DNA of 64,000 nt from positions 62,001 to 126,000 of the forward strand of contig ONEX01000005.1 in NCBI GenBank assembly GCA_900316955.1, in the 5' to 3' direction. The stretch comes from an uncultured Bacteroidales bacterium. GTDB taxonomy: Bacteria; Bacteroidota; Bacteroidia; Bacteroidales; UBA932. The stretch's first letter is position 1. Each line of letters opens with the position of its first letter. Of the stretch, positions 1 through 64,000 are shown in pieces. A program made the position numbers and the translations under genes. Under the pieces are notes generated by a model. The model was not told where the DNA came from. It worked only from the letters and a program-made list of their open reading frames with translations, and ran no database searches.

Positions 1-1
1 C

Positions 2-745
2 GAGCGCGTGGACGTTCCCGTGTCGGAACTCCGCGTCGGCCTCAAGTGCGGCGGCTCCGACGGCCTCAGCGGCATCACGGCGAACCCGCTCCTGGGCGTG
101 TTCTCCGACTGGATCGTCGCCCAGGGTGGCACGACCGTCCTGACCGAGGTCCCCGAGATGTTCGGCGCCGAGACGATCCTGATGAACCGCTGCCAGGACG
201 TGGCCACGTTCGACAAGACCGTCCATCTGATCAACGACTTCAAGGAGTACTTCATGAAGCAGGGGATGCCCGTGTACGAGAATCCATCGCCGGGCAACAA
301 GGCCGGCGGCATCTCCACCCTGGAGGAGAAGTCCCTCGGCTGCACGCAGAAGTGCGGCAAGAGCATCGTCCGCGGTGTTCTGAAATACGGCGAGCGCTTG
401 AGCGTCAAGGGTTTGAACCTTCTCAGCGCCCCGGGTAACGATCTTGTGGCCTCCACGGCTCTCGCATCCTGTGGCTGCCAGATCGTCCTCTTCACCACCG
501 GCCGCGGCACCCCGTTCGGCACCTTCGTGCCCACGATGAAGATCTCCACCAACACCCCCCTGTACGAGAAGAAGGGCAACTGGATCGACTTCAACGCCGG
601 CGTCCTCGCCCAGGGCGAGCCGATGGCGGACGTCGCCGCGCGCTTCGTCGATTTCGTCCTCGCCGCCGCCTCCGGCGCCCCGGTGAACAACGAAAAGAAC
701 GGCTGGCGCGAAATCGCCATCTTCAAATCCGGCGTAACGCTGTAG
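2..745 (+). CDS. uxaA: Altronate dehydratase, C-terminal part (cut by the left edge)
   Basis: Altronate dehydratase removes water from D-altronate to give 2-keto-3-deoxygluconate in the cytoplasmic galacturonate branch of pectin breakdown. The frame is open at the window edge, so the true start and N-terminal SAF part are missing; about 247 residues remain, roughly half the usual family length. The family signature VGLKCGGSDGLSGITANP sits near the left edge and is followed by the Cys-rich stretch SLGCTQKCGK and by TTGRGTPFG. The stop is TAG. The next gene, on the same strand 48 bases downstream, makes the substrate precursor, which fits an operon. A GTCAT-type palindromic element lies in that gap. 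Confidence 0.93.
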   Translation, partial: ERVDVPVSELRVGLKCGGSDGLSGITANPLLGVFSDWIVAQGGTTVLTEVPEMFGAETILMNRCQDVATFDKTVHLINDFKEYFMKQGMPVYENPSPGNKAGGISTLEEKSLGCTQKCGKSIVRGVLKYGERLSVKGLNLLSAPGNDLVASTALASCGCQIVLFTTGRGTPFGTFVPTMKISTNTPLYEKKGNWIDFNAGVLAQGEPMADVAARFVDFVLAAASGAPVNNEKNGWREIAIFKSGVTL

Positions 746-748
746 CCC

Positions 749-774
749 GTCATTTCGAGCTTGTCGAGCAATCT
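749..774 (+). repeat. GTCAT...ATCT palindromic element, degenerate copy
   Basis: A 26-base copy beginning GTCAT and ending ATCT sits three bases after the uxaA stop. It shares its ends and length with seven other copies in the window. Its inner part is poorly palindromic, carrying TCGAG twice in direct orientation, so it is a diverged member. It lies between two genes that otherwise look co-transcribed. Confidence 0.6.
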
Positions 775-793
775 AAAATTCTAAATCACTAAT

Positions 794-2236
794 ATGGAAA
801 GATTAAACAGAACTTCCGCCCCGCAGGCGAAACAGTACACCGAAAAGGTCATCCAATTCGGTGAGGGCAACTTCCTCCGCGCGTTCATCGAGTGGATCAT
901 CTGGAAGACCAACCAGAAAACCGATTTCAATGGCTCCGTCGTCGTGGTCCAGCCCATCGAGAAGGGCATGGTCGGCTGGCTCAACGAGCAGGACGGCCTG
1001 TATCACCTGAATCTCCAGGGCCTCCAGGACGGCCAGCCCGTGGACAGCGTCGACCTGATCGACGTCATCAGCCGCGGCCTGAGCCCGTATGAGGACTTCC
1101 AGGGCTACCTGAAGCTCGCCGAGCAGCCGGAGATGCGTTTCGTCATCTCCAATACGACCGAGGCGGGAATCGCTTTCGATCCGGCCTGCAAGCTGGACGA
1201 CGCCCCCGCATCGTCCTATCCCGGCAAGCTCACCCAGCTGCTGTACCACCGCTGGGAGTACTTCAAGGGCGACAAGACCAAGGGCTTCATCATTTTCCCG
1301 TGCGAGCTCATCTTCGAGAACGGCAAGCACCTGAAGGAGTGCATCCGCCAGTACATCGACCTGTGGAACCTGGGCCCGGACTTCCGCGCCTGGTTCGAGG
1401 AGGCTTGCGGCGTGTATTCGACGCTCGTGGACCGCATCGTTCCCGGTTATCCGCGGGACACCGCCGCGCAGCTGTGCGAGCGCGTGGGCTATGACGACCA
1501 TCTGCTGGACAAGGCCGAGATCTTCCACCTGTGGGTGATCGAGGCACCGGCGGAGGTCGCCGCCGAGTTCCCGGCCGACAAGGCCGGCCTGCACGTCCTC
1601 TTCGTCCCGTCCGAGGCTCCGTACCACGAGCGGAAGGTGACCCTGCTCAACGGCCCGCACACCGTGCTTTCGCCGGTGGGCTACCTGAGCGGACTGGACA
1701 CCGTGAAGGAGTGCTGCGAGGATCCCGAGGTGGGCCCGTTCGTGAAGAAGGTGATGTTCGAGGAACTCCTCCCGACGCTCAACCTCCCGAAGGAGGAACT
1801 GGAGAAGTTCGGCTGCGACGTGATGGAGCGCTTCCGCAACCCGTTCGTGAAGCACTTCGTGACGAGCATCATGCTCAACTCCTTCCCGAAGTTCAAGACG
1901 CGCGACCTGCCGGGTCTTAAGACCTACCTGGAGCGCAAGGGCGAACTGCCGAAGGGCATCGTCCTCGGCCTCGCCGCCATCTGCACCTACTACAAGGGCG
2001 GGAAGCGCGGAGACGTGGATATCGTTCCGAACGACGATCCCAAGATCATGGAGCTGCTCAAGGACCTCTGGGCGACCGGCGACGTGCGCAAGGTGGCCGA
2101 GGGCGTCCTGGCCGACGAATTCATCTGGGGCGAGAACCTGAACGCCATCCCGGGCCTGACCGACCTCCTGGAGTCCGACCTCGCCCTCATCCAGGCCGAA
2201 GGCATGCGCGCCGCCGTCAAAACTGTAATTGCTTAA
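794..2236 (+). CDS. uxaB: Tagaturonate reductase (altronate oxidoreductase)
   Basis: This cytoplasmic NADH-dependent enzyme reduces D-tagaturonate to D-altronate, the step before altronate dehydratase in galacturonate catabolism. It has 480 residues, as expected for the mannitol dehydrogenase/UxaB family. The N-terminal dinucleotide-binding motif QFGEGNFLRAFIEWI lies at about residues 21-35. The family block containing VTLLNGPHTVLSPVGYLSG follows in the middle of the protein, where the catalytic C-terminal domain begins. ATG at 794 is the natural start. It ends in TAA four bases before the transporter ATG, so the operon with uxaA and exuT is clear. Confidence 0.95.
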   Translation: MERLNRTSAPQAKQYTEKVIQFGEGNFLRAFIEWIIWKTNQKTDFNGSVVVVQPIEKGMVGWLNEQDGLYHLNLQGLQDGQPVDSVDLIDVISRGLSPYEDFQGYLKLAEQPEMRFVISNTTEAGIAFDPACKLDDAPASSYPGKLTQLLYHRWEYFKGDKTKGFIIFPCELIFENGKHLKECIRQYIDLWNLGPDFRAWFEEACGVYSTLVDRIVPGYPRDTAAQLCERVGYDDHLLDKAEIFHLWVIEAPAEVAAEFPADKAGLHVLFVPSEAPYHERKVTLLNGPHTVLSPVGYLSGLDTVKECCEDPEVGPFVKKVMFEELLPTLNLPKEELEKFGCDVMERFRNPFVKHFVTSIMLNSFPKFKTRDLPGLKTYLERKGELPKGIVLGLAAICTYYKGGKRGDVDIVPNDDPKIMELLKDLWATGDVRKVAEGVLADEFIWGENLNAIPGLTDLLESDLALIQAEGMRAAVKTVIA

Positions 2237-2240
2237 TACT

Positions 2241-3701
2241 ATGGGTGAAACACAGAAAAAACTGATGACCAACTGGCGTTGGTGGCTGTGCTCGCTGCTG
2301 TTCGTGGCGACGACCGTCAACTACCTGGACCGCCAGGTGCTGTCCCTCACGTACGAGAACTTCATCAAGCCGGAATTCCACTGGAATGACGACAATTACG
2401 GTACGATCACCGCTTTCTTCTCCATCTTCTACGCCATCGCCTGCCTGTTCGCGGGCAAGTTCGTGGACTGGATGGGCACGAAGAAGGGTTACCTGATCGC
2501 CATCGGCGTCTGGTCCGCCGGCGCGTGCCTGCACGCCGCCTGCGGCTGGGCCACGGGCGCGATCGTCGGCCAGGATCTCGCCGCCCTCAAGGGCGTCGAG
2601 GTCGCTTCCAACGTCGCGCTGGCCATCTCGACGACGTCCGTCTATCTGTTCCTGCTCTGCCGGGGCATCCTGGCGCTCGGCGAGGCCGGCAACTTCCCGG
2701 CGGCCATCAAGGTGACCGCCGAGTACTTCCCGAAGAAGGACCGCGCCTTCGCGACCTCCATCTTCAACGCCGGCGCCTCCGTGGGCGCGCTTGCCGCTCC
2801 GCTGTGCATCCCGCCGCTCGCGATGAAGTTCGGCTGGGAGATGGCCTTCATCATCATCGGTGCCCTGGGCTTCATCTGGATGTTCTTCTGGGCCTTCATG
2901 TATGAGAAGCCCGAAAAGAGCAAGCACGTGAACGAGGCCGAGCTGGAGTACATCCACCAGGACGATGTGGACGACGCGGCCGCCGCGAACGCGGCGCCCA
3001 AGGCCGCCGAGGAGAAGCAGGTCTCCCTGTGGAAGTGCTTCACTTTCAAGCAGACCTGGCAGTTCATCACCGGCAAGTTCTTCACGGACGGCGTGTGGTG
3101 GTTCTTCCTGTTCTGGGCTCCTTCCTACTTCAGCAACCAGTTCAATGCGCCCGTGACGACCCCGCTGGGCCAGTGGCTCATCTTCACGCTCTACCTGATC
3201 GTGACGGTCGTCTCCATCGGCGGCGGCTACCTGCCGAAGATCTTCGTCGAGAAGAAGGGAATGCATCCTTATCCGGGCCGTATGCTAGCGATGCTCATCT
3301 TCGCGTTCTTCCCGCTCTGCGCCCTGCTGGCGCAGCCGCTGGGCATGCACTACAACTCCGCCTGGATCCCGGCCATCCTCATCGGCCTTGCGGCCGCCGG
3401 CCACCAGGCCTGGAGCGCGAACCTCTTCTCCACCATCGGCGACATGTTCCCGAAGGGCGCGATCGCGACCGTGACGGGCATCGGCGCCATGGCGGGCGGT
3501 GTCGGTTCGATGTTCATCCAGAAGATCGCCGGCAAGCTGTTCACCTATGCGGAGAACGCCGGTCCGGCCTTCCGCTTCCTCGGTTTCGAAGGCAAGCCTG
3601 CGGGTTACTTCATCATGTTCTGCTTCTGCGGCCTGGCGTACCTGATCGCCTGGGTCATCATGAAGTTCCTCGTGCCGAAGTACAAGCCGGTGGAACTGTA
3701 A
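2241..3701 (+). CDS. exuT: MFS hexuronate transporter (ExuT type)
   Basis: Inner-membrane major facilitator permease, most likely importing galacturonate or glucuronate for the neighbouring uxaA/uxaB enzymes. The protein has 486 residues from ATG 2241. The first transmembrane helix is followed by VNYLDRQVLSLTYENF, typical of the anion:cation symporter branch, and an interhelical loop carries FVDWMGTKKGYLIA. About twelve hydrophobic segments are visible, with a long acidic/Ala-rich central loop near residues 235-265. A TTG four codons upstream is in frame, but ATG 2241 fits the family better. The stop overlaps the next ATG (TAATG), implying translational coupling. Substrate is inferred from context. 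Confidence 0.88.
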   Translation: MGETQKKLMTNWRWWLCSLLFVATTVNYLDRQVLSLTYENFIKPEFHWNDDNYGTITAFFSIFYAIACLFAGKFVDWMGTKKGYLIAIGVWSAGACLHAACGWATGAIVGQDLAALKGVEVASNVALAISTTSVYLFLLCRGILALGEAGNFPAAIKVTAEYFPKKDRAFATSIFNAGASVGALAAPLCIPPLAMKFGWEMAFIIIGALGFIWMFFWAFMYEKPEKSKHVNEAELEYIHQDDVDDAAAANAAPKAAEEKQVSLWKCFTFKQTWQFITGKFFTDGVWWFFLFWAPSYFSNQFNAPVTTPLGQWLIFTLYLIVTVVSIGGGYLPKIFVEKKGMHPYPGRMLAMLIFAFFPLCALLAQPLGMHYNSAWIPAILIGLAAAGHQAWSANLFSTIGDMFPKGAIATVTGIGAMAGGVGSMFIQKIAGKLFTYAENAGPAFRFLGFEGKPAGYFIMFCFCGLAYLIAWVIMKFLVPKYKPVEL

Positions 3702-5464
3702 TGAGAAAAGGAATCGCAGCCCTGTTGGCGCTCTGCGCCATCAGTTCCTGCGGCAAGGGTGAGGAACCGGCCGCCCCGGAGCAGGGGCAGCCGGTTCCTT
3801 CCGTTCCGCAGAACGTGAAACTGCACGGCGCCACGGAAACCAGCCTGACGTTCCAGTGGGATGCGGTCCAGGGGGCGGCTTCCTACAAATGGAAGCTGAC
3901 CAAGGAGGGCTCCGCCGCCAGCGAAGGAACGGCGAATACTCGCAACGTGACCGTGAATTCCCTGGAGAAGGCGACCACGTACGGGTTCTCCGTGTGCGCG
4001 ACCGGTCCCGGAGGGACATCGGCCTACAGCGCTGTCGTGGAAGCGACGACGGCCGGAACGAAACCCGTTCCGCCCGATCCGTCTTCCACGGTCCTGTGCG
4101 TGGATGCTCCGCTGGTCATTCCTTTCGACTCGGCGCCCACCCTCGGGACCTCCGGCCTCGTGCAGGTGTTCAAGGCCGACGGCACCCTGGTGGACAAGAT
4201 AGACCTGGCGGACATCTCCAAGGTCGATGTCCTCTCCGACGGCACCATGGTCCCCAAGGGAGCGGATGCCGACGCCGGCAAGATCGCCATCAACGACGAT
4301 TCGCCGTTCCATACCTTCATGGACGCGCTCCACAGCGCCCAGTACCGCATCGTCCATTATACGCCGCTGCGGGTCAAGGGAAAGACGCTGGAAATCAAGC
4401 TCCACAACGAGGCGCTTTCCTTCGGGGAGTCCTATTATGTGACGGTCGATGCGTCCGTCGTCGGAAAGGCCGTCGGCAAGGACGACATGCCTTTCACGGT
4501 GAAAGCGGCTCCTACCGGCACCACGTTCAAGGTGGCGGCCGATGGCAGCGGCGACTTCTGCACCGTGCAGGGAGCCCTCAGCTATGTGAGCACGCTGAAG
4601 AAAGACGATGCCGTGACCGTCGAAATAGGGGAGGGAACCTATCCCGAACAGCTCTTCCTCCGCAACAAGAACAACGTCACCCTCAAGGGAACGTCCCGGG
4701 ATAAGAGCGTCATCGCCTACCCGAACAACGACTCCTACGAGACCGGCTCCGGCGGTTCCGTGTCGGCCAAGCCGTCCCTAGGCGCCTCCATCGGCAAGTC
4801 CGGCGGGCGCAGCGTCTTCCTGGTGGAGAGTTGCGACAACCTGGTGCTGGAGAACCTGACCATCGAGAACACCTATTCGATCCCGTCCCACAAGGGGCAG
4901 GCGGAGACGATCTACTTCAACTCCCCCCACCGGCTGACGGTGGAGAACTGCTCGCTGATCTCCTGGCAGGATACGTTCCTGTGCAAGGGCAAAGTGTGGG
5001 TGCACAATTCCCTGATTGCCGGCCACGTGGACTACATCTGGGGCTACCCGGAAGCCTGCCTGTTCGAGGACTGCGAGATCCGCTCCCGGGCGGGCGGCTA
5101 CATCGTCCAGGCCAGGATTGAAAAGGAGGATAACAAGGGATTCGTGTTCCTGAACTGCAAGTTGACAGCGGAGTCCGGCGCCAAGGACGGCTCGATGTAC
5201 CTCGCCCGTTCCGGTGGAGATGCCAAAGTCTACGACAACGTGGTCTTCGTGAACTGTACCATGGGCCCGGTCGTCGCCGCCGCCGGCTGGCACACGAACA
5301 AGGCCCCGAACCCTTCGACGCCCACCGCCACCTCCGGCTGGCGCGAATACGGCTCCGTGGACCCCTCCGGCAAGGCCGTCACCGGCCACAACGCCTCCGG
5401 CAAGGTCCTCACCGCCGCCGAAGCCGAACCCTACTCCTCCCGGCAGGCCGTGCTGGGGTGGTAG
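3701..5464 (+). CDS. Lipoprotein pectinesterase with N-terminal fibronectin III domain
   Basis: Secreted carbohydrate esterase (CE8) predicted to remove methyl esters from pectin, feeding the galacturonate operon in front of it. The 587-residue product has an SpII signal ending AISSC (Cys17), a fibronectin type III domain at about residues 35-125, a second beta-sandwich-like region to about 265, and the right-handed beta-helix catalytic domain from about 272. Catalytic blocks are recognisable: QAETIYFNS, WQDTFL (usual QDTL) and GHVDYIWG (usual GxVDFIFG). The usual LGRPW is replaced by LARSGG, so substrate preference may differ. ATG 3701 overlaps the exuT stop. A strong terminator follows. Confidence 0.9.
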   Translation: MRKGIAALLALCAISSCGKGEEPAAPEQGQPVPSVPQNVKLHGATETSLTFQWDAVQGAASYKWKLTKEGSAASEGTANTRNVTVNSLEKATTYGFSVCATGPGGTSAYSAVVEATTAGTKPVPPDPSSTVLCVDAPLVIPFDSAPTLGTSGLVQVFKADGTLVDKIDLADISKVDVLSDGTMVPKGADADAGKIAINDDSPFHTFMDALHSAQYRIVHYTPLRVKGKTLEIKLHNEALSFGESYYVTVDASVVGKAVGKDDMPFTVKAAPTGTTFKVAADGSGDFCTVQGALSYVSTLKKDDAVTVEIGEGTYPEQLFLRNKNNVTLKGTSRDKSVIAYPNNDSYETGSGGSVSAKPSLGASIGKSGGRSVFLVESCDNLVLENLTIENTYSIPSHKGQAETIYFNSPHRLTVENCSLISWQDTFLCKGKVWVHNSLIAGHVDYIWGYPEACLFEDCEIRSRAGGYIVQARIEKEDNKGFVFLNCKLTAESGAKDGSMYLARSGGDAKVYDNVVFVNCTMGPVVAAAGWHTNKAPNPSTPTATSGWREYGSVDPSGKAVTGHNASGKVLTAAEAEPYSSRQAVLGW

Positions 5465-5500
5465 GAGGCTTTCGCCAACTCCTATCAAATTCTGAGTTTG

Positions 5501-5537
5501 CCCGTAGGTCCATTCGTTGGACCTACGGGTGTTTTTT
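5501..5537 (+). terminator. Rho-independent terminator of the pectin operon
   Basis: A perfect 11-bp stem (CCCGTAGGTCC with GGACCTACGGG) around a 7-base loop is followed by TG and six Ts. It lies 37 bases after the pectinesterase stop. The stem contains AGGTCCA...TGGAC, which recurs in the 92-bp repeats that begin 34 bases downstream, so the terminator may share ancestry with that repeat family. Confidence 0.88.
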
Positions 5538-5570
5538 CCGAAGTGCGGGAATCCTGTTTTTTGGGGGATA

Positions 5571-5662
5571 GCGTGGCTTCAGGTCCATTTGCTGGGACGA
5601 TGGACACGATTACCCGCGGTTTTCATGGCTTGCCCTACATCGGTTGGGACGGTAGCCACGGT
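5571..5662 (+). repeat. Left 92-bp direct repeat of the transposase island
   Basis: It aligns without gaps to 7506-7597 at about 78% identity (counted by eye). Shared blocks include AGGTCCAT, GGACGATGG, CACGATT, GTTTTC, GGCTTGCCCT and TGGGACG. Inside are short inverted repeats (GTCC...GGAC and GTCCAT...ATGGAC), so it can fold like a REP-type element. The two copies bracket the 285-residue gene and the Y1 transposase. Confidence 0.75.
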
Positions 5663-5721
5663 GCATCTTATTTTCGTCGACAAAAGAAGCTGTAATACCT
5701 TGCGGTTTCTGTGTGAAACGC

Positions 5722-5729
5722 TATATTTG
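5722..5729 (+). promoter_or_regulatory. Bacteroidota -7 box for the transposase island
   Basis: TATATTTG matches TAnnTTTG exactly. A possible -33 TTGC is at 5700-5703 with an 18-base spacer. It would give a leader of about 45 bases before ATG 5780. Confidence 0.5.
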
Positions 5730-5779
5730 TAACGGGTGCTGCCAGCATCCGTTTGTTCAACTTTATATGTGTGTGAGAT

Positions 5780-6637
5780 ATGAGCGTCTTGAGTCAATGT
5801 ATGAGCATCATCCAGCTAACTTCCTTGGATTGGTCGTGGAAGGAGCGCTTCAGCATGGTGGGCCATTCGTTCCGGGTGATGGCGATGGCAAAGAATCTTG
5901 ATGAGATGGTGGTGGGTATGATGCACGCTTTCTATGCCGGATCCGGTTATACGAGGGCCCTATTTGACATCGATGTGGATGGAGACCCGGAGTGGAAGGC
6001 GGCTTTGGATCTTTTCGTGCCGCCTTTGAAGATGAAACGGCCCAAGTCAAAGTATGACGTGCCTGCAGAAGATTTGCTGGGCGCCAATATGCCACAAATC
6101 TTTTCGGAAGACGAGAAGGCGAGGCAGGACTGGATGATCGGTGAAACGCTTTGGAACACGGCCTATGAAAAGTATATCTGGAAAATCCGTGAGAACAGAA
6201 TCGCCAGGAACGTGATGATCCATAAATTGCTGGATATGCTGGACGTCTTGCGGAATCCAGGCAAATACGAAGATGAGTCTGGTCCCCAATACTATGTCCT
6301 CCCCTGGAAGAAGCATTGGATGATTGACATCCGGGGGAGAGAGACAAGGGTGCCGCGAACGGATGACAAGTATCTCTTGAGAGAACCAACAGCCATTGAA
6401 CGGGCGAACCTGATCGATAAGTATGAGCAGGCACTGGAAATTCTTGTGGATGAAGAGGTTCTTTTCCCTGTCCAGGATTGTTTTACGGAGGAAGAGCATC
6501 GGGAGCACGAACAAGGATGCCACAGTTGGTTCCTGTCCTGGATGGCAGGAGAAAAGGCTGAGATGGAACGATACGGCGAAACGGAGGAAGAATATGAGAG
6601 CGATGGGGAGGAAGAATCCGAAGGATTGTCGTTCTAA
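5780..6637 (+). CDS. Unknown 285-residue protein encoded with the Y1 transposase
   Basis: I do not recognise this protein. It is soluble, with no signal peptide or membrane helix, mixed charge, and a strongly acidic C-terminus (residues about 262-285, rich in Glu). The middle contains aromatic and charged helices (WMIGETLWNTAYEKYIWKIR). It starts at ATG 5780; ATG 5801 is an alternative. Its 3' end overlaps the transposase gene by 44 bases in another frame, so the two are probably translationally coupled. Base composition is lower in GC than the flanking catabolic genes, consistent with transfer. It may be an accessory factor of the transposase, but that is inference from linkage only. Confidence 0.75.
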   Translation: MSVLSQCMSIIQLTSLDWSWKERFSMVGHSFRVMAMAKNLDEMVVGMMHAFYAGSGYTRALFDIDVDGDPEWKAALDLFVPPLKMKRPKSKYDVPAEDLLGANMPQIFSEDEKARQDWMIGETLWNTAYEKYIWKIRENRIARNVMIHKLLDMLDVLRNPGKYEDESGPQYYVLPWKKHWMIDIRGRETRVPRTDDKYLLREPTAIERANLIDKYEQALEILVDEEVLFPVQDCFTEEEHREHEQGCHSWFLSWMAGEKAEMERYGETEEEYESDGEEESEGLSF

Positions 6638-7499
6638 AGACTATTGGCTGGTTACGACCGAACACCTGAAAGAAGGATTATGGTTCCGCGAAGATGAGGA
6701 CTACAAGGTGGGGATGAACTATGTCGCAGTCTTGTCATTCTTGCTCGGAGTGACAGTCTTGTCCTTTACACTGATGTCAAATCATGTCCATTTTGTCCTT
6801 TATTGTACCCACGATGATGCACGGCTTTTCATTGATGCTTTCAAGAAGAACTGTTCCAGATTTATATCGAAGAAATATGGCATCAAGGAAGCACTGAGAC
6901 GAAACAAGGTGGATATCCAGCGGATCAGCCCGGATGATGAATCCTTTCATTGGGCGGTTGCCTATGTGGAAATGAACCCGGTGGCGGCCAATATCTGCCT
7001 GCATCCTTCCGCCTATCGATGGGGAACGGGCCGCTCTTTTTTCCAAGTCTCTCCACCCAAGGCTGTGCGTCTGGGAACCTTGTCCATCAATGCGGCGAGA
7101 CGCTTGCTTCATAGCAAGCAAACGCTCCCATCCGACTGGCTCGTCGGGGAGGACGGTTATATCCTTCCGGAATCCTATGTGCCGGTCAAGTTGGTCGAAT
7201 CCATCTTCAAGACCCCAAGACGGATGAATTACTACTTGCAGAATTCATCCAAGGCGAAGCGTCGCAGAGAATTGCAGGAAAACGAATTGCCCTCTTTCCG
7301 GGACCAGGTGCTTTACGCGGCCATCCCGGACCTTTGCCGGTCTCTTTTCGGCAAGAACGACGCTTCTGATTTAAACGACGAGCAGCGGCAAGAACTGGTA
7401 CGCCAGATCCGCCGCCGCTTCAGTGCCGATATCCATCAGATTGTCCGCGTAACATCCTTTTCAATGGAGGATGTGGCGCGCTTCCTGGATGCACCTTGA
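6594..7499 (+). CDS. REP-associated tyrosine transposase (Y1/HUH, IS200-like)
   Basis: Single-strand DNA transposase of the Y1_Tnp superfamily (RAYT type), 301 residues from ATG 6594. The HUH metal-binding motif is NHVHFVLY at about residues 63-70. The catalytic tyrosine is probably Tyr124, in AYVEMNPVAAN, which matches the YIxxNPV block of RAYTs. The N-terminal strand block DYWLVTTEHLKEGLWFREDEDY is also typical. A long C-terminal extension (residues about 160-301) exceeds the usual RAYT core and resembles a DNA-binding helical tail. ATG 6594 is chosen because GGAGGA lies just upstream and the fold starts there. It is flanked by 92-bp direct repeats with REP-like stems, its likely targets. 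Confidence 0.88.
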   Translation: MRAMGRKNPKDCRSKDYWLVTTEHLKEGLWFREDEDYKVGMNYVAVLSFLLGVTVLSFTLMSNHVHFVLYCTHDDARLFIDAFKKNCSRFISKKYGIKEALRRNKVDIQRISPDDESFHWAVAYVEMNPVAANICLHPSAYRWGTGRSFFQVSPPKAVRLGTLSINAARRLLHSKQTLPSDWLVGEDGYILPESYVPVKLVESIFKTPRRMNYYLQNSSKAKRRRELQENELPSFRDQVLYAAIPDLCRSLFGKNDASDLNDEQRQELVRQIRRRFSADIHQIVRVTSFSMEDVARFLDAP

Positions 7500-7505
7500 C
7501 GATTG

Positions 7506-7597
7506 TCGTGGCCTGAGGTCCATCCTATTGGACGATGGGCACGATTTGCCGCAGTTTTCGCGGCTTGCCCTCCGTCGGATGGGACGATGGCCGCGGC
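7506..7597 (+). repeat. Right 92-bp direct repeat of the transposase island
   Basis: This is the partner of the copy at 5571-5662, in the same orientation, starting six bases after the transposase stop. It contains GTCCA...TGGAC and CCGC...GCGG inverted repeats. Differences from the left copy include several transitions, some placed so that stem pairing is altered or restored. Its right end runs into the 19-bp tandem repeat at the 3' end of the GH97 gene. Confidence 0.75.
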
Positions 7598-7637
7598 CCT
7601 ACTCGATGACCGCGGCCCTACTCGATCACCGCGGCCC
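7591..7637. repeat. 19-bp tandem repeat at the 3' end of the GH97 gene
   Basis: Two adjacent 19-base units (CCGCGGCCCTACTCGATGA and the same with one change) are followed by nine bases of a third. Unit two contains the GH97 stop codon and final codons. Unit one is therefore an out-of-gene copy of the gene end, abutting the transposase-associated repeat. It may be a scar of insertion or of slippage. Confidence 0.7.
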
Positions 7638-9564
7638 AGCCGCCGTTGCGGGCCATGTGGATGTCGACGGTTTCCGAGCTGTCGACATTCTTTTCGACCT
7701 TGTTGTAGTGCATGGCCTGGTAGCCGGCGTTGAGGCCGTCCTTGAAGGCGGTCATCCGGTGTCGGCCGGGGGAGAGGAAGTCGAGCTTGAGGCTGAAGTC
7801 CCGCTCGGTGCCGTTCGTGATGCCGCCGATGAACCACTTGGAGCCCTTGCGCTTGGCGACGATGACATATTCGCCGGCCTTGGCCTCCAGGGCACGGGTC
7901 TCGTCCCAGGTGGTGGGGACGCTGGCGATGTAGCGGGCGCAGTCCTCGTTCTCGTAATAGCGCGTGGGGTTGTCGCAGAGCATTTGGACGCCGCTTTCCA
8001 GGATCACGTACAGCGCCATGTTGAAGGCGCGGGTGCCGGGGGCGCCGCTGTTCGGGCGGATGGCGCGGTAGCGGTCCGGCTGCAGGTTGTACATGCCGCC
8101 GGGGGTGAAGTCCGCGGCGCCCACGGCGTTGCGGATGAACGGCAGCCATACGGTGTTCTCCGGCCGGCAGCGTTCCATGTTTTCCAGGCCCAGGATGCCC
8201 TCGTAGCTGAGGAGGTTCGGGTATTCATACTCCAGGCCGGCCGGGGTGAAGGCGCCGTGCCAGTCCAGGACGATATGGTACTTGGCAGCCTCCGCCGTCA
8301 CTTTCTTGTAGAAGTTCACCATCCACTGGTCGGCATGGTCCATGAAGTCGATCTTCATGGCCGGGATGCCCCATTCCGCATAGGTCTTGAAGATGGTGTC
8401 GAAGTGGTTGTAAACCGTAAGCCAGGGCACCCAGAGCACGATTTTTACGCCGATGCCGTTGCAGTAGCGGATGAGTTCGTGAATGTCCAGGTCCGCGTTC
8501 CCGTGGAAGGGATCCGTCGTGGACACCGCCCAGCCTTCGTCCAGGAGGATGTATTCGACGCCGAACTTCGCGGCGAAATCGGCATAATACTTATACGTGG
8601 CGAGATTGCAGCCCGCCTTGAAGTCCACGTCGGGGCCGTAGGGCGCCGCGCCGTTCCACCATTCCCAGGAGAACTGGCCGGGGTGGATCCAGCTGGTGTC
8701 GTCCAGGACGCTCCGGCGGGAAAGTTGCGCGGGAAGGGTCTGCTCGAGGATGCCCTTGGAGTCCGTCACGGCCACCCAGCGCCAAGGGAAGGCGCGGCTG
8801 GCGGACGTCTTGGCGATGTACGGGGCCTCCTCGACGATTTCCTCGCTCCGGTCCCCGCGCGGCTCCCAGCGGAGCGGCGCCTTCGGGTAGGTGGGGATCA
8901 CGGCCGTCCCGTCGGTGGTGTAGAACAGGTGCGGATAGTCATCCAGGTCGCTTTCGCCCATCAGGAGCTGCGTGTCGTCGGCGCCCGAGAGCAGGAGCGG
9001 GGACGTGGCCATCTTCCGGTCCGAGGCGGCCCAGTCCGCAAGCGAACCGCTGCGGTAGGGCTCCTCGCTGGAGGTGTTGAAGGAACGAGCCGTCTGGTAG
9101 TTGGCCGTGAAACCGTCGGCGGGAACCAGGAGGAAGTGGTCGTCATACACTTCCACATCGCCCTTCCGGTCCATCACGAACCGGTAGGCGACGGCATTGT
9201 CCATCACGCGGAGAAGCATCGTGATGCCCTTTCCCAGACTGACTTCCGTTTCGTTGTATTCATCGACGACCGTCGAGAACTTGAGCGGGACGACCGGCTG
9301 GAACTTGTCGTACATGAAGCGCGTCTTCCCGACTTTCACATTGCCGTCGGGAATGGTTTCCGTCCCGGTCACGAGGCGGATGTCGCGCATTTCGTACACG
9401 GGCTTCCCGTCCTTGACGACGGTGTAGGACAGACTGCCGGACCCGGTTTCCAGGTTCACGGTAAGCTTCCCGTTCGGGGAAAGGAGCGTGGTGGCCTTGG
9501 GCGCGGCCAGCGCCGCCACGGCCGTCAGCGCGGCCGCCAGGATGCAGAAGAGGGCTTTTTTCAT
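7618..9564 (-). CDS. GH97 family glycoside hydrolase (alpha-galactosidase/alpha-glucosidase)
   Basis: Exported glycosidase of family GH97, 648 residues, with an N-terminal Sec signal (MKKALFCILAAALTAVAALA). An N-terminal beta-sandwich (about 25-280) is followed by a TIM barrel containing FSWEWWNG, VEYILLDEGW and MKIDFMDHADQWMVNFY. It ends with a small beta domain. In this family the Asp in KIDFMD marks the retaining branch typified by Bacteroides alpha-galactosidases. The SusB branch instead has Glu residues for an inverting mechanism, so an alpha-galactosidase-like activity is more likely than starch glucosidase. The Glu in SYEGILGLE is the likely acid/base. It lies on the minus strand downstream of gdhA, with a terminator between them. 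Confidence 0.9.
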   Translation of the reverse strand: MKKALFCILAAALTAVAALAAPKATTLLSPNGKLTVNLETGSGSLSYTVVKDGKPVYEMRDIRLVTGTETIPDGNVKVGKTRFMYDKFQPVVPLKFSTVVDEYNETEVSLGKGITMLLRVMDNAVAYRFVMDRKGDVEVYDDHFLLVPADGFTANYQTARSFNTSSEEPYRSGSLADWAASDRKMATSPLLLSGADDTQLLMGESDLDDYPHLFYTTDGTAVIPTYPKAPLRWEPRGDRSEEIVEEAPYIAKTSASRAFPWRWVAVTDSKGILEQTLPAQLSRRSVLDDTSWIHPGQFSWEWWNGAAPYGPDVDFKAGCNLATYKYYADFAAKFGVEYILLDEGWAVSTTDPFHGNADLDIHELIRYCNGIGVKIVLWVPWLTVYNHFDTIFKTYAEWGIPAMKIDFMDHADQWMVNFYKKVTAEAAKYHIVLDWHGAFTPAGLEYEYPNLLSYEGILGLENMERCRPENTVWLPFIRNAVGAADFTPGGMYNLQPDRYRAIRPNSGAPGTRAFNMALYVILESGVQMLCDNPTRYYENEDCARYIASVPTTWDETRALEAKAGEYVIVAKRKGSKWFIGGITNGTERDFSLKLDFLSPGRHRMTAFKDGLNAGYQAMHYNKVEKNVDSSETVDIHMARNGGWAAVIE

Positions 9565-9573
9565 CGTTTCAGC

Positions 9574-9602
9574 AAAAAATCAGTGGATCCGAAAGGACCC
9601 AC
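9574..9602 (-). terminator. Rho-independent terminator after gdhA
   Basis: Read on the minus strand, GTGGGTCC-TTTC-GGATCCAC (8-bp stem with one mismatch, tetraloop) is followed by TGA and a run of six Ts. It begins about 38 bases after the gdhA stop. The GH97 ATG comes only about 10 bases later, so GH97 expression must depend on read-through or on a promoter inside this short gap that I cannot see. Confidence 0.75.
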
Positions 9603-9640
9603 TAATATAATGAGAATTACCTGTTTGTGCAAATGCTCCC

Positions 9641-10996
9641 TTACACCAGGCCTTGGTCCACCATCGCATTGGCGACTTTGATGAAGCCGGCGATGTTGGC
9701 GCCCTTGACGTAATTGACGTATCCGTTCTCCTCGGTGCCGTACTTGAGGCACGCGGAATGGATGTCCGTCATGATGCGGCGGAGGTTCGCGTCCACTTCC
9801 TCGGCTGTCCATTTCTGGCGCATCGAGTTCTGGGACATCTCCAGGCCGGAGGTGGCGACGCCGCCCGCATTGGAGGCCTTGCCGGGGGAGTAGAGGAGAC
9901 CGTTGGACTGGAAGATGCGGATGGCTTCCGGGGTGGAAGGCATGTTGGCGCCTTCGGCTACGCAGAAGCAGCCGCCGGCGACGAGTTTCTCGGCGTCCTC
10001 CTTGTCGATCTCATTCTGCGTGGCGCAGGGGAGGGCGATGTCGCAGGGGACGCCCCAGGGACGCTCGTCCGGATGATAGGTAGCCTGCGGATACTGCTCC
10101 ACATACTCCTTGATGCGGCCGCGGCGGAAGTTCTTGAGTTCGAAGACGAAAGCGAGCTTCTCCTCATCCAGCCCTTCCGGATCGTGGATGTAGCCGTTGG
10201 AGTCGGACAGGGTCACGACCTTGGCGCCCAGGCGCATCGCTTTCTGCGCGGCGTACTGGGCCACGTTGCCCGAGCCGGAGATTGCGACGGTCTTGCCCTG
10301 AAAAGACTCGCCGCGGGTCGCGAGCATCTGCTCGGCGAAGTAGCAGAGGCCGTAGCCGGTGGCCTCCGGGCGCATGCGGGAACCGCCCCAGCCCTGGCCC
10401 TTTCCGGTGAGCGTGCCGGTGAATTCGTCACGGAGCCGCTTGTACTGGCCGAAGAGGTAGCCGATTTCGCGGCCGCCCACGCCGATGTCGCCCGCCGGAA
10501 CGTCGGTGTCCGGGCCGATGTGACGCTGCAGTTCGGTCATGAAACTCTGGCAGAATCGCATCACCTCCGCATCAGACTTGCCCTTGGGGTTGAAGTCGGA
10601 ACCGCCCTTGCCGCCGCCCATCGGGAGGGTGGTGAGGCTGTTCTTGAAGGTCTGTTCGAAGGCGAGGAACTTCATGATGGACAGGTTCACGCTCGGATGG
10701 AAACGGATGCCGCCCTTGTACGGGCCGATGGCGCTGTTCATCTGCACGCGGAAACCGCGATTGATCTGGACTTCGCCCCGGTCGTCCATCCAAGGGACGC
10801 GGAAGATGATGACCCGCTCGGGTTCGACCATCCGCTCCATGATCTTGAGATCGAGCAGGTGGGGGTAAGCGGTGATGTAGGGAGCAACGCTCTCCACGAC
10901 TTCGCGGACAGCCTGGTGGAATTCATTCTCTCCCGGGTTACGCGCAATCACGTTTGCCATGAACCCGTCGATGTAGTTCTGGGTGAATTTGTCCAT
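9641..10996 (-). CDS. gdhA: Glutamate dehydrogenase (hexameric, NADP-type)
   Basis: Cytoplasmic enzyme interconverting 2-oxoglutarate plus ammonium and glutamate, the main ammonia-assimilation route in gut Bacteroidota. The product has 451 residues, the normal length for the hexameric small form. Substrate-binding and catalytic block PMGGGKGGSDF places the catalytic Lys at about residue 130. The Rossmann motif ISGSGNVAQYAA begins the nucleotide domain, and GWGGSRMRPEATGYG is typical of the family. ATG 10996 is chosen because the family N-terminus begins there; upstream in-frame codons run through the promoter region. A TATGTTTG -7 box lies about 31 bases upstream on the minus strand. Confidence 0.96.
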   Translation of the reverse strand: MDKFTQNYIDGFMANVIARNPGENEFHQAVREVVESVAPYITAYPHLLDLKIMERMVEPERVIIFRVPWMDDRGEVQINRGFRVQMNSAIGPYKGGIRFHPSVNLSIMKFLAFEQTFKNSLTTLPMGGGKGGSDFNPKGKSDAEVMRFCQSFMTELQRHIGPDTDVPAGDIGVGGREIGYLFGQYKRLRDEFTGTLTGKGQGWGGSRMRPEATGYGLCYFAEQMLATRGESFQGKTVAISGSGNVAQYAAQKAMRLGAKVVTLSDSNGYIHDPEGLDEEKLAFVFELKNFRRGRIKEYVEQYPQATYHPDERPWGVPCDIALPCATQNEIDKEDAEKLVAGGCFCVAEGANMPSTPEAIRIFQSNGLLYSPGKASNAGGVATSGLEMSQNSMRQKWTAEEVDANLRRIMTDIHSACLKYGTEENGYVNYVKGANIAGFIKVANAMVDQGLV

Positions 10997-11027
10997 ATTG
11001 AGAAACACTGCTAAGTTTAACCGCTTA

Positions 11028-11035
11028 CAAACATA
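11028..11035 (-). promoter_or_regulatory. Bacteroidota -7 box for gdhA
   Basis: On the minus strand TATGTTTG matches TAnnTTTG and lies about 31 bases before the gdhA ATG. No convincing -33 TTTG is at the right spacing. The surrounding 235-base divergent region (10997-11231) is A/T-rich and holds no gene. Confidence 0.5.
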
Positions 11036-11203
11036 ATTAAAAATTTTATTAGATGAAAGATTTTTGCCAAAAAAATGCGAAAAAATTTTAAGAACTATTT
11101 TTGAGTAGTTGATTATCAGTGAGTTATTGAAAATACGCCAAGCGGTGCCCGGAGGCGCCCGAACCCTATCAATTTGAAAGTTGTGAATCTCCGGCATTTT
11201 CCG

Positions 11204-11211
11204 TACTTTTG
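11204..11211 (+). promoter_or_regulatory. Bacteroidota -7 box for the WYL regulator
   Basis: TACTTTTG matches TAnnTTTG, with a possible -33 TTGTG starting at 11181 and a spacer of about 20 bases. The leader to ATG 11232 would be about 15-20 bases. Confidence 0.5.
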
Positions 11212-11231
11212 CCAAACGACAGCACAATCCC

Positions 11232-12149
11232 ATGGTTTCCGAACTCATCGACAAATACATCTGGCTGGTGCAGACCTTCATCGACGCTGGCCCCGGCGGC
11301 CTGTCGCTGCCCGAGATCGCCGACCGGTGGACCGCCCGCTACGGCGGGACGGACTACCCCCGGCGCTCCTTCAACAACCACCGGGAGGCCGTCGCCGAGG
11401 TATTCGGCATCGAGATCGCCTGCAACCGGAGCACCAACCGTTATTATATAGACGCGGGGGAGAGCGCCGTCGACAAGCGGCAGTCCGTCGACTGGCTCGT
11501 CAATACCTTCACGGTGAACAACCTTCTCTCCCTCGGGAAGGAGCGCCTCTCCGGCCGCGTGGCCGTCGAGGACATCCCCTCGGGCCAGAAGCACCTGGTC
11601 ACCGTGATGCAGGCGATGCTGGACAATGCCGTGATGAAACTCCGCTACCGGAAATACCTCAGCGAAGAGGAGGAAATCCGGCACATCCGGCCCTATGCGG
11701 TGAAGGAATTCGAGAAGCGGTGGTATATCGTCGCCTATAGCGAGGAGGCGGAAACCCTGCGCGTCTATGCGATGGACCGCATCCTTTCCCTGACCCCGAC
11801 GGGGGAGCATTTCAAGATGCCGAAAGGCTTCCGGGTCGATGACCTTTTCGAGGCCAGCTACGGCATCTATCTCCCCGAAGATGTACCGCCGGTGCTCGTG
11901 CGGCTCCGGACGACGGCGCGCGAAGCCGCCTACCTGAAGGACTTGCCCATCCACCCGAGCCAGGTCTTCCTGGGGGAGGAAAAAGACGGCCGATGCCTCT
12001 TCGCCATGCGCGTCATCCCGAATCCGAACCTGGTCATGGAGCTGTGCCGGCACGGAAACCGGCTCGAAGTGCTGGAACCGGAGGCCTTGCGGGAGCAAGT
12101 GGCGGATGAATTGCGTAACGCGTTGAAAATCTATGAAAGAAACAAATAA
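11232..12149 (+). CDS. WYL-domain transcriptional regulator
   Basis: Predicted DNA-binding regulator of the PafC/WYL class, 305 residues. The first ~75 residues form a winged-helix-like region (LSLPEIADRW...YPRRSFNNHREAV). The WYL domain follows, with the characteristic RPYAVKEFEKRWYIVAY, in which Trp-Tyr-Ile stands for the WYL signature. A C-terminal WCX-like extension has LRTTAREAAYLKDLP. WYL domains are known to sense ligands, often nucleic acids, but the target here is unknown. It is divergent from gdhA. Its end overlaps a rejected upstream start of the S9 peptidase, with ATG 12157 eight bases after its stop. Confidence 0.88.
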   Translation: MVSELIDKYIWLVQTFIDAGPGGLSLPEIADRWTARYGGTDYPRRSFNNHREAVAEVFGIEIACNRSTNRYYIDAGESAVDKRQSVDWLVNTFTVNNLLSLGKERLSGRVAVEDIPSGQKHLVTVMQAMLDNAVMKLRYRKYLSEEEEIRHIRPYAVKEFEKRWYIVAYSEEAETLRVYAMDRILSLTPTGEHFKMPKGFRVDDLFEASYGIYLPEDVPPVLVRLRTTAREAAYLKDLPIHPSQVFLGEEKDGRCLFAMRVIPNPNLVMELCRHGNRLEVLEPEALREQVADELRNALKIYERNK

Positions 12150-12156
12150 GTTTTAT

Positions 12157-14367
12157 ATGAAAACAAAAATGTTAACCCTCGCGTTGGCGGCTTTTTCCCT
12201 CCTCGCGTGCAAGCAAGAACCCATGAAACCACAGCAAGGTTACATCGGTCCGGCCGACTTGAAGATCGAGGACGGCCGGATGACCCCGGAAGTCCTCCTG
12301 TCCCTCGGACGCCTCTCCGATCCGCAGCTTTCCCCGGACGGAAAGACCATCCTGTACGGGGTCAGCTACACCTCGATCGCCGAGAACCGCAGCGTCCGCA
12401 ACCTCTTCACCCTCCCGGCCGAAGGCGGCGCGCCGACGCAGCTCACCATGGACGGCAAGAGCATCTCGAACGCCCGCTGGTCTCCGGACGGCGGCTGGAT
12501 CTTCTTCCTCCAGGGCGGTCAGGTATGGAAGGCGCCCTACAAGGCCGGCAAGCTGGGCAAGCGCGTCCAGGTGACGGACGTCGAGCGGGGTGTCGACGAG
12601 TTCACCCTTTCTCCGGACGCCGGCCAGATCATGTACGTGAGCACGGTGCACAGCGCCGTCGAGCGTCCCGTGGACACCGACCCGCTGCTGGACAAGGCCG
12701 ACGCCTATGCGACCGAGGATCTCATGTACCGCCATTGGGACCACTGGATGGAGGACATCAACCATACCTTCATCGCCCCGCTCGGCAACGGCATTGTCAA
12801 GGAGGGCCTGGACATCCTGGGCGGTCCGGATGTGCTGTACCAGCTCCCGAACGGCCCCTTCGGCGGCATCGAGAACCTCTGCTGGAGCCCGGACGGCCGC
12901 TACGTCGCCTATTCCTGCAAGAAGAAGGAAGGCAAGGAATACGCTTTCTCCACCGATACGGAAATCTACATCTACTGCATCCTGACCGGCGAGACCACCG
13001 TCATCCCCCTGGGCGGCGGCTATGACACCGTGCCCGTGTGGAGCCCCGACGGCAGCAAGATCGCCTGGCTGTCCATGGCCCGGGACGGCTACGAGGCCGA
13101 CAAGGTGCGCCTGATGGTGGCCGATGTCGTCTATGAGCCGGAAGGGGAGGGGCAGACCGCCAATCCTGCCGTCGAAAACATCGTGGACCTGACCGCGGAT
13201 TTCGCCTACAATGTCGACGGCCCCGTCTGGGCGGCTGACAGCAAGTCCTTGTATTTCAATTCGCTCGTGGAAGGCGTCCAGGCCATCTACAACGTGATCG
13301 CCGATCCCGAGACAGCCTTCTTCCGCATCACCGCCCCGAGCCTCTGGTTCGATTTCGGCTCCCCGTTCGCCGTCCTCCAGGACGGCACGCTCCTCACGAC
13401 GTACTGCTCGATGGACTTCCCGACCGAACTCGTGGCCGTGAAGGACAACTCCATCGACCAGCTCACCTTCGAGAACGCCCATCTGCTGGACCAGCTGGAC
13501 AAGCACGAGACCGAGGCCCGCATGGTGCCCACGGCTGACGGCGGGCAGATGCTCACCTGGGTCCTGTACCCGCCCAAGTTCGACCCCACGAAGGTGTACC
13601 CGGCCATCCAGATCTGCCTCGGCGGCCCGCAGGGCACCCTGTCGCAGGGCTGGTCCTACCGCTGGAACTACTGCCTGATGGCCCACCAGGGCTATGTCGT
13701 CGTCCTTCCGAACCGCCACGGTACGACCGCCTTCGGCCAGCCCTGGTGCGAGCAGATCTCGGGCGACTACATCGGCCTGAACATGCAGGATTACATGGCC
13801 GCCGCGAAGATGATCAAGGACGAGCCGTATGTGGACAAGGTGGCCGCCTGCGGCGCTTCCTACGGCGGCTATAGCGTTTATTATCTGGCTGGTATCCACG
13901 GTGACCTGTACGATTGCTTCATCGCCCACGCGGGCATCTTCAACGAGGAACACATGTACATGACCACCGAGGAAATGTGGTTCCCGAACTGGGACAACGG
14001 CGGCATCCCGCACGAGTACGCCTACGAAGCAGGGCAGGTGGGCCCGGCCGGCGACGGCATCACCTTCGGCGGCATCCAGCAGGCCGGATCGCCCTGGTCC
14101 AACGCCCCGAAGGCCGTCCGCCACTACGCCAACTCCCCGCACAAGCTCGTCCAGAACTGGCACACCCCGATCCTGTGCATCCACGGCGGCATGGACTTCC
14201 GCGTCCCGTACGACGAGGGCATGGCCGCGTTCAACGCCGCCCAGATGATGGGCGTCCCGTCGAAGCTGGTCGTGTTCCCGGGTGAAAACCACTGGATCCT
14301 CAAGCCGCAGAACGCCCTGTACTGGCACCGGACGTATTTCGGCTGGCTGGACCGCTGGATGAAATAG
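12157..14367 (+). CDS. S9 family prolyl oligopeptidase-like lipoprotein peptidase
   Basis: Serine peptidase of the S9 class (dipeptidyl/acylaminoacyl-peptidase type), about 736 residues, predicted to be a periplasmic or surface lipoprotein from its SpII signal (MKTKMLTLALAAFSLLAC). A seven-bladed beta-propeller region (about 60-430) has repeated SPDG blade motifs (LSPDGKTILYG, WSPDGGWIFF, WSPDGRYVAYS). The alpha/beta-hydrolase domain follows, with nucleophile Ser about 567 in CGASYGGYS, Asp about 679 in GGMDFRVPYDEG and His about 711 in PGENHWIL. ATG 12157 is preferred over an in-frame ATG at 12133, because the signal peptide begins there. It ends immediately before a pair of palindromic elements. 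Confidence 0.92.
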   Translation: MKTKMLTLALAAFSLLACKQEPMKPQQGYIGPADLKIEDGRMTPEVLLSLGRLSDPQLSPDGKTILYGVSYTSIAENRSVRNLFTLPAEGGAPTQLTMDGKSISNARWSPDGGWIFFLQGGQVWKAPYKAGKLGKRVQVTDVERGVDEFTLSPDAGQIMYVSTVHSAVERPVDTDPLLDKADAYATEDLMYRHWDHWMEDINHTFIAPLGNGIVKEGLDILGGPDVLYQLPNGPFGGIENLCWSPDGRYVAYSCKKKEGKEYAFSTDTEIYIYCILTGETTVIPLGGGYDTVPVWSPDGSKIAWLSMARDGYEADKVRLMVADVVYEPEGEGQTANPAVENIVDLTADFAYNVDGPVWAADSKSLYFNSLVEGVQAIYNVIADPETAFFRITAPSLWFDFGSPFAVLQDGTLLTTYCSMDFPTELVAVKDNSIDQLTFENAHLLDQLDKHETEARMVPTADGGQMLTWVLYPPKFDPTKVYPAIQICLGGPQGTLSQGWSYRWNYCLMAHQGYVVVLPNRHGTTAFGQPWCEQISGDYIGLNMQDYMAAAKMIKDEPYVDKVAACGASYGGYSVYYLAGIHGDLYDCFIAHAGIFNEEHMYMTTEEMWFPNWDNGGIPHEYAYEAGQVGPAGDGITFGGIQQAGSPWSNAPKAVRHYANSPHKLVQNWHTPILCIHGGMDFRVPYDEGMAAFNAAQMMGVPSKLVVFPGENHWILKPQNALYWHRTYFGWLDRWMK

Positions 14368-14391
14368 ATTCCCGGTCAAGCCGGGAATGAC
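14366..14391 (-). repeat. GTCAT...ATCT palindromic element (inverted orientation)
   Basis: This copy has a perfect 8-bp stem (ATTCCCGG/CCGGGAAT) with a 5-base loop. Its first two bases are part of the S9 peptidase stop codon. It is identical over 26 bases to the copy at 52218-52243. It forms a head-to-head pair with the next element, 11 bases away, between two convergent genes, where it could also serve as a terminator. Confidence 0.85.
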
Positions 14392-14402
14392 GACGAATGA
14401 CC

Positions 14403-14429
14403 GTCATGCCCGGCCCCGACCGGGCATCT
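14403..14429 (+). repeat. GTCAT...ATCT palindromic element overlapping the recG stop
   Basis: A 27-base element with stem ATGCCCGG/CCGGGCAT and a 6-base loop. It is identical in all 27 bases to the element inside rfbB at 27567-27593. The recG stop codon (minus strand 14430-14428) is formed by its last two bases plus one neighbour, so the element has redefined the end of recG. Confidence 0.88.
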
Positions 14430-16563
14430 ATGATATCTTGGAATAGTCCTTCTGGACATATTTGTCTTTCCGAAGCTCGGCCGCGAGAACCGCGTTGCCG
14501 GGCTTTTCCAATGTGGGGTCGAGGTCCAGGATGTGGGCCGCGTAGCCGCGGGCGTCGGACAGGATGACACCGTCGCGGGCGAGGGAGGCGATGTTCAGGG
14601 AGATGGGGAGGCCGGACTGCTGCGTGCCCTCGAGGTCGCCGGGCCCGCGCATCTTCATGTCCTCTTCCGCGATCTCGAAGCCGTCCTCCGTGGCGCACAT
14701 CAAGTCCAGGCGCTTCTGGGATTCCTTGGAAACCTTGGTCCCCTTCATCAAGATGCAGTAGGAGCGTTCCGCGCCCCGGCCCACGCGGCCGCGCAGCTGG
14801 TGCAACTGGCTCAGGCCGAAGCGTTCCGCGCTTTCGATGACCATCACGGACGCGTTGGGGACGTCTACGCCCACCTCGATGACGGTGGTGGACACGAGGA
14901 TGTTCGCCCGGCCCGCCGAGAAGGCGTCCATGAAGAACTTCTTTTCCTCGGCCGTCTGCCGCCCGTGGACGATCGCCACCTGGTACCGGGGCTCGGGGAA
15001 CTGCCGGATGACCTCTTCGTAGCCGAGTTCCAGGTTCTTGTAGTCCAGTTTCTCGCTCTCGAAGATGAGCGGATAAACGATGAAGGCCTGGCGCCCCTTT
15101 GCGATCTCGTCGCGGATGAAATTGTACATCGCGATGCGCTTGTTCTCGCCCACGCAGAGTGTCTGGACGGGCTTCCGGCCCGGCGGCATCTCGTCGATGA
15201 CGGAGACGTCCAGGTCCCCGTACAGGGTCATGGCGAGGGTGCGGGGGATGGGGGTGGCCGTCATCACGAGCACGTGCGGGGCCACGCCGTCCGCGCCCTT
15301 CGACCAGAGCTTCGCGCGCTGGTCCACGCCGAAGCGGTGCTGCTCGTCCACGATCGCCAGCCCGAGCGCCTTGAACACGACCGTGTCCTCGATGAGGGCG
15401 TGGGTGCCCACGATCAGGCCGATACTGCCGTCCTGGAGCCCGGCGTGGATCTCGCGCCGGGCCGCCACCCCGGTGGAACCGGTGAGGAGGGCGGCCTTCA
15501 CCCCGGTGGGGACCAGGTACTTGGTGATATTGGCAAAATGCTGATGGGCAAGGACTTCCGTAGGCGCCATCAGGCAGGCCTGGTAGCCGTTCGCGACGGC
15601 GATGAGGGCCGACAGCACGGCCACCATCGTCTTGCCGCTGCCCACGTCTCCCTGCAGGAGGCGGTTCATCTGGTGACCGCCCTTGAGGTCCTCGCGGATT
15701 TCCTTGATCACGCGTTTCTGGGCACCGGTGAGGTCGTAGGGGAGGGCCTGGTAGCAGCGGTTGAACGCCTCGCCCACCCGGGGCATGGGCAGGCCCACGG
15801 CGTTCCGGCTGCGGATGTATTTCTGCTTGAGCAGCGAGAGCTGCAGGTAGAAGAGCTCCTCGAACTTGAGCCGGTAGGTGGCCTTCGCCAGGGCGTTCTG
15901 GTCCACGGGGAAGTGGATCTGCCGGAGGGCGTAGCTCAGGGGCACGAGGCCCTTCTCCTTGAGGATGTAGTCCGGCAGCGTCTCCTCCAGGCCGGGGAGG
16001 ACGAGGTCCAGGGCCGATGCGGCGAGCTTGCACATCAGTTTCCCGGTGATGCCGCCCGTCTTGAGCTTTTCCGTGGACGTGTACACGCCCGTCAGGACGC
16101 CGGCCTGCGCCTGGTCGGGGGCGTCGAATTCGGGATGGACCATGTTGATGCGGCCGTTGAAGGCCTGCGGCTTGCCGAAGAACAGGAAGGTGTGCCCCGG
16201 AATGAGCCGGGAATGCATGTACTTGACGCCCTTGAAGAACACGATCTCCATCTCGCCGCTGTCGTCGCCGATGATGGCCGACAGGCGGCTCACCGCGTTG
16301 TATTTGAGCTTTTCCACGGGGAGTTCGGCGCCGTTCTTTGCAAGCAGGCGGACCTTCAGGACGGTGCCCACGACCTGCACGTAGGACTGGTCCGGGTGGA
16401 TGTCGGCGATCCGCTGGACGGAGCTGCGGTCGATGTAGCGGAAAGGATACAGATGCACGAGGTCTCCCACCGTCGCGATTCCCAGTTCGCTCCTAAGGAG
16501 CGCCGCCCGCCGGGGCCCCACGCCCGGAAGGTACTGGATGTCCGTATCCATCGCCTTGCCCAT
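14428..16563 (-). CDS. recG: ATP-dependent DNA helicase RecG
   Basis: Branched-DNA helicase that remodels stalled replication forks and Holliday junctions. About 711 residues from ATG 16563 (707 from ATG 16551). The N-terminal wedge/OB region begins with DIQYLPGVGPRRAALLRSELG. The motor has Walker A LLQGDVGSGKTMV, the DEQH box VDEQHRFGV, motif III VLVMTATPIPRTLAM and the RecG C-terminal block QLHQLRGRVGRG. The C-terminal codons and stop lie next to or inside a palindromic element. A TATTTTTG -7 box four bases before ATG 16563 favours that start and suggests a leaderless mRNA. It is divergent from the peptidase of the PqqD cassette. Confidence 0.95.
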   Translation of the reverse strand: MGKAMDTDIQYLPGVGPRRAALLRSELGIATVGDLVHLYPFRYIDRSSVQRIADIHPDQSYVQVVGTVLKVRLLAKNGAELPVEKLKYNAVSRLSAIIGDDSGEMEIVFFKGVKYMHSRLIPGHTFLFFGKPQAFNGRINMVHPEFDAPDQAQAGVLTGVYTSTEKLKTGGITGKLMCKLAASALDLVLPGLEETLPDYILKEKGLVPLSYALRQIHFPVDQNALAKATYRLKFEELFYLQLSLLKQKYIRSRNAVGLPMPRVGEAFNRCYQALPYDLTGAQKRVIKEIREDLKGGHQMNRLLQGDVGSGKTMVAVLSALIAVANGYQACLMAPTEVLAHQHFANITKYLVPTGVKAALLTGSTGVAARREIHAGLQDGSIGLIVGTHALIEDTVVFKALGLAIVDEQHRFGVDQRAKLWSKGADGVAPHVLVMTATPIPRTLAMTLYGDLDVSVIDEMPPGRKPVQTLCVGENKRIAMYNFIRDEIAKGRQAFIVYPLIFESEKLDYKNLELGYEEVIRQFPEPRYQVAIVHGRQTAEEKKFFMDAFSAGRANILVSTTVIEVGVDVPNASVMVIESAERFGLSQLHQLRGRVGRGAERSYCILMKGTKVSKESQKRLDLMCATEDGFEIAEEDMKMRGPGDLEGTQQSGLPISLNIASLARDGVILSDARGYAAHILDLDPTLEKPGNAVLAAELRKDKYVQKDYSKIS

Positions 16564-16567
16564 AATG

Positions 16568-16575
16568 CAAAAATA
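16568..16575 (-). promoter_or_regulatory. -7 box of recG, adjacent to its start codon
   Basis: Minus-strand TATTTTTG matches TAnnTTTG with only four bases to ATG 16563. It is 12 bases from the oppositely directed box of the next gene, so the two promoters overlap. Confidence 0.45.
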
Positions 16576-16587
16576 ATAAATCTTTCG

Positions 16588-16595
16588 TAACTTTG
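16588..16595 (+). promoter_or_regulatory. -7 box of the PqqD/ABC cassette
   Basis: TAACTTTG matches TAnnTTTG and lies eight bases before ATG 16604, predicting a leader of only a few bases. No clear -33 TTTG is seen. It faces away from the recG box, so the two genes may exclude each other's transcription. Confidence 0.55.
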
Positions 16596-16603
16596 TCCCT
16601 CGT

Positions 16604-17095
16604 ATGGAAAAGATGATCATCGACAACGACACGTTCTTTGCCGACGTCCTGCAGGTGCTGGACCAGGGGAAGCGGGTGACCATTCCCGTCAAGGGATTCA
16701 GCATGCTCCCGTTCATCCGCGGCGGCAAGGACCTCGTCGTCCTGGAGAAGGCCGGCGGGGACCTGAAGGCCGATGACATCGTCCTGTTCCATGTGGGCCC
16801 CCGGGACGGCGGCCGGTACGTGATGCACCGGATCCTCGCCATCGACGGGGACGCGGTGGACATCATGGGCGACGGGGTTCCCGAGGCCCACGAGCACGTG
16901 CGCCGGAACCAGGTCCTCGCGAAGGCGGTCGAGATTCTCCGCGCCGGAAAGCGCTCCGTGGACCCGTACAGTCCCGGCCAGCTCCGCCTGGTACACTTTT
17001 GGCAGCGCCTGCGCCCCGTGCGCCGGTACATCCTGTTCATCTACCGGCACTTGCCGTGGAACCGTAGTTGGATCAAAGAGAATGTAAACATATGA
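16604..17095 (+). CDS. S24/S26 family (signal peptidase-like) peptidase of the PqqD cassette
   Basis: Small serine peptidase-like protein, 163 residues. The S26-type block VKGFSMLPFIRGG (candidate nucleophile in FSM, about residue 37) is followed by DDIVLFHV and MHRILAIDG. His in MHRI resembles the Ser-His archaeal/SipW type rather than the Ser-Lys bacterial type. The usual N-terminal membrane anchor is absent, but the C-terminal region (VRRYILFIYRHLPW) is hydrophobic enough to sit at a membrane. It is the first gene of a four-gene overlapping cassette and its stop overlaps the PqqD-like ATG. A role in trimming a precursor peptide before export is inference. Confidence 0.78.
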   Translation: MEKMIIDNDTFFADVLQVLDQGKRVTIPVKGFSMLPFIRGGKDLVVLEKAGGDLKADDIVLFHVGPRDGGRYVMHRILAIDGDAVDIMGDGVPEAHEHVRRNQVLAKAVEILRAGKRSVDPYSPGQLRLVHFWQRLRPVRRYILFIYRHLPWNRSWIKENVNI

Positions 17096-17358
17096 AGATT
17101 AAAGAAGGATTCGTCTTAAGGACCATTTGCGGACAGAACGTCGTCTCCGGCGAGGGAACGGCCAATGTCAACTTCTCCAAGCTGGTGAGCCTCAATGACA
17201 GCGCCGCGTACCTGTTCAAGGCCGTGGGCCAGGAGGACTTCACTCCGGAGCGTCTCGCCGACTTGCTCCTGGAAGAATACGAGGTGGACCGCGAAACGGC
17301 CCTGAAGGACGCCGAAGCCCTGTGCGCCCAATGGAAGGAAATCGGGATCGTCGAGTAG
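17092..17358 (+). CDS. PqqD-like peptide-recognition protein (RRE)
   Basis: 88-residue PqqD-family protein. The pattern FVLRTICGQ...VVSGEG...FSKLVSLNDSAAYLFKAV followed by FTPERLADLLLEEYEV and a closing helix is the classic PqqD fold, a winged helix-turn-helix. In characterised systems such proteins (RiPP recognition elements) bind the leader of a precursor peptide and hand it to modifying enzymes. ATG 17092 overlaps the peptidase stop by four bases; an upstream in-frame TTG is less likely. No precursor peptide is visible next to it. Its 3' end overlaps the nucleotidyltransferase start. Confidence 0.87.
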   Translation: MKIKEGFVLRTICGQNVVSGEGTANVNFSKLVSLNDSAAYLFKAVGQEDFTPERLADLLLEEYEVDRETALKDAEALCAQWKEIGIVE

Positions 17359-18467
17359 GACAGGCGACGGACAGCCAGTTCTTTGCGCTCCTGCGGTCCG
17401 GGCTTTGGAACGAAGTCCCGGACCGGACTCCCTTTGCCGGAGGCACCGACTGGGAGGCCCTGTACCGGCTCGCTTTCCAGCAGACGGTCGTCCCGCTGGT
17501 GACCGACGGCATCAACCGGCTCCCCGGAGAACTGCTTCCGGCGGAACCCGAGCGGCTGGACCCGTTCCTCGGGGACCTGATGGCGACCGCCAAGCGGAAC
17601 CGCGTGCTGGACGCCTTCATTCCCAAGCTTTTCGGCGCGCTCAAGGACATCCCGGTCGTCCTCGTCAAGGGACAGTCCCTGGCGTTGGACTATCCGGAAC
17701 CGGAACGCCGGCAGCCGGGCGACATCGACCTGCTCCTGCTTCCGTCTTCCTACGAGGCGGCGAAGGGCATCCTCCTGCCCAAGGCGACGAAGGTGCTGGA
17801 AGAGGAAACGGTCGTCTGGCACCAGGGCATGCGGTTCCGCAGTATCGAAGTCGAGATTCATGGATGTATCAGTACCTTGATGTCCAGGAAGTTGGACCGG
17901 AAACTTGCAGCACTGCTTGAGGAACAGTTCGACGGCCGCCCCTTCCCGACGGTAACCCTCGGCGAGACCCCGGTCCCGGTTCCGGATGCGGATTTCAACG
18001 CGGTGTACATCTTCGTCCATTTCCTCCATCACTACTGGGCCGGCGGCGTGGGGCTGCGGCAGCTTGTCGACTGGATGACCTTCATCTCCGTGCACAAGCG
18101 GGAGATTCATCCGGTTGTCCTGGAAGTGCGGCTGAAGGACCTCGGACTGCTTCACCTGTGGAAAGTGTTCACCGGTTTCGCGCAGGAATACCTGGGCTGC
18201 CCGCCGGAGAAACTGCCCCTCGCGGCGGCGCCCGATGCCGCGAAGAACGCCCGGATCTGGCGGTACATCCGCCGCTCCGGCAACTTCGGAAAGAACGTGG
18301 ACCGCGCCCGGAAGGAAGAGGCCTATCTGGTCCGGAAGATCCATTCCCTCTGGCGCCTGGTCATCGTCGACCGGCTGCGGCATTTCCCGGTGTTCCCGAA
18401 GGAATCCGTCCGGTTTTTCCTGGGTGCTTTCGGATATGGCTTACAAAGACTTGCAAAGGGAGAATGA
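17331..18467 (+). CDS. PF14907-type nucleotidyltransferase of the PqqD cassette
   Basis: Uncharacterised nucleotidyltransferase-fold protein, 378 residues from ATG 17331 (a GTG at 17322 is also in frame). The Pol-beta-like core contains VVLVKGQSLALDYPEPERRQPGDIDLLL, where the final DIDLLL provides the metal-binding Asp pair, then VEIHGCISTL. The C-terminal half is helical with HFLHHYWAGGVGLRQLVDW. Similar proteins occur in lasso-peptide and other RiPP clusters beside PqqD-like proteins and ABC exporters, but the reaction is unknown. It overlaps the PqqD gene by 28 bases and the ABC gene by four, so all are translated together. Confidence 0.82.
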   Translation: MEGNRDRRVGQATDSQFFALLRSGLWNEVPDRTPFAGGTDWEALYRLAFQQTVVPLVTDGINRLPGELLPAEPERLDPFLGDLMATAKRNRVLDAFIPKLFGALKDIPVVLVKGQSLALDYPEPERRQPGDIDLLLLPSSYEAAKGILLPKATKVLEEETVVWHQGMRFRSIEVEIHGCISTLMSRKLDRKLAALLEEQFDGRPFPTVTLGETPVPVPDADFNAVYIFVHFLHHYWAGGVGLRQLVDWMTFISVHKREIHPVVLEVRLKDLGLLHLWKVFTGFAQEYLGCPPEKLPLAAAPDAAKNARIWRYIRRSGNFGKNVDRARKEEAYLVRKIHSLWRLVIVDRLRHFPVFPKESVRFFLGAFGYGLQRLAKGE

Positions 18468-20104
18468 AAGGAATACTTAAATATGTACGCTGGCTTTGGT
18501 CGCACTCCGTGGGCGCGCGGGGGGCGGTCTTGGCGAACATCCTGCTCGGCACCTTGAACGTGGGCCTGAACCTGCTGTTCATCTACCTGTGCAAGCGGCT
18601 GGTGGATATCGCGACCGGCGCCGCCCAGGGGAGCCTGGACGTGTACACGGCCATCGTCCTCACCGTCGTCGTCCTCCGGCTCGTGGTCTCCGCCGTCAAC
18701 GTGCGGGTGGAGAACCTGACGAACTCCAAGATGAATTTCATCATCCGGAAAAGCCTGTATTCCAACCTCCTCTATGCGGAATGGCTGGGGAAGGAGAAAC
18801 GGCATACGGGTGATACCGTGAATCGGCTCGAATCCGACGTGAGCACCGTCACGAATGTCATCGTCTCCGATGTCCCGCAGATCTTCACCTCGGTAATCCA
18901 GATGGTCGCCGCCGTCGTGTTCCTCTGCACGATGGAATGGCGGCTTGCCGCGCTGCTGGTGCTCATCACTCCGCTCTTCCTGCTGTTCAGCAAGATCTTC
19001 GTCCGCCGCCTGCGGGAGATGACCCGCGGCATCCGGGAGACCGAAAGCCAGGTCCAGAGCCATCTCCAGGAGAGCCTCCAGCACCGGATGGTGATCCAGT
19101 CCATGGAGAACGAAGGCCGGATGGAAGGCCGCCTGGACGATCTCCAGGACCGGGAGTACGACCAGATCAAGGAGCGCACGCGCTTCAACATCTTCGCGCG
19201 TACCATGGTCAGCGCCGCCTTCTCCTTCGGCTATATCGCCGCTTTCCTCTGGGGTGTGTACGGAATCTCGAAGGGTTCCATCACCTTCGGCGTGATGACC
19301 GCCTTCCTGCAGCTCGTGGGACAGGTCCAGCGTCCGGTCGTGAACCTGACCCGCCAGATTCCGTCCTTCGTGTACTCCACCACGTCCGTCGACCGGCTCA
19401 TGGAGCTGGAGGACGCGCCCAAGGAGTCGGCCGGCGATCCCGTGAAACTCGCCGGTGCCGCCGGCATCCGCGTCGAAGGGGTCGCTTACCGCTATCCCGA
19501 CGGCAAGCGGATGATCCTCAAGGACTTGTCCTACGATTTCCCGCCGTTGTCCCGCACGGCTATCGTGGGGGAGACCGGGTCGGGCAAGAGCACGCTCATC
19601 CGCCTGATGCTCGCCCTGCTGAAGCCCGTCGAAGGCCGGGTGGTCCTGTATGACGAGGCGCAGGAAGTGCCGGCTTCCGCCGCCACCCGCTGCAATCTCG
19701 TCTATGTGCCCCAGGGCAACACGCTGTTCAGCGGCACCGTCCGCGAAAACCTCCTGATGGGCAATCCCGAAGCGACGGAGGACCAGATGAAATCGGCCCT
19801 GGAAACGGCTGTGGCCGATTTCGTGTTCACCCTGCCGGACGGACTGGAAACCCGCTGCGGCGAAGGCGGCTCGGGCCTCAGCGAAGGCCAGGCGCAGCGC
19901 ATCGCCATCGCACGCGGCCTCCTGCGGCCGGGCTCCATCCTGCTCCTGGACGAGTTCAGCTCCTCCCTCGACCCCGAGACCGAGCGGAAACTGATGGACA
20001 ATCTCACGAAAAAAGCGGCGGGCAAGACGATGATCTTCATTACCCACCGCGAAAGGATCGCGCAGCTGTGTGAGCGGACTTGCCGGATCGACCGGCTGTC
20101 CTAG
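18464..20104 (+). CDS. ABC exporter (half-transporter) of the PqqD cassette
   Basis: Inner-membrane ABC exporter, 546 residues, with a six-helix transmembrane domain (about 1-310) and one nucleotide-binding domain. Walker A is GETGSGKSTL, the signature LSEGQ, Walker B ILLLDEF and the H-loop FITHRER. There is no N-terminal C39 peptidase domain, so leader cleavage, if any, must come from a separate enzyme such as the S24/S26 protein encoded first in the cassette. The ATGA overlap with the upstream gene shows coupling. The stop TAG shares its CTAG with the stop of convergent pdxA. The exported substrate is unknown. Confidence 0.9.
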   Translation: MKGILKYVRWLWSHSVGARGAVLANILLGTLNVGLNLLFIYLCKRLVDIATGAAQGSLDVYTAIVLTVVVLRLVVSAVNVRVENLTNSKMNFIIRKSLYSNLLYAEWLGKEKRHTGDTVNRLESDVSTVTNVIVSDVPQIFTSVIQMVAAVVFLCTMEWRLAALLVLITPLFLLFSKIFVRRLREMTRGIRETESQVQSHLQESLQHRMVIQSMENEGRMEGRLDDLQDREYDQIKERTRFNIFARTMVSAAFSFGYIAAFLWGVYGISKGSITFGVMTAFLQLVGQVQRPVVNLTRQIPSFVYSTTSVDRLMELEDAPKESAGDPVKLAGAAGIRVEGVAYRYPDGKRMILKDLSYDFPPLSRTAIVGETGSGKSTLIRLMLALLKPVEGRVVLYDEAQEVPASAATRCNLVYVPQGNTLFSGTVRENLLMGNPEATEDQMKSALETAVADFVFTLPDGLETRCGEGGSGLSEGQAQRIAIARGLLRPGSILLLDEFSSSLDPETERKLMDNLTKKAAGKTMIFITHRERIAQLCERTCRIDRLS

Positions 20105-21144
20105 CGTTCCAGCCTCATTTTTCCACTGTGCAGCTCGTCGTAGGCGAGCCGGTTGTTGAAGATGTCGATCGCCGTGTAGATGGCGTGCAGCATCGAATGC
20201 GGATCGGCTTCGTCGCGGCCGGCCATGTCGTAGGCGGTGCCGTGGTCGGGCGAGGTGCGGACGACCGGCAGGCCGGCCGTGTAGTTCACGCCCTCGGAGA
20301 AGGCGAGGGCCTTGAACGGGCCCAGGCCCTGGTCGTGGTACATCGCCAGGGTGGCGTCGAAGCGGCCGTAGTTCCCGAGGCCGAAGAAGCCGTCGGGGGA
20401 GTAGGGGCCGAAGGCGAGGATGCCTTCCTCCTGCGCCTGGAGAACGGCCGGGAGGATGATCTCCTTCTCCTCGTCGCCCAGCAGGCCGCCGTCGCCGCAG
20501 TGCGGGTTCAGGCCCAGCACGGCGATCTTCGGCTTCGGGATGGCGAAGTCGCGCTCCAGGGATTCGTTCATCAGGCGGAGCTTCGACAGGATGCCTTCCT
20601 TGGTGATGGAGGACGGCACGTCCTTGAGCGGGATGTGGCCGGTGGCCACGGCGACCCGAAGCTGGGGCGAAACCATGATCATCGCGATCTCGCGGGCGCC
20701 GAAGGCGTCCTGGAGGTATTCCGTGTGGCCGGTGAAGCCGAAGCCTTCGGCCGTCATCGCCCGCTTGTTGATCGGGCCGGTCACGAGGACGTCGATGTAG
20801 CCGTCCTTGAGGTCCTTCACGGCCGCGGACAGGGACAGCATCGCCGCCTTGGCGGAGTCGGGGCTGGGCTGGCCGGGCTCCGCGTAGAAGTTCTCCGGCA
20901 GGCAGTTGACGATGTTGATGCGCTTCTGGTGGACGTCCTTCGCCGTGTGGATGACGTAGGTGTCCATCTGCTCGATCTCGTGGAGCTGCTTGCGGTAGAA
21001 ACCGAAGATCTTGGACGATCCGTACACCACGGGGGTGAAGGAATCCAGGATGCGGGAGTCCGCGAGGGACTTGATGAGCACTTCATATCCGATGCCGTTG
21101 CTGTCACCTTGGGTGATGCCGACGACGAGTTTGGGCTTGTTCAT
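20101..21144 (-). CDS. pdxA: 4-hydroxythreonine-4-phosphate dehydrogenase
   Basis: Cytoplasmic NAD-dependent enzyme that oxidises and decarboxylates 4-phosphohydroxy-L-threonine in the DXP-dependent route to pyridoxal phosphate. 347 residues, normal for PdxA. The N-terminus KLVVGITQGDSNGIGYE and the metal-binding histidines in GHTEYL, LGLNPHCGDGG and AMYHDQGLGPFK are family hallmarks, as is RTSPDHGTAYDMAG. The ATG overlaps the rnhA stop by four bases, so it is co-transcribed with rnhA. Confidence 0.95.
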   Translation of the reverse strand: MNKPKLVVGITQGDSNGIGYEVLIKSLADSRILDSFTPVVYGSSKIFGFYRKQLHEIEQMDTYVIHTAKDVHQKRINIVNCLPENFYAEPGQPSPDSAKAAMLSLSAAVKDLKDGYIDVLVTGPINKRAMTAEGFGFTGHTEYLQDAFGAREIAMIMVSPQLRVAVATGHIPLKDVPSSITKEGILSKLRLMNESLERDFAIPKPKIAVLGLNPHCGDGGLLGDEEKEIILPAVLQAQEEGILAFGPYSPDGFFGLGNYGRFDATLAMYHDQGLGPFKALAFSEGVNYTAGLPVVRTSPDHGTAYDMAGRDEADPHSMLHAIYTAIDIFNNRLAYDELHSGKMRLER

Positions 21145-21629
21145 ATGTTCAATCCTTGATTTTCAGTGATATAACCGGTGTCTTCCAGGAGGTTTTCCGC
21201 GCTCTGGTACGCGGCCACGGCGAGGGCGTCGCAGCGCTCGTTCTCGGGATGGCCGGCGTGGCCCTTGAGCCAGTTGAAGGAGACGCGGTGCCGGCGGTAG
21301 ACGGCGTCGAACCGGAGCCACAGGTCCACGTTCTTCTTCTTGGCGAAACCGGCGCGCTTCCAGGTGTCGAGCCAGCCTTCGTTGATGGCCTTCACCACGT
21401 AGGAGGAGTCGCTCCAGACGTGGACTTCGGCGTTCTCCCACTTGATGGCCTCGAGGCCTTTGATGACGGCCAGGAGTTCCATGCGGTTGTTCGTGGTGAG
21501 GCGGTATCCGCCGGACATCTCCTTCCGGCGGCCGGCGCAGACGAGGACGACGCCATACCCGCCCGGGCCGGGGTTGCCGCTGGCGGCCCCGTCGGTGTAC
21601 AGGAAGATAGGCGGTCGGTTCTGTTCCAT
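21141..21629 (-). CDS. rnhA: Ribonuclease HI
   Basis: Cleaves RNA in RNA-DNA hybrids; 162 residues from ATG 21629. The catalytic set is visible: Asp in IFLYTDGAASGNPGPGG, Glu in NNRMELLAV, Asp in VHVWSDSSYV, and the His/Asp end of the fold in WLKGHAGHPENERCD. ATG 21629 fits the family N-terminus; an in-frame upstream ATG would run through the promoter. A TATCTTTG box sits seven bases before the ATG on the minus strand. Confidence 0.95.
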   Translation of the reverse strand: MEQNRPPIFLYTDGAASGNPGPGGYGVVLVCAGRRKEMSGGYRLTTNNRMELLAVIKGLEAIKWENAEVHVWSDSSYVVKAINEGWLDTWKRAGFAKKKNVDLWLRFDAVYRRHRVSFNWLKGHAGHPENERCDALAVAAYQSAENLLEDTGYITENQGLNI

Positions 21630-21636
21630 CGTTCCA

Positions 21637-21644
21637 CAAAGATA
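21637..21644 (-). promoter_or_regulatory. -7 box for rnhA-pdxA
   Basis: Minus-strand TATCTTTG matches TAnnTTTG, seven bases before the rnhA ATG. No good -33 element is seen. It is divergent from the polysaccharide locus promoter. Confidence 0.5.
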
Positions 21645-21662
21645 GCACTTTCCGGCCAATTA

Positions 21663-21694
21663 TTTGCTTTCCTAAAGGAAAAACCGTAATTTTG
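21663..21694 (+). promoter_or_regulatory. Complete Bacteroidota promoter of the polysaccharide locus
   Basis: The -33 TTTG (21663-21666) and -7 TAATTTTG (21687-21694) are separated by 20 bases, the best promoter match in the window. It would start transcription near 21699 and drive the export genes. No attenuator or long leader is seen: the ATG comes 26 bases after the -7 box. Confidence 0.75.
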
Positions 21695-21720
21695 TACGTT
21701 TTTACGGACAATTGAAGCAT

Positions 21721-22545
21721 ATGAAAAAGATACTCAAATCCATGACCTTGGCGGCCGTCCTGCTCGGCCTCGTTTCCTGCAATCCGGAAACCTACAAGAA
21801 AATCAATTACCTGCAGGATATCCACGGGGACACCTCGATGAGCATGAAGGTGAACCGGGGCATCATCATCCAGCCCCAGGACCAGCTTTCCATCATCGTG
21901 ACAAGCCGCGATCCCAAGATGGCCATCCCGTTCAACCTGTCGGTCTCCAACTTCTACACGGGCAGCGAACTGGCCTCTTCGGGCGGTTCCAGCCAGCGTA
22001 TCACCGGCTACGTGGTGAACAACGAAGGCAACATCAATTTCCCGTCCCTGGGCTCGCTGCATGCGGCCGGCCTGAACCGCTGGGAGCTCCAGGACCTGAT
22101 CAAGGACCGCCTGGCCGACGAAGGCCTCCTGAAGGACGCCGTCGTAACCGTCGAGTTCCTGAACTTCAAGGTCTCCGTCCTCGGTGAAGTGGCGTCCCCG
22201 GGCACCTATTCCGTGACCGGCGACAAGATCACCATCCTCCAGGCCCTTGCCCTGGCCCGCGACCTCACCATCTACGGCCAGCGCGAGAACGTGCAGGTCA
22301 TCCGCGAGCAGAACGGAAAGCGGCAGATCTACACCCTGGACCTCACGAACTCCGGCATCTTCGACTCCCCGGCCTATTACCTCCAGCAGAACGACGTCGT
22401 GTACGTGACCCCGTCCAGGGTCCGCGCCGGCCAGGGCGAGATCAACGAGAACTACTTCAAGTCCGGAAGCTTCTGGATCTCCCTGGCTTCCATCAGCGCC
22501 ACCATGGCCACCCTCGTCATCAACATCGCAAGATTCAGCAAATAA
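21721..22545 (+). CDS. Polysaccharide export outer-membrane lipoprotein (Wza-like)
   Basis: Periplasmic/outer-membrane export protein, 274 residues, forming the exit pore or adaptor for the glycan made by the locus. The SpII signal ends LGLVSC. The Poly_export domain begins at IIIQPQDQLSIIVTSRDP, and an SLBB domain follows with FKVSVLGEVASPGTYSV. A C-terminal hydrophobic stretch (FWISLASISATMATLVINIA) could be a membrane segment. ATG 21721 is used; an in-frame TTG three codons earlier is less likely. It is followed after three bases by the tyrosine kinase, the usual partner. Confidence 0.92.
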   Translation: MKKILKSMTLAAVLLGLVSCNPETYKKINYLQDIHGDTSMSMKVNRGIIIQPQDQLSIIVTSRDPKMAIPFNLSVSNFYTGSELASSGGSSQRITGYVVNNEGNINFPSLGSLHAAGLNRWELQDLIKDRLADEGLLKDAVVTVEFLNFKVSVLGEVASPGTYSVTGDKITILQALALARDLTIYGQRENVQVIREQNGKRQIYTLDLTNSGIFDSPAYYLQQNDVVYVTPSRVRAGQGEINENYFKSGSFWISLASISATMATLVINIARFSK

Positions 22546-22548
22546 GAT

Positions 22549-24975
22549 ATGGCAGACAGCAATCAGACCAATCTGCCGGTCATGACCGGCCAGAATGTCA
22601 ACGAAGAAGATCAGTCCCTCCAGCTCGCCGACCTCTGGGCCCTGGTCTGGGACCACAAATGGTGGTACGTCATCTGCATCCTGGTGGCCCTGATGATCGC
22701 CAGCTTCTACCTGTACAAGACCCCGAAGACCTACAGCCGGACGGAGAAAGTCATCGTGGACGAGGATTCCCAGAACTCCATGATGCGTGACCTCACCTCC
22801 TTCGCCGGAACGGCCCGCCGGTACACTTCCGGTACCAATGTGGACAACGAAATCGAGGCGTTCGGCGCTCCGGACCTCATGCAGAAGGTCGTCACCCGCC
22901 TGGGACTCGAGACCTCCTACATCGACAACCAGTTCATGCGGGTCCGCGAGATGTACAAGAATTCTCCGATCGAGATGCAGCTCCCGGACGAGATCGCGGC
23001 TTCGAGCTTCTCCTACACCATCGCCAAGGGAAAGGACAGCACCTACGTCATCCGCGATTTCTTCGTGGGTCCCGAGGAGTTCAAGGGCTTCAAGCTCAGC
23101 GGCCACGTCAAGGACACCGTCGAGACGCCCGTCGGCCGGATCGTCATCTATCCCACGGCCAATTTCGGCAAGTGGAACCATGACATCACCGTCTCCTGGG
23201 TCAATGCCGCCAGCCGCGCCAAGTCCTACTGCGGCCGTCTCTCCGCAGGCCTGTCCTCGAAGCAGTCTTCCGTTGTGGTCCTCTCCCTCAAGGATGTCTT
23301 CCCGTCCCGCGCCGAAGCCGTGCTCGGAACGCTCCTGGACATCTACAACGAGGAGTGGGTGGAGAACAAGAACCAGTCGGTGCGCAACACCTCCCTGTTC
23401 ATCAACGACCGTCTGAACGTCATCGAGCGGGAACTCGGCGGCATCGAGGCGGACATCAAGGAATTCAAGCAGAGCCACAACATCACGGATATCCAGCAGG
23501 CCGGAAACGCCTACATGCAGCAGTCCAGCGCCTATTCCGCACAGGGCTTCGAGGCTTCCAACCAGCTGGCGATCGCCAAGATGATCAAGCAGTTCATCAA
23601 CGATCCCACCCATGTGAACGACCTGATGCCGGCGAACTCCGGCCTCTCCAGCGCGAACATCGAGTCCCAGATCCGCGATTACAACACCGCGCTCCTCGAG
23701 CGCGACCGCTCCCTCTCCCTGTCCAGTGAGAACAACCCGTACGTTCAGGACCTGAACAAGAGCCTGGAGATGTACAAGCTTGCGGTGAACCGTTCCATCG
23801 ACAACCTCATCTCCACCCTGCAGCTGCAAGTGAACAAGATCGAGGCGCAGGAGAACGCCATCCTGGGCCGCCTGTCCTCCACGTCCGGCCAGCAGCTGGA
23901 ACTCCTCTCCATCGAGCGTCAGCAGAAGGTGAAGGAGCAGCTGTACATCTTCCTCCTCCAGAAGCGCGAAGAAAACGAACTCCAGGGCCTCCTGACCGTG
24001 GGGAACACCCGTCTGATCCAGCGGGCCACCGGCTCCAGCGCGCCGATCGCGCCGAACAAGATGATGATCCTGCTGATCGCCCTCATCCTCGGCTTCGGCC
24101 TGCCGTTCGCCGTCTTCTACGTGATGAAGGTGCTCGACACGACCGTCAAGGGCCGCAACGACCTCGGCAAGCTTTCCGTGCCGTTCCTGGCCGAACTGCC
24201 GCAGATGGGCATCAGCTCCAACTACTGGGAGCGCATCCGGCTCAACCGCTTCGACAACAAGAATACCCGCATCCTGGTGGAGCACGGCAAGCGTGACTCC
24301 ATGAACGAGGCCTTCCGCGTCCTCCGTACGAACCTGGACCTGATGATCCATCGCGAGACCGAGACGCAGGCCATCATGTTCACCTCCTTCAACCCGAACG
24401 CCGGTAAGACCTTCACCCTGATGAACCTCGCCGCCTCGATGGCTCTGAAGGGGAACAAGAAGGTGATCATCCTGGACTTCGACCTGCGCAAGGCCACCCT
24501 CTCCAAGTCGCTCGGCAAGAATGCGACGGGCGTCGCTTCCTTCCTGAACGCCAAGTATGAGGATCCGTTCGAGCATGTGGTGAACATCCAGGAGAACCTC
24601 GACCTCCTGCCCGTGGGCTCCATCCCGCCGAACCCGGCCGAGCTGCTGGTCTCCGACCGTCTCCCGAAGCTCATCAAGGCCATGAAGGAGAAGTACGACT
24701 ACGTGTTCATGGACTGCCCGCCGATCGACCTCGTCGCCGACAGCAGCATCGTGGCCCCGTATGCGAACATCACCATCTTCGTCCTCCGCGCCGGCCTGTT
24801 CGACAAGCGCGCGCTGCCGGCCGTCGAGGAAATGTACAACGAAGGCAAGTACAACCGCATGGCCCTCATCCTGAACGGTGTCGACTCCTACGCCGGCCGC
24901 CACGGCTATGGCTACGGCTACGGCTACGGTTACGGCTACGGTTACGGAAACGAGGACGACAAGAAGAAGGCCTGA
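22549..24975 (+). CDS. Polysaccharide co-polymerase / bacterial tyrosine autokinase (Wzc-like)
   Basis: Inner-membrane Wzz-type chain-length regulator fused to a cytoplasmic BY-kinase, 808 residues. The first membrane helix is at about 43-63 (WWYVICILVALMIASFYLY). A long coiled-coil periplasmic part follows, and the second helix lies near 504-525. The kinase has Walker A FNPNAGKTFTL (about 614-624), Walker A' VIILDFDLRKA (about 637-647) and Walker B YVFMDCPPID (about 717-726). The C-terminal tail carries seven Gly-Tyr pairs (about 786-799), the expected autophosphorylation cluster but unusually regular. It overlaps the phosphatase ATG by one base. Confidence 0.93.
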   Translation: MADSNQTNLPVMTGQNVNEEDQSLQLADLWALVWDHKWWYVICILVALMIASFYLYKTPKTYSRTEKVIVDEDSQNSMMRDLTSFAGTARRYTSGTNVDNEIEAFGAPDLMQKVVTRLGLETSYIDNQFMRVREMYKNSPIEMQLPDEIAASSFSYTIAKGKDSTYVIRDFFVGPEEFKGFKLSGHVKDTVETPVGRIVIYPTANFGKWNHDITVSWVNAASRAKSYCGRLSAGLSSKQSSVVVLSLKDVFPSRAEAVLGTLLDIYNEEWVENKNQSVRNTSLFINDRLNVIERELGGIEADIKEFKQSHNITDIQQAGNAYMQQSSAYSAQGFEASNQLAIAKMIKQFINDPTHVNDLMPANSGLSSANIESQIRDYNTALLERDRSLSLSSENNPYVQDLNKSLEMYKLAVNRSIDNLISTLQLQVNKIEAQENAILGRLSSTSGQQLELLSIERQQKVKEQLYIFLLQKREENELQGLLTVGNTRLIQRATGSSAPIAPNKMMILLIALILGFGLPFAVFYVMKVLDTTVKGRNDLGKLSVPFLAELPQMGISSNYWERIRLNRFDNKNTRILVEHGKRDSMNEAFRVLRTNLDLMIHRETETQAIMFTSFNPNAGKTFTLMNLAASMALKGNKKVIILDFDLRKATLSKSLGKNATGVASFLNAKYEDPFEHVVNIQENLDLLPVGSIPPNPAELLVSDRLPKLIKAMKEKYDYVFMDCPPIDLVADSSIVAPYANITIFVLRAGLFDKRALPAVEEMYNEGKYNRMALILNGVDSYAGRHGYGYGYGYGYGYGYGNEDDKKKA
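24904..24945 (+). repeat. Seven 6-bp Gly-Tyr codon repeats in the kinase tail
   Basis: Seven consecutive GGY-TAY units (mostly GGCTAC) encode seven Gly-Tyr pairs. The 6-bp period keeps frame on gain or loss, so copy number could vary without breaking the gene. Confidence 0.85.
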
Positions 24976-25697
24976 TGCTCGGACTGTTCAACCGGCGCAG
25001 GTCCCTGCTGGAAAGCGGGCTCCTGAAGGGAGCCGTCGACCAGCATTCCCACATCCTGTACGGACTCGATGACGGCGTGAAGACGCAGGAAGACTCCCTG
25101 GCCATCCTCCGGTTCCTGGAGGAGCAGGGAGTCTCCGAAGTCTGGTTCACCCCGCACGTGATGGAGGATGTCCCGAACACGACCGAGGGAATCCGGGCCC
25201 GGTTCGCTGAACTGAAAGGCGTCTATCACGGCGGCCTGCGGTTCCACCTCGCCGCCGAATACATGATCGACACCCTCTTCGAGGAACGGCTTGCGGCCCG
25301 GGACCTCCTGACGCACGGGAACGACACCGTGCTGGTGGAGACTTCCGCCGTCGCCCCGCCCATCAACCTCTGGGAGGTGCTCGAAACGATGCGGAAGGCG
25401 GGTTACCGTCCCCTCATCGCCCATCCGGAACGCTACCGTTACATGGACAAGGCCGATTACAAACGCCTCCATGACATGGGCTGCTTCCTGCAGATGAACA
25501 TTCCGTCCATCGTGGGCTTTTACGGGGAATCAGCCCGGGAACGGGCCCTGGACCTGCTTGACAAAGGCTGGTACTCGATGGTGGGTTCCGACTGCCACCG
25601 GTACAGGGCCATCCAGGCGCAGTACGCTGCGCGGGAACTGAAGAAAGATACGCTCCGGAAACTCGCCCCGCTGATGGGCGGTCCGGAGGGAATGTAG
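24975..25697 (+). CDS. PHP-type protein tyrosine phosphatase (CpsB/YwqE-like)
   Basis: Manganese-type phosphatase of the PHP superfamily, 240 residues, expected to dephosphorylate the tyrosine tail of the upstream autokinase. Metal-binding blocks are VDQHSHILYGLDDG near residue 22, WFTPHVMED, LIAHPERY and VGSDCHR. The start codon overlaps the kinase stop (TGATG), supporting coupling. A GC-rich hairpin lies 55 bases after its stop. Confidence 0.92.
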   Translation: MLGLFNRRRSLLESGLLKGAVDQHSHILYGLDDGVKTQEDSLAILRFLEEQGVSEVWFTPHVMEDVPNTTEGIRARFAELKGVYHGGLRFHLAAEYMIDTLFEERLAARDLLTHGNDTVLVETSAVAPPINLWEVLETMRKAGYRPLIAHPERYRYMDKADYKRLHDMGCFLQMNIPSIVGFYGESARERALDLLDKGWYSMVGSDCHRYRAIQAQYAARELKKDTLRKLAPLMGGPEGM

Positions 25698-25752
25698 GAA
25701 TACAGGCCGGAAATCCGGTTTCCTGGACAGGAAAGCGATTCCGGTCTTCCTG

Positions 25753-25777
25753 CCCGGTCCATGCCAAATGGGCCGGG
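25753..25777 (+). terminator. Hairpin before rfbD, possible terminator
   Basis: A 10-bp stem (CCCGGTCCAT with ATGGGCCGGG, one G-T pair) has loop GCCAA. It is followed by GAATAAAATC rather than a T run, so termination would be weak. It may separate the export module from the rhamnose module. Confidence 0.45.
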
Positions 25778-25796
25778 GAATAAAATCTTTGTATCT

Positions 25797-26669
25797 ATGA
25801 ATATCCTAGTCACCGGCGCCAACGGCCAGCTCGGAACCGAGATGCGGAACATTTCCGCAGGGGCTCCCGACCGCTACATCTTCACGGACGTCACCTCGCT
25901 TCCCGGGGTGGATACGGTCTATCTGGACATCACCAACCGAGATGCGGTCCGGCTCATCTGCGATTCCGAGCAGGTGGACGTGATCGTCAACTGCGCGGCC
26001 TACACGAATGTGGACAAGGCCGAGGACGACATGCAGATGGCGGACCTGCTGAACCACCTGGCCCCGGGCATCCTGGCGGAGGTGGCGGCAGAGCGCGGCG
26101 CGCATCTGATCCATATCTCCACGGACTACGTGTTCCAGGGCGACATCGCCCTTCCGTGCCGGGAGGACTGGCCGGTGCATCCGAACGGGGTGTACGGGGC
26201 GACGAAGCTCCAGGGTGAGCAGGCCGTGCAGGAGGCCGGCTGCTCCTGGCAGATTTTCCGCACTGCGTGGCTGTATTCGCCGTATGGAAAGAATTTCCTG
26301 AAGACCATGCGCCAGCTGACGGCCGAGCGGCCGACGCTGAAGGTCGTCTTCGACCAGGTGGGCTCGCCGACGTATGCCTGGGACCTGGCCAGGCTGATCT
26401 GCCAGGTCATCTCGGAGCGCCGGATGGACAAGGGGGGCATCTACCATTTCTCCGACGAGGGGGTGTGCTCCTGGTTCGACTTCGCCTGCGCGATCCGGGA
26501 CCTGAGCGGGAACACCTGCGACATCAAGCCCTGCCATTCCGACGAATTCCCTTCCAAGGTCCGCCGTCCGCACTTTTCCGTGCTGGACAAGACCAAGGTC
26601 AAGGAGACTTTCGGCGTGGCGGTCCCGCACTGGTATGAATCCTTGAAAAAATGCATCGACAGACTATGA
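25797..26669 (+). CDS. rfbD: dTDP-4-dehydrorhamnose reductase
   Basis: Last enzyme of dTDP-L-rhamnose synthesis, 290 residues from ATG 25797. The NAD(P) motif is ILVTGANGQLG at the N-terminus, then DVIVNCAAYTNVDKAE, HISTDYVFQGD and the catalytic YGATKLQGE (YxxxK). The C-terminus has the expected RRPHFSVLDKTK block. An in-frame ATG at 25761 lies inside the hairpin and is rejected. AATCTTTG five bases before the ATG is one base off a -7 box. The stop overlaps the rfbC ATG. Confidence 0.95.
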   Translation: MNILVTGANGQLGTEMRNISAGAPDRYIFTDVTSLPGVDTVYLDITNRDAVRLICDSEQVDVIVNCAAYTNVDKAEDDMQMADLLNHLAPGILAEVAAERGAHLIHISTDYVFQGDIALPCREDWPVHPNGVYGATKLQGEQAVQEAGCSWQIFRTAWLYSPYGKNFLKTMRQLTAERPTLKVVFDQVGSPTYAWDLARLICQVISERRMDKGGIYHFSDEGVCSWFDFACAIRDLSGNTCDIKPCHSDEFPSKVRRPHFSVLDKTKVKETFGVAVPHWYESLKKCIDRL

Positions 26670-27202
26670 ATGTAATCGAGACCGGCATCGAAGGAGTGGT
26701 CGTCATCGAACCGAAAGTGTTCGGGGACGAGCGGGGTTATTTCTTCGAGAGCTTCAACGAGCGGGAATTCAACGAGAAAGTGGGCCCCGTTCACTTTGTG
26801 CAGGACAATGAGAGCAAGTCGCGCTACGGCGTGCTTCGCGGACTGCATTACCAGAAAGGGGAGTTCGCCCAGGCGAAACTCGTGCGCGTGGTGCGGGGTT
26901 CCGTGCTGGACGTGGTCGTGGACCTGCGGGAAGGATCGCCTACCTGGGGAAAGTGGCACGCCGAGGAACTGACCGGGGAGAACCACCGGATGATGTTCAT
27001 CCCGCGGGGTTTCGCCCATGGGTTCGTCGTCCTGTCCGAGGAAGTCGTGTTCCAGTACAAGTGCGACAACTTCTACTGCCCGGCGTCCGAAGGCGGCTAC
27101 GCCTGGAACGACCCGACGCTCGCCATCGACTGGCGCATTCCGGCCGCCGACATCATCCTTTCCGAAAGAGACAAACATCATCCCTTCCTATATGAGCAAT
27201 AG
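26666..27202 (+). CDS. rfbC: dTDP-4-dehydrorhamnose 3,5-epimerase
   Basis: Cupin-fold epimerase of dTDP-L-rhamnose synthesis, 178 residues. Family blocks are VFGDERGYFFESFN, VLRGLHYQKGEFAQAKLVRV (catalytic His in GLHYQ), VLDVVVDLR, and FIPRGFAHGFVVLS. ATG 26666 forms an ATGA overlap with the rfbD stop, the strongest start; an in-frame ATG at 26651 would overlap more. It overlaps rfbB by 11 bases. Confidence 0.95.
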   Translation: MNVIETGIEGVVVIEPKVFGDERGYFFESFNEREFNEKVGPVHFVQDNESKSRYGVLRGLHYQKGEFAQAKLVRVVRGSVLDVVVDLREGSPTWGKWHAEELTGENHRMMFIPRGFAHGFVVLSEEVVFQYKCDNFYCPASEGGYAWNDPTLAIDWRIPAADIILSERDKHHPFLYEQ

Positions 27203-28355
27203 AAGAACCATCCTCATTACCGGCGGCGCCGGCTTCATCGGCAGCCACGTCGTGCGGCTGTTCGTGAACAAATATCCGGACTACCGGATCATCAACCTGG
27301 ACAAGCTCACCTACGCGGGCAATCTCGCGAACCTCAAGGATATCGAGGACCGGCCGAACTACCGGTTCGTCAAGATGGACATCTGCGACTTCGAGGGCGT
27401 GCTCGCCCTGATGCAGGAAGAGAAGGTGGATGGCGTGATCCACCTTGCGGCGGAGTCCCATGTGGACCGCTCCATCAAGGACCCCTTCACCTTCGCGCAG
27501 ACCAATGTCATCGGCACGCTGTCCATGCTGCAGGCCGCCAAGGCGTACTGGGAGCCGATGGGCTACGTCATGCCCGGCCCCGACCGGGCATCTGTTCCAT
27601 GCCGCTTCTACCACATCTCCACGGACGAGGTGTACGGCGCCCTGGAGATGACGCATCCGGAGGGGATCGAGCCGCCGTTCACGACGAAGGCGTCCAGCGG
27701 CGAGCATCACCTGGCCTACGGCGAAAAGTTCTTCACGGAGGACCTCAAGTACCAGCCGCACAGCCCGTACAGCGCCGCGAAGGCGTCCAGCGACCACTTC
27801 GTGCGCGCGTTCCATGATACGTACGGAATGCCCACCATCGTCACGAACTGCTCCAACAACTACGGGCCTTACCAGTTCCCGGAGAAGCTCATCCCGCTGT
27901 TCGTCAACAACATCCGGCACCGCAAGCCGCTGCCCGTGTACGGCAAGGGCGAGAACGTCCGCGACTGGCTGTACGTGGAGGACCACGCCCGGGCCATCGA
28001 CCTGATCTTTCATGAGGGGAAGGTCGCCGAGACCTACAACATCGGCGGCTTCAACGAGTGGAAGAACATCGACATCGTGAAGACGCTCATCCGCGTCACG
28101 GACCGCCTCCTGGGCCGTCCGGAAGGGGCCGACGACGACCTCATCACCTACGTGACCGACCGCGCCGGCCACGACCTCCGCTACGCCATCGACAGCACCA
28201 AGCTCCAGCGCGAACTGGGCTGGGAGCCCTCCCTCCAGTTCGAGGAAGGCATCGAGAAGACCATCCGCTGGTACCTCGACAACCAGGCCTGGCTGGACAA
28301 CGTCACCAGCGGGGATTACCAGAAGTATTACGAGGAGATGTACAAGGGAAGATGA
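27192..28355 (+). CDS. rfbB: dTDP-glucose 4,6-dehydratase with an in-frame palindromic insert
   Basis: Converts dTDP-glucose to dTDP-4-keto-6-deoxyglucose, 387 residues, slightly longer than usual. The Rossmann motif ILITGGAGFIGSHV, the catalytic STDEVYG (Asp-Glu pair) and YSAAKAS (YxxxK) are intact, as is VTNCSNNYGPYQFPEKLIP. Residues about 126-134 (VMPGPDRAS) are encoded by a 27-base palindromic element inserted in frame, just before the conserved strand FYHISTDEVYG. The flanking codons read through cleanly, so the protein is probably still functional. ATG 27192 overlaps rfbC; the stop overlaps licD (ATGA). Confidence 0.94.
   Translation: MSNRRTILITGGAGFIGSHVVRLFVNKYPDYRIINLDKLTYAGNLANLKDIEDRPNYRFVKMDICDFEGVLALMQEEKVDGVIHLAAESHVDRSIKDPFTFAQTNVIGTLSMLQAAKAYWEPMGYVMPGPDRASVPCRFYHISTDEVYGALEMTHPEGIEPPFTTKASSGEHHLAYGEKFFTEDLKYQPHSPYSAAKASSDHFVRAFHDTYGMPTIVTNCSNNYGPYQFPEKLIPLFVNNIRHRKPLPVYGKGENVRDWLYVEDHARAIDLIFHEGKVAETYNIGGFNEWKNIDIVKTLIRVTDRLLGRPEGADDDLITYVTDRAGHDLRYAIDSTKLQRELGWEPSLQFEEGIEKTIRWYLDNQAWLDNVTSGDYQKYYEEMYKGR
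27567..27593 (+). repeat. GTCAT...ATCT palindromic element inside rfbB
   Basis: This 27-base element is identical to the copy at 14403-14429, which ends recG. It contributes nine codons in frame to rfbB. The identity over all 27 bases, including loop bases, argues for recent copying rather than chance coding similarity. Confidence 0.92.
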
Positions 28356-29167
28356 CCCTTCCGCCGTCAGTCCACGAGTCCCTGCGGGCGCAGTACAACC
28401 CGGACGGGTCCGACCTCCGGCGCGCCCAGCTCCGGATGCTGGAGATGCTCCGGTTCCTGGACCGCGTGTGCCGGGAGAACGGCATCCAGTATTGGATTGA
28501 TTACGGGACCCTTCTCGGAGCGGTCCGCCATGACGGATTCATCCCCTGGGATGACGATACGGACGTGTGCATGATGCGGGAGGATGCCGAGGCCTTCAAG
28601 CGGCTGATGCTTTCCGGAGCCTATGGCGACGAGTTCGTCCTCCAGTGCCGGGAAACCGACGACGGTTATTTCGGCAGCTGGCTGGTGCTGCGGGACACGC
28701 GTTCGGAGTATGTCCAGGACTCGGAGGTGCACAAGAAAAGACAGTACCGGGGGCTGCAAGTGGATATCTTCATCTACGACGATAAGACCGTCCAGATGTT
28801 CCTTGACATCACGAAGCATATCCATCGGAACCTGGTCCATCGTCCTTTGCAGGAGATTCCGGACCGGGAAAAGGCCATCCGGCGGGCACGCCCGTGGGCC
28901 TTCCTCCTGTATGACGTGCTGGATCCGGTCTTCCGTTTCCTCAGCCCGCGGCGGAACTATATCGCGCCTTGCTATGGGACGTGGTTCACCGTGGACCGTA
29001 CGCCCAAGGAGATGATCTTCCCGCTGGGAACGGTCCGTTTCGAAGGGTACGAATTCAGCTGCCCCGGCCGGAAGGAGGACGAACTGGCCCTCTGGTACGG
29101 CAACTGGCAGCAGCTCCCCGAGCGGATCCAGACACACGAGGCGACTTTCATTTTCAAGGAATCCTGA
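28352..29167 (+). CDS. licD: LicD family phosphotransferase (phosphocholine transferase candidate)
   Basis: Cytoplasmic LicD/fukutin-type nucleotidyltransferase, 271 residues, which transfers a phospho-alcohol, typically phosphocholine from CDP-choline, onto a glycan. The diagnostic block is IQYWIDYGTLLGAVRHDGF, continuing IPWDDDTDVCM, with the metal-binding DDDTD; YRGLQVDIFIYDD follows. ATG 28352 overlaps the rfbB stop by four bases and has GGGAAG just before it. LicC-, LicA- and BCCT-like genes 19-22 kb downstream complete a choline pathway, which makes phosphocholine the likely group. Confidence 0.88.
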   Translation: MTLPPSVHESLRAQYNPDGSDLRRAQLRMLEMLRFLDRVCRENGIQYWIDYGTLLGAVRHDGFIPWDDDTDVCMMREDAEAFKRLMLSGAYGDEFVLQCRETDDGYFGSWLVLRDTRSEYVQDSEVHKKRQYRGLQVDIFIYDDKTVQMFLDITKHIHRNLVHRPLQEIPDREKAIRRARPWAFLLYDVLDPVFRFLSPRRNYIAPCYGTWFTVDRTPKEMIFPLGTVRFEGYEFSCPGRKEDELALWYGNWQQLPERIQTHEATFIFKES

Positions 29168-29168
29168 G

Positions 29169-30605
29169 ATGCCTGGCGTCAGAAAGAATTTCGCCTACAA
29201 CTTCCTCCTGACGGTCAGCGGATACATTTTCCCGCTGATCACATACCCCTATATCTCGCGCGTATTGGGCGTGGACAATATAGGGGTGTGCAACTTCGTG
29301 GACAGCGTCATCAATTATTTCGTGCTGTTCTCGCAGCTGGGCATCGGTTCCTACGGCGTGCGGGAAGTGGCGCGCTGCAAGGACGATCCCGAGCGGTTGA
29401 AGGAAGTTTTCAGCAACCTTTTCTTCCTGAACCTCATTACGTTCGTCATTTCGTCCATCGTCCTGGTCGTCTGCACCTTTACGGTGCCCAAGTTCCTCGC
29501 GTACAAGCCCTTCCTGCTGGTGGGCCTGTTCAAACTCCTGTTCACCCTCATCCTGGTGGACTGGTTCTTCCAGGGAATCGAGCAGTTCCGCTTCATCACC
29601 ATCAGAACCATCGTTGTTAAGTTCCTATACGTCATCGGTGTATTCGTTTTCATCCGGGATTCGGGAGACGCGTTGATATACTATATGCTCACCACCGGCA
29701 TGGTCGTGTTGAACGCCATCCTGAACTGGCACTGGTCCAAGCGGTTCACCAAGCTCAGCTTCAAGGGGCTGCATCCGTTGCCTTTCATCGTGCCCATCCT
29801 GGTTTTCGGCTATTACCGGATCCTGACTTCCATGTATACGACCTTCAACGTCGTTTTCCTCGGATTCGTGAAAAACGATGTGGAGGTGGGCTACTTCTCA
29901 CAGGCTACCAAGCTCTATTCCCTGATTATGGCTACTTTCAGCGCCTTTACGACTGTGATGGTGCCTCGGGTGAGCGCGATGATCGGGGAGGGACGGCAGA
30001 AGGAGCTGCAGGGGATTGTGGACCGGATCGTCCAACTGCTGGTTTCCCTTGCCGTTCCGGCCATCGTGTACTGCGTGGCCAACGCCGAATCCATCGTCCA
30101 CCTGGTGTCGGGCCCTGGCTACGAAGGGGCGGAGCTCCCGTTCCGGATCGTGGTTTTCCTGCTGTTGGTCATCGGATTGGAGCAGGTGGTCATCCAGCAG
30201 TGCCTGATGGCCTCCAGTGACACGAGGCCGACCATGTACGTCGCCACGGTGGGTGCGGTCGTGGGCATCCTGCTGAATGTGGCGATTACGCCCCGGCTGG
30301 GTGCCGTGGGCTCCTCCATTTCCTGGGGAGTGTCGGAACTCGCTGTCCTTGTCGCCGGGCTCGTTCTCGTGAAGAAGACCCTCGGTCTGCGGATCGACTT
30401 CCGCGCTTTCCTCCGTTCGCTGGCCTTTGGCCTTTGCTATCTCGTGCCCGTTTGGACGGCCTGGTGGCTCATCCCGGACATCTGGTGGCGGCTGGGAGTC
30501 ACCACGGTCCTGATCGTCCCGATTTTCCTGCTGGTCAATCTCCGGCTGAATCCGTCCACCCTGCTGGACGAGATGAAGGTCGCCCTGAAACGCTTTATCC
30601 GCTGA
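29169..30605 (+). CDS. Polysaccharide flippase (Wzx-like)
   Basis: Multi-pass inner-membrane protein of the MOP superfamily, 478 residues, with about 12-14 hydrophobic helices. The N-terminus NFAYNFLLTVSGYIFPLITYPY followed by ISRVLG is typical of Wzx-type translocases that move lipid-linked repeat units to the periplasm. Other family-like blocks are LGIGSYGVREVAR and VMVPRVSAM. It starts one base after the licD stop and ends three bases before the next glycosyltransferase, in a dense operon. Confidence 0.9.
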   Translation: MPGVRKNFAYNFLLTVSGYIFPLITYPYISRVLGVDNIGVCNFVDSVINYFVLFSQLGIGSYGVREVARCKDDPERLKEVFSNLFFLNLITFVISSIVLVVCTFTVPKFLAYKPFLLVGLFKLLFTLILVDWFFQGIEQFRFITIRTIVVKFLYVIGVFVFIRDSGDALIYYMLTTGMVVLNAILNWHWSKRFTKLSFKGLHPLPFIVPILVFGYYRILTSMYTTFNVVFLGFVKNDVEVGYFSQATKLYSLIMATFSAFTTVMVPRVSAMIGEGRQKELQGIVDRIVQLLVSLAVPAIVYCVANAESIVHLVSGPGYEGAELPFRIVVFLLLVIGLEQVVIQQCLMASSDTRPTMYVATVGAVVGILLNVAITPRLGAVGSSISWGVSELAVLVAGLVLVKKTLGLRIDFRAFLRSLAFGLCYLVPVWTAWWLIPDIWWRLGVTTVLIVPIFLLVNLRLNPSTLLDEMKVALKRFIR

Positions 30606-30608
30606 GCC

Positions 30609-31445
30609 ATGCTGGGCGTCGTCATTGTCAGTTACCGGTCCGATGACCTGACGGTCCGCTTCGTGAGGGAGGAACTCGCGAAGATCACCGTCCCTCACCG
30701 GGTGGTCGTGGTTGCCAACGGCTACGATGCCGTGCAGGCGCAGCAGCTGGCGAATCGGATTCCGGAGGCTGTCATCCTTCCAGCGGAAAACAGAGGTTTC
30801 GCCGCCGGCAACAACCTGGGAGTGAAATGGCTGGAAGAACATGACCGGCCGACCTATATCCTGCTCGCCAACAACGATATCCGTTTTCGGTCGGAGCGGG
30901 TGGTGGAGACCCTGGTCGAGACTGCCGTCGCCCATCCCGAGGCCGGTGCCGTGGGACCGGAAATCATCGGCCCGGACGGAAACCGGCAGGGACCGGAACC
31001 CTATATGTCCCTCTGGGACCGTTATGTCTGGATGTATCTCAGCACTCCTTTCCTGGGGGCTGAAAAGAAAAGGAAGCGCTTCGCCCTGGATTATCCTTCC
31101 CGGGCGGAAGCCGGCTCCCATTACAAGCTCTCCGGAGCTTTCCTCCTGGTCGATGCGGAGGCTTTCCGCGAGGCGGGCCGCTTCGACGAGCGGACTTTCC
31201 TCTACGGGGAAGAGAACATCCTGTCGGACCGGCTTGCCGCCATCGGCCGGACCCTATATTTCGACCCGTCGGTCACGGTCCTGCATGACCACGGGCAAAC
31301 CATCGGCCGCCACCACGGCGACCGGGAGCGGGCGCTGATGCAGTTTGACAGCATGGCCTGCTATTACCGGAATTACAGGGGTAATTCCGCTCTGTCCCTC
31401 GCGGCGGCGCGGTGTCTCTATTCTTTGATTCTCAAGGTGAAATGA
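30609..31445 (+). CDS. Family 2 glycosyltransferase (rhamnosyltransferase-like)
   Basis: Cytoplasmic GT-A fold transferase, 278 residues. The N-terminal strand LGVVIVSYRSDD, the nucleotide-binding block ENRGFAAGNNLGVKW and the metal-binding ILLANNDI (in place of DxD) place it with GT2 enzymes of the WcaA/rhamnosyltransferase type. A later SGAFLLVDAEAFREAGRFDE is the usual acceptor-side block. Sugar and linkage cannot be read from sequence; L-rhamnose is plausible given the rfb genes. The stop overlaps the polymerase ATG. Confidence 0.88.
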   Translation: MLGVVIVSYRSDDLTVRFVREELAKITVPHRVVVVANGYDAVQAQQLANRIPEAVILPAENRGFAAGNNLGVKWLEEHDRPTYILLANNDIRFRSERVVETLVETAVAHPEAGAVGPEIIGPDGNRQGPEPYMSLWDRYVWMYLSTPFLGAEKKRKRFALDYPSRAEAGSHYKLSGAFLLVDAEAFREAGRFDERTFLYGEENILSDRLAAIGRTLYFDPSVTVLHDHGQTIGRHHGDRERALMQFDSMACYYRNYRGNSALSLAAARCLYSLILKVK

Positions 31446-32686
31446 AACAGAGCTGGGGCGTAAAGAAGAAGCGGCGGAATTACGTGGAACTCTGGGTGTT
31501 CTTTCTCCTGGTGGTCTCCGTGAATTTCTTCGATCTGATCCCGATTACCCGGGTCATCGGACCGAACGGCCCTTTCGCGTTCTACCTGATCTCCCTGTTT
31601 CTGATGTTCACCTTCAACCGGCGAGCCTGGATCCGGGATTCCGCCAACTGGCTCCGGCCCTTCTGGTGGCTGGTCGCGGGCATCGTCCTGTCCTGGATTC
31701 CCGCCCTGATGTATTATGGGCAGAGTTTCATACAGTCCTTCTTCACCTACCGGAAGATGTTCGAACTGGTCGCTTTCCCGATCCTGATCGCCCTGCGACC
31801 GTCCGAACGGGAACTGAGGGGGGCGCTGTATGGCTTCTCTGTATTCTACCTCATCGTTTCGCTCATGGTGACCTTCATCGCGCCGTGGTGGGTGCCCCAG
31901 CCGGAGGATTCCCCGCTGATGATGGAGGGCGACCTGATCGTCGGCTTGTCCGGCGTGCGGCATCTTTCCCTGGCCTTCATCTTCTCCCTGCAGCGGGTGA
32001 TCAAGGACAACAACCTGCGCAACATGGGATGGGCGTTCTTCGAGTTCGCGCTGCTCTTCCTGGTCCAGAACCGGACCTCGCTGATCGCCGCCATCGTGAT
32101 CGTCGGTTTCCTGGTCCTCAAGATGAAGATGAGTCCGCAGAAGCTTCTGCTGATCGCACTCGGTTCCATTGCGGTCCTGTTGATGGCCGTCTATACCGCC
32201 GGTCAGTGGGAAATGCTGTACCGGGAGACGGTCGAGCAAATCCTCAATCCGGATTACAACCGGAACAAGGCCTATGTCTACATGTTCTCGCACCGGACCG
32301 TAATCCAGCACCTGCTGGGAACGGGGTATATATCGTCCAGTGTCGATCCCATCATCCACGTCCTGCAGGAGAGCGGCATCTTCCATTCCGATGTGGGCAT
32401 GGTGGGCATGTGGCATCAGTACGGAGTCATTCCGACCCTGGTCATCCTGGTGATGACCGTCAAGGGTCTGGCCGAAAAGAAATCCTTCCTGGTGAAGGCC
32501 AGCGCCCTCTATATCCTTGTCGGCATACCGACGCTGTCCTTCTTCGGTATCGGGGAATCCATCCTTTGGCTGTCCATCTTCCTGTACGTCTATTATTCGG
32601 ACGGCCTGGATACATTCCGGGATGATACCGTCACCGTCCGGAAAGTCGGTTGGGGCGGAAACCGTTACAGGTCTATTGCCGGATGA
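31442..32686 (+). CDS. O-antigen/capsule polymerase-like membrane protein (Wzy-like)
   Basis: Integral membrane protein, 414 residues, with about ten to twelve hydrophobic helices and a large hydrophilic loop near residues 250-320, the pattern of Wzy/ligase proteins. The short block YVYMFSHRTVIQHLLGTGY fits the Wzy_C-type loop. Sequence similarity in this family is low, so the call rests on topology and on its place between flippase and glycosyltransferases. ATG 31442 overlaps the previous stop by four bases, and its own stop overlaps the next ATG. Confidence 0.8.
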   Translation: MKQSWGVKKKRRNYVELWVFFLLVVSVNFFDLIPITRVIGPNGPFAFYLISLFLMFTFNRRAWIRDSANWLRPFWWLVAGIVLSWIPALMYYGQSFIQSFFTYRKMFELVAFPILIALRPSERELRGALYGFSVFYLIVSLMVTFIAPWWVPQPEDSPLMMEGDLIVGLSGVRHLSLAFIFSLQRVIKDNNLRNMGWAFFEFALLFLVQNRTSLIAAIVIVGFLVLKMKMSPQKLLLIALGSIAVLLMAVYTAGQWEMLYRETVEQILNPDYNRNKAYVYMFSHRTVIQHLLGTGYISSSVDPIIHVLQESGIFHSDVGMVGMWHQYGVIPTLVILVMTVKGLAEKKSFLVKASALYILVGIPTLSFFGIGESILWLSIFLYVYYSDGLDTFRDDTVTVRKVGWGGNRYRSIAG

Positions 32687-34146
32687 CGCTTCTTGCGCTC
32701 ATATGCGTGGTCCGTGCTCTGCTTCCCGTGGGGAATCAGACGGAGTTCGACGCTCTTCCTGAGCGTCTGGATTCGGCGTTGGAAGCCGGTGCCACCGACA
32801 TCAAGGTCCGGTTCTCTCCCGGTACCTTTTTCTATGGCGAGAACCACCTGTCCCTGACTTCGCGGCAGTATGCGCCGTGTTCGATTTCGCTGTCCGGGAC
32901 GAAAACGTATCTGGTCGCCCGCGATACGGAGGACGGATACTCGATTGACAAAGGCTATGTAGACCTCTCATCCGTACGGCCGATAGACATCCGGGAACCG
33001 GTCCGGAAAGCACGTACCTGGCCGCTGAAAGTCCTCTTCCGGAAGCATGTCTACCGGATCAAGTGCCGCGAGGCGGACCGTTCCCCGGAGGAGGTGAAGG
33101 ACTGGAACATTATCCTTTCCCAGTGGTTTAAGGGGGCGGTCTATCCGGTCTTGGAAATCCGCCGCGGATGGCTTTATTTCCGAAAGGACCGGGATTACGG
33201 GACGGGCATATGGTCGGAACTCCGCTACGGCCGATGCCTTCCGCGGTATATCCTGTGCCCGCCTCCCCGTCAGGAGGGTTTGCATGCCTGCGGCGTCACC
33301 TGTTTCCTATCCGTGAAGGACTGCACGTTCTCGCGGTTGTCCCTGGACGGCCTCACTTTCCTGGGAAACCGGGACGGAAACGCCCTGATCGACCTGGAAA
33401 CTGTCCATGCGGACGAGATAAGCATCACGGGATGCACTTTCCTGGGCTTGAAATCCGACGGTATCCATGCCGCCGAGGTGGACAACCTGGCCGTGCGGGA
33501 TTGCGTTTTTCGGGAGAATTATCTGGGTTCCATCGAGGTCGGGGAAGGCTGCGTGAACGCCCGGATCGAGGACAACCGTTTCTTCGACAACGGGCTGATG
33601 ATGACCAATGCGCCCGTCATCCTGTGCCGGGGCGTGGATTACCGCATCGCGGGCAATTATTTCGAGGATTTCTCCTATTCGGCCATCTGGCTGGGCATCC
33701 ATTATACCATGCCGGACCGGTTCGGAACGCGGGGCGTGGTCGAAAACAACGAGATCTGCATGTCCGACGCTTTCCGGACCGGCGTCCCCCGGGAACTGAT
33801 CGACGGGGGAGCGGTCTATATCAGCACGAACAATACCCGGACGGTGGTCCGCGGAAACTATATCCATGACTTGAAAGGCCCTCATGGCAACCGGGGTATC
33901 TTCGCGGACGACGGGGCCATCCACGTCGATATCGCCTCAAACCGGGTTTTCCGGGTCGAGAGGGGCCTATGTATCGACCTGAGGCGATGCAGCAGGGTTG
34001 CGCGGAGCCCGAAAAGCAAGGTTCGGAAGACCAATGTCGGGAACCGGGTCTTCGACAACGTCTATGACGGGCGCGTGGAGATCTATGTCCGCCGCGACGA
34101 TCCGTCCAGCCTGGCCCGAAACAACCGATACGCTGAATCAGAATGA
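32683..34146 (+). CDS. Right-handed beta-helix protein, paralog 1
   Basis: 487-residue protein with a hydrophobic N-terminus (TLLALICVVRALLPVG) that could be a signal or anchor, followed by a pectate-lyase-like parallel beta-helix. Repeated coils read like TFLGLKSDGIHAAEVDNLAVRDCVF and end in GNYIHDLKGPHGNRGIFADDG and CIDLRRCSRVA. It shares an N-terminal domain (QTEFDALPERLDSAL) and these closing blocks with the protein at 35925. Such folds serve as polysaccharide lyases, epimerases or hydrolases; no catalytic set can be assigned. It overlaps both neighbours (ATGA), so it belongs to the glycan operon. Confidence 0.75.
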   Translation: MTLLALICVVRALLPVGNQTEFDALPERLDSALEAGATDIKVRFSPGTFFYGENHLSLTSRQYAPCSISLSGTKTYLVARDTEDGYSIDKGYVDLSSVRPIDIREPVRKARTWPLKVLFRKHVYRIKCREADRSPEEVKDWNIILSQWFKGAVYPVLEIRRGWLYFRKDRDYGTGIWSELRYGRCLPRYILCPPPRQEGLHACGVTCFLSVKDCTFSRLSLDGLTFLGNRDGNALIDLETVHADEISITGCTFLGLKSDGIHAAEVDNLAVRDCVFRENYLGSIEVGEGCVNARIEDNRFFDNGLMMTNAPVILCRGVDYRIAGNYFEDFSYSAIWLGIHYTMPDRFGTRGVVENNEICMSDAFRTGVPRELIDGGAVYISTNNTRTVVRGNYIHDLKGPHGNRGIFADDGAIHVDIASNRVFRVERGLCIDLRRCSRVARSPKSKVRKTNVGNRVFDNVYDGRVEIYVRRDDPSSLARNNRYAESE

Positions 34147-35054
34147 AGATTTCGATCATCATACCCGCCTACAATGCCGCCGGTTTCATCAGGGACTGCC
34201 TCTCTTCGGTCGGTACCGTCGCGGAAACGGTCGTCGTAGATGACGGCTCGACCGACGGGACCGGGGCGGTCGTAGCGCGTGATTTCCCGTCCGTCCGCCT
34301 CCTGAGGCAGGAGAATGCGGGCGTGTCCGCCGCCCGGAACGCCGGCATCCGGCAGGCGACGGGCGATTACCTTGTCTTTGCCGATGCCGACGACATGCTG
34401 TGCGAAGGTGCCGTAGAAAGACTGCTGGCGATTTTGGAAACGGCATCCCCCGATATTGTCGTCATGCGTAGTTTTGGAAGTGCATCCGAAAAGTATCCCT
34501 GGTCCGGCCTTTTTGCTGATGGAACAGTGTGTTCGAAAGATGAGATCGTGCGGAAAGGATGGCTGAGAGGAAGTGTCTGCGGCTGTGCTTTCCGGAAAAG
34601 GTATTTGGATGAGTCCGGGATTTCCTTTGCCGAAGGAATCCCGCTCTCCGAGGACTTGGTCTTTATGTCAACCTGTCTGTCGGCCGGGGGGAGTGTCCTG
34701 TTTAAAGATATCCCTTTCTACCAAGTCTGCGAACATTCGGGCAGTGCATCCCGTAGGATGGATCCGGATTACATGCGTCGGTATTCTCTCGCCTTAGGCG
34801 CGGCGAAGGAGAGAATTCAGGATTCCGCCCTGTATGTCGCGACCTGTCGCAGTATTATCTTAGGCATGATTCATCTGGCCGCCCCGAACGGTTATTCGCC
34901 GTCCCGGCTCCGGAATGAAGCCCGCCTGGATGCTGTCCTTCCGTTGCCCGCCGTTGCGAGATGCCGCTATTTCCGGGAAATCCGTCTGATGAACGCTTGC
35001 TTCCCTTTGTATTTTCGTCTTAAACAGCTCCGTGACTTATGCCGGCGCCGGTAG
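34143..35054 (+). CDS. Family 2 glycosyltransferase
   Basis: GT-A fold transferase, 303 residues. KISIIIPAYNAAGFIRDCL, ETVVVDDGSTDGTG, ENAGVSAARNAGI and the DxD motif in VFADADDM are textbook GT2 features. The C-terminal half is helical without membrane segments. It is coupled to the beta-helix gene before it (ATGA) and overlaps the next transferase by 16 bases. Codon use is more A/T-rich than the flanks. Donor sugar unknown. Confidence 0.9.
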   Translation: MKISIIIPAYNAAGFIRDCLSSVGTVAETVVVDDGSTDGTGAVVARDFPSVRLLRQENAGVSAARNAGIRQATGDYLVFADADDMLCEGAVERLLAILETASPDIVVMRSFGSASEKYPWSGLFADGTVCSKDEIVRKGWLRGSVCGCAFRKRYLDESGISFAEGIPLSEDLVFMSTCLSAGGSVLFKDIPFYQVCEHSGSASRRMDPDYMRRYSLALGAAKERIQDSALYVATCRSIILGMIHLAAPNGYSPSRLRNEARLDAVLPLPAVARCRYFREIRLMNACFPLYFRLKQLRDLCRRR

Positions 35055-35932
35055 TACTGTTCGCCTTTAACCGTCCCGATACGCTTCGTGTGACGTTGGA
35101 TGCCCTGGCTGCCAATGATCTGGCATCGGAAACCCGGCTTTTCATCCGGTTGGACGGCCCCCGCAATGAAGCCGAGGCAGACCTGGTTTCGGCCGTTCGG
35201 GAAGTTGCCTGCCGTGCACATGGATTCAAGAGCGTCGATGTCGTCGGGTCAGATAAGAACCGGGGCCTGGCTTCTTCAGTTATAGCAGGAGTAGAAGAAA
35301 TCCTGGCATTTTCGGAGGAGGTCATCGTCATGGAAGATGATCTGGTTACACATCCGGAATTCCTGACATTTTTAAATGCAGCGCTGGACCGGTATCGGGA
35401 TGACCCGGCTGTTTTCTCCGTCTGCGGTTACTCCAGTGATGTCCGTGTGCCTGCCGGGTATGGGTATGACGCGTATTTCTGTCCCCGGAGCTCATCTTGG
35501 GGATGGGCTACCTGGCGTGACCGGTGGCGTTCTGTCGATTGGAATCCTACACCGGCATCCTTGAAGCTGCATGCCCGCGCATTTAACCGATGGGGTGGTT
35601 CCGATTGCACTGCAATGCTTCGGGCATGGTCGGAAGGCCGGAACAGTTCGTGGGCGATCCGCTTCTGCTACAGCCAGTTCCTGCAAGGAAAAGTATCCCT
35701 CTTCCCGGTTTTGTCCTTGGTGAATCCTTCTGCAGGGTTTGATGGCCGGGGGACTCATTTCAAATCATATAGCCGGTTTCGTTTCCGGATGATGCCTGCG
35801 GAGCATGGCCCTTTCCGTTTGCCCGATACCGTATCCGTGATACCTTCCATCTGTCGCAGTGCACTTCGTTATCATTCCCTTGCTCTTCGGGGATGGTCCT
35901 ATTTAATGAATTCTGTATTCCGCCATGCTTAG
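35039..35932 (+). CDS. Glycosyltransferase, GT2/GNT-I-like
   Basis: 297-residue sugar transferase with the N-terminal block VVLFAFNRPDTLRVTLDAL, the Arg/Lys-rich RLFIRLDGPRNEAE, GSDKNRGLASSV and the metal-binding VIVMEDDLVTHPEF. A typical SSSWGWATWRDRW follows. This arrangement resembles bacterial GNT-I/GT2-like proteins in capsule loci. It overlaps the previous gene by 16 bases and the next by eight. Low GC compared with the export genes suggests the central locus was acquired separately. Confidence 0.83.
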   Translation: MPAPVVLFAFNRPDTLRVTLDALAANDLASETRLFIRLDGPRNEAEADLVSAVREVACRAHGFKSVDVVGSDKNRGLASSVIAGVEEILAFSEEVIVMEDDLVTHPEFLTFLNAALDRYRDDPAVFSVCGYSSDVRVPAGYGYDAYFCPRSSSWGWATWRDRWRSVDWNPTPASLKLHARAFNRWGGSDCTAMLRAWSEGRNSSWAIRFCYSQFLQGKVSLFPVLSLVNPSAGFDGRGTHFKSYSRFRFRMMPAEHGPFRLPDTVSVIPSICRSALRYHSLALRGWSYLMNSVFRHA

Positions 35933-37337
35933 ACTGGTAACAGCTCTTGTCTCTCTGATTGTCGCAGGGCAGTCCGATTTTGACGCACTCCCCGGAAAGT
36001 TGACGGCTGCGATTGGTTCCGGGGCCCAGACTGTCGAGGTTACCATCCTTCCCGGGCAGTATTTCTACCGGGAAGGGCATCTGGCCATCCGGAATGTCCA
36101 CCGGGCCGACCTTGCGGTCTCTTTCCAGGCGGAAGGGGCGGTTTTCATCGGAGATTCTTCTGCTTCAGAAGGTTATCTGGACGCTTTTATATCCCTCCCT
36201 TCCCTTTCTTCCGCCGATGTCTTGCCGGAATGCCGTCAGGTACGGAAACGCCCCGAAATCGTGGACAGGCAAAACGGACTCTGTCGTGTCCGGACCCGTG
36301 AAAAGAGTCTTTCCGCTCAAGAGGCTGATGGAACGTATCTGGTTTTGACTCAGTGGTATACAAGCCGGATTTTTCCAGTACGCAGAATTGAATCCGGATA
36401 TGTATACTTTACGGCCGATCCGCTGGAATCGAACGGAAATCCAGCCTACGATCCGGACAGCGACTATAAATACGGTCGTGTGCTTCCCCGCTACATGGTC
36501 GTAAATGCAAAGAAAGCGCCGCGTCGTCTCCATAGGACGTCCGTATCCCGGTTCCTCACCGTCTCGGGCAGTGAACTCGGATCTTTCTCGTGGAGGGGTG
36601 GCCGTTTCCTGGGGAATGGAGGGAAAGACTGTCTGGTTCAGTTCTATGGAGTGAAGGCGGATTCCCTCGTCCTTCGCCAATGCCTTTTCGAGCACATCCA
36701 TGGGAATGTCGTTCAAGTCCAGTATTCTTCAGGCTTCCATTTCCTGGAAAATCAGGTGTCCCATATCTGGAAAAGCGGCATCATCATCGACTACTTTTCT
36801 CCGGAAGCCGTTGTTTCCGGCAACACTTTCGAGGATGTCGGACTGTTAATGATGCAGGATTTCGCCGTCATCGCCCGGGGAAGTGACTTTGACATCCGGA
36901 ATAACCTCTTCCGTGATTTTACCTATGGGGCTGTCGGGGTAGGAACCTATTACCGCGAAACGATTCCCCCATCCAGCTCGGGTTTCGTGCGGGATAACGA
37001 AATGTACTGTACGGATGGTTTTTCCCGCTATTTGATGGACAGTGGCGCCATCTATACCTGGACCATCAACAAGGATGTCACGTTGTCCGGTAATTATATC
37101 CATGACATCGGCGGATACGGGGACAACCGGGGTATTTTCTGCGATGATGGGACCGTCAATGTTACCATTGTGAACAACAAGGTTGTCCGGATCCGGAACT
37201 CCTGGTGCATCGATCTCCGCCGTGTTGCATCCGTTGAAAAAGACCCTCGTTCTGCAATCCGGCGTTCCAATGTAGGTAACCGTATGGAGAATAACGTTGT
37301 GGACGGGAAAGTCCGTTTCATCAATTTGGACGATTAG
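35925..37337 (+). CDS. Right-handed beta-helix protein, paralog 2
   Basis: 470 residues, paralogous to the protein at 32683: both have an N-terminal domain starting with FDALP and a beta-hairpin block (FSPGTFFYGENHL versus ILPGQYFYREGHL). They also share LPRYxxx in the middle and the C-terminal GNYIHD, NRGIF, DDG and CIDLRR blocks ending SNVGNR. The N-terminus MLRLVTALVSLIVAGQ is a weak signal peptide. A surface or periplasmic glycan-modifying role (lyase, epimerase) is plausible from the fold, but catalytic residues are not identifiable. Confidence 0.75.
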   Translation: MLRLVTALVSLIVAGQSDFDALPGKLTAAIGSGAQTVEVTILPGQYFYREGHLAIRNVHRADLAVSFQAEGAVFIGDSSASEGYLDAFISLPSLSSADVLPECRQVRKRPEIVDRQNGLCRVRTREKSLSAQEADGTYLVLTQWYTSRIFPVRRIESGYVYFTADPLESNGNPAYDPDSDYKYGRVLPRYMVVNAKKAPRRLHRTSVSRFLTVSGSELGSFSWRGGRFLGNGGKDCLVQFYGVKADSLVLRQCLFEHIHGNVVQVQYSSGFHFLENQVSHIWKSGIIIDYFSPEAVVSGNTFEDVGLLMMQDFAVIARGSDFDIRNNLFRDFTYGAVGVGTYYRETIPPSSSGFVRDNEMYCTDGFSRYLMDSGAIYTWTINKDVTLSGNYIHDIGGYGDNRGIFCDDGTVNVTIVNNKVVRIRNSWCIDLRRVASVEKDPRSAIRRSNVGNRMENNVVDGKVRFINLDD

Positions 37338-37338
37338 G

Positions 37339-38430
37339 ATGGAGCGCAAACCGCGTATTTTGTTCGTCATGCATATGCCGCCTCCGGTTCATGGTGCGGC
37401 TATGATGGGGGCCATGCTTCACGACTGCATGGTCAAGCAGGATTGGCTGGATGCCCGTTTCATCAACCTGTCCGCCTCTGCTTCCGTGGATGAAATCGGA
37501 CGCCGTTCCTGGAAGAAAGTCCTTTTCATATTCCGTCTTTTGCGGGAAGTACGGCACACTCTCGGCGCCTGGAAACCGGATTTGGTCTATGTCACGCCGA
37601 CATCATGCTTGCCTGCTCTGTTGAAAGATGCGCTTGTGGTGAGGGCTGCCAAACGTTCAGGATGCCGGATTCTCTTGCATTTCCATAACAAGGGCGTAGC
37701 TTCTCGTTCGGGTCATTGGCTGGATGACCGGGTTTATCGCAGGTTCTTTGCCGGAACGAAAGTTATCCTTTTGTCGGAAAGACTGACGCCCGATGTCGAA
37801 AAGTATGTGAAGCGCGAAGATATTCTGTACTGTCCGAACGGGCTGGAACTGCCTGCCGTTCGGCGGAGTGTTTCTCATGCCGTCCCGAGACTGTTGTTCC
37901 TCTCCAACCTGTTGCCCGGAAAGGGGGTCGTCGATTTGCTGGATGCCTGCCGTCTTCTGAAAAGACGGAATACTTCGTTCCTGTGCCGTTTCGTAGGTGC
38001 CCCTTCGGGAAGCATTTCAGCCGAGACTTTCCGGAAGATGGTGGAAGAACGGGGGTTGGAAGGAATTGTCCTCTATGAAGGACCTCTCTATGGAGATGCG
38101 AAATTGGAAGCCTTGGGCGAAGCCGATATGCTGGTCCATCCTACCCGTGAGGATTGTTTTCCCTTGGTCATTTTGGAAGCGATGGCGGCTGGACTGCCGG
38201 TCGTATCGACCCGGGAGGGTGCCATTCCCGACGAGGTTGAGGACGGTATCACCGGAATCCTTTGTGACAAAGGTAATCCCGAAGCTCTTGCTGATGCCAT
38301 CGAGACCTTGCTGCAGGATAACACGGTTCGGGAGCGGATGGGCGCTGCCGGCCGTATCCGGTATGAGACTTATTTCACTCGCGGTCAGTTCGAAAAACGG
38401 ATGATCGAGATTCTCCGCGCGCATGTCTAA
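37339..38430 (+). CDS. Family 4 glycosyltransferase
   Basis: GT-B fold retaining transferase, 363 residues from ATG 37339, one base after the previous stop. The N-terminal glycine-rich stretch PPPVHGAAMMGAML and the C-terminal nucleotide-binding part (LLFLSNLLPGKGVVDLL, HPTREDCFPLVILEAMAAGLPVVST with the EX7E-like Glu pair) are diagnostic. It overlaps the next GT4 gene by eight bases. Donor and linkage unknown. Confidence 0.9.
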   Translation: MERKPRILFVMHMPPPVHGAAMMGAMLHDCMVKQDWLDARFINLSASASVDEIGRRSWKKVLFIFRLLREVRHTLGAWKPDLVYVTPTSCLPALLKDALVVRAAKRSGCRILLHFHNKGVASRSGHWLDDRVYRRFFAGTKVILLSERLTPDVEKYVKREDILYCPNGLELPAVRRSVSHAVPRLLFLSNLLPGKGVVDLLDACRLLKRRNTSFLCRFVGAPSGSISAETFRKMVEERGLEGIVLYEGPLYGDAKLEALGEADMLVHPTREDCFPLVILEAMAAGLPVVSTREGAIPDEVEDGITGILCDKGNPEALADAIETLLQDNTVRERMGAAGRIRYETYFTRGQFEKRMIEILRAHV

Positions 38431-39424
38431 TCTGTATATTTCCAATGGACCGGCTCCTTACCGGACGGATCTCTGCCTGGCGCTCAGCGAGACAGGATGC
38501 AAGGTCTTCCATTATGAGAACGGGGACTTGCCGGTGAGGAAATGGGCAGGAAAAGCGTTGTTGAAGCAGGTCCCGTCCCTTCTGAAACGCGAAATGCCGG
38601 ATTGGATCATCGCTCCGGAATACTCTCCGATTACGCTCCAGTTGGCCATGCACCGAAGAAAAGCCGGTTTCCGCCTTCTGGTTCTGTGCGATGACAGTAT
38701 CGGCATGATTCAAGGAAACGATTATTCAATATCGCACAGAGTAGGCAGAAAGATTGTCCCTCCTCTGGTCGACGGGATCATTCTCAGCACACCGGTTGCG
38801 GTTGACTGGTACCGCGCCCGTTTCGGAAAAGGCATCCTGATGCCCATCATCGCCGACGAGCGCCGGGTGCGTCCGGAGCTGGAACGCGTGCTGCCGCTGT
38901 CCGAGCGGCTGCGTCCGGGAGAGAAGCCTGTCGTGGCGTTTGTCGGGCGCCTGGTGGGATTGAAGAACATACCGACTCTCATCCGAGCCTTCGAACCGCT
39001 GAAGGACCGGGCGCAGCTGGTCATCATCGGTGACGGCCCCCTGCGGGACGCCCTCGAAGCGATAGCGCCGGACGCCCTGTTCACGGGACAGCTTTCCGGC
39101 GACGAACTGCTGGCCTGGTACAACCTCATCGACATCCTTGTCCTCCCCAGTACGCAGGAAGCGTACGGTGCCGTGACCGGCGAAGCGCTGATGGCAGGGG
39201 CGAAGGTGGTCGTTTCCCGGAAGGCAGGTTCGGCCGACCTCGTCCGGGAAGGGGAGAACGGCTCTGTCGTGGATCCGATGGATGCGGCGGCTGTCACGGA
39301 CCGCATCGGGCGGCTTCTGGATACGGTTCCGTCCGGACGCCCTGTCGCATTGCGGGAGAACCTGTTGCCGTATCGGTTCGAATCGTGTATCAGGAACTTA
39401 TTGGAAGAAATCAACGCATTATGA
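38423..39424 (+). CDS. Family 4 glycosyltransferase
   Basis: 333-residue GT-B transferase. The C-terminal donor domain has VVAFVGRLVGLKNIPTLIRAF, LVIIGDGPLRDALE and VLPSTQEAYGAVTGEALMAG, where the two Glu residues form the EX7E motif. The N-terminal domain is short (NLYISNGPAPYRTDLCLAL). Its GC content rises in its second half, marking the edge of the low-GC glycan core. The stop overlaps gmhA (ATGA). Confidence 0.9.
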   Translation: MSNLYISNGPAPYRTDLCLALSETGCKVFHYENGDLPVRKWAGKALLKQVPSLLKREMPDWIIAPEYSPITLQLAMHRRKAGFRLLVLCDDSIGMIQGNDYSISHRVGRKIVPPLVDGIILSTPVAVDWYRARFGKGILMPIIADERRVRPELERVLPLSERLRPGEKPVVAFVGRLVGLKNIPTLIRAFEPLKDRAQLVIIGDGPLRDALEAIAPDALFTGQLSGDELLAWYNLIDILVLPSTQEAYGAVTGEALMAGAKVVVSRKAGSADLVREGENGSVVDPMDAAAVTDRIGRLLDTVPSGRPVALRENLLPYRFESCIRNLLEEINAL

Positions 39425-39999
39425 ATACTCTGGATATCATCAAGGCCCAGGTGGCCGAATCCGTCCGGGTCAAGCAGGACTTGCTTTCGGATGCAGCGGT
39501 GATGGAGAAGGTCTCCATCGTGGCGGATGTGATGATCAAGGCTTACCGCGCCGGTCACAAGACCCTCTGGGCAGGCAACGGCGGCAGTGCGGCCGACGCG
39601 CAGCACATGGCCGGAGAACTGGTGAACAAGTTCACCTTCGACAGGCCGGGCCTTCCGGCGCTGTCGCTTTCCACCGATACTTCCATCATTACGGCCGTCG
39701 GCAATGACTATGGCTTTGACCGGCTGTTCGCCCGGCAGGTGGAAGCCCAGGGATGTCTTGGGGATGTTTTCATCGGTATCTCCACATCAGGGCGTTCCAA
39801 GAACATCGTCGAAGCGCTGAAAGCTTGCCGGAAGAAAGGCATCACCTCCGTCGCCATCGTCGGGGCGGATCCCTGTCCGCTGGATGAGGCCGATCATGTG
39901 ATTCACGTTCCGTCCACGGTGACACCCCGCATCCAGGAGTGCCAGACGCTCATCGGACATATCCTGTGCTACCTGGTCGAACAGTCCCTATTTGCCTGA
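39421..39999 (+). CDS. gmhA: Phosphoheptose isomerase (sedoheptulose-7-phosphate isomerase)
   Basis: SIS-domain isomerase, 192 residues, converting sedoheptulose 7-phosphate to D-glycero-manno-heptose 7-phosphate. Family blocks are TLWAGNGGSAADAQHMAGELVNKF, FIGISTSGRSKN and STVTPRIQECQTLIGHILCY. ATG 39421 overlaps the GT4 stop. No obvious gmhB, hldE or hddC sits beside it, but the locus contains GHMP kinases and sugar nucleotidyltransferases that might complete heptose activation. The stop overlaps the WecA-like ATG (TGATG). Confidence 0.93.
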   Translation: MNTLDIIKAQVAESVRVKQDLLSDAAVMEKVSIVADVMIKAYRAGHKTLWAGNGGSAADAQHMAGELVNKFTFDRPGLPALSLSTDTSIITAVGNDYGFDRLFARQVEAQGCLGDVFIGISTSGRSKNIVEALKACRKKGITSVAIVGADPCPLDEADHVIHVPSTVTPRIQECQTLIGHILCYLVEQSLFA

Positions 40000-41117
40000 T
40001 GGATACCTCCTTTTTGATCCTTGTCCTGGATTTCATCGCCTCCTTCCTGCTGGGGGGCGCCATGATCCGGCTGCTGCTCCGCATCGCTTATCACAACCGG
40101 GTGTTCGACCAGCCTGGTGTCCGGAAGGTCCATACCATCCCTGTGCCGCGGCTAGGAGGCATGGCCTTCCTTCCCACCATCATCATCGTCATCGCCTTCA
40201 CCATCGGCAGCTTGTACCGGTTCGATCTGGTCCACGCCAATTTTTCAGACAACGTCCTGTTCGTCCGGGTGGCCTACCTGATGGGCGCCGCCATGGTCCT
40301 TTATGTGGTCGGGGTGGCCGATGACTTGAGCGACATCGGGTACAAGACCAAGTTCGCCTTCCAGTTCCTGTCGGCCCTGATCCTGGTCTTTGCCGGCTTG
40401 TGGATTCGGAATCTTTACGGACTGTTCGGCGTGCATGAGATCCCGGACTGGGTCGGGATTCCGCTGACGTTGCTGTTGCTGGTCTTCATGATGAACGCCT
40501 TGAACCTGATCGACGGTATCGACGGACTCGCGTCCGGCATCGCCATCGTGTCCCTGGCTTGCTTCAGCGCCATCTTCATCTACGAAAGACGGTTTGTCTA
40601 TGCGATGACATCGTTGGCCATCCTGGGCGTAGTCAGCGCCTTCTGGCTGTTCAACGTGTTCGGCAAAGCGGAAAAGGAGACGAAGCTTTACATGGGAGAC
40701 ACGGGTTCCCTGACACTGGGACTGATTCTCTGTTTCTTTATCCTGGGGCTTGGAACGTTCATCGGCCACAACGGCCCTACGCGGAACTGCAAATACTTCA
40801 CGATCGCCTTCACGTCCCTGCTGATTCCGATGCTGGATGTGGTCCGGCTTGTCATCTACCGGATCAAGAACCACAAGAATCCTTTCAAGCCGGACATGAA
40901 CCATATCCATCACAAGCTCCTTCAACTGGGACTGACGCCCCGGCAGGCGCTGTTCGCACTGCTGACAGCCGATATCCTGCTGGTCCTGCTTAACGCCTTC
41001 TTCTCGATGTACGTGAATGTGAATGTCCTGTTCGTCGCGGACATCCTCATCTATTATCTTGCGATCCGTTTCCTGACGTACCGGATAGTCCATCCCAAGA
41101 ACCTTGACAAAGCCTGA
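39999..41117 (+). CDS. Undecaprenyl-phosphate sugar-1-phosphate transferase (WecA/MraY family)
   Basis: Polytopic inner-membrane enzyme, 372 residues with about eleven helices, that loads the first sugar phosphate (usually GlcNAc-1-P) onto undecaprenyl phosphate to start the glycan. The family acidic motifs are VADDLSDIG, NALNLIDGIDGLASG, LYMGDTGSL and the cytoplasmic HIHHKLLQLG. Residues after the first helix (PGVRKVHTIPVPRLGG) are also typical. Start ATG 39999 overlaps the gmhA stop. Confidence 0.93.
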   Translation: MDTSFLILVLDFIASFLLGGAMIRLLLRIAYHNRVFDQPGVRKVHTIPVPRLGGMAFLPTIIIVIAFTIGSLYRFDLVHANFSDNVLFVRVAYLMGAAMVLYVVGVADDLSDIGYKTKFAFQFLSALILVFAGLWIRNLYGLFGVHEIPDWVGIPLTLLLLVFMMNALNLIDGIDGLASGIAIVSLACFSAIFIYERRFVYAMTSLAILGVVSAFWLFNVFGKAEKETKLYMGDTGSLTLGLILCFFILGLGTFIGHNGPTRNCKYFTIAFTSLLIPMLDVVRLVIYRIKNHKNPFKPDMNHIHHKLLQLGLTPRQALFALLTADILLVLLNAFFSMYVNVNVLFVADILIYYLAIRFLTYRIVHPKNLDKA

Positions 41118-41859
41118 GTCCTACAGGATCGGGAAGGTTCCCGTCCATGTCACTTCCGTCTCCGATGCACGAGACCGGATCCTCGCTGCCGTCGCGGCGG
41201 GGGAGAAGGGGTATGTCTGCGTCTCGAACATGCGGACGGTGGTCGCGGCGAACCGGGATTCCGCGTATCTGGACGTGATGGAGCATTCGCTCCTGAACGT
41301 TCCGGATGGGACGCCGCTGGTTTGGTGCGGAAAGGCCTGGGGTCTCCCTGTCGAACGCGTGGTCGGACTGGACTTGTTCACGGCCCTGTTGAAAGCCGGT
41401 GTCCCTCAGTTTTTCCTGGGCGATACCGATGAAACGCTGGATGCGGTGGTGACGAAGGCCTTGTCCGAAGGGAGTGTGGTCGCCGGCGCCTATTCTCCGC
41501 CCTTCGCTCCGTTGGAGGATTATGATTTGCAGGGAATTGCGCAACGGATCACGGATTCCGGCGCCCGAATCGTTTGGACTTCCCTGCGGGCGCCGAAACA
41601 GGATTTCCTGGCCGCCCGGCTCCTCCCTTTCGTTGAGGATGGCGTGGTATTCGTGGGAATCGGCGCCGCCTTCCGCCTGTATCTGGGCGAGTATGAGCTG
41701 GACCGGGGATGGCTTCAGAAAGTGGGGCTTGGAGGATTCAAGATGCGCCGGGGAAATTCTTTCTGGCAGGAAATGAACTGGTATTATGTCCATGGCGTCC
41801 ATTTGTTCCGATATTTGACTGGTATCTTGTTCTGTCGCTTGAGTAAACGCAAGAAATGA
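41104..41859 (+). CDS. WecG/TagA/CpsF family glycosyltransferase
   Basis: Cytoplasmic GT26 transferase, 251 residues, adding the second sugar (ManNAc- or hexosamine-type in known members) to the lipid-linked primer. Family blocks: NMRTVVAANRDSAY, LLNVPDGTPLVW, VGLDLFTALLKAG, FFLGDTDETL and IGAAFRLYLGE. No ATG fits the N-terminus; TTG 41104, inside the end of the WecA-like gene, is the most likely start, which would couple the two. The C-terminus (FRYLTGILFCRL) may touch the membrane. Its stop overlaps the ATP-grasp ATG. Confidence 0.88.
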   Translation: MTKPESYRIGKVPVHVTSVSDARDRILAAVAAGEKGYVCVSNMRTVVAANRDSAYLDVMEHSLLNVPDGTPLVWCGKAWGLPVERVVGLDLFTALLKAGVPQFFLGDTDETLDAVVTKALSEGSVVAGAYSPPFAPLEDYDLQGIAQRITDSGARIVWTSLRAPKQDFLAARLLPFVEDGVVFVGIGAAFRLYLGEYELDRGWLQKVGLGGFKMRRGNSFWQEMNWYYVHGVHLFRYLTGILFCRLSKRKK

Positions 41860-42995
41860 TGAAAGAGAAGACAGTGCTTTTGATAGGAGCGGATTCCTGC
41901 AAGACGCTCCCCCTTGCCTGGGCTCTGCACGGCAAAGGATTCTGGGTGGTGGGCTTGTTCGTGGGTCGGTTGAATTATGGCTATTCCTGCCGATATGTGG
42001 ACGAACGGCTCATTTTCAGGGAGTTGTTGGATTGTTCCGCAGCTCGGCCGTATTTGGAAAACCTGCTCTTGTCCCGGCACTTCGATGTGGTCATCCCGTT
42101 GGAGGATGCGTGTGCTGATTTGTTGAGCCGAATGGACGCTCCCGGTTTTCCGGACAAAAAGGCATTTGATGCCGGTTTCCAAAAGCAAAATTTGATGCGG
42201 CTCTGCGAACAGAAAGGGTATCCCCATCCAAAGACTTTTTTCCCCGAGGACGGCTTGCCGAACAATCTCCCTTTTCCTTTGCTGATTAAGCCTGACATCA
42301 GCTCGGGTGCAAGAGGGATTTCCAGGGTGGATGGCCGCGACGGACTGGAGGAGGCCATCCGGGAGACGGTATCCCGCTTTGGACCTTGTCATTTGCAGCA
42401 ACTCATTCCGCCAGGAGGCCGTCAAGTCGAGGTTCAGCTGTTTGTCGATGCGAATGGACGTCTTGTACAGCATTCCGTCATCGAAAAACACCGTTGGTAT
42501 CCTTATAAAGGCGGAAGCAGCTGTTGCAATGTCTCCAGGCGTGATTCTTCCATTGTGGAAGTCTGTCATCGCATCCTATTGGACTTGCACTGGAAGGGCT
42601 TTGCCGATTTTGATACGATCGAAGATCCACGGACAGGGGAGTTACTGGTCCTGGAGTTGAATCCGAGGCTCCCGGCTTGTATCAAAACTGCTTTCGTTGC
42701 CGGTGTTGATTGGGGGGATGTCCTCTCCGGGGAATACATGCATCTCCCGCACCGCTCCTATGAAGCTCGTGAGGGTGAGTGGCTCCGCTTCCTAGGACTT
42801 GATTTCCTGTGGTTTATCCACAGCCCTGACCGTTTCAGAACAACTCCCTCCTGGTTCAAGTTTTTCGGCCGGAGAATCCATTATCAGGACATGGGGATGG
42901 GCTTTGATCCGCTCCCTTGGTTTTCGGGAACGCTGGGTAACTTGCTCAAATTGTCCGACCGGTCTTTCCGCCGAAAAAAAGCCGGTATGAACTGA
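41856..42995 (+). CDS. ATP-grasp enzyme (carboxylate-amine ligase-like)
   Basis: 379-residue ATP-grasp protein. An N-terminal Rossmann-like domain (VLLIGADSCKTLPLAWALHGKG) leads to the ATP-binding domain with PLLIKPDISSGARGISRV, LQQLIPPGGRQVEVQLFVD and the metal-binding VLELNPRLPA. The C-terminal third (about 285-379) is not recognised. Members ligate amines or amino acids to carboxylates; in a uronic-acid-containing glycan locus the substrate might be a sugar carboxylate, but that is speculation. It is in the operon (ATGA overlap before, one base after). Confidence 0.82.
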   Translation: MMKEKTVLLIGADSCKTLPLAWALHGKGFWVVGLFVGRLNYGYSCRYVDERLIFRELLDCSAARPYLENLLLSRHFDVVIPLEDACADLLSRMDAPGFPDKKAFDAGFQKQNLMRLCEQKGYPHPKTFFPEDGLPNNLPFPLLIKPDISSGARGISRVDGRDGLEEAIRETVSRFGPCHLQQLIPPGGRQVEVQLFVDANGRLVQHSVIEKHRWYPYKGGSSCCNVSRRDSSIVEVCHRILLDLHWKGFADFDTIEDPRTGELLVLELNPRLPACIKTAFVAGVDWGDVLSGEYMHLPHRSYEAREGEWLRFLGLDFLWFIHSPDRFRTTPSWFKFFGRRIHYQDMGMGFDPLPWFSGTLGNLLKLSDRSFRRKKAGMN

Positions 42996-42996
42996 T

Positions 42997-43851
42997 ATGC
43001 GTGTCCTGACCATCGATCTGGAGGAATGGTTCCACCTGCTGGACTATGACGCCACCCGCACGGAAGCGGAGTGGGGGAAGTTCGAGGTGCGGATCTACGA
43101 GAACACCGAGCGGCTGCTCCGGATCTTGGAGGATACGGGTTCCAGCGCCACCTTCTTCGTGATCGGGTGGATTGCCAAGACCTACCCGGACCTCGTGCGG
43201 CGGATTGCGGAAAAATACCCCGTGGGCACCCACACGGAGAACCACCAGCTGATTTGGCAGCAGACGCCCGAACAGTTCCGGGCCGATGTCCGGAATTCCA
43301 TCCGGCGGCTCGAGGACATCACCGGGCAGCCGGTGGATACCTTCCGGGCGCCCGGATTCTCCCTCCGCCCTTCGGAGAAATGGGCTTTCGAGATTCTCGC
43401 GGAGGAGGGGATTGCCGTGGACAGTTCTATCTTCCCGGCCCTTGCTTCCCACGGCGGCTGGCCCGGATTCCCGGCAGACTGCCCCGTGCTCGTGCAAGGC
43501 AATGGTTTTACCATCAAGGAGTTCCCGATGAGCCTGGAGCATTTAGCCGGCCGTTCGTTCGTGTTCGCCGGCGGCGGCTACTTCCGTCTGTTCCCGTATC
43601 CGCTCCTGCGACGATGGACCCGGGAGCATGCCGGTTACAGCATCTGTTATATCCACCCGCGCGACCTGGACCCGGGCCAGCCCATGGTACCCGGACTCCC
43701 GCTCGTGCGGCGTTTCAAGTCTTATTACGGCCTCGCCGGAGCAGAGAAGAAGTTGCGGAGATATCTGGCTGATTTCCCTTCCGCAGACCTTCGCAGGGCC
43801 GTTGAATCCGTCGACTGGGCATCCGCGCCGGTTGTCTCCGTTCAGGAATAA
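42997..43851 (+). CDS. Polysaccharide deacetylase
   Basis: NodB-type carbohydrate esterase (CE4), 284 residues, with the exosortase-linked layout seen in XrtA-type deacetylases. Motifs are [15 protein letters not shown] (motif 1 Asp), [11 protein letters not shown] (metal His pair) and [14 protein letters not shown]. No signal peptide is visible, so it may act in the cytoplasm on lipid-linked intermediates. No exosortase gene is in the window. It is the last gene before the rfbA promoter. Confidence 0.9.
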
Positions 43852-43863
43852 TTGTTACATTTG
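43832..43863 (+). promoter_or_regulatory. Promoter of rfbA with -7 box next to the ATG
   Basis: TACATTTG (43856-43863) matches TAnnTTTG, with TTG at 43832-43834 about 21 bases upstream. Only four bases separate the -7 box from ATG 43868, so the transcript would be leaderless or nearly so. Confidence 0.6.
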
Positions 43864-43867
43864 TATT

Positions 43868-44734
43868 ATGAAAGGAATCGTACTCGCCGGCGGCAGCGGC
43901 ACCCGGCTTTATCCCATCACGAAAGGCGTGTCCAAGCAGCTCCTGCCAATTTATGACAAGCCCATGATCTACTATCCGGTGTCCGTGCTGATGATGGCCG
44001 GCATCCGGGAGATCCTCATCATATCCACCCCGCACGACCTGCCGGGCTTCGAGCGGCTGCTCGGGGACGGGTCGGATTTCGGGGTGAAGTTCTCCTATGC
44101 GGAGCAGCCGTCGCCGGACGGCCTCGCCCAGGCCTTCATCATCGGCCGGGAGTTCATCGGGAACGACACCGCCTGTATGGTGCTGGGTGACAATATCTTC
44201 CATGGCGCCGGGTTCGAGGCGCAGCTCAAGCAGGCCGTGGCCGATGCGGACCGCGGGATGGCGACCGTCTTCGGCTACTGGGTGTCCGACCCGGAGCGTT
44301 ACGGCGTCGCGGAGTTCGATGCGGAAGGGAAGTGCATCTCCATCGAGGAGAAGCCCGCCCAGCCCAAATCCAACTACGCCGTCACGGGCCTGTATTTCTA
44401 TCCCAACAAGGTGGTCGATGTCGCCGCGGCGGTGAAACCGTCCGCCCGCGGCGAGCTGGAAATCACCTCCGTGAACCAGGCTTTCCTGGCCGACGGCGAA
44501 CTGCTCGTGCAGACGCTCGGCCGCGGCTTCGCCTGGCTGGACACCGGCACCCACGAGTCCCTCGCGGAAGCATCGACCTACATCGAAGTCATCGAGAAGC
44601 GGCAGGGGCTCAAGATTGCCTGCCTGGAGGAAATCGCCTTCCGGCACGGTTGGATCACGCGGGAAAAGCTCCAGGAAGTCGCCTTCCCGATGCGCAAGAA
44701 CCAGTACGGACAGTATCTTTTGAACCTGGTGTGA
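43868..44734 (+). CDS. rfbA: Glucose-1-phosphate thymidylyltransferase
   Basis: First enzyme of dTDP-L-rhamnose synthesis, 288 residues. The N-terminus [19 protein letters not shown] is the nucleotidyl-binding signature, followed by [27 protein letters not shown] and the C-terminal [12 protein letters not shown]. It is separated by 17 kb from rfbB/C/D but completes the pathway. Its stop overlaps the ATG of the next gene (TGATG), where a palindromic element begins. Confidence 0.96.
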
Positions 44735-45822
44735 TGTCATTCCGAGCGAAGCGAAGGAATCTTTTCCTTCTTTTAGTCGCCGTGCTGGCGGCCTCCTGCA
44801 CCCGTCCGGACATCCTCACGCTGTTCGTCGGCACCTATTCCGACGGCTTCTACGCCTATGATTTCGACCAGCGGGCCGGGGAGTTCGTCGGGGAAGGTCC
44901 CGTCGCCAAGGCGGAGATGCCCAACCCGTCCTACCTGGCCGTCCGTGACAGCCGGGTGTACGCCGTCTCCGAAATGCCCGACACCACGGCCTCCGTCTGG
45001 GCCTGGCGCTGGGGCGGCAATGGATTCGAACTCATCAATTCCCAGCCTACAGGGCTCCCTGCTCACGGCGAAGACCCTTGCTACGTCGCTACCGACGGCA
45101 CCCTCCTGGCCGTAGCGAACTACTCCGGCGGTACGCTCGCCACCTACCGGCTCCGCGAGGACGGCAGCATCGCCCCGCTGGACTCGCTGCTCGTTTCGGG
45201 AACCGGCGGCCCCGACCTGTCCCGTCAGGCGGACCCCCATGTGCATTGCGCCGTCTTTTCGCCTGAAGGAAAGCATCTGTTTTTCAGTGAATTCAGCGCC
45301 GATGAAATCGGCCGCATGGATGTGTACGCGGGCGGCGTCCGCGGCTATTGCCGCGCGGCTTCCCTGCATGCCGACTACGGTCCCCGGCATCTGCTGTTCG
45401 ACGCTTCCGGCAAGCATCTGTACGTGATCGGCGAGCTTTCCGGCGACATCACCGTGTTCGACTACGCCGACGGCGCCCTGACCGAGAAGCAGGTCATCAA
45501 GGCCGACCGGATGGACGCCCGCGGCGCCGCGGACATCCACTTCTCCCCGGACGGCAAGTTCCTGTACGCGAGCCTCCGCCTCCGCGGCGACGGCATCGTC
45601 GTCTTCGAGGTCGGCCCCGGCGGGCTGCTGAACTATGTGGGCTATACGGCCACCGGTCCGCATCCCCGCAATTTCAACATCACTCCGAACGGACGTTTCG
45701 TCCTGGTGTGCTGCCGGGACAACGATTCCGTGGAAATCTACGAGCGGGATGCGGCGACGGGGCTCCTCACCTTCACCGGCCGCCGCCTCACCCAGACCCG
45801 CCCCGTTTACATCGGATGGTAA
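44734..45822 (+). CDS. Lactonase-family beta-propeller lipoprotein
   Basis: 362-residue seven-bladed propeller of the 6-phosphogluconolactonase/lactonase family (PF10282 type), with TLFVGTYSDGFYAYDFD, NPSYLAVRDSRVYAVSE, DPHVHCAVFSPEGKHLF and GPRHLLFDASGKHLYVIGE. The N-terminus has an SpII signal (LFLLLVAVLAASC), so it is predicted to be periplasmic or surface-anchored rather than a cytoplasmic lactonase. The start codon and first eight codons (MSFRAKRRN) come from a palindromic element, which supplies the positively charged n-region. Substrate is unknown. Confidence 0.88.
   Translation: MSFRAKRRNLFLLLVAVLAASCTRPDILTLFVGTYSDGFYAYDFDQRAGEFVGEGPVAKAEMPNPSYLAVRDSRVYAVSEMPDTTASVWAWRWGGNGFELINSQPTGLPAHGEDPCYVATDGTLLAVANYSGGTLATYRLREDGSIAPLDSLLVSGTGGPDLSRQADPHVHCAVFSPEGKHLFFSEFSADEIGRMDVYAGGVRGYCRAASLHADYGPRHLLFDASGKHLYVIGELSGDITVFDYADGALTEKQVIKADRMDARGAADIHFSPDGKFLYASLRLRGDGIVVFEVGPGGLLNYVGYTATGPHPRNFNITPNGRFVLVCCRDNDSVEIYERDAATGLLTFTGRRLTQTRPVYIGW
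44736..44762 (+). repeat. GTCAT...ATCT palindromic element forming a signal-peptide start
   Basis: A 27-base copy with a 5-bp terminal stem (ATTCC/GGAAT). Its first G completes the ATG of the lactonase gene, and the element encodes the basic SFRAKRRN n-region before the hydrophobic core. Confidence 0.88.
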
Positions 45823-45835
45823 TAAACTACGGATT

Positions 45836-46804
45836 ATGAAAATACTCGTCACCGGCGCGGCCGGTTTCATCGGTTCCAAACTCATGTACACCCTCAAGCA
45901 GCGGGGGGACGTGGTCGTGGGAATCGACAATTACAATGACTATTACGACGTCCGTCTGAAGGAAGGCCGGTGCAAGGCCTTCGGCCTGGAGGTCCGGAAG
46001 ATGGACCTGGCCGACAAGGATGCCATCGACAGACTTTTTGCGGAGGAGAAGTTCGACAAGGTCGTGAACCTCGCCGCGCAGGCCGGTGTCCGGTACAGCA
46101 TCACGAACCCGTATGCGTACCTGCAGAGCAACCTGGTGGGATTCCTGAACATCCTGGAGGCCTGCCGGAACTTCGGGGTGAAGCATCTTGTCTATGCTTC
46201 CTCCTCCAGCGTTTACGGCATGAACGCCAAGGTCCCGTACAGCGAGGACGACAAGGTGGACAACCCCGTGAGCCTGTATGCGGCCACGAAGAAGTCCAAC
46301 GAACTCATGGCCCACAGCTACTGCAAGCTGTACGGCATCGCCATGACGGGCCTGCGGTATTTCACCGTCTATGGGCCCTGGGGGCGGCCGGACATGGCGC
46401 CGATGCTGTTTGCGAGCGCCATCTCGAAAGGGGAGACCATCAAGGTCTTCAACCATGGCGACATGATCCGCGACTTCACCTTCATCGACGACATCGTCGC
46501 CGGCACCATCGGCTGCCTGGACCACCTTCCGGAACCGAATGCGAACGGCCTGCGTTACCGCGTGTACAACATCGGCTGCTCCAACCCCGTGAAACTCATG
46601 AACTTCATCTCCGAAATCGAGCAGGCGCTCGGCGTGGAGGCGAAGAAGGAGTTCCTGCCCATGCAGCCCGGCGACGTGTACCAGACCAACGCCGACACCA
46701 CCAAGCTCGAGGCGGAGATCGGCTACAAGCCCGTCGTGCGCCTGCACGAGGGCATCGCCCAGTTCATCGAGTGGTATAAGAGCGACCTGAATCCTTTGAA
46801 ATGA
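45836..46804 (+). CDS. UDP-glucuronate 4-epimerase-like SDR
   Basis: Extended short-chain dehydrogenase, 322 residues, best matching the UDP-glucuronate 4-epimerase (CapI-like) group, which makes UDP-galacturonate from the product of the UDP-glucose dehydrogenase encoded at 52789. The NAD motif is ILVTGAAGFIGSKL; then VVNLAAQAGVRYSITNP, SSSSVYG and YAATKKSNE (YxxxK). RYFTVYGPWGRPDMAP is characteristic of the group. Its stop overlaps the next ATG. It could instead act on UDP-glucose or UDP-GlcNAc. Confidence 0.9.
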   Translation: MKILVTGAAGFIGSKLMYTLKQRGDVVVGIDNYNDYYDVRLKEGRCKAFGLEVRKMDLADKDAIDRLFAEEKFDKVVNLAAQAGVRYSITNPYAYLQSNLVGFLNILEACRNFGVKHLVYASSSSVYGMNAKVPYSEDDKVDNPVSLYAATKKSNELMAHSYCKLYGIAMTGLRYFTVYGPWGRPDMAPMLFASAISKGETIKVFNHGDMIRDFTFIDDIVAGTIGCLDHLPEPNANGLRYRVYNIGCSNPVKLMNFISEIEQALGVEAKKEFLPMQPGDVYQTNADTTKLEAEIGYKPVVRLHEGIAQFIEWYKSDLNPLK

Positions 46805-47532
46805 GAAGATTCCTGATCTCTGTGCTGGCCCTGAGCTGCATGGCCTTCAGCGTGCTCGCACAGAGCGCCGACAGTCACATTTCCCCCTTCCACCTGGGCC
46901 TCGACCTCCAGACCAAATATATCTGGCGCGGCATGGAGATGATTCCTGAGGAGTCGGCCCCCGTCGTCTTCCCGGGTTTCAACTATGCCCGGGGCGGGTT
47001 CTATGCCTATGTCCTCGGCGGCTATTCCCTCAACGGGAAGTATGCGGAGGTGGATCTGGGCCTGAGCTATACCTGGCGTTGGCTGACGCTCGAGCTGAAC
47101 GACTATTACTATCCCACCGTTTCCGGGCTGAAGGACCGCTATTTCAACTTCAACGGCGCTGACACCGGCCACTGGCTGGAGGCCGTCTTCAAGGTCGCAC
47201 CGGAGACGGTCCCCGTGAGCCTCACGGTAAGCAACTTCTTCTATGGGGCCGACAAGGACCTGGAAGGGAAGCAGGCCTATTCCACCTATGTGGAACTTGG
47301 CGGTCATCTGGACTTCGCGAACAGCCGGAGCCTCGCCCTCGCTGTGGGCGCAGCCCTCAACAAGAGCTGCTACAACGGCTATGAGAAAGGCTTCGGCATC
47401 TGCAACGTCGAGTTGAAGTACACGCATCCGGTTGTCCTGAAATCCTGGACGCTCCCGCTCAGCGCTGCTTATATCATCAATCCCGTCTATCGGAAATCCT
47501 TTGTCAATTTCACGGCCTCATTAGCCTTCTGA
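46801..47532 (+). CDS. Outer-membrane beta-barrel protein (TorF-like porin)
   Basis: 243 residues with a Sec signal (MRRFLISVLALSCMAFSVLAQ) and alternating aromatic/polar strands ending in Phe (FTASLAF), the usual last-strand signature of outer-membrane barrels. LGLDLQTKYIWRGMEM near the mature N-terminus resembles TorF-type putative porins. In the choline-uptake neighbourhood it might pass choline or a precursor across the outer membrane, an inference from position only. It starts within the previous stop codon overlap. Confidence 0.75.
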   Translation: MRRFLISVLALSCMAFSVLAQSADSHISPFHLGLDLQTKYIWRGMEMIPEESAPVVFPGFNYARGGFYAYVLGGYSLNGKYAEVDLGLSYTWRWLTLELNDYYYPTVSGLKDRYFNFNGADTGHWLEAVFKVAPETVPVSLTVSNFFYGADKDLEGKQAYSTYVELGGHLDFANSRSLALAVGAALNKSCYNGYEKGFGICNVELKYTHPVVLKSWTLPLSAAYIINPVYRKSFVNFTASLAF

Positions 47533-47537
47533 GCGAG

Positions 47538-48392
47538 ATGAAGAACGCGGTTATCCTGGCTGCCGGCACGGCTTCCCGATTCGTCCCCTTGTCAGAGACG
47601 ACGCCCAAGGGCCTTTTGGAGGTTCGGGGGGAGATCCTGCTGGAACGGCAGATCCGTCAGCTGAAAGAGGCCGGTGTGGAGGATATCTTTGTGGTGGTCG
47701 GGTATAAAGCCCCGCTGTTCGGCTATCTGGCCCGGAAGTTCGGCGTGCGCCTGGTGATGAACGAGGATTATGGCCGTTACAACAACATCTCGTCCGTCAT
47801 CCGGATCCTGGACTGTCTGGACGAGACCTATCTGAGCTGTTCGGACCTCTATTTCACGGATAACGTCTTCCTGGAGGAGCCTTCGGCCAGTTACTATGCC
47901 CTCCAGTATGCGGAAGGGGAGACGCGGGAGTGGTGTGTCCGGGAGGATGTTTCCGGCCGCATCCGGGAAGTGACCGTCGGTGGAAGCGACGCCTGGTACA
48001 TGGCTGGTCACGTCTTCTTCGACGCTGCATTCTCCGCGCGTTTCAAGCCTTTGCTCCAGGAGGCTTACCAGGATGAGCGGGCCCGCCAGGGCTATTGGGA
48101 GGATGTCCTCATCCGGCATCTGGACGAGTTGCCGATCCATGGACGTCACTACGGTCGGGATGCGGTCCGGGAGTTCGATACCCTGGACGACCTCCGGGCC
48201 TTCGACGGTACTTACCTCGACGATACCCGGTCACCCATCATCCGGGACATCTGCGCGGCTTTGCACTGCCGGGAACGGGAACTGTCACGCTTCATGCCGG
48301 TACAGCCGTCCGAGAGCCTTTGTTTTACTTTCGAATACGATACCAGAACCTATCGATACGATGGATGGGATGGGTCTGTCCGCCCGATGTAA
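47538..48392 (+). CDS. licC: CTP:phosphocholine cytidylyltransferase-like nucleotidyltransferase (LicC)
   Basis: 284 residues. The N-terminal nucleotidyltransferase fold has AVILAAGTASRFVPLSETTPKGLLEV and metal-binding SCSDLYFTDN, and matches LicC-type enzymes making CDP-choline. The C-terminal ~60 residues (IIRDICAALHCRERELSRF) are an extra helical region. It is placed two bases before a choline kinase-like gene, itself overlapping a BCCT choline-type transporter, which makes choline activation the best reading. Confidence 0.85.
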   Translation: MKNAVILAAGTASRFVPLSETTPKGLLEVRGEILLERQIRQLKEAGVEDIFVVVGYKAPLFGYLARKFGVRLVMNEDYGRYNNISSVIRILDCLDETYLSCSDLYFTDNVFLEEPSASYYALQYAEGETREWCVREDVSGRIREVTVGGSDAWYMAGHVFFDAAFSARFKPLLQEAYQDERARQGYWEDVLIRHLDELPIHGRHYGRDAVREFDTLDDLRAFDGTYLDDTRSPIIRDICAALHCRERELSRFMPVQPSESLCFTFEYDTRTYRYDGWDGSVRPM

Positions 48393-48393
48393 G

Positions 48394-49317
48394 ATGAATG
48401 AAACGAATGTAATACCGCCTTCGCAGTTGGAAAGGCTGCTTCGATACTTGGGTGAGATCTTCCCGGGAAAGGATGTCACGGCCGCAGATATCGTGCGGAT
48501 CGGCGGCATGAGCAACAAGAACTTCCGGATTGGTTTTGAGGGAAAGCAGTATGTGTTCCGTCTGCCTGGAAACGGAAGCGAAGGCATGGTGGACCGTGCC
48601 AACGAGGAGTACAACGCCCGGATCGGATGCCGCCTGGGCGTGAATCCTGCGATCCGGTACTTCGACAGGCGGACAGGCGTCAAACTGTCGGATTTCATGG
48701 AGAATGCCGTCACGATGGACGCGGAAACCATCCAGCGCCCGGAAATCCTCCTGAAGGTTGCGGCGATCTACGACCGGATCCATCATGCGCCCGAGCCCCT
48801 GAACAACACCTTCAATCTGTTCGAAGAGATCGAAAAATACGACCGCCTGATCCGGAAGAACCAGGCCGTGATGTATCCGGGATGGGATGGATTCAAACCC
48901 TGCGTCATGGGCCTGGAGCAGCGGCTGTCCCGGCTGGGCGCTGAACTGTGCCCCTGCCATAACGATGCGGTCCCCGAGAACTTTATCCAGGCGGCGGACG
49001 GCACGCTCTATCTGATCGACTGGGAGTACAGCGGCATGAACGATCCGATGGCCGATTACGCCGCCTTGTTCCTGGAGAGCGACTTTTCGGAGGCATCCCG
49101 GGAGTTTTTCCTCAATGCCTGTTATCCGGATTCCAGACCTCCCCATGCCGAGGAACGGATCCTTTGCTATGAAATCCTGTGGGATACCTTGTGGGCGCAA
49201 TGGACAGTCATCAAGGAAGCCTGCGGCGATGATTTCGGCGATTATGGAATCCACCGTTTCCGCCGAGCCCGGAAGAATTATGAATCGTTGAAACGACAGG
49301 ACCATGAAATCCATTGA
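48394..49317 (+). CDS. licA: Choline kinase-like phosphotransferase (LicA)
   Basis: Cytoplasmic APH-fold kinase, 307 residues, predicted to phosphorylate choline. The glycine-rich GGMSNKNFRI, the Brenner-like catalytic loop CHNDAVPENFI (HxDxxxxN) and the DFG-like YLIDWEYSGMNDP are all present and intact. The start ATG 48394 is one base after the licC stop. The 3' end overlaps the BCCT gene by 14 bases, so transporter, kinase and cytidylyltransferase are made together. There is no tetranucleotide repeat of the kind that phase-varies Haemophilus licA. Confidence 0.88.
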   Translation: MNETNVIPPSQLERLLRYLGEIFPGKDVTAADIVRIGGMSNKNFRIGFEGKQYVFRLPGNGSEGMVDRANEEYNARIGCRLGVNPAIRYFDRRTGVKLSDFMENAVTMDAETIQRPEILLKVAAIYDRIHHAPEPLNNTFNLFEEIEKYDRLIRKNQAVMYPGWDGFKPCVMGLEQRLSRLGAELCPCHNDAVPENFIQAADGTLYLIDWEYSGMNDPMADYAALFLESDFSEASREFFLNACYPDSRPPHAEERILCYEILWDTLWAQWTVIKEACGDDFGDYGIHRFRRARKNYESLKRQDHEIH

Positions 49318-50824
49318 AAGCATCCGTACCAAGGTCGACTGGCCGACCACGCTGATCCCCTTCGTGATCGTCCTCGTGCTGATGGTCGTGTTCATGCTCG
49401 TTCCCGAGCAGTCAAAGGCATTCGTCGACGCCGTCCGCTCGTTCCTGGGTGATACATGCGGGCTGTACTACGCCCTCTTCGGGGTCGCCGTCCTGGTGAC
49501 GACCCTCTATGTCGCTTTCTCCAAATATGGAAAAATCCGGCTGGGGGATACCGACAAGCCTGAATTCAGCAACTTCAAGTGGGGGACGATGATCTTCACC
49601 TCCACGATGGCGGCCGACATCCTCTTCTATTCGCTCTGCGAGTGGGCGCTGTATGGGGCCGAGCCCCATGTGACGGGGATGCCCGGCGGCATGGCGATGT
49701 GGGCTCCGACCTTCACCCTGTTCCACTGGGGGCCCATCGCCTGGTGCTTCTACGTGATCCTCGCCATCGCCTTCGGTTTCATGATGCACGTCCGCAAGCG
49801 CGACCGACAGCGCTTCTCCGAGGCCGTCCGCCCGCTGCTGGGCGATAAGTCGGACGGATTCTGGGGCAAGCTGATCGACGTCGTGGCTATCTTCGCCATC
49901 GTGTGCGCCACCGCGACGACGTTCTCGCTGGCGACCCCGCTCCTTTCCAAGGCGCTCTCCACCGTCCTCGGCATCTCGGACAGCGTGGGCCTGGCCGTCG
50001 TCCTGCTGCTGCTGATCTGCACGGTCTATACGCTGGCCGTCTGGTTCGGCATCAAGGGAATCTCCCGCCTGGCCACGTTCTGCTCCTACCTGTTCTTCGC
50101 ACTGCTGTTCTATTTCCTGTTCCTGGGCGGGGAAACCCGTTTCATCCTGGAGACCGGCTTCCAGTCCATCGGCAACCTGGTGCAGAACTTTGTGGGTCTT
50201 TCCACCTACATGGATCCGCTGCGCGAGACGAGCTTCGCCCAGAACTGGACCATCTACTACTGGGCCTACTGGATTGTCTGGTGCTGCGCGACGCCTTTCT
50301 TCATCGCCCTCATCAGCAAGGGCCGCACCATCCGGAACATGGTCCTCGGGACCTACGGATGGGGCCTCGCCGGCACGTTCATGTCCTTCATCATCATCGG
50401 CAACTACGGCCTGGCGCAGGAACTCAAGCACGGGGTGGACATCTCCGGCTTCATCGGCGGAGGCGGCAACATGTACGAGGCCATCCTGCGCATCTTCGAC
50501 ACGCTCCCGCTGCCCGCGGTGGCACTCGTGATGCTCGTCGTCACCATGATCGCCTTCTACAGCACGACGCTGGACGGAATCACCTACGTGACGTCCTCCT
50601 ATTCCTACAAGCACCTGTCCGCCGACAAGGAGCCGGACCGGAAGGTGCGTACCTTCTGGAGCATCCTGCTCATCCTGTTCCCGATTGCGCTGCTGTTCGC
50701 GGAGAATTCGCTCTACAGCATCCAGTCGGTCACCATCATCGCCGCTTTCCCCGTGGTCATCCTGTCCATCCTGTGCACGGTTTCTTTCTTCAAGGATGCA
50801 GGGAACTATCTGAAAGGAAAGTGA
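49304..50824 (+). CDS. BCCT family transporter (choline/betaine)
   Basis: Inner-membrane betaine/choline/carnitine transporter, 506 residues with twelve helices. Family features are FSNFKWGTMIFTSTMAADILFY early on and FTLFHWGPIAWCFYV in the fourth helix region. A conserved block, IYYWAYWIVWCCATPFFIA, lies in the middle. In BCCT proteins a Trp-rich box in the middle helices binds the trimethylammonium group; several Trp residues are conserved here. Context (LicC, LicA, LicD) points to choline uptake for phosphocholine decoration. Confidence 0.9.
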   Translation: MKSIESIRTKVDWPTTLIPFVIVLVLMVVFMLVPEQSKAFVDAVRSFLGDTCGLYYALFGVAVLVTTLYVAFSKYGKIRLGDTDKPEFSNFKWGTMIFTSTMAADILFYSLCEWALYGAEPHVTGMPGGMAMWAPTFTLFHWGPIAWCFYVILAIAFGFMMHVRKRDRQRFSEAVRPLLGDKSDGFWGKLIDVVAIFAIVCATATTFSLATPLLSKALSTVLGISDSVGLAVVLLLLICTVYTLAVWFGIKGISRLATFCSYLFFALLFYFLFLGGETRFILETGFQSIGNLVQNFVGLSTYMDPLRETSFAQNWTIYYWAYWIVWCCATPFFIALISKGRTIRNMVLGTYGWGLAGTFMSFIIIGNYGLAQELKHGVDISGFIGGGGNMYEAILRIFDTLPLPAVALVMLVVTMIAFYSTTLDGITYVTSSYSYKHLSADKEPDRKVRTFWSILLILFPIALLFAENSLYSIQSVTIIAAFPVVILSILCTVSFFKDAGNYLKGK

Positions 50825-50846
50825 TTTCCATAATCTTTACTTAAAC

Positions 50847-52019
50847 ATGCGTTGCGAAGACCGATTCTTTGAAACCTATGGCCGGGACTACGACGGCATC
50901 GCCTTCTGTCCCTACCGCATCTGCCCCATCGGGGCGCATTCCGACCATAACCTCGGTAAAATCACCGGACTGGCCATCGACAAAGGCATCCATATCGTGT
51001 ATGCCGCCAAGCAGAACGGGGTGGTGGAGATGTCCTCCATCCAGTTCCCGAAGCGGGCGCAGTGGCACATCGAGAACGTCCCGCCCCGGAAGGAAGGGGA
51101 CTGGGCCGACTACCTGCGCGGCGCCACGCTCTCGCTGGAGCGCGAGCACCGGCTGAAGGTGGGCATCTGCGGCGTCATCGAAGGCACGCTGCCCATCGGC
51201 GGCCTCTCGTCGTCGGCCGCCGTCATCATCGCCTTCCTCACGGCCCTCTGCCGGGTGAACGACATCCGCTTGAGTGCCCAGGAACTCATCGACCTGGCCT
51301 ATGACGCAGAGCTCAACTATGTGGGCGTGTCCGTGGGCAAGCTGGACCAGAGCTGCGAAGTGCTCAGCCAGGCGCATCACCTGCTGTACCTGGATACGAA
51401 GGACGGCCAGTACGAGCTGATCCCGGAGCATCCGGACATGAAACCGTACAAGATCGCCATCTTCTTCTCGGGACTGGAGCACAGCCTGGCCGGTTCCAAG
51501 TACAACATGCGGGTCGATGAGCTCCGCAGCGGTGTCTATGCCCTGCAGGCCTTCGCCGGCATGGAGTACGGCAAGTTCAAGGACGCCATGGCCCGGAATG
51601 TCCCGCGGGAGGTGTATGAGACCTACAAGGACCGCCTGCCCGTCCCATGGCGCAAGCGCTGCGAGCATTGGTACACGGAGTTTGAACGCGTGGAGAAAGG
51701 CGCCGAAGCCTGGCGCCGCGGCGACATCGAAACCTATGGCCGCCTGTCCTTCGAATCCGGCTGGAGCAGCATCCACAACTGGGAATCCGGCGCTCCGGAG
51801 CAGATCCGCCTGTACGAGATCATGACCCGGACGGAAGGGATCTACGGCGGCCGCTTCTCCGGGGCGGGCTTCAAGGGCTGCTGCATGGCCCTCATCGACC
51901 CGGCCTATGCCGATGCCATCGCCGACCAGGTGACCGCCGCCTACCTGAAGGACTTCCCGCGTCTCGCGGACAAGTACGGCGTCTATATTTGTGACAGCGC
52001 TGACGGATTGAACTTATGA
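50847..52019 (+). CDS. GHMP sugar kinase, galactokinase-like
   Basis: 390-residue GHMP kinase. CPYRICPIGAHSDHN matches the galactokinase sugar-binding start, LPIGGLSSSAAVIIA is the ATP-binding GHMP motif 2, and FSGAGFKGCCMALI is motif 3. The best relatives are sugar-1-kinases such as galacto-, arabino- or galacturonokinase; the sugar cannot be read from sequence. Since galacturonate metabolism and uronic-acid nucleotides occur in this window, a uronokinase role is possible. It overlaps a sugar nucleotidyltransferase (ATGA), a natural kinase/pyrophosphorylase pair. Confidence 0.85.
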   Translation: MRCEDRFFETYGRDYDGIAFCPYRICPIGAHSDHNLGKITGLAIDKGIHIVYAAKQNGVVEMSSIQFPKRAQWHIENVPPRKEGDWADYLRGATLSLEREHRLKVGICGVIEGTLPIGGLSSSAAVIIAFLTALCRVNDIRLSAQELIDLAYDAELNYVGVSVGKLDQSCEVLSQAHHLLYLDTKDGQYELIPEHPDMKPYKIAIFFSGLEHSLAGSKYNMRVDELRSGVYALQAFAGMEYGKFKDAMARNVPREVYETYKDRLPVPWRKRCEHWYTEFERVEKGAEAWRRGDIETYGRLSFESGWSSIHNWESGAPEQIRLYEIMTRTEGIYGGRFSGAGFKGCCMALIDPAYADAIADQVTAAYLKDFPRLADKYGVYICDSADGLNL

Positions 52020-52792
52020 AATGCCTGATCCTCGCCGCGGGATACGCCACGCGGCTTTACCCGCTTACCGAAAACTTCCCCAAGCCCCTCCTGAAGGTAG
52101 GGGAGAAGACCATCCTGGACTGGCTCATCGACGACGTCGACCGGGCCGGCCTCATCGACGAGTACGTCGTCATCTCCAACCACAAGTTCGCCCCGATCTT
52201 CGAGGACTGGGCGAAAGAGATTCCCGGTCAAGCCGGGAATGACGTCGGTCGTCATGCCCGACCTGATCGGGCATCTATCACCGTCCTGGACGACGGAACC
52301 TCCACGAACGAGACGCGCCTCGGCGCCGTGCGGGACATCCAGTTCGCCATCGACACGCTGGGTCTGGACGACGACCTGCTGGTGATGGCAGGGGACAACC
52401 TGCTGGATTTCAGCCTGGTGCGTTTCCTGGAATATGCGCAGGAGAAGGGGACGACCTGCATCATGCGCTACTTCGAACCGTCGGAGGAGAAGCTCCACAA
52501 GACCGGTGTCGCCACCGTCGACGGGAACGGCCTGATCCTGGAGATGGAGGAGAAACCCGCCCATCCCAAGAGCCATTGGTGCTGCCCGCCGTTCTATTTC
52601 TACCGCCGTAGCGACGTGCCGCTCGTGAAGGTGGGTATCGACAGCGGCTGCGGCGTGGACGCCCCGGGCAGTTTCATCGCCTGGCTTTCCGCGCAGACCC
52701 CGGTCCATGCCTGGGAAATGCCCGGCAAGCGCTATGACATTGGTAACCTGGCCTCCTATGAGGAGGTGAAACGAAACTATAAAGGCTTATGA
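52016..52792 (+). CDS. Sugar-phosphate nucleotidyltransferase with an in-frame palindromic insert
   Basis: 258-residue nucleotidyltransferase. The N-terminus [21 protein letters not shown] and the metal block [10 protein letters not shown] belong to the RmlA/HddC-like family. Residues about 68-87 are encoded by two palindromic elements and seven spacer bases, a 59-base insertion that keeps frame. Without it the length would be about 238, normal for the family. The insert falls in a surface-type segment between an alpha helix and the [15 protein letters not shown] block. It overlaps the kinase before it and the dehydrogenase after it. The sugar is unknown. Confidence 0.87.
52218..52243 (-). 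repeat. Palindromic element inside the nucleotidyltransferase gene (first of pair)
   Basis: It is identical over 26 bases to the inverted copy at 14366-14391, with stem ATTCCCGG/CCGGGAAT. Read in frame it gives EIPGQAGND. Confidence 0.92.
52251..52276 (+). repeat. Palindromic element inside the nucleotidyltransferase gene (second of pair)
   Basis: A 26-base copy with stem ATGCCCGA/TCGGGCAT. It is seven bases from the first copy in head-to-head orientation, the same pair arrangement as at 14366-14429. Read in frame it gives RHARPDRAS. Confidence 0.92.
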
Positions 52793-54054
52793 AGATCGCT
52801 GTAGCTGGAACCGGCTATGTGGGCCTCTCGATCGCGACGCTGCTGTCGCAGAAGCACGAGGTCGTGGCGGTGGACGTCGTCCCCGAAAAGGTGGAGAAGA
52901 TCAACGCCCGTCAGAGCCCCATTGCCGACGAATACCTTGAGAAATACCTGGCTGAGAAGCCCTTGCGCCTGAGCGCGACCCTGGACGGCCGCGCGGCGTA
53001 CCGCGACGCCGACTTCGTCGTCATCGCCACACCCACGAATTACGACCCCAAGAAGAACTTCTTCGACACGTCCCACGTGGAAGAGGTCATCGACCTGGTC
53101 CTGGAGGTGAATCCGGACGCGGTCATGGTCATCAAGTCCACCGTCCCGGTGGGCTACACCCGGAATGTCCGGGAGAAGTTCTCCTACCGGGAGCGGCAGG
53201 CCGACGGCACGATGAAGGTCGTCGTCCCGAAGATCCTTTTCGCGCCGGAGTTCCTCCGCGAATCCAAGGCGCTCTACGACAACCTGTATCCTTCCCGGAT
53301 CATCGTCGGGTATGACGGCGAGGCGCTGGAAAGCGCCGCGCGCACCTTCGCGGAGGTCATCAAGGAGGGCGCCCTCAAGGAGGACGTGCCCGTGCTGCTC
53401 ATGGGCTCGACCGAGGCCGAGGCGGTGAAGCTGTTCGCGAACACCTACCTGGCCTTGCGGGTTTCCTATTTCAATGAGCTGGATACCTATGCGGAGATGA
53501 AAGGCCTGGATACCCAGGCGATCATCGAGGGCGTCGGCCTGGACCCGCGCATCGGCACCCACTACAACAACCCGTCTTTCGGCTACGGCGGCTACTGCCT
53601 CCCGAAGGATACGAAGCAGCTCCTGGCGAACTTCAACGATGTGCCGGAGAACCTCATCAAGGCCATCGTGGAGTCCAACCGCACCCGCAAGGACTACATC
53701 GCGGACCGGGTGCTGGAGAAGGCCGGCTTCTACAGCGCCAACAGCGCCTTCGACCCGGCGAAGGAGAAGGAAGTGGTCGTGGGCGTGTACCGGCTCACGA
53801 TGAAGACGGGCTCCGATAACTTCCGCCAGAGCGCCATCCAGGGCATCATGAAGCGCATCAAGGCGAAGGGTGCCAAGGTCATCGTGTACGAGCCGACGCT
53901 CCAGGACGGCATCACCTTCTTCGGCTCCCGCGTGGTGAACGACCTCGCCGCCTTCAAGGCCCAGGCCCAGGCCATCATCGTGAACCGCTACGACCCGGCC
54001 CTCGACGACGTCGCGGACAAGGTCTACACCCGGGATATCTTCAAACGGGACTAG
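52789..54054 (+). CDS. UDP-glucose 6-dehydrogenase
   Basis: NAD-dependent nucleotide-sugar dehydrogenase, 421 residues, oxidising UDP-glucose to UDP-glucuronate. The Rossmann motif [46 protein letters not shown] and the catalytic Cys in [15 protein letters not shown] are all present. It is the direct source of substrate for the epimerase at 45836. It overlaps the nucleotidyltransferase stop by four bases. A UDP-ManNAc or other dehydrogenase specificity is less likely given the sequence. Confidence 0.94.
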
Positions 54055-54056
54055 CC

Positions 54057-54392
54057 ATGAAGCGCTACTGCCAGACCCTCGAGCTCCGGGACGACCCGGA
54101 ACTGATCGACAAGTACTGCGAGGCCCATGCCCACGTGTGGCCGGAAATCCAGGCCGGCATCCGCGAAGTGGGCATCCTGGACATGCAGATCTACCGCCTC
54201 GGAACCCGCCTGTTCATGATCATGGACACGGTGGACGACTTCGATTTCGTCGCCGACAACGCCCGCCTCGCCACGCTCCCGCGCCAGGCCGAATGGGAAG
54301 CCTACGTGGCGCAGTTCCAGGGCTGCGACCCCGCCGCCCCCTCGACTGCCAAATGGCGGCTGATGGAAAAGATCTTCGAACTGGAGAAGTAG
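54057..54392 (+). CDS. rhaM: L-rhamnose mutarotase family protein
   Basis: 111-residue alpha/beta ferredoxin-like protein interconverting L-rhamnose anomers in known members (the family also includes L-fucose mutarotases). The recognisable blocks are the N-terminal RYCQTLELRDDPELIDKY and EAHAHVWPEIQAGIREVGI, with the catalytic His region, and EWEAYVAQFQ near the end. It begins two bases after the dehydrogenase stop. It stands at the end of a glycan operon rather than beside rhaA/rhaB, so it could serve salvage of rhamnose or fucose. Confidence 0.9.
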   Translation: MKRYCQTLELRDDPELIDKYCEAHAHVWPEIQAGIREVGILDMQIYRLGTRLFMIMDTVDDFDFVADNARLATLPRQAEWEAYVAQFQGCDPAAPSTAKWRLMEKIFELEK

Positions 54393-54458
54393 TCCCGTGC
54401 GCCGCGCTCCATCTCGAAAAAAAGTGCTATCTTTATCGGTTGTAAAGGACATTGAACT

Positions 54459-55721
54459 ATGATTACCCGTGTTTTCAGGCTGACGGAGGCGTCGGCCAAG
54501 TATATGGGCAGCCTTCCGAAGGAGGATGCCATCCTGGTGGTGAAATCCGAGCACAAGGTGCGCCAGCTGTTCATCGACGCACTGGAACTCGCGCTGTATC
54601 AGCGCGCGGACACGAAACAGGCCTTCGCGGCCATCGGCGACTATTTCAAGGGGATGGTCCCGAATCAGGCGTTCCGGGAGAAGGTCGATGCGGAACTCGA
54701 GGCGCTCCGCCATTATGTGGATGAAGGCGTGGTGTACCGTCCCGCCTTCAACACCATCCGCGACTATGTGCTGGGCAAGTGCGCCCGGATGTGCGCGGAG
54801 ACGGTCCATGCGGTCGTCGGCGGCACCTTCGTGGACGGCGCCGAAGTCATGGTGTGCGAAGAGGACCACGGCGCGCTCCGCGTGGACTGGGAGACTTCTA
54901 TGACCCGCCTGGGCGAGCGTACCTCCAAGTCCGACCTGTACGTGATGTCCAGCGGCTACGGCCACAATCCCTACGGCTTCAGCATCCGGCTGGGCCGCCG
55001 CGGCGAGGACCTGATGGCGATGACCATCGCCGCCCACTTCGGCGAGCCTGCCGAGGTCTATGTCCTCGGCGACCGGATCCTGGGCATCCCGGCCATGACC
55101 TACGAGGAAGCGGCCGTGTTCTGCTCGGGCGCGGAAGCCGCTTTCGCGCCGGCCGCCCTCCTGCCCATGATGAAGGCGAATCTCCCCATCCTGGTGAAGG
55201 ACATCTCCGACCCGTCCTGCCTGACGGTCATCTCCGGCAGCAAGCCGGCCTCCGACCACGTGGTCACCGGTTTCGTGGTGGAAGACGGATTTGCGCTCAT
55301 CAACGTGCGCGGCACCGGCCTGGTGGGCAAGGTGGGCGTTTCCTCGTCCATCTTCGGCGCGCTGGCCCGGGGCGGGGTGAACATCCGCTACATCTCCCAG
55401 CCTTCCTCCGAATTCTGCATTACGCTGGCCGTTTCCACGGCCGACCTTCCCACCGCCCGCGAGGCGCTTTCCAGCCTGTACAAGGACGGCCAGGTCTCCC
55501 TGGACGACGCCGTGGACTTCGTGGAGGACGTGTGCCTCCTGTCCGTCTGCGGCAACGGCATGAAGAACGTTCCCGGCACCTCCGGCCGCATCTACACGGC
55601 GCTTGGCGCCTACGGCGTGAACATCATTTCCGCCGCGCAGGGCGGTGACGAGCTCACGATCTCCTTCGTGATCCGTTCCGTGGACCGCGCCGCCGCCGAG
55701 GAAGCGCTGTCGATCCTTTAG
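54459..55721 (+). CDS. Aspartokinase-like protein with degenerate catalytic motifs and ACT domains
   Basis: 420-residue homolog of aspartate kinase. The C-terminal ACT pair is good: FALINVRGTGLVGKVGVSSSIF and VCLLSVCGNGMKNVPGTSGRIY. The kinase domain is changed at its key sites. The N-terminal KFGGTS is replaced by VFRLTEAS, and the substrate block LGRGGSD by LGRRGED. The usual TDVDG reads LGDRIL. In-frame TGA only six bases upstream rules out a longer N-terminus. It is either a divergent kinase or a non-catalytic amino-acid sensor. TATCTTTA (one base off a -7 box) lies about 24 bases upstream; a perfect terminator follows. Confidence 0.85.
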   Translation: MITRVFRLTEASAKYMGSLPKEDAILVVKSEHKVRQLFIDALELALYQRADTKQAFAAIGDYFKGMVPNQAFREKVDAELEALRHYVDEGVVYRPAFNTIRDYVLGKCARMCAETVHAVVGGTFVDGAEVMVCEEDHGALRVDWETSMTRLGERTSKSDLYVMSSGYGHNPYGFSIRLGRRGEDLMAMTIAAHFGEPAEVYVLGDRILGIPAMTYEEAAVFCSGAEAAFAPAALLPMMKANLPILVKDISDPSCLTVISGSKPASDHVVTGFVVEDGFALINVRGTGLVGKVGVSSSIFGALARGGVNIRYISQPSSEFCITLAVSTADLPTAREALSSLYKDGQVSLDDAVDFVEDVCLLSVCGNGMKNVPGTSGRIYTALGAYGVNIISAAQGGDELTISFVIRSVDRAAAEEALSIL

Positions 55722-55744
55722 GTCATTGTTAACACGCATACGAG

Positions 55745-55775
55745 GGAGGCGCACAATCTGTGCGCCTCCTTTTTT
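55745..55775 (+). terminator. Rho-independent terminator after the aspartokinase-like gene
   Basis: A perfect 10-bp stem (GGAGGCGCAC/GTGCGCCTCC) with loop AATCT is followed by six Ts. It isolates the fucose module downstream. Confidence 0.93.
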
Positions 55776-55788
55776 ATGTAAAAAATAT

Positions 55789-55804
55789 TGACATTACATT
55801 GTCA
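55789..55804. promoter_or_regulatory. Inverted repeat, candidate operator for the HTH-Gmd protein
   Basis: TGACA-N6-TGTCA is a perfect dyad 25 bases before the -33 box. A third half-site, TGTCA at 55831-55835, overlaps the -33 element and spacer. The protein encoded immediately downstream begins with an HTH domain, so autoregulation is plausible. Confidence 0.5.
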
Positions 55805-55828
55805 GGTTGATAATTCTTGTTTGAAAAT

Positions 55829-55859
55829 TTTGTCAAGTCGCATAAAAGCCGTAACTTTG
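55829..55859 (+). promoter_or_regulatory. Promoter of the HTH-Gmd gene
   Basis: The -33 TTTG (55829-55832) and -7 TAACTTTG (55852-55859) are separated by 19 bases, an exact consensus match. Only five bases separate it from ATG 55865, so translation would be leaderless and must include the HTH domain. Confidence 0.78.
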
Positions 55860-55864
55860 CATCT

Positions 55865-57157
55865 ATGGTGGATTACGAGATTATCAACAAAATCAAGGCT
55901 GCGCTGACTCAAAAAGGCGTTTCGCAGCGGGAACTGGCCGAGCGGATCGGCAAGGACGAGACGGTCGTGAGCCGTTGGCTGGCCGGAAAGGTGGGCATCG
56001 GTGGGCAGAGTCTCCGGCAGATTGAGGCCGCGCTCGGCATAAACTTGACAAAAGAAAGACAACATACGATGAAGACAGCGCTCATTACGGGGGTGGCGGG
56101 CCAGGACGGCTCCTACCTTTCTGAATTCCTGCTGGAGAAAGGATACGACGTGCACGGCATCATCCGCCGCAGCTCGGTGGATTTCCGCGAACGCATCGCG
56201 CACCTGGAAGGCCAGCCGCATTTCCACCTGCATTATGCCGACATGGGCGACTCCATGAGCCTCGTCCAGGTGATCGGCAAGGTCCGGCCGGACGAAATCT
56301 ACAACCTCGCGGCGCAGAGCCACGTGCAGGTGAGCTTCGACTCGCCGGAATATACGGCGAATGTCGATGCCACAGGCGTCCTCCGCATCCTGGAGGCCGT
56401 ACGCCAGTGCGGGCTCGCCGGGACGTGCCGGATCTACCAGGCATCGACCTCGGAGCTGTACGGCAAGGTGGAGGAGGTGCCCCAGAACGAGAATACGCCC
56501 TTCCATCCCTACAGTCCTTATGCGGTCGCGAAGCTGTACGGTTTCTGGATTGTCAAGGAATACCGCGAGGCTTACGGCATGTACTGCTGCTCCGGCATCC
56601 TGTTCAACCACGAATCCGAGCGGCGCGGCGAGACGTTCGTCACGCGCAAGATCACGCTGGCCGCCGCCCGCATCGCCCAGGGCAAGCAGGACAAGCTGTA
56701 TCTCGGCAACCTCTCCAGTCTCCGCGACTGGGGCTATGCAAAGGATTATGTCGAGTGCATGTGGCTCATCCTCCAGCAGAAGAAGGCGGAAGACTTCGTC
56801 ATCGCCACCGGCGTCCAGCACAGCGTGCGCGATTTCTGCGCCCTGGCCTTCCGCCATGTCGGCATCGAGCTCGAGTTCGTCGGGGAAGGGGCCGATGAGA
56901 AAGGCATCGACAAGGCCACCGGCCGCGTGCTGGTGGAGGTGAGCCCGGACTTCTACCGGCCCACGGACGTGGTGAACCTCTGGGGCGACCCGACCAAGGC
57001 CCGCGCGAAGCTGGGCTGGAACCCGCAGAAGACCACCTTCGAGCAGCTCGTGAAGCTGATGGTGGACCACGACATGGCGAAGGTCGCCGGCGAAGGCGCC
57101 GCAGAGAAGGTCCGGATGAACTTGGCGGAGTATCTGGAGAAGGGTATCGTCAAATAG
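55865..57157 (+). CDS. gmd: GDP-mannose 4,6-dehydratase with an N-terminal HTH (XRE) domain
   Basis: 430-residue fusion. Residues 1-68 form an XRE-type helix-turn-helix ([24 protein letters not shown]). From Met69 the standard Gmd follows: [23 protein letters not shown], the catalytic [16 protein letters not shown] and [10 protein letters not shown], and [15 protein letters not shown]. Gmd makes GDP-4-keto-6-deoxymannose for GDP-L-fucose. No stop separates the two parts, and the promoter lies directly before ATG 55865, so the fusion is real unless translation also starts at ATG 56069. A dyad upstream could be its own operator. Its stop lies in a palindromic element. Confidence 0.9.
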
Positions 57158-57181
57158 ATTTCTCGGCAAGCTCGAAATGAC
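57156..57181 (-). repeat. Palindromic element joining gmd to the next gene
   Basis: A 26-base inverted copy (AGAT...ATGAC, 5-bp ATTTC/GAAAT stem). Its left end lies in the gmd stop codon and its right end supplies the ATG of the next gene (57177), so it makes up the whole intergenic junction. Confidence 0.82.
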
Positions 57182-58346
57182 AAAAAAAGTATTTGTATCG
57201 GGGTGCTACGACCTGCTGCACAGCGGCCACGTGGAGTTTTTCCGGCAGGCGGCGCAGTATGGCGACCTGTATGTGGGGATCGGCTCGGACGAGACCATCC
57301 TGCACTACAAGCACCACAAGACGATTTACAGCGAGGATGAGCGGCTGTTCATGGTGAAGGCGATCCGTTATGTGAAGGACGCCTACATCAACGCCGGCGA
57401 CGGGGTCATGGATTTCGTCCCCACGCTGGATATCGTGAAGCCGGACGTCTTCGTGGTCAACGAGGACGGTGGGAACGAGGAGAAGCGCCGGCTGTGCGAG
57501 GAACGCGGCATCGAGTACGTCGTGCTGCAGCGCACGCCGCAGGAGGGGCTGCAGGCCCGCTCCAGCACGGCGCTGAAGCAGACGCCCTGCCAGATCCCTA
57601 CGCGCCTGGACCTCGCCGGCACGTGGATCGACCAGCCGTACGTGTCGTGCTTCGCGCCCGGATGGGCCCTGACCATCTCCCTGGAACCCACCTTCGAGAT
57701 CCGGGAGCGTTGCGGACTGTCCACGTCGACGCGGAACATGATCCGGAAGATCTGGCCCTTCCAGCTGCCGAACATGGACCCGGAAACCCTCGCCAAGCTC
57801 GTATTCTGCTTCGAGAACGACCCGGAGCGCTCGGACGGCATCGTCTCCGGCGCCCAGGATTCCATCGGCATCTGCATGCCGGGGCTCGTGCGGCACTGGT
57901 ACGACAACCGTTTCTGGCCGGACAAGATCGAGTCCTGCCACGACGAGGCCGTCCTGTCCTGGCTGGAGGACCACCTGTGCATGGTGCCCATGTTCCCGCG
58001 CCGTCCGGGCTGTTCCGTGGTGGAAGGGAAGGACATCACCAAGCCCAAGGTGGAAGCGCTGGCGAGTGCCGCCGACGCCTGCTGGAAGGCCATTCTCGCC
58101 CGCGACCTGGCCGGTTTCGCCGCCGCCTACAAGGCCTCCTTCGAGGCGCAGGTCGCGATGTTCCCGGCCATGATCCAGCCGGGTGTTCCGGAATATATCG
58201 ACAAGTACGGTTCCATGGAAGGCGTCCTGGCGTGGAAGATGCCCGGCGCCGGCGGCGGAGGCTACCTCGCCCTCGTCTGCGCCGACCGGGCCCATTTCCC
58301 GGAAGGCGCCATCGAACTGCATATCAGAAGGAGAGGTACATTATGA
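57177..58346 (+). CDS. Cytidylyltransferase-GHMP kinase fusion
   Basis: 389-residue two-domain protein. Residues 1-135 are a RfaE/TagD-like nucleotidyltransferase with [13 protein letters not shown] (HxGH at 15-18) and the [16 protein letters not shown] block. Residues about 140-389 are a GHMP-kinase-like domain: [22 protein letters not shown] in place of the usual [16 protein letters not shown], and [12 protein letters not shown]. This resembles L-fucose or heptose kinases (HddA type) with part of motif 2 altered. Lying between Gmd and Fcl it may be a salvage kinase/pyrophosphorylase for fucose, or a heptose-activating enzyme with GmhA. The ATG is supplied by a palindromic element. Confidence 0.83.
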
Positions 58347-59287
58347 TGGAGAAGAACGCGAAGATCTATGTGGCGGGCCACCGCGGAATGGTGGGCTCCG
58401 CCATCGTCCGGGAGCTGGAACGCCAGGGCTATACGAACATCGTCACCCGCACGCACAAGGAGCTGGACCTCACCCGCCAGGCGGAGGTGGAGGCCTTTTT
58501 TGCCGCCGAGAAGCCGGAATACGTGTTCCTGGCGGCGGCGAAGGTGGGCGGCATCGTGGCCAACCAGAGCGCGCTCGCGGACTTCATGTACGACAACATG
58601 GTCCTGGAGATGAACGTCATCCACGCTGCCTGGGTCAACGGCTGCAAGAAGCTCGAATTCCTGGGCTCCAGCTGCATCTATCCGCGCCTCGCGCCCCAGC
58701 CGATGCCGGAAAGCTGCCTGCTGACCGGCGCGCTGGAGAAGACCAACGAGGCCTATGCGCTGGCGAAGATCTCCGGCCTCAAGTACTGCGAGTTCCTGAA
58801 CCGCCAGTACGGGACGGACTACATTTCCGTGATGCCGACGAACCTGTACGGCCCGAATGACAACTATCACCCCGAGCACAGCCACGTGCTTCCGGCCTTG
58901 ATCCGCCGCTTCCACGAAGCGAAGGTCGCCGGCCTCGACGAAGTGACCTGCTGGGGAGACGGCTCTCCTCTCCGCGAGTTCCTCTATGTCGATGACCTCG
59001 CGAACCTGTGCGTCTTCCTGATGAACAACTACAGCGGGAACGAGACGGTGAACGCCGGCACCGGGAAGGAACTCACCATCAAGGAGCTCACCGAGCTCGT
59101 CGCCAAGGTCGTCGGCTACAAGGGCGCCATCCGGTGGGACACCACCCGCCCGAACGGCACTCCGCGCAAGCTCCTGGACGTTTCCAAGGCCACCGCCCTC
59201 GGATGGACCTACAAGACCGAGCTCGAGGACGGCATCCGGCTCGCGTACAACGACTTCCTGAACAATCCGATGCGTGCAGAGCGATAG
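58343..59287 (+). CDS. fcl: GDP-L-fucose synthase
   Basis: Epimerase-reductase completing GDP-L-fucose synthesis after Gmd, 314 residues. [48 protein letters not shown] and the catalytic [13 protein letters not shown], then [13 protein letters not shown], are diagnostic. ATG 58343 overlaps the previous stop (ATGA) and is preceded by a good ribosome-binding site (GGAGAGG). ATG 58346 is an equally possible start. Confidence 0.96.
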
Positions 59288-59306
59288 CATTTTTTTGCTA
59301 TCTTTG
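59283..59306 (+). promoter_or_regulatory. Promoter with overlapping hairpin before the ABC exporter pair
   Basis: TATCTTTG (59299-59306) matches the -7 box, five bases before ATG 59312, predicting a leaderless mRNA. A dyad GATAGCA-T6-TGCTATC (59283-59302) overlaps the box and could be an operator, or a terminator for fcl. No -33 TTTG is at the proper spacing. Confidence 0.55.
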
Positions 59307-59311
59307 CACTC

Positions 59312-61057
59312 ATGTTCAAGACCATCCTCAAGCAAGTCAAGCAGTACAAGACCGCGGCCTTGCTGACCCCGCTGTGGACGACCCTGGAAGTGATCATGGG
59401 CGTGCTGATCCCGTATGTGACGGCGTCCATCATCGACAAGGGCATCGGCGCGGGAAGCCTGCCGGACGTGTACCGGTATGGGGCGATGATGATCGGCATC
59501 GCCTGCTTGAGCCTCCTGTTCGGCATCCTGGCCGGCCGGTTCGCCGCCTACAGCAGCACCGGCCTGGCGGCGAACCTGCGCGGCGCCATGTACGAGAACA
59601 TCCAGCGCTTCTCCTTCTCCGACATCGACAAGTTCTCCACCGCGGGCCTCGTGACGCGGATGACGACGGATGTGTCCAGCATCCAGAGCGCGTTCCAGAT
59701 GCTGCTCCGGATCTCGTTCTGGGCGCCGCTGAACATGATTTCGGCCCTGGGGATGTGCTTCCTGATCCATAAGAAGCTGAGTATCATCTTCCTGGTCGCG
59801 ATGGTCATCCTGAGCGCGTTCCTGACCGTGCTGATCACCCGCGCCGCGAAGATCTTCAAGCGGATCCTCCTCCAGGTGGACGCCCTGAACGGAGTCGTGC
59901 AGGAGAATGTCGATGCCATCCGCGTGGTGAAGGCCTTCGTCCGGGAGGACCACGAGATGTCCAAGTTCGACAAGGCCGCCGTGGGCCTCTTCACCCTGAA
60001 TGTGAAGGCCGAGACACTGATGGCCCTGAACGGCCCGGTGATGAACCTCATCGTCAACGGCTGCATCATCGCCCTGAGCTGGTGGGGCGCGCATTTCATC
60101 GTGGAGGGAAGCCTCACCACCGGCCAGCTCACCTCCCTGTTCAGCTACATCATGACGGTCCTGACCTCGCTGATGATGCTGTCCATGATCTTCGTCCAGC
60201 TCACCCAGAGCGCGGCCAGCGCAGCCCGCATCGCCGAGGTGATCGACGAGGAACCCGACATGGCCGATCCCGCCGACCCGGTGACGGAAGTGCCGGACGG
60301 CCGCATCGACTTCAACCACGTCTATTTCTCCTACAAGCAGGGCGGCGACTACGCCCTGGAAGACATCGACCTGCACATCCGGGCCGGCGAGACCATCGGC
60401 ATCATCGGCGGTACCGGCAGCGGCAAGTCCTCCCTCGTGAACCTGATGGCCCGCCTGTACGACGTGTCCGAGGGCTCCGTGGAAGTGGGCGGCATCGATG
60501 TGCGGAACTATGCCATGCAGGCCCTCCGCGACGAGGTCGCGATGGTCCTGCAGAAGAGTACCCTGTTCTCCGGGACCATCCTCGAGAATCTCCGCTGGGG
60601 CAAGGAGGACGCCACCCTGGAAGAATGCCGGGAGGCGTGCCGCCAGGCCTGCGCGGACGAGTTCGTGGAAAGTTTCCCCGACCGGTATGACACGGTCATC
60701 GACCAGGGCGGCACCAACGTCTCCGGCGGCCAGCGGCAGCGCCTGTGCATCGCGCGGGCCCTGCTGAAGCACCCGAAGGTGCTGGTGCTGGACGACTCCA
60801 CGAGCGCGGTGGACACGGCGACCGACGCCGCCATCCGCGCGACCTTCAACGCCCGCATCCCGGGCACGACGAAGGTCATCATCTCCCAGCGCATCCTCTC
60901 CATCCAGGAGGCCGACCGCATCGTGGTGATGGACAACGGCCGCGTGGCCGCGTTCGACACGCACGAGAACCTCCTGCGCACCTGTGACATCTATTCCGAA
61001 ATCTACGAAATGCAGACGAGCGGCGGCTCGGGCGATTTCGACGAACCCAAAGCCTAG
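59312..61057 (+). CDS. Heterodimeric ABC exporter subunit with a degenerate ATP site
   Basis: Inner-membrane ABC exporter half, 581 residues: six-helix membrane domain (about 1-320) and nucleotide-binding domain. Walker A is GGTGSGKSS and the signature VSGGQ. Walker B reads VLVLDDSTSAVD (Asp in place of the catalytic Glu) and the switch reads ISQR (Gln in place of His), so this half carries the non-hydrolysing site. The partner encoded three bases downstream has canonical residues. Such pairs (TmrAB/BmrCD type) export drugs, lipids or peptides. Confidence 0.92.
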   Translation: MFKTILKQVKQYKTAALLTPLWTTLEVIMGVLIPYVTASIIDKGIGAGSLPDVYRYGAMMIGIACLSLLFGILAGRFAAYSSTGLAANLRGAMYENIQRFSFSDIDKFSTAGLVTRMTTDVSSIQSAFQMLLRISFWAPLNMISALGMCFLIHKKLSIIFLVAMVILSAFLTVLITRAAKIFKRILLQVDALNGVVQENVDAIRVVKAFVREDHEMSKFDKAAVGLFTLNVKAETLMALNGPVMNLIVNGCIIALSWWGAHFIVEGSLTTGQLTSLFSYIMTVLTSLMMLSMIFVQLTQSAASAARIAEVIDEEPDMADPADPVTEVPDGRIDFNHVYFSYKQGGDYALEDIDLHIRAGETIGIIGGTGSGKSSLVNLMARLYDVSEGSVEVGGIDVRNYAMQALRDEVAMVLQKSTLFSGTILENLRWGKEDATLEECREACRQACADEFVESFPDRYDTVIDQGGTNVSGGQRQRLCIARALLKHPKVLVLDDSTSAVDTATDAAIRATFNARIPGTTKVIISQRILSIQEADRIVVMDNGRVAAFDTHENLLRTCDIYSEIYEMQTSGGSGDFDEPKA

Positions 61058-61060
61058 CCT

Positions 61061-62938
61061 ATGCCTCCCGGATTCAACCAACACCCTGGACAGGACCGCG
61101 GGCCGCGGGCCGGCGCCACCCTGAAGGACCTCAAGAAGGACTCGACGGTCTTCCGGTTGTTCAAGTACATCTTCAAGAACTACAAGATGAACTTCGTGGT
61201 GGTGACCCTGTGCATCGTCGTGTCCTCCGTCACCTCGCTCGCCTCGTCCCTGTTCACGCGCTCCCTCATCGACGACTACATCACGCCCATGACGGCCGCC
61301 GCGGCGCCGGATTACGCGCCGCTCGCCGTCGCCCTGGTGAAGCTGGGCGCCATCATCCTGGTGGGCATCATTGCCAGTTACGTGCAGTCGCTGATCATGA
61401 TCCACGTGGGGCAGGGGACCATGCTCCGCATCCGCAAGGACCTGTTCTCCCATATGGAGACGCTGCCCCTCAAGTATTTCGACAACCATTCGCACGGAGA
61501 CATCATGTCCGTGTACACCAACGACGTGGACACGCTCCGGCAGGTGGTGGGGAACTCCGTCCCCAGCCTCTTCCGTTCGCTCGTCACGATCGTGGCCACC
61601 TTCGTGAGCATGGTCGTCCTGAGCGTCCCGCTCACGGTCGTGGCCGTCCTGATGGCTTTCCTGATGTACAAGGTGACGACCGGTCTCGGCAAGGTCTCCC
61701 GCAAGTACTTCGTGGAACGGCAGCGCAACCTGGGCCGGGTGAACGGATTCATCGAGGAGATGGTCTCCGGCCAGAAGGTCGTCAAGGTCTATTGTCACGA
61801 GGACAAGGCGCTGGAGCAGTTCGCCGCCTTGAACGAGGAACTCCGCGCGAGCGTGTACAACGCCAACAAGATCGGCAATATCATCATGCCGATCAACTCC
61901 AACATCGGCAACTTCATGTACGTGCTCCTCGCGATCCTGGGTTCGCTCATCGCCCTGGGCTACCTGCCCGGCGCGGCGCTCACCCTGGGTTCGCTGGTGT
62001 CTTTCCTGACGCTCCAGCGCAACTTCACCCGGCCCGTCACGCAGATCTCCAACGAAATCAATTCCATCGTGATGGCTTCCGCCGGTACGGACCGCCTGTA
62101 TGCGCTCCTGGACGAGACCCCGGAAGTGGACGAAGGCTCCGTCACCCTGGAGAAGGAGGGCGAAGGCCGATGGTCCTGGAAGGAGGCGGACGGAAAGCTC
62201 CGGAAGCTGGAAGGCCTGGTGTCCCTGACCGATGTGGACTTCAGCTATGTGCCTGAAAAACAGGTGCTCTACGACATCACCCTGACGGCCTATCCCGGCC
62301 AGAAGATCGCCTTCGTCGGCGGAACCGGCGCGGGCAAGACCACGATCACGAACCTGATCAACCGGTTCTACGAGATCCAGGACGGGACGATCACCTACGA
62401 CGGATTCAGCGTCGCGGGAATCCGGAAGGCCGACCTCAGGCGCTCCCTCGGCATCGTGCTGCAGGAAACGAAACTCTTCAGCGGCTCGGTGCTGGACAAC
62501 ATCCGTTACGGCCGCCTGGACGCCACGGACGAGGAATGCCGCGCCGCCGCGCGCCTGGTGCACGCTGATGCGTTCATCCGCCGCCTGCCGAACGGGTACG
62601 ACACGGTCCTGGACGCCGACGGAGGCAACCTGTCGCAGGGCGAGCGCCAGCTCCTCGCGATCGCCCGCGCCGCCGTGGCGGACCCGCCCGTGCTCATCCT
62701 GGACGAGGCGACCTCCTCCATCGACACGCGCACGGAAAGACTCATCCAGCAGGGGATGGATTCCCTGATGAAGGGGCGCACGACCTTCGTGATCGCCCAC
62801 CGTCTGTCCACGGTCCAGAATGCCGACTACATCGCCGTGATGGACCACGGCCGCATCATCGAACGCGGCAAGCACTTCGAGCTCCTGGAGCAGAAGGGCA
62901 AGTACTATGAACTGTTTACTGGAAACCAAATCACATAA
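61061..62938 (+). CDS. Heterodimeric ABC exporter subunit, catalytic half
   Basis: 625-residue partner of the preceding exporter half. An N-terminal cytoplasmic extension (about 1-45, Gly/Pro/Arg-rich) leads into six helices and a nucleotide-binding domain with Walker A GGTGAGKTT, signature LSQGE, Walker B VLILDEATSSID (catalytic Glu) and the H-loop VIAHRLST. Residues about 345-390 are an insertion before the ATP-binding domain (LEKEGEGRWSWKEADGKL). It starts three bases after the first subunit, so the two are co-expressed. Confidence 0.92.
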   Translation: MPPGFNQHPGQDRGPRAGATLKDLKKDSTVFRLFKYIFKNYKMNFVVVTLCIVVSSVTSLASSLFTRSLIDDYITPMTAAAAPDYAPLAVALVKLGAIILVGIIASYVQSLIMIHVGQGTMLRIRKDLFSHMETLPLKYFDNHSHGDIMSVYTNDVDTLRQVVGNSVPSLFRSLVTIVATFVSMVVLSVPLTVVAVLMAFLMYKVTTGLGKVSRKYFVERQRNLGRVNGFIEEMVSGQKVVKVYCHEDKALEQFAALNEELRASVYNANKIGNIIMPINSNIGNFMYVLLAILGSLIALGYLPGAALTLGSLVSFLTLQRNFTRPVTQISNEINSIVMASAGTDRLYALLDETPEVDEGSVTLEKEGEGRWSWKEADGKLRKLEGLVSLTDVDFSYVPEKQVLYDITLTAYPGQKIAFVGGTGAGKTTITNLINRFYEIQDGTITYDGFSVAGIRKADLRRSLGIVLQETKLFSGSVLDNIRYGRLDATDEECRAAARLVHADAFIRRLPNGYDTVLDADGGNLSQGERQLLAIARAAVADPPVLILDEATSSIDTRTERLIQQGMDSLMKGRTTFVIAHRLSTVQNADYIAVMDHGRIIERGKHFELLEQKGKYYELFTGNQIT

Positions 62939-62939
62939 C

Positions 62940-64000
62940 ATGGATTACAGGAATCTTACTCAGAAGGAAATCGATCAGTTGCAGGCCGCCGGCTGCGAAG
63001 CGGAGGACTGGGGGACCGTGCTGACGTCCGCCCGGTCGGTGGACCATATCAAGCGGGTGCGCTTTTCCGGCACCGTGCGTTTCGGCCGCTTCGAGCGGGA
63101 GTTCGAGCTCCCCGGCGGGTTGAAGAAGCACGCCGGCCTCTCCGACGCGACGCTCCACAACGTGACGGTCGGGGACGACTGCCTCATCGAGAATATCTCC
63201 AACTACATCGCCAACTACGAGATCGGCCACGACTCCATCCTGGAGAACGTGGACCTGGTCCTGACGGAAGGCCCCTGCCGGTTCGGAAACGGCGTCTCGG
63301 TCTCCGTCCTCAACGAGACCGGCGGCCGCGAGGTGCTCATCTATGACCGGCTCACCGCGCAGATCGCCTATGTGATGGCGATGTACCGCCACCGTCCGGA
63401 ACTGGTGAAGATATTGGACGACATGGTCCTCGCCTATGCGAAATCGCAGGAATCGACCGTCGGGCGCATCGGAAATCATGTCATCATCCGCAACACCCGG
63501 TACCTGAACGGAGTGAAGGTGGGCGACTACGCCGTCCTCAGCGGCGTGAACCGGCTCCGCAACGGCAGCGTGAACAGCAACGAGGCCGCTCCGGTGCGGA
63601 TCAGCCACGGGGTCATCGCCGACGACTTCATCATCGAAAGCGGCTCCCACCTGACGGACAACACCACGTTCACGCGCTGTTTCATCGGCCAGGCCTGCCA
63701 TTTCGGCCACAGCTACAGCGCGTCCGACTCCCTGTTCTTCTCCAACTGCCAGGGCGAGAACGGCGAGGCCTGCGCGATCTTCGCGGGGCCCTTCACGGTG
63801 ACGCACCACAAGTCCACCCTGCTCATCGCGGGCCATTTCTCCTTCATGAACGCCGGCAGCGGTTCCAACCAGTCCAACCACATGTACAAGCTGGGACCGA
63901 TCCACCAGGGCATCCTGGAGCGTGGCGCGAAGACCTCCTCGGACTCCTACATCCTCTGGCCTTCCCGGGTGGGCGCGTTCTCCCTGGTGATGGGCCGGCA
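62940..64000 (+). CDS. DUF4954-like beta-helix protein, N-terminal part (cut by the right edge)
   Basis: Open to the end of the window; the first 353 residues are visible. It begins MDYRNLTQKEIDQLQAAGC and contains hexapeptide-like left-handed beta-helix turns (VTVGDDCLIENISNYIANYEIG, VGRIGNHVIIRNTRYLNGVKVGD) and NAGSGSNQSNHMYKLGPIHQG. This matches the Bacteroidota DUF4954 family, whose members resemble acyl- or nucleotidyl-sugar transferases but have no established function. The start lies one base after the ABC subunit stop, suggesting one operon. The missing C-terminus prevents a full judgement. Confidence 0.85.
   Translation, partial: MDYRNLTQKEIDQLQAAGCEAEDWGTVLTSARSVDHIKRVRFSGTVRFGRFEREFELPGGLKKHAGLSDATLHNVTVGDDCLIENISNYIANYEIGHDSILENVDLVLTEGPCRFGNGVSVSVLNETGGREVLIYDRLTAQIAYVMAMYRHRPELVKILDDMVLAYAKSQESTVGRIGNHVIIRNTRYLNGVKVGDYAVLSGVNRLRNGSVNSNEAAPVRISHGVIADDFIIESGSHLTDNTTFTRCFIGQACHFGHSYSASDSLFFSNCQGENGEACAIFAGPFTVTHHKSTLLIAGHFSFMNAGSGSNQSNHMYKLGPIHQGILERGAKTSSDSYILWPSRVGAFSLVMGR

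Follow-up and report, generated by a model that had tools for sequence, protein, structure and literature searches.

The window, a stretch of 64,000 nt from the genome of an uncultured gut Bacteroidales bacterium (G000), carries eight copies of a short palindromic unit, within or next to genes that include recG, rmlB, and genes for an S9 prolyl oligopeptidase-like protein and a nucleotidyltransferase (Table 1). All eight copies named in the earlier note are where it placed them, and two pairs are base identical as it had described, the copies at 14366 and 52218 over 26 nt and those at 14403 and 27567 over 27 nt. Its two head-to-head pairs are also borne out, with 11 and 7 bases separating the GTCAT boxes, as is the statement that six of the eight touch coding sequence or a start or stop codon. 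Those at 27567, 52218, and 52251 are intragenic, and both units of the nucleotidyltransferase dimer (52216..52278) together encode 22 residues. The convergent peptidase and recG genes take their TAG stops from the tails of the units at 14366 and 14403, respectively, and the copy at 57156 provides one TAG stop and a likely ATG. The units at 749 and 44736 begin 1 to 3 nt past a stop codon.

Table 1. Palindromic units in the window and the genes that contain them or end in them
Feature	Coordinates	Strand	Remarks
Single REP unit, imperfect stem	748..776	+	3 nt past stop of gene 2-745; sister G003 has a unit too
S9 prolyl oligopeptidase-like gene	12133..14367	+	Ends in dimer
REP unit, CTTGA loop	14364..14392	-	Left half of head-to-head heterodimer; empty in G003
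REP unit, CCCCGA loop	14402..14431	+	Right half of recG/peptidase dimer
recG	14428..17040	-	Ends in dimer; gene caller clips its start
rmlB, dTDP-glucose 4,6-dehydratase	27192..28355	+	Host gene; best solved relative 8du1
REP unit in frame within rmlB	27566..27595	+	Encodes YVMPGPDRASV
Single REP unit, TGTC head, bulged stem	44735..44764	+	Directly after stop of gene 43868-44734
Nucleotidyltransferase gene	52016..52792	+	Host gene; PF00483
REP unit	52216..52244	-	Left half of dimer, in frame within nucleotidyltransferase gene
REP unit	52250..52278	+	Right half of nucleotidyltransferase dimer
REP unit	57154..57182	-	TAG stop of gene 55865-57157 and likely ATG of gene 57177-58346; conserved in G003

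Each unit consists of an unpaired head resembling CGTC, a stem of 8 bp that is bulged in one subtype, and a loop and a tail, both short. The heads of 45 G000 units are CGTC in 23, TGTC in 11, CCTC in 9, and other in 2; A and T at the first and second stem positions are invariant in the 25 units of an alignment (A1) whose members were picked by GTCAT-based scans. If an 8-bp stem is assumed, a loop of 5 nt fits 31 of these 45 units and one of 6 nt fits 14, and in the GCGAAG-loop subtype the stems are bulged or shorter. The 3-nt tails of 89 copies sampled from G000 and G003 are CTC (49), CTA (22), CTG (11), CTT (4), and other (3).

A covariance model (R1) gives at least 145 matches genome-wide (150 candidates scored), and in the window at E<=1 it recovers all eight copies and nothing else, all eight being members of its training set. 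A stem-and-end score of at least 16.5 is reached at 36 sites in 464 kb of G000 DNA and nowhere in a single first-order Markov shuffle of that sequence, and GTCATTCCGG with at most one mismatch occurs 566 times genome-wide versus 149 for the reversed pattern. These counts exceed chance, and the idea that chance palindromes were joined by a reader's eye is refuted at the level of the family and has a negligible probability. It has some purchase on individual copies, as only five of the eight reach 16.5; in those at 749, 44736, and 57156 the stem is imperfect and bulged, and their scores of 14.5 to 15.5 are within the shuffle range. We retain these three because similar copies are present elsewhere (e.g., L028:441, L015:10214, L031:10504, and L027:14077), some of the similar copies also being in the training set.

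Units stand alone or form head-to-head dimers whose two members are unlike. Neighbor pairs within 100 bp are head-to-head in 9 cases and same-direction in 1 among 46 G000 matches (a count that includes the partial R1 match L027:10311, left out of the 45 used elsewhere), and head-to-head in 15 cases with none in the same direction among 44 G003 matches; no tail-to-tail pair is seen in either. No head-to-head pair of the 24 has matching halves, those of the AtpG pair differing only as close CCTC variants.

Many copies lie in coding sequence. Wholly within called genes are 22 of the 45 copies sampled in G000 and 30 of 44 in G003 (52 of 89 together), counts that depend on a gene caller that was retrained on Pfam-supported genes and still clips some starts. 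The sampled stretches are nonrandom, comprising for G000 stretches on contigs where head matches or Y1 genes were listed, together with neighbors of the window, and for G003 the contig syntenic to the window plus the surroundings of high-scoring matches. Among the intragenic copies examined, reading frames stay open with the units in frame, in keeping with the tolerance of insertion in coding DNA that had been proposed. Host genes include IspG, MurB, DapF, AtpG, and RmlB, and a Pfam check of 10 G000 host proteins gave a match for 9, window genes also being checked. The unit tail supplies a TAG stop in 11 of the 89 sampled copies, 9 of them in G000. We note separately that such tails are partly forced, in that the same tail, if read in this frame within a gene, would terminate the gene.

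These positions bear on the possibility that selection maintains the units as signals in RNA or DNA, such as terminators or mRNA stabilizers at gene ends. Outside genes, 14 of 23 copies in G000 and 7 of 14 in G003 (21 of 37) touch a gene 3' end or lie no more than 3 nt from it, 11 of these 21 giving a TAG stop. These locations, the stop codons, and the stable RNA fold of perfect units are what a signal would lead one to expect. We nonetheless consider this explanation quite improbable, given that most sampled copies are wholly intragenic, that several positions are not conserved in sister species, and that no Rfam family scores above threshold in the window.

Comparison with relatives reveals both filled and empty sites, and orthologues with and without the insert are seen in five genes. 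The six window sites compared with G003 include three in common, two found only in G000, and one unclear, the rmlB site lacking the unit in G003 and the site at 44735..44764 having there either a doubtful remnant or no unit. At the recG/peptidase junction, 13 relatives comprise 8 with no unit, 2 with a single unit, 1 with a different dimer, and 2 that are unclear. The nucleotidyltransferase dimer is present in 2 of 12 orthologues; dimers at a second site in MurB and in a transglutaminase are found only in G000 among 10 and 6 aligned, respectively; and UDP-glucose dehydrogenase has a dimer in G003 and none in G000. In MurB, AtpG, and RmlB, one loop holds different REP subtypes in different species, and G021 has a different REP cluster at the rmlB site. 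Units have thus been gained or lost since close species diverged, and sister species differ at the same loci. The earlier note's description of an active or recently active miniature repeat holds for high copy number and for presence/absence variation between species; it does not extend to movement today, the evidence being from between species rather than strains. CTAG stands at the insertion point of the empty recG/peptidase site, and inspection revealed no motif common to this and the few other filled/empty pairs; neither a target-site duplication nor a shared target motif is established from the pairs compared.

Alternatively, the repeats could have spread with no transposase involved, through gene conversion or homologous recombination that starts at short stretches resembling a REP head, together with horizontal exchange of whole loci. 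In rmlB of G004 and G011, TACGTCATGCCCG is present as apparently ordinary codons exactly where the full G000 unit begins with the same letters, CGTCATACCCG adjoins the insertion point in the empty UDP-glucose dehydrogenase allele of G000, and where sister species have unlike subtypes at a shared locus, an older unit could have been converted. However, the empty recG/peptidase site of G003 has no CGTC head, and such spread does not predict the head-to-head pairing of unlike units and leaves the association with Y1 transposase genes described below unexplained; we judge it unlikely.

Genomes rich in REP units almost always have a Y1_Tnp match. When the cut for REP-rich is set at 5 units, one is found in 34 of 36 such genomes versus 13 of 25 others (Fisher p=1.5e-4), and cuts at 1 unit (41/45 versus 6/16, p=5.6e-5) and 10 units (30/31 versus 17/30, p=1.8e-4) behave similarly, as does the correlation of REP units with Y1 (Spearman 0.45); all of these are uncorrected for relatedness, and the R1 counts per genome are strictly filtered lower bounds. 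DDE_Tnp_1, used as a control, shows no association with REP richness (p=0.58). The exceptions are the REP-rich G065 and G071, which have no Y1 match, and 13 REP-poor genomes with Y1.

Among the G000 Y1 proteins are those encoded on contig C12 and a divergent one at 6423-7499 in the window. None of the four G000 Y1 loci (L009-L012) holds a CGTC unit detectable with R1; three of the genes have their own unrelated palindromes on both sides, and the fourth has only a 14-mer common to its two sides. R1 over 41 Y1 loci in the genus (about 3 kb each, a subset of the more numerous Y1 matches) gives 6 units in 5 loci versus 2.7 expected from copy density, with no clear excess, the expectation using the lower-bound counts. 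Three of the 41 have a unit near the gene, at 70 to 224 nt: L283 (G044) has one each side, 224 and 145 nt away; L272 (G075) has one at 75 nt from a gene of only 121 aa; and L192 (G008) has one at 70 nt. In L283 and L272, other palindromes are closer to the Y1 gene than the CGTC units. We claim a CGTC REPtron (a Y1 gene bordered by CGTC units) for no locus, L283 being the nearest to an exception.

Taken together, it is probable that the eight copies belong to a family of CGTC-tagged REPs carried by an uncultured Bacteroidales genus, within a superfamily already described, and that its dimers are moved in trans by a Y1 enzyme. The head-to-head dimer would be the mobile unit, and a Y1 (HUH) transposase of TnpA-REP/RAYT type, its gene lying elsewhere in the genome, would act on it as a single-stranded hairpin. 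Insertions may persist if they cause little damage, whether intergenically, at a stop codon, or in frame in surface loops of a protein; in such loops the palindrome would be translated into a Pro/Gly-rich peptide, about 9 residues long for a unit and about 20 for a dimer. The loops carrying REP peptides presumably lie at the protein surface, and no host function would be needed to explain the units.

The CGTC superfamily was described in 2013 as families CGTC-1 to CGTC-4, with a CGTC tag (often TGTC or CCTC), a stem of 8 to 9 bp starting with A then T, a loop of 4 to 5 nt, and a 3-nt tail that is mostly CCA (PMC3733652). In the sections of that description drawn on here, head-to-head dimers predominate and tail-to-tail pairs are rare, there is as a rule no bordering transposase gene, the mover is left open, and the units are "predominantly intergenic," with hosts that include the phylum Bacteroidetes, Gramella forsetii being named (PMC3733652). 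The G000 family is alike in its CGTC/TGTC/CCTC heads, 8-bp AT-starting stem, head-to-head dimers, and intragenic units, and, for the Y1 genes of G000, in the absence of bordering units; it differs from the superfamily as characterized there in its tails (mostly CTC, CTA, or CTG, not CCA), the 6-nt loops of some units, a far higher intragenic share, and a Bacteroidales genus as host. The parallel to Rickettsia palindromic elements and REP sequences drawn in the earlier note is close, as RPE-6 is listed as a CGTC-1 member and RPE-4 as a CGTC-4 member (PMC3733652), and these too are inserted in frame in unrelated, often housekeeping genes (PMC3733652, PMC10969869). The host phylum is unrelated, however, and here the subtypes differ among sister species at the same loop, a recB case in two Xanthomonas species being comparable (PMC3733652). 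REPINs and GTAG REPs with RAYT/TnpA-REP are similar, as portrayed in the portions of PMC3116915, PMC2817692, and PMC6006769 considered, in having paired head-to-head units as the likely mobile unit and Y1 genes in the same genomes, but our family has a CGTC rather than a GTAG head and its copies do not flank the G000 Y1 genes. RAYT-like genes with private palindromes, as in G000, are reported for Bacteroidetes subclass 2.6 (PMC6006769), a likeness by description.

The kind of element is known, and the present analysis adds the host group, the high intragenic share, and the recurrence in the same loops. We suggest more tentatively, as something possible but doubtful, that the CGTC REPs are a live system that repeatedly puts different subtypes in the same surface loops of essential MurB, AtpG, and RmlB across species and so keeps generating loop peptides in frame, with Bacteroidales Y1 enzymes that have unrelated palindromes at their own ends acting in trans as the movers. 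The relatives span dozens of genomes, from no detected copy to more than 100, and with their filled and empty sites and the Y1 link they make the mover of CGTC REPs testable; within the genus, essential proteins can also be compared in natural pairs, one with a loop encoded by a REP and one lacking it.

These palindromes belong to a real family of CGTC-tagged REPs, of a kind already known and with habits resembling those of the Rickettsia palindromic elements (RPE). The eight copies described in the earlier note are all present, as are the two base-identical pairs and the two head-to-head pairs noted among them. Five form a perfect 8-bp hairpin, consisting of (C)GTC, stem, a loop of 5 to 6 nucleotides, stem, and CT plus one base; the other three have bulged stems. 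The host genome (G000) is 3.13 Mb in 38 contigs, the window has 60% G+C, and the 13 RecG relatives (83 to 97% identity) come from Bacteroidales/Bacteroidia metagenome genomes, many with ruminant-stomach titles.

The family extends well beyond the window. The head pattern has 566 matches in G000 versus 149 for the reversed pattern, and structure-based scoring finds 36 strong sites in 464 kb of this genome versus none in one shuffle. The genome-wide covariance scan proposed earlier, run with a model (R1) whose training set includes all eight window copies, gives at least 145 G000 matches (E ≤ 0.05; 150 candidates scored) and, in the 464-kb sample, 46. Among 61 genomes of the genus with completeness of at least 75%, 45 have one or more matches (E ≤ 0.01; range among those, 1 to at least 121, scoring being capped at 122), and with the strict filters used zero counts may be misses. 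Outside this family but within the same order, 6 of 16 genomes have matches, with one to four in five of these and 26 in G032.

Dimers are predominantly head-to-head. The 46 G000 matches include nine head-to-head pairs, no tail-to-tail pairs, and one same-direction neighbor pair, and the 44 matches in the sister species (G003) include 15, none, and none, respectively. The partners are unlike in all 24 head-to-head pairs, commonly with a CTTGA loop and ATTCC-type stem in one unit and an ATG-type stem in the other; the AtpG pair comprises two close CCTC variants. Pair spacing is 4 to 43 nucleotides, and 4 to 10 in 15 of the 24. Relatives also have three same-direction clusters, each made up of three CGTC units spaced 36 to 56 bp apart (see the table).

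Gene calls cover about 90% of the DNA, so units are rarer within genes than under random placement, but gene-internal units are much commoner than the term "extragenic" implies. In the G000 samples (45 units), 22 units are entirely gene-internal by the gene calls; in 9, a CTA tail provides the TAG stop for the gene that runs into the unit; and the remaining 14 include 5 no more than 3 nucleotides from a gene 3′ end. For the 44 units in the G003 samples the corresponding numbers are 30, 2, and 12, again with 5 that close to a 3′ end. Host genes with a Pfam match include those for GcpE (IspG), MurB, a DAP epimerase, an ATP-synt protein (taken to be AtpG, the gamma subunit of F1), a short-chain dehydrogenase, an amidohydrolase, an M20 peptidase, and a SpoU methylase, and in the window those for RmlB and a nucleotidyltransferase. 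Units read in their own direction use a single frame in 17 of 26 cases (e.g., VIPGLTRNL and VMPGPDRAS), and in the opposite direction in 18 of 26 (e.g., EIPGQARND). One window unit provides the TAG stop for one gene together with the likely ATG for the gene that follows, and two units elsewhere may be similarly arranged, with alternative start codons possible there.

Gain or loss of units is seen at the level of species. A comparison of orthologous loci with the sister species, in place of the sister strains named in the earlier note, reveals differences in presence and absence: of six window sites compared with G003, three are common, two are G000 only, and one is ambiguous. At the recG/peptidase junction the stop codons of both G003 genes overlap in CTAG, and at that position G000 has a dimer whose tails supply both stops. 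Among the 13 relatives, eight lack a unit there (L033, L034, L035, L037, L040, L041, L044, and L045), L036 and L043 have a single unit, L038 has a different dimer, and L039 and L042 are not assignable. The nucleotidyltransferase dimer is restricted to G000 and G003 among 12 orthologs; G004 has another hairpin-forming insert at this site, recognized by eye and folding and not called by R1. The UDP-glucose dehydrogenase gene has a dimer in G003 and none in its window ortholog. The rmlB alignment (29 relatives and self) shows one unit in G000, no unit in G003, and, at the same position, a different REP cluster in G021; in G004 and G011 this position reads CGTCATGCCCG, to all appearance as normal codons. 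In L119 and L118, the G004 and G011 loci, TACGTCATGCCCG thus stands among seemingly normal codons at the exact place where the full G000 REP begins identically, and is a possible seed for insertion or conversion.

Single protein loops can also carry different subtypes. In the MurB loop near residue 88 (10 aligned), the unit is CCTC-type in G000 (41.5 bits), CGTC in G003 (43.9), and TGTC-type in G005 (38.5), and a second MurB loop has a dimer in G000 only (10 aligned). The AtpG loop (14 aligned) has the CCTC pair in G000, a dimer in G019, and in G003 a TGTC unit that scores weakly (24.8 bits), and the RmlB loop has units in G000 and, weakly, G021 (22.1 bits). Either certain loops tolerate in-frame inserts, with survivors recurring at them, or older units have been converted to other subtypes; the data fit both readings.

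Four G000 genes score above the Pfam cut-off for Y1_Tnp (HUH transposases), and R1 finds no CGTC units in their four loci (L009 to L012). Three of these (L009, L010, and L011, on contigs C12, C35, and C36) are RAYT-like genes with a private palindrome pair on each side, about 20 nucleotides apart, that differs for each gene and is unrelated to the CGTC units. Matches to two of these private palindromes, the L009 and L011 types, also lie at a distance from their transposase genes, so both types may spread too. A fifth, divergent Y1-like gene in the window (Y1_Tnp E = 0.0063; 17.1 bits against a cut-off of 23) is bordered by two 90-nucleotide repeats, 79% alike, and is perhaps part of a RAYT-like element of its own.

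Coordinates of individual features
Feature	Location	Position
Copies with bulged stems	Window	749; 44736; 57156
Unit with stop and likely start	Window	57154-57182
Possible stop-plus-start units	L019; L027	4152; 4985
rmlB comparison	Window	27018-28355
UDP-glucose dehydrogenase	Window	52789-54054
Divergent Y1-like gene	Window	6423-7499
Bordering repeats	Window	5572-5661; 7507-7596
Putative RAYT-like element	Window	5572-7596
Gene-remote matches to private palindromes	L031; L028; L016	10013; 10968 and 12610; 5328 (bare 11-mer)
Y1 gene	L283 (G044)	1405-2340
Flanking CGTC units	L283 (G044)	1151-1180 (224 nt away); 2486-2515 (145 nt away)
Three-unit clusters	G054:C18; G014:C13; G020:C180	272914-273038; 31-160; 2-122

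Across the genus, 41 Y1 loci contain six units in five loci versus 2.7 expected, and a unit lies 70 to 224 nucleotides from the Y1 gene in three of the 41, on both sides only in G044. The two units at that locus (L283) are oppositely oriented and outside the Y1 gene's own palindromes; this is possibly a CGTC REPtron, or chance. At least five units are present in 36 of the 61 genomes, 34 of which have a Y1 gene, compared to 13 of the remaining 25 (Fisher p = 1.5e-4), and REP and Y1 counts are correlated (Spearman 0.45, p = 2.4e-4), both statistics treating the genomes as independent and ignoring kinship. DDE_Tnp_1 shows no such association (p = 0.58). Genome size correlates weakly with the REP count (0.20) and with the Y1 count (0.21). 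The Y1 association suggests, and for the mechanism of movement we infer, mobilization of CGTC units in trans, by a Y1 transposase of the TnpA-REP/RAYT type.

The CGTC superfamily was defined by Di Nocera et al. 2013 (PMC3733652), who place Bacteroidetes among its phyla and RPE-6 and RPE-4 among its members, term clusters of the repeats rare, report intragenic units as well as units whose recB position is about the same in two species of Xanthomonas, and describe a dedicated transposase as apparently lacking. Judged by that account, the present family shares the head, stem, and dimer features and partially fits in loop length and tail sequence; the lack of a bordering transposase holds at the Y1 loci of G000 but is not clean across the genus. 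Other sources are PMC6006769, which describes REPs lying in frame within TnpA-REP genes and, for subclass 2.6 (mainly Bacteroidetes), atypical flanking structures; PMC10969869, with a summary of RPE in-frame fusions; and PMC12306157, a 2025 REP survey. We found no prior account of such repeats in this group in the open-licence papers searched, and these genomes offer unusually rich natural material for the study of CGTC REPs.
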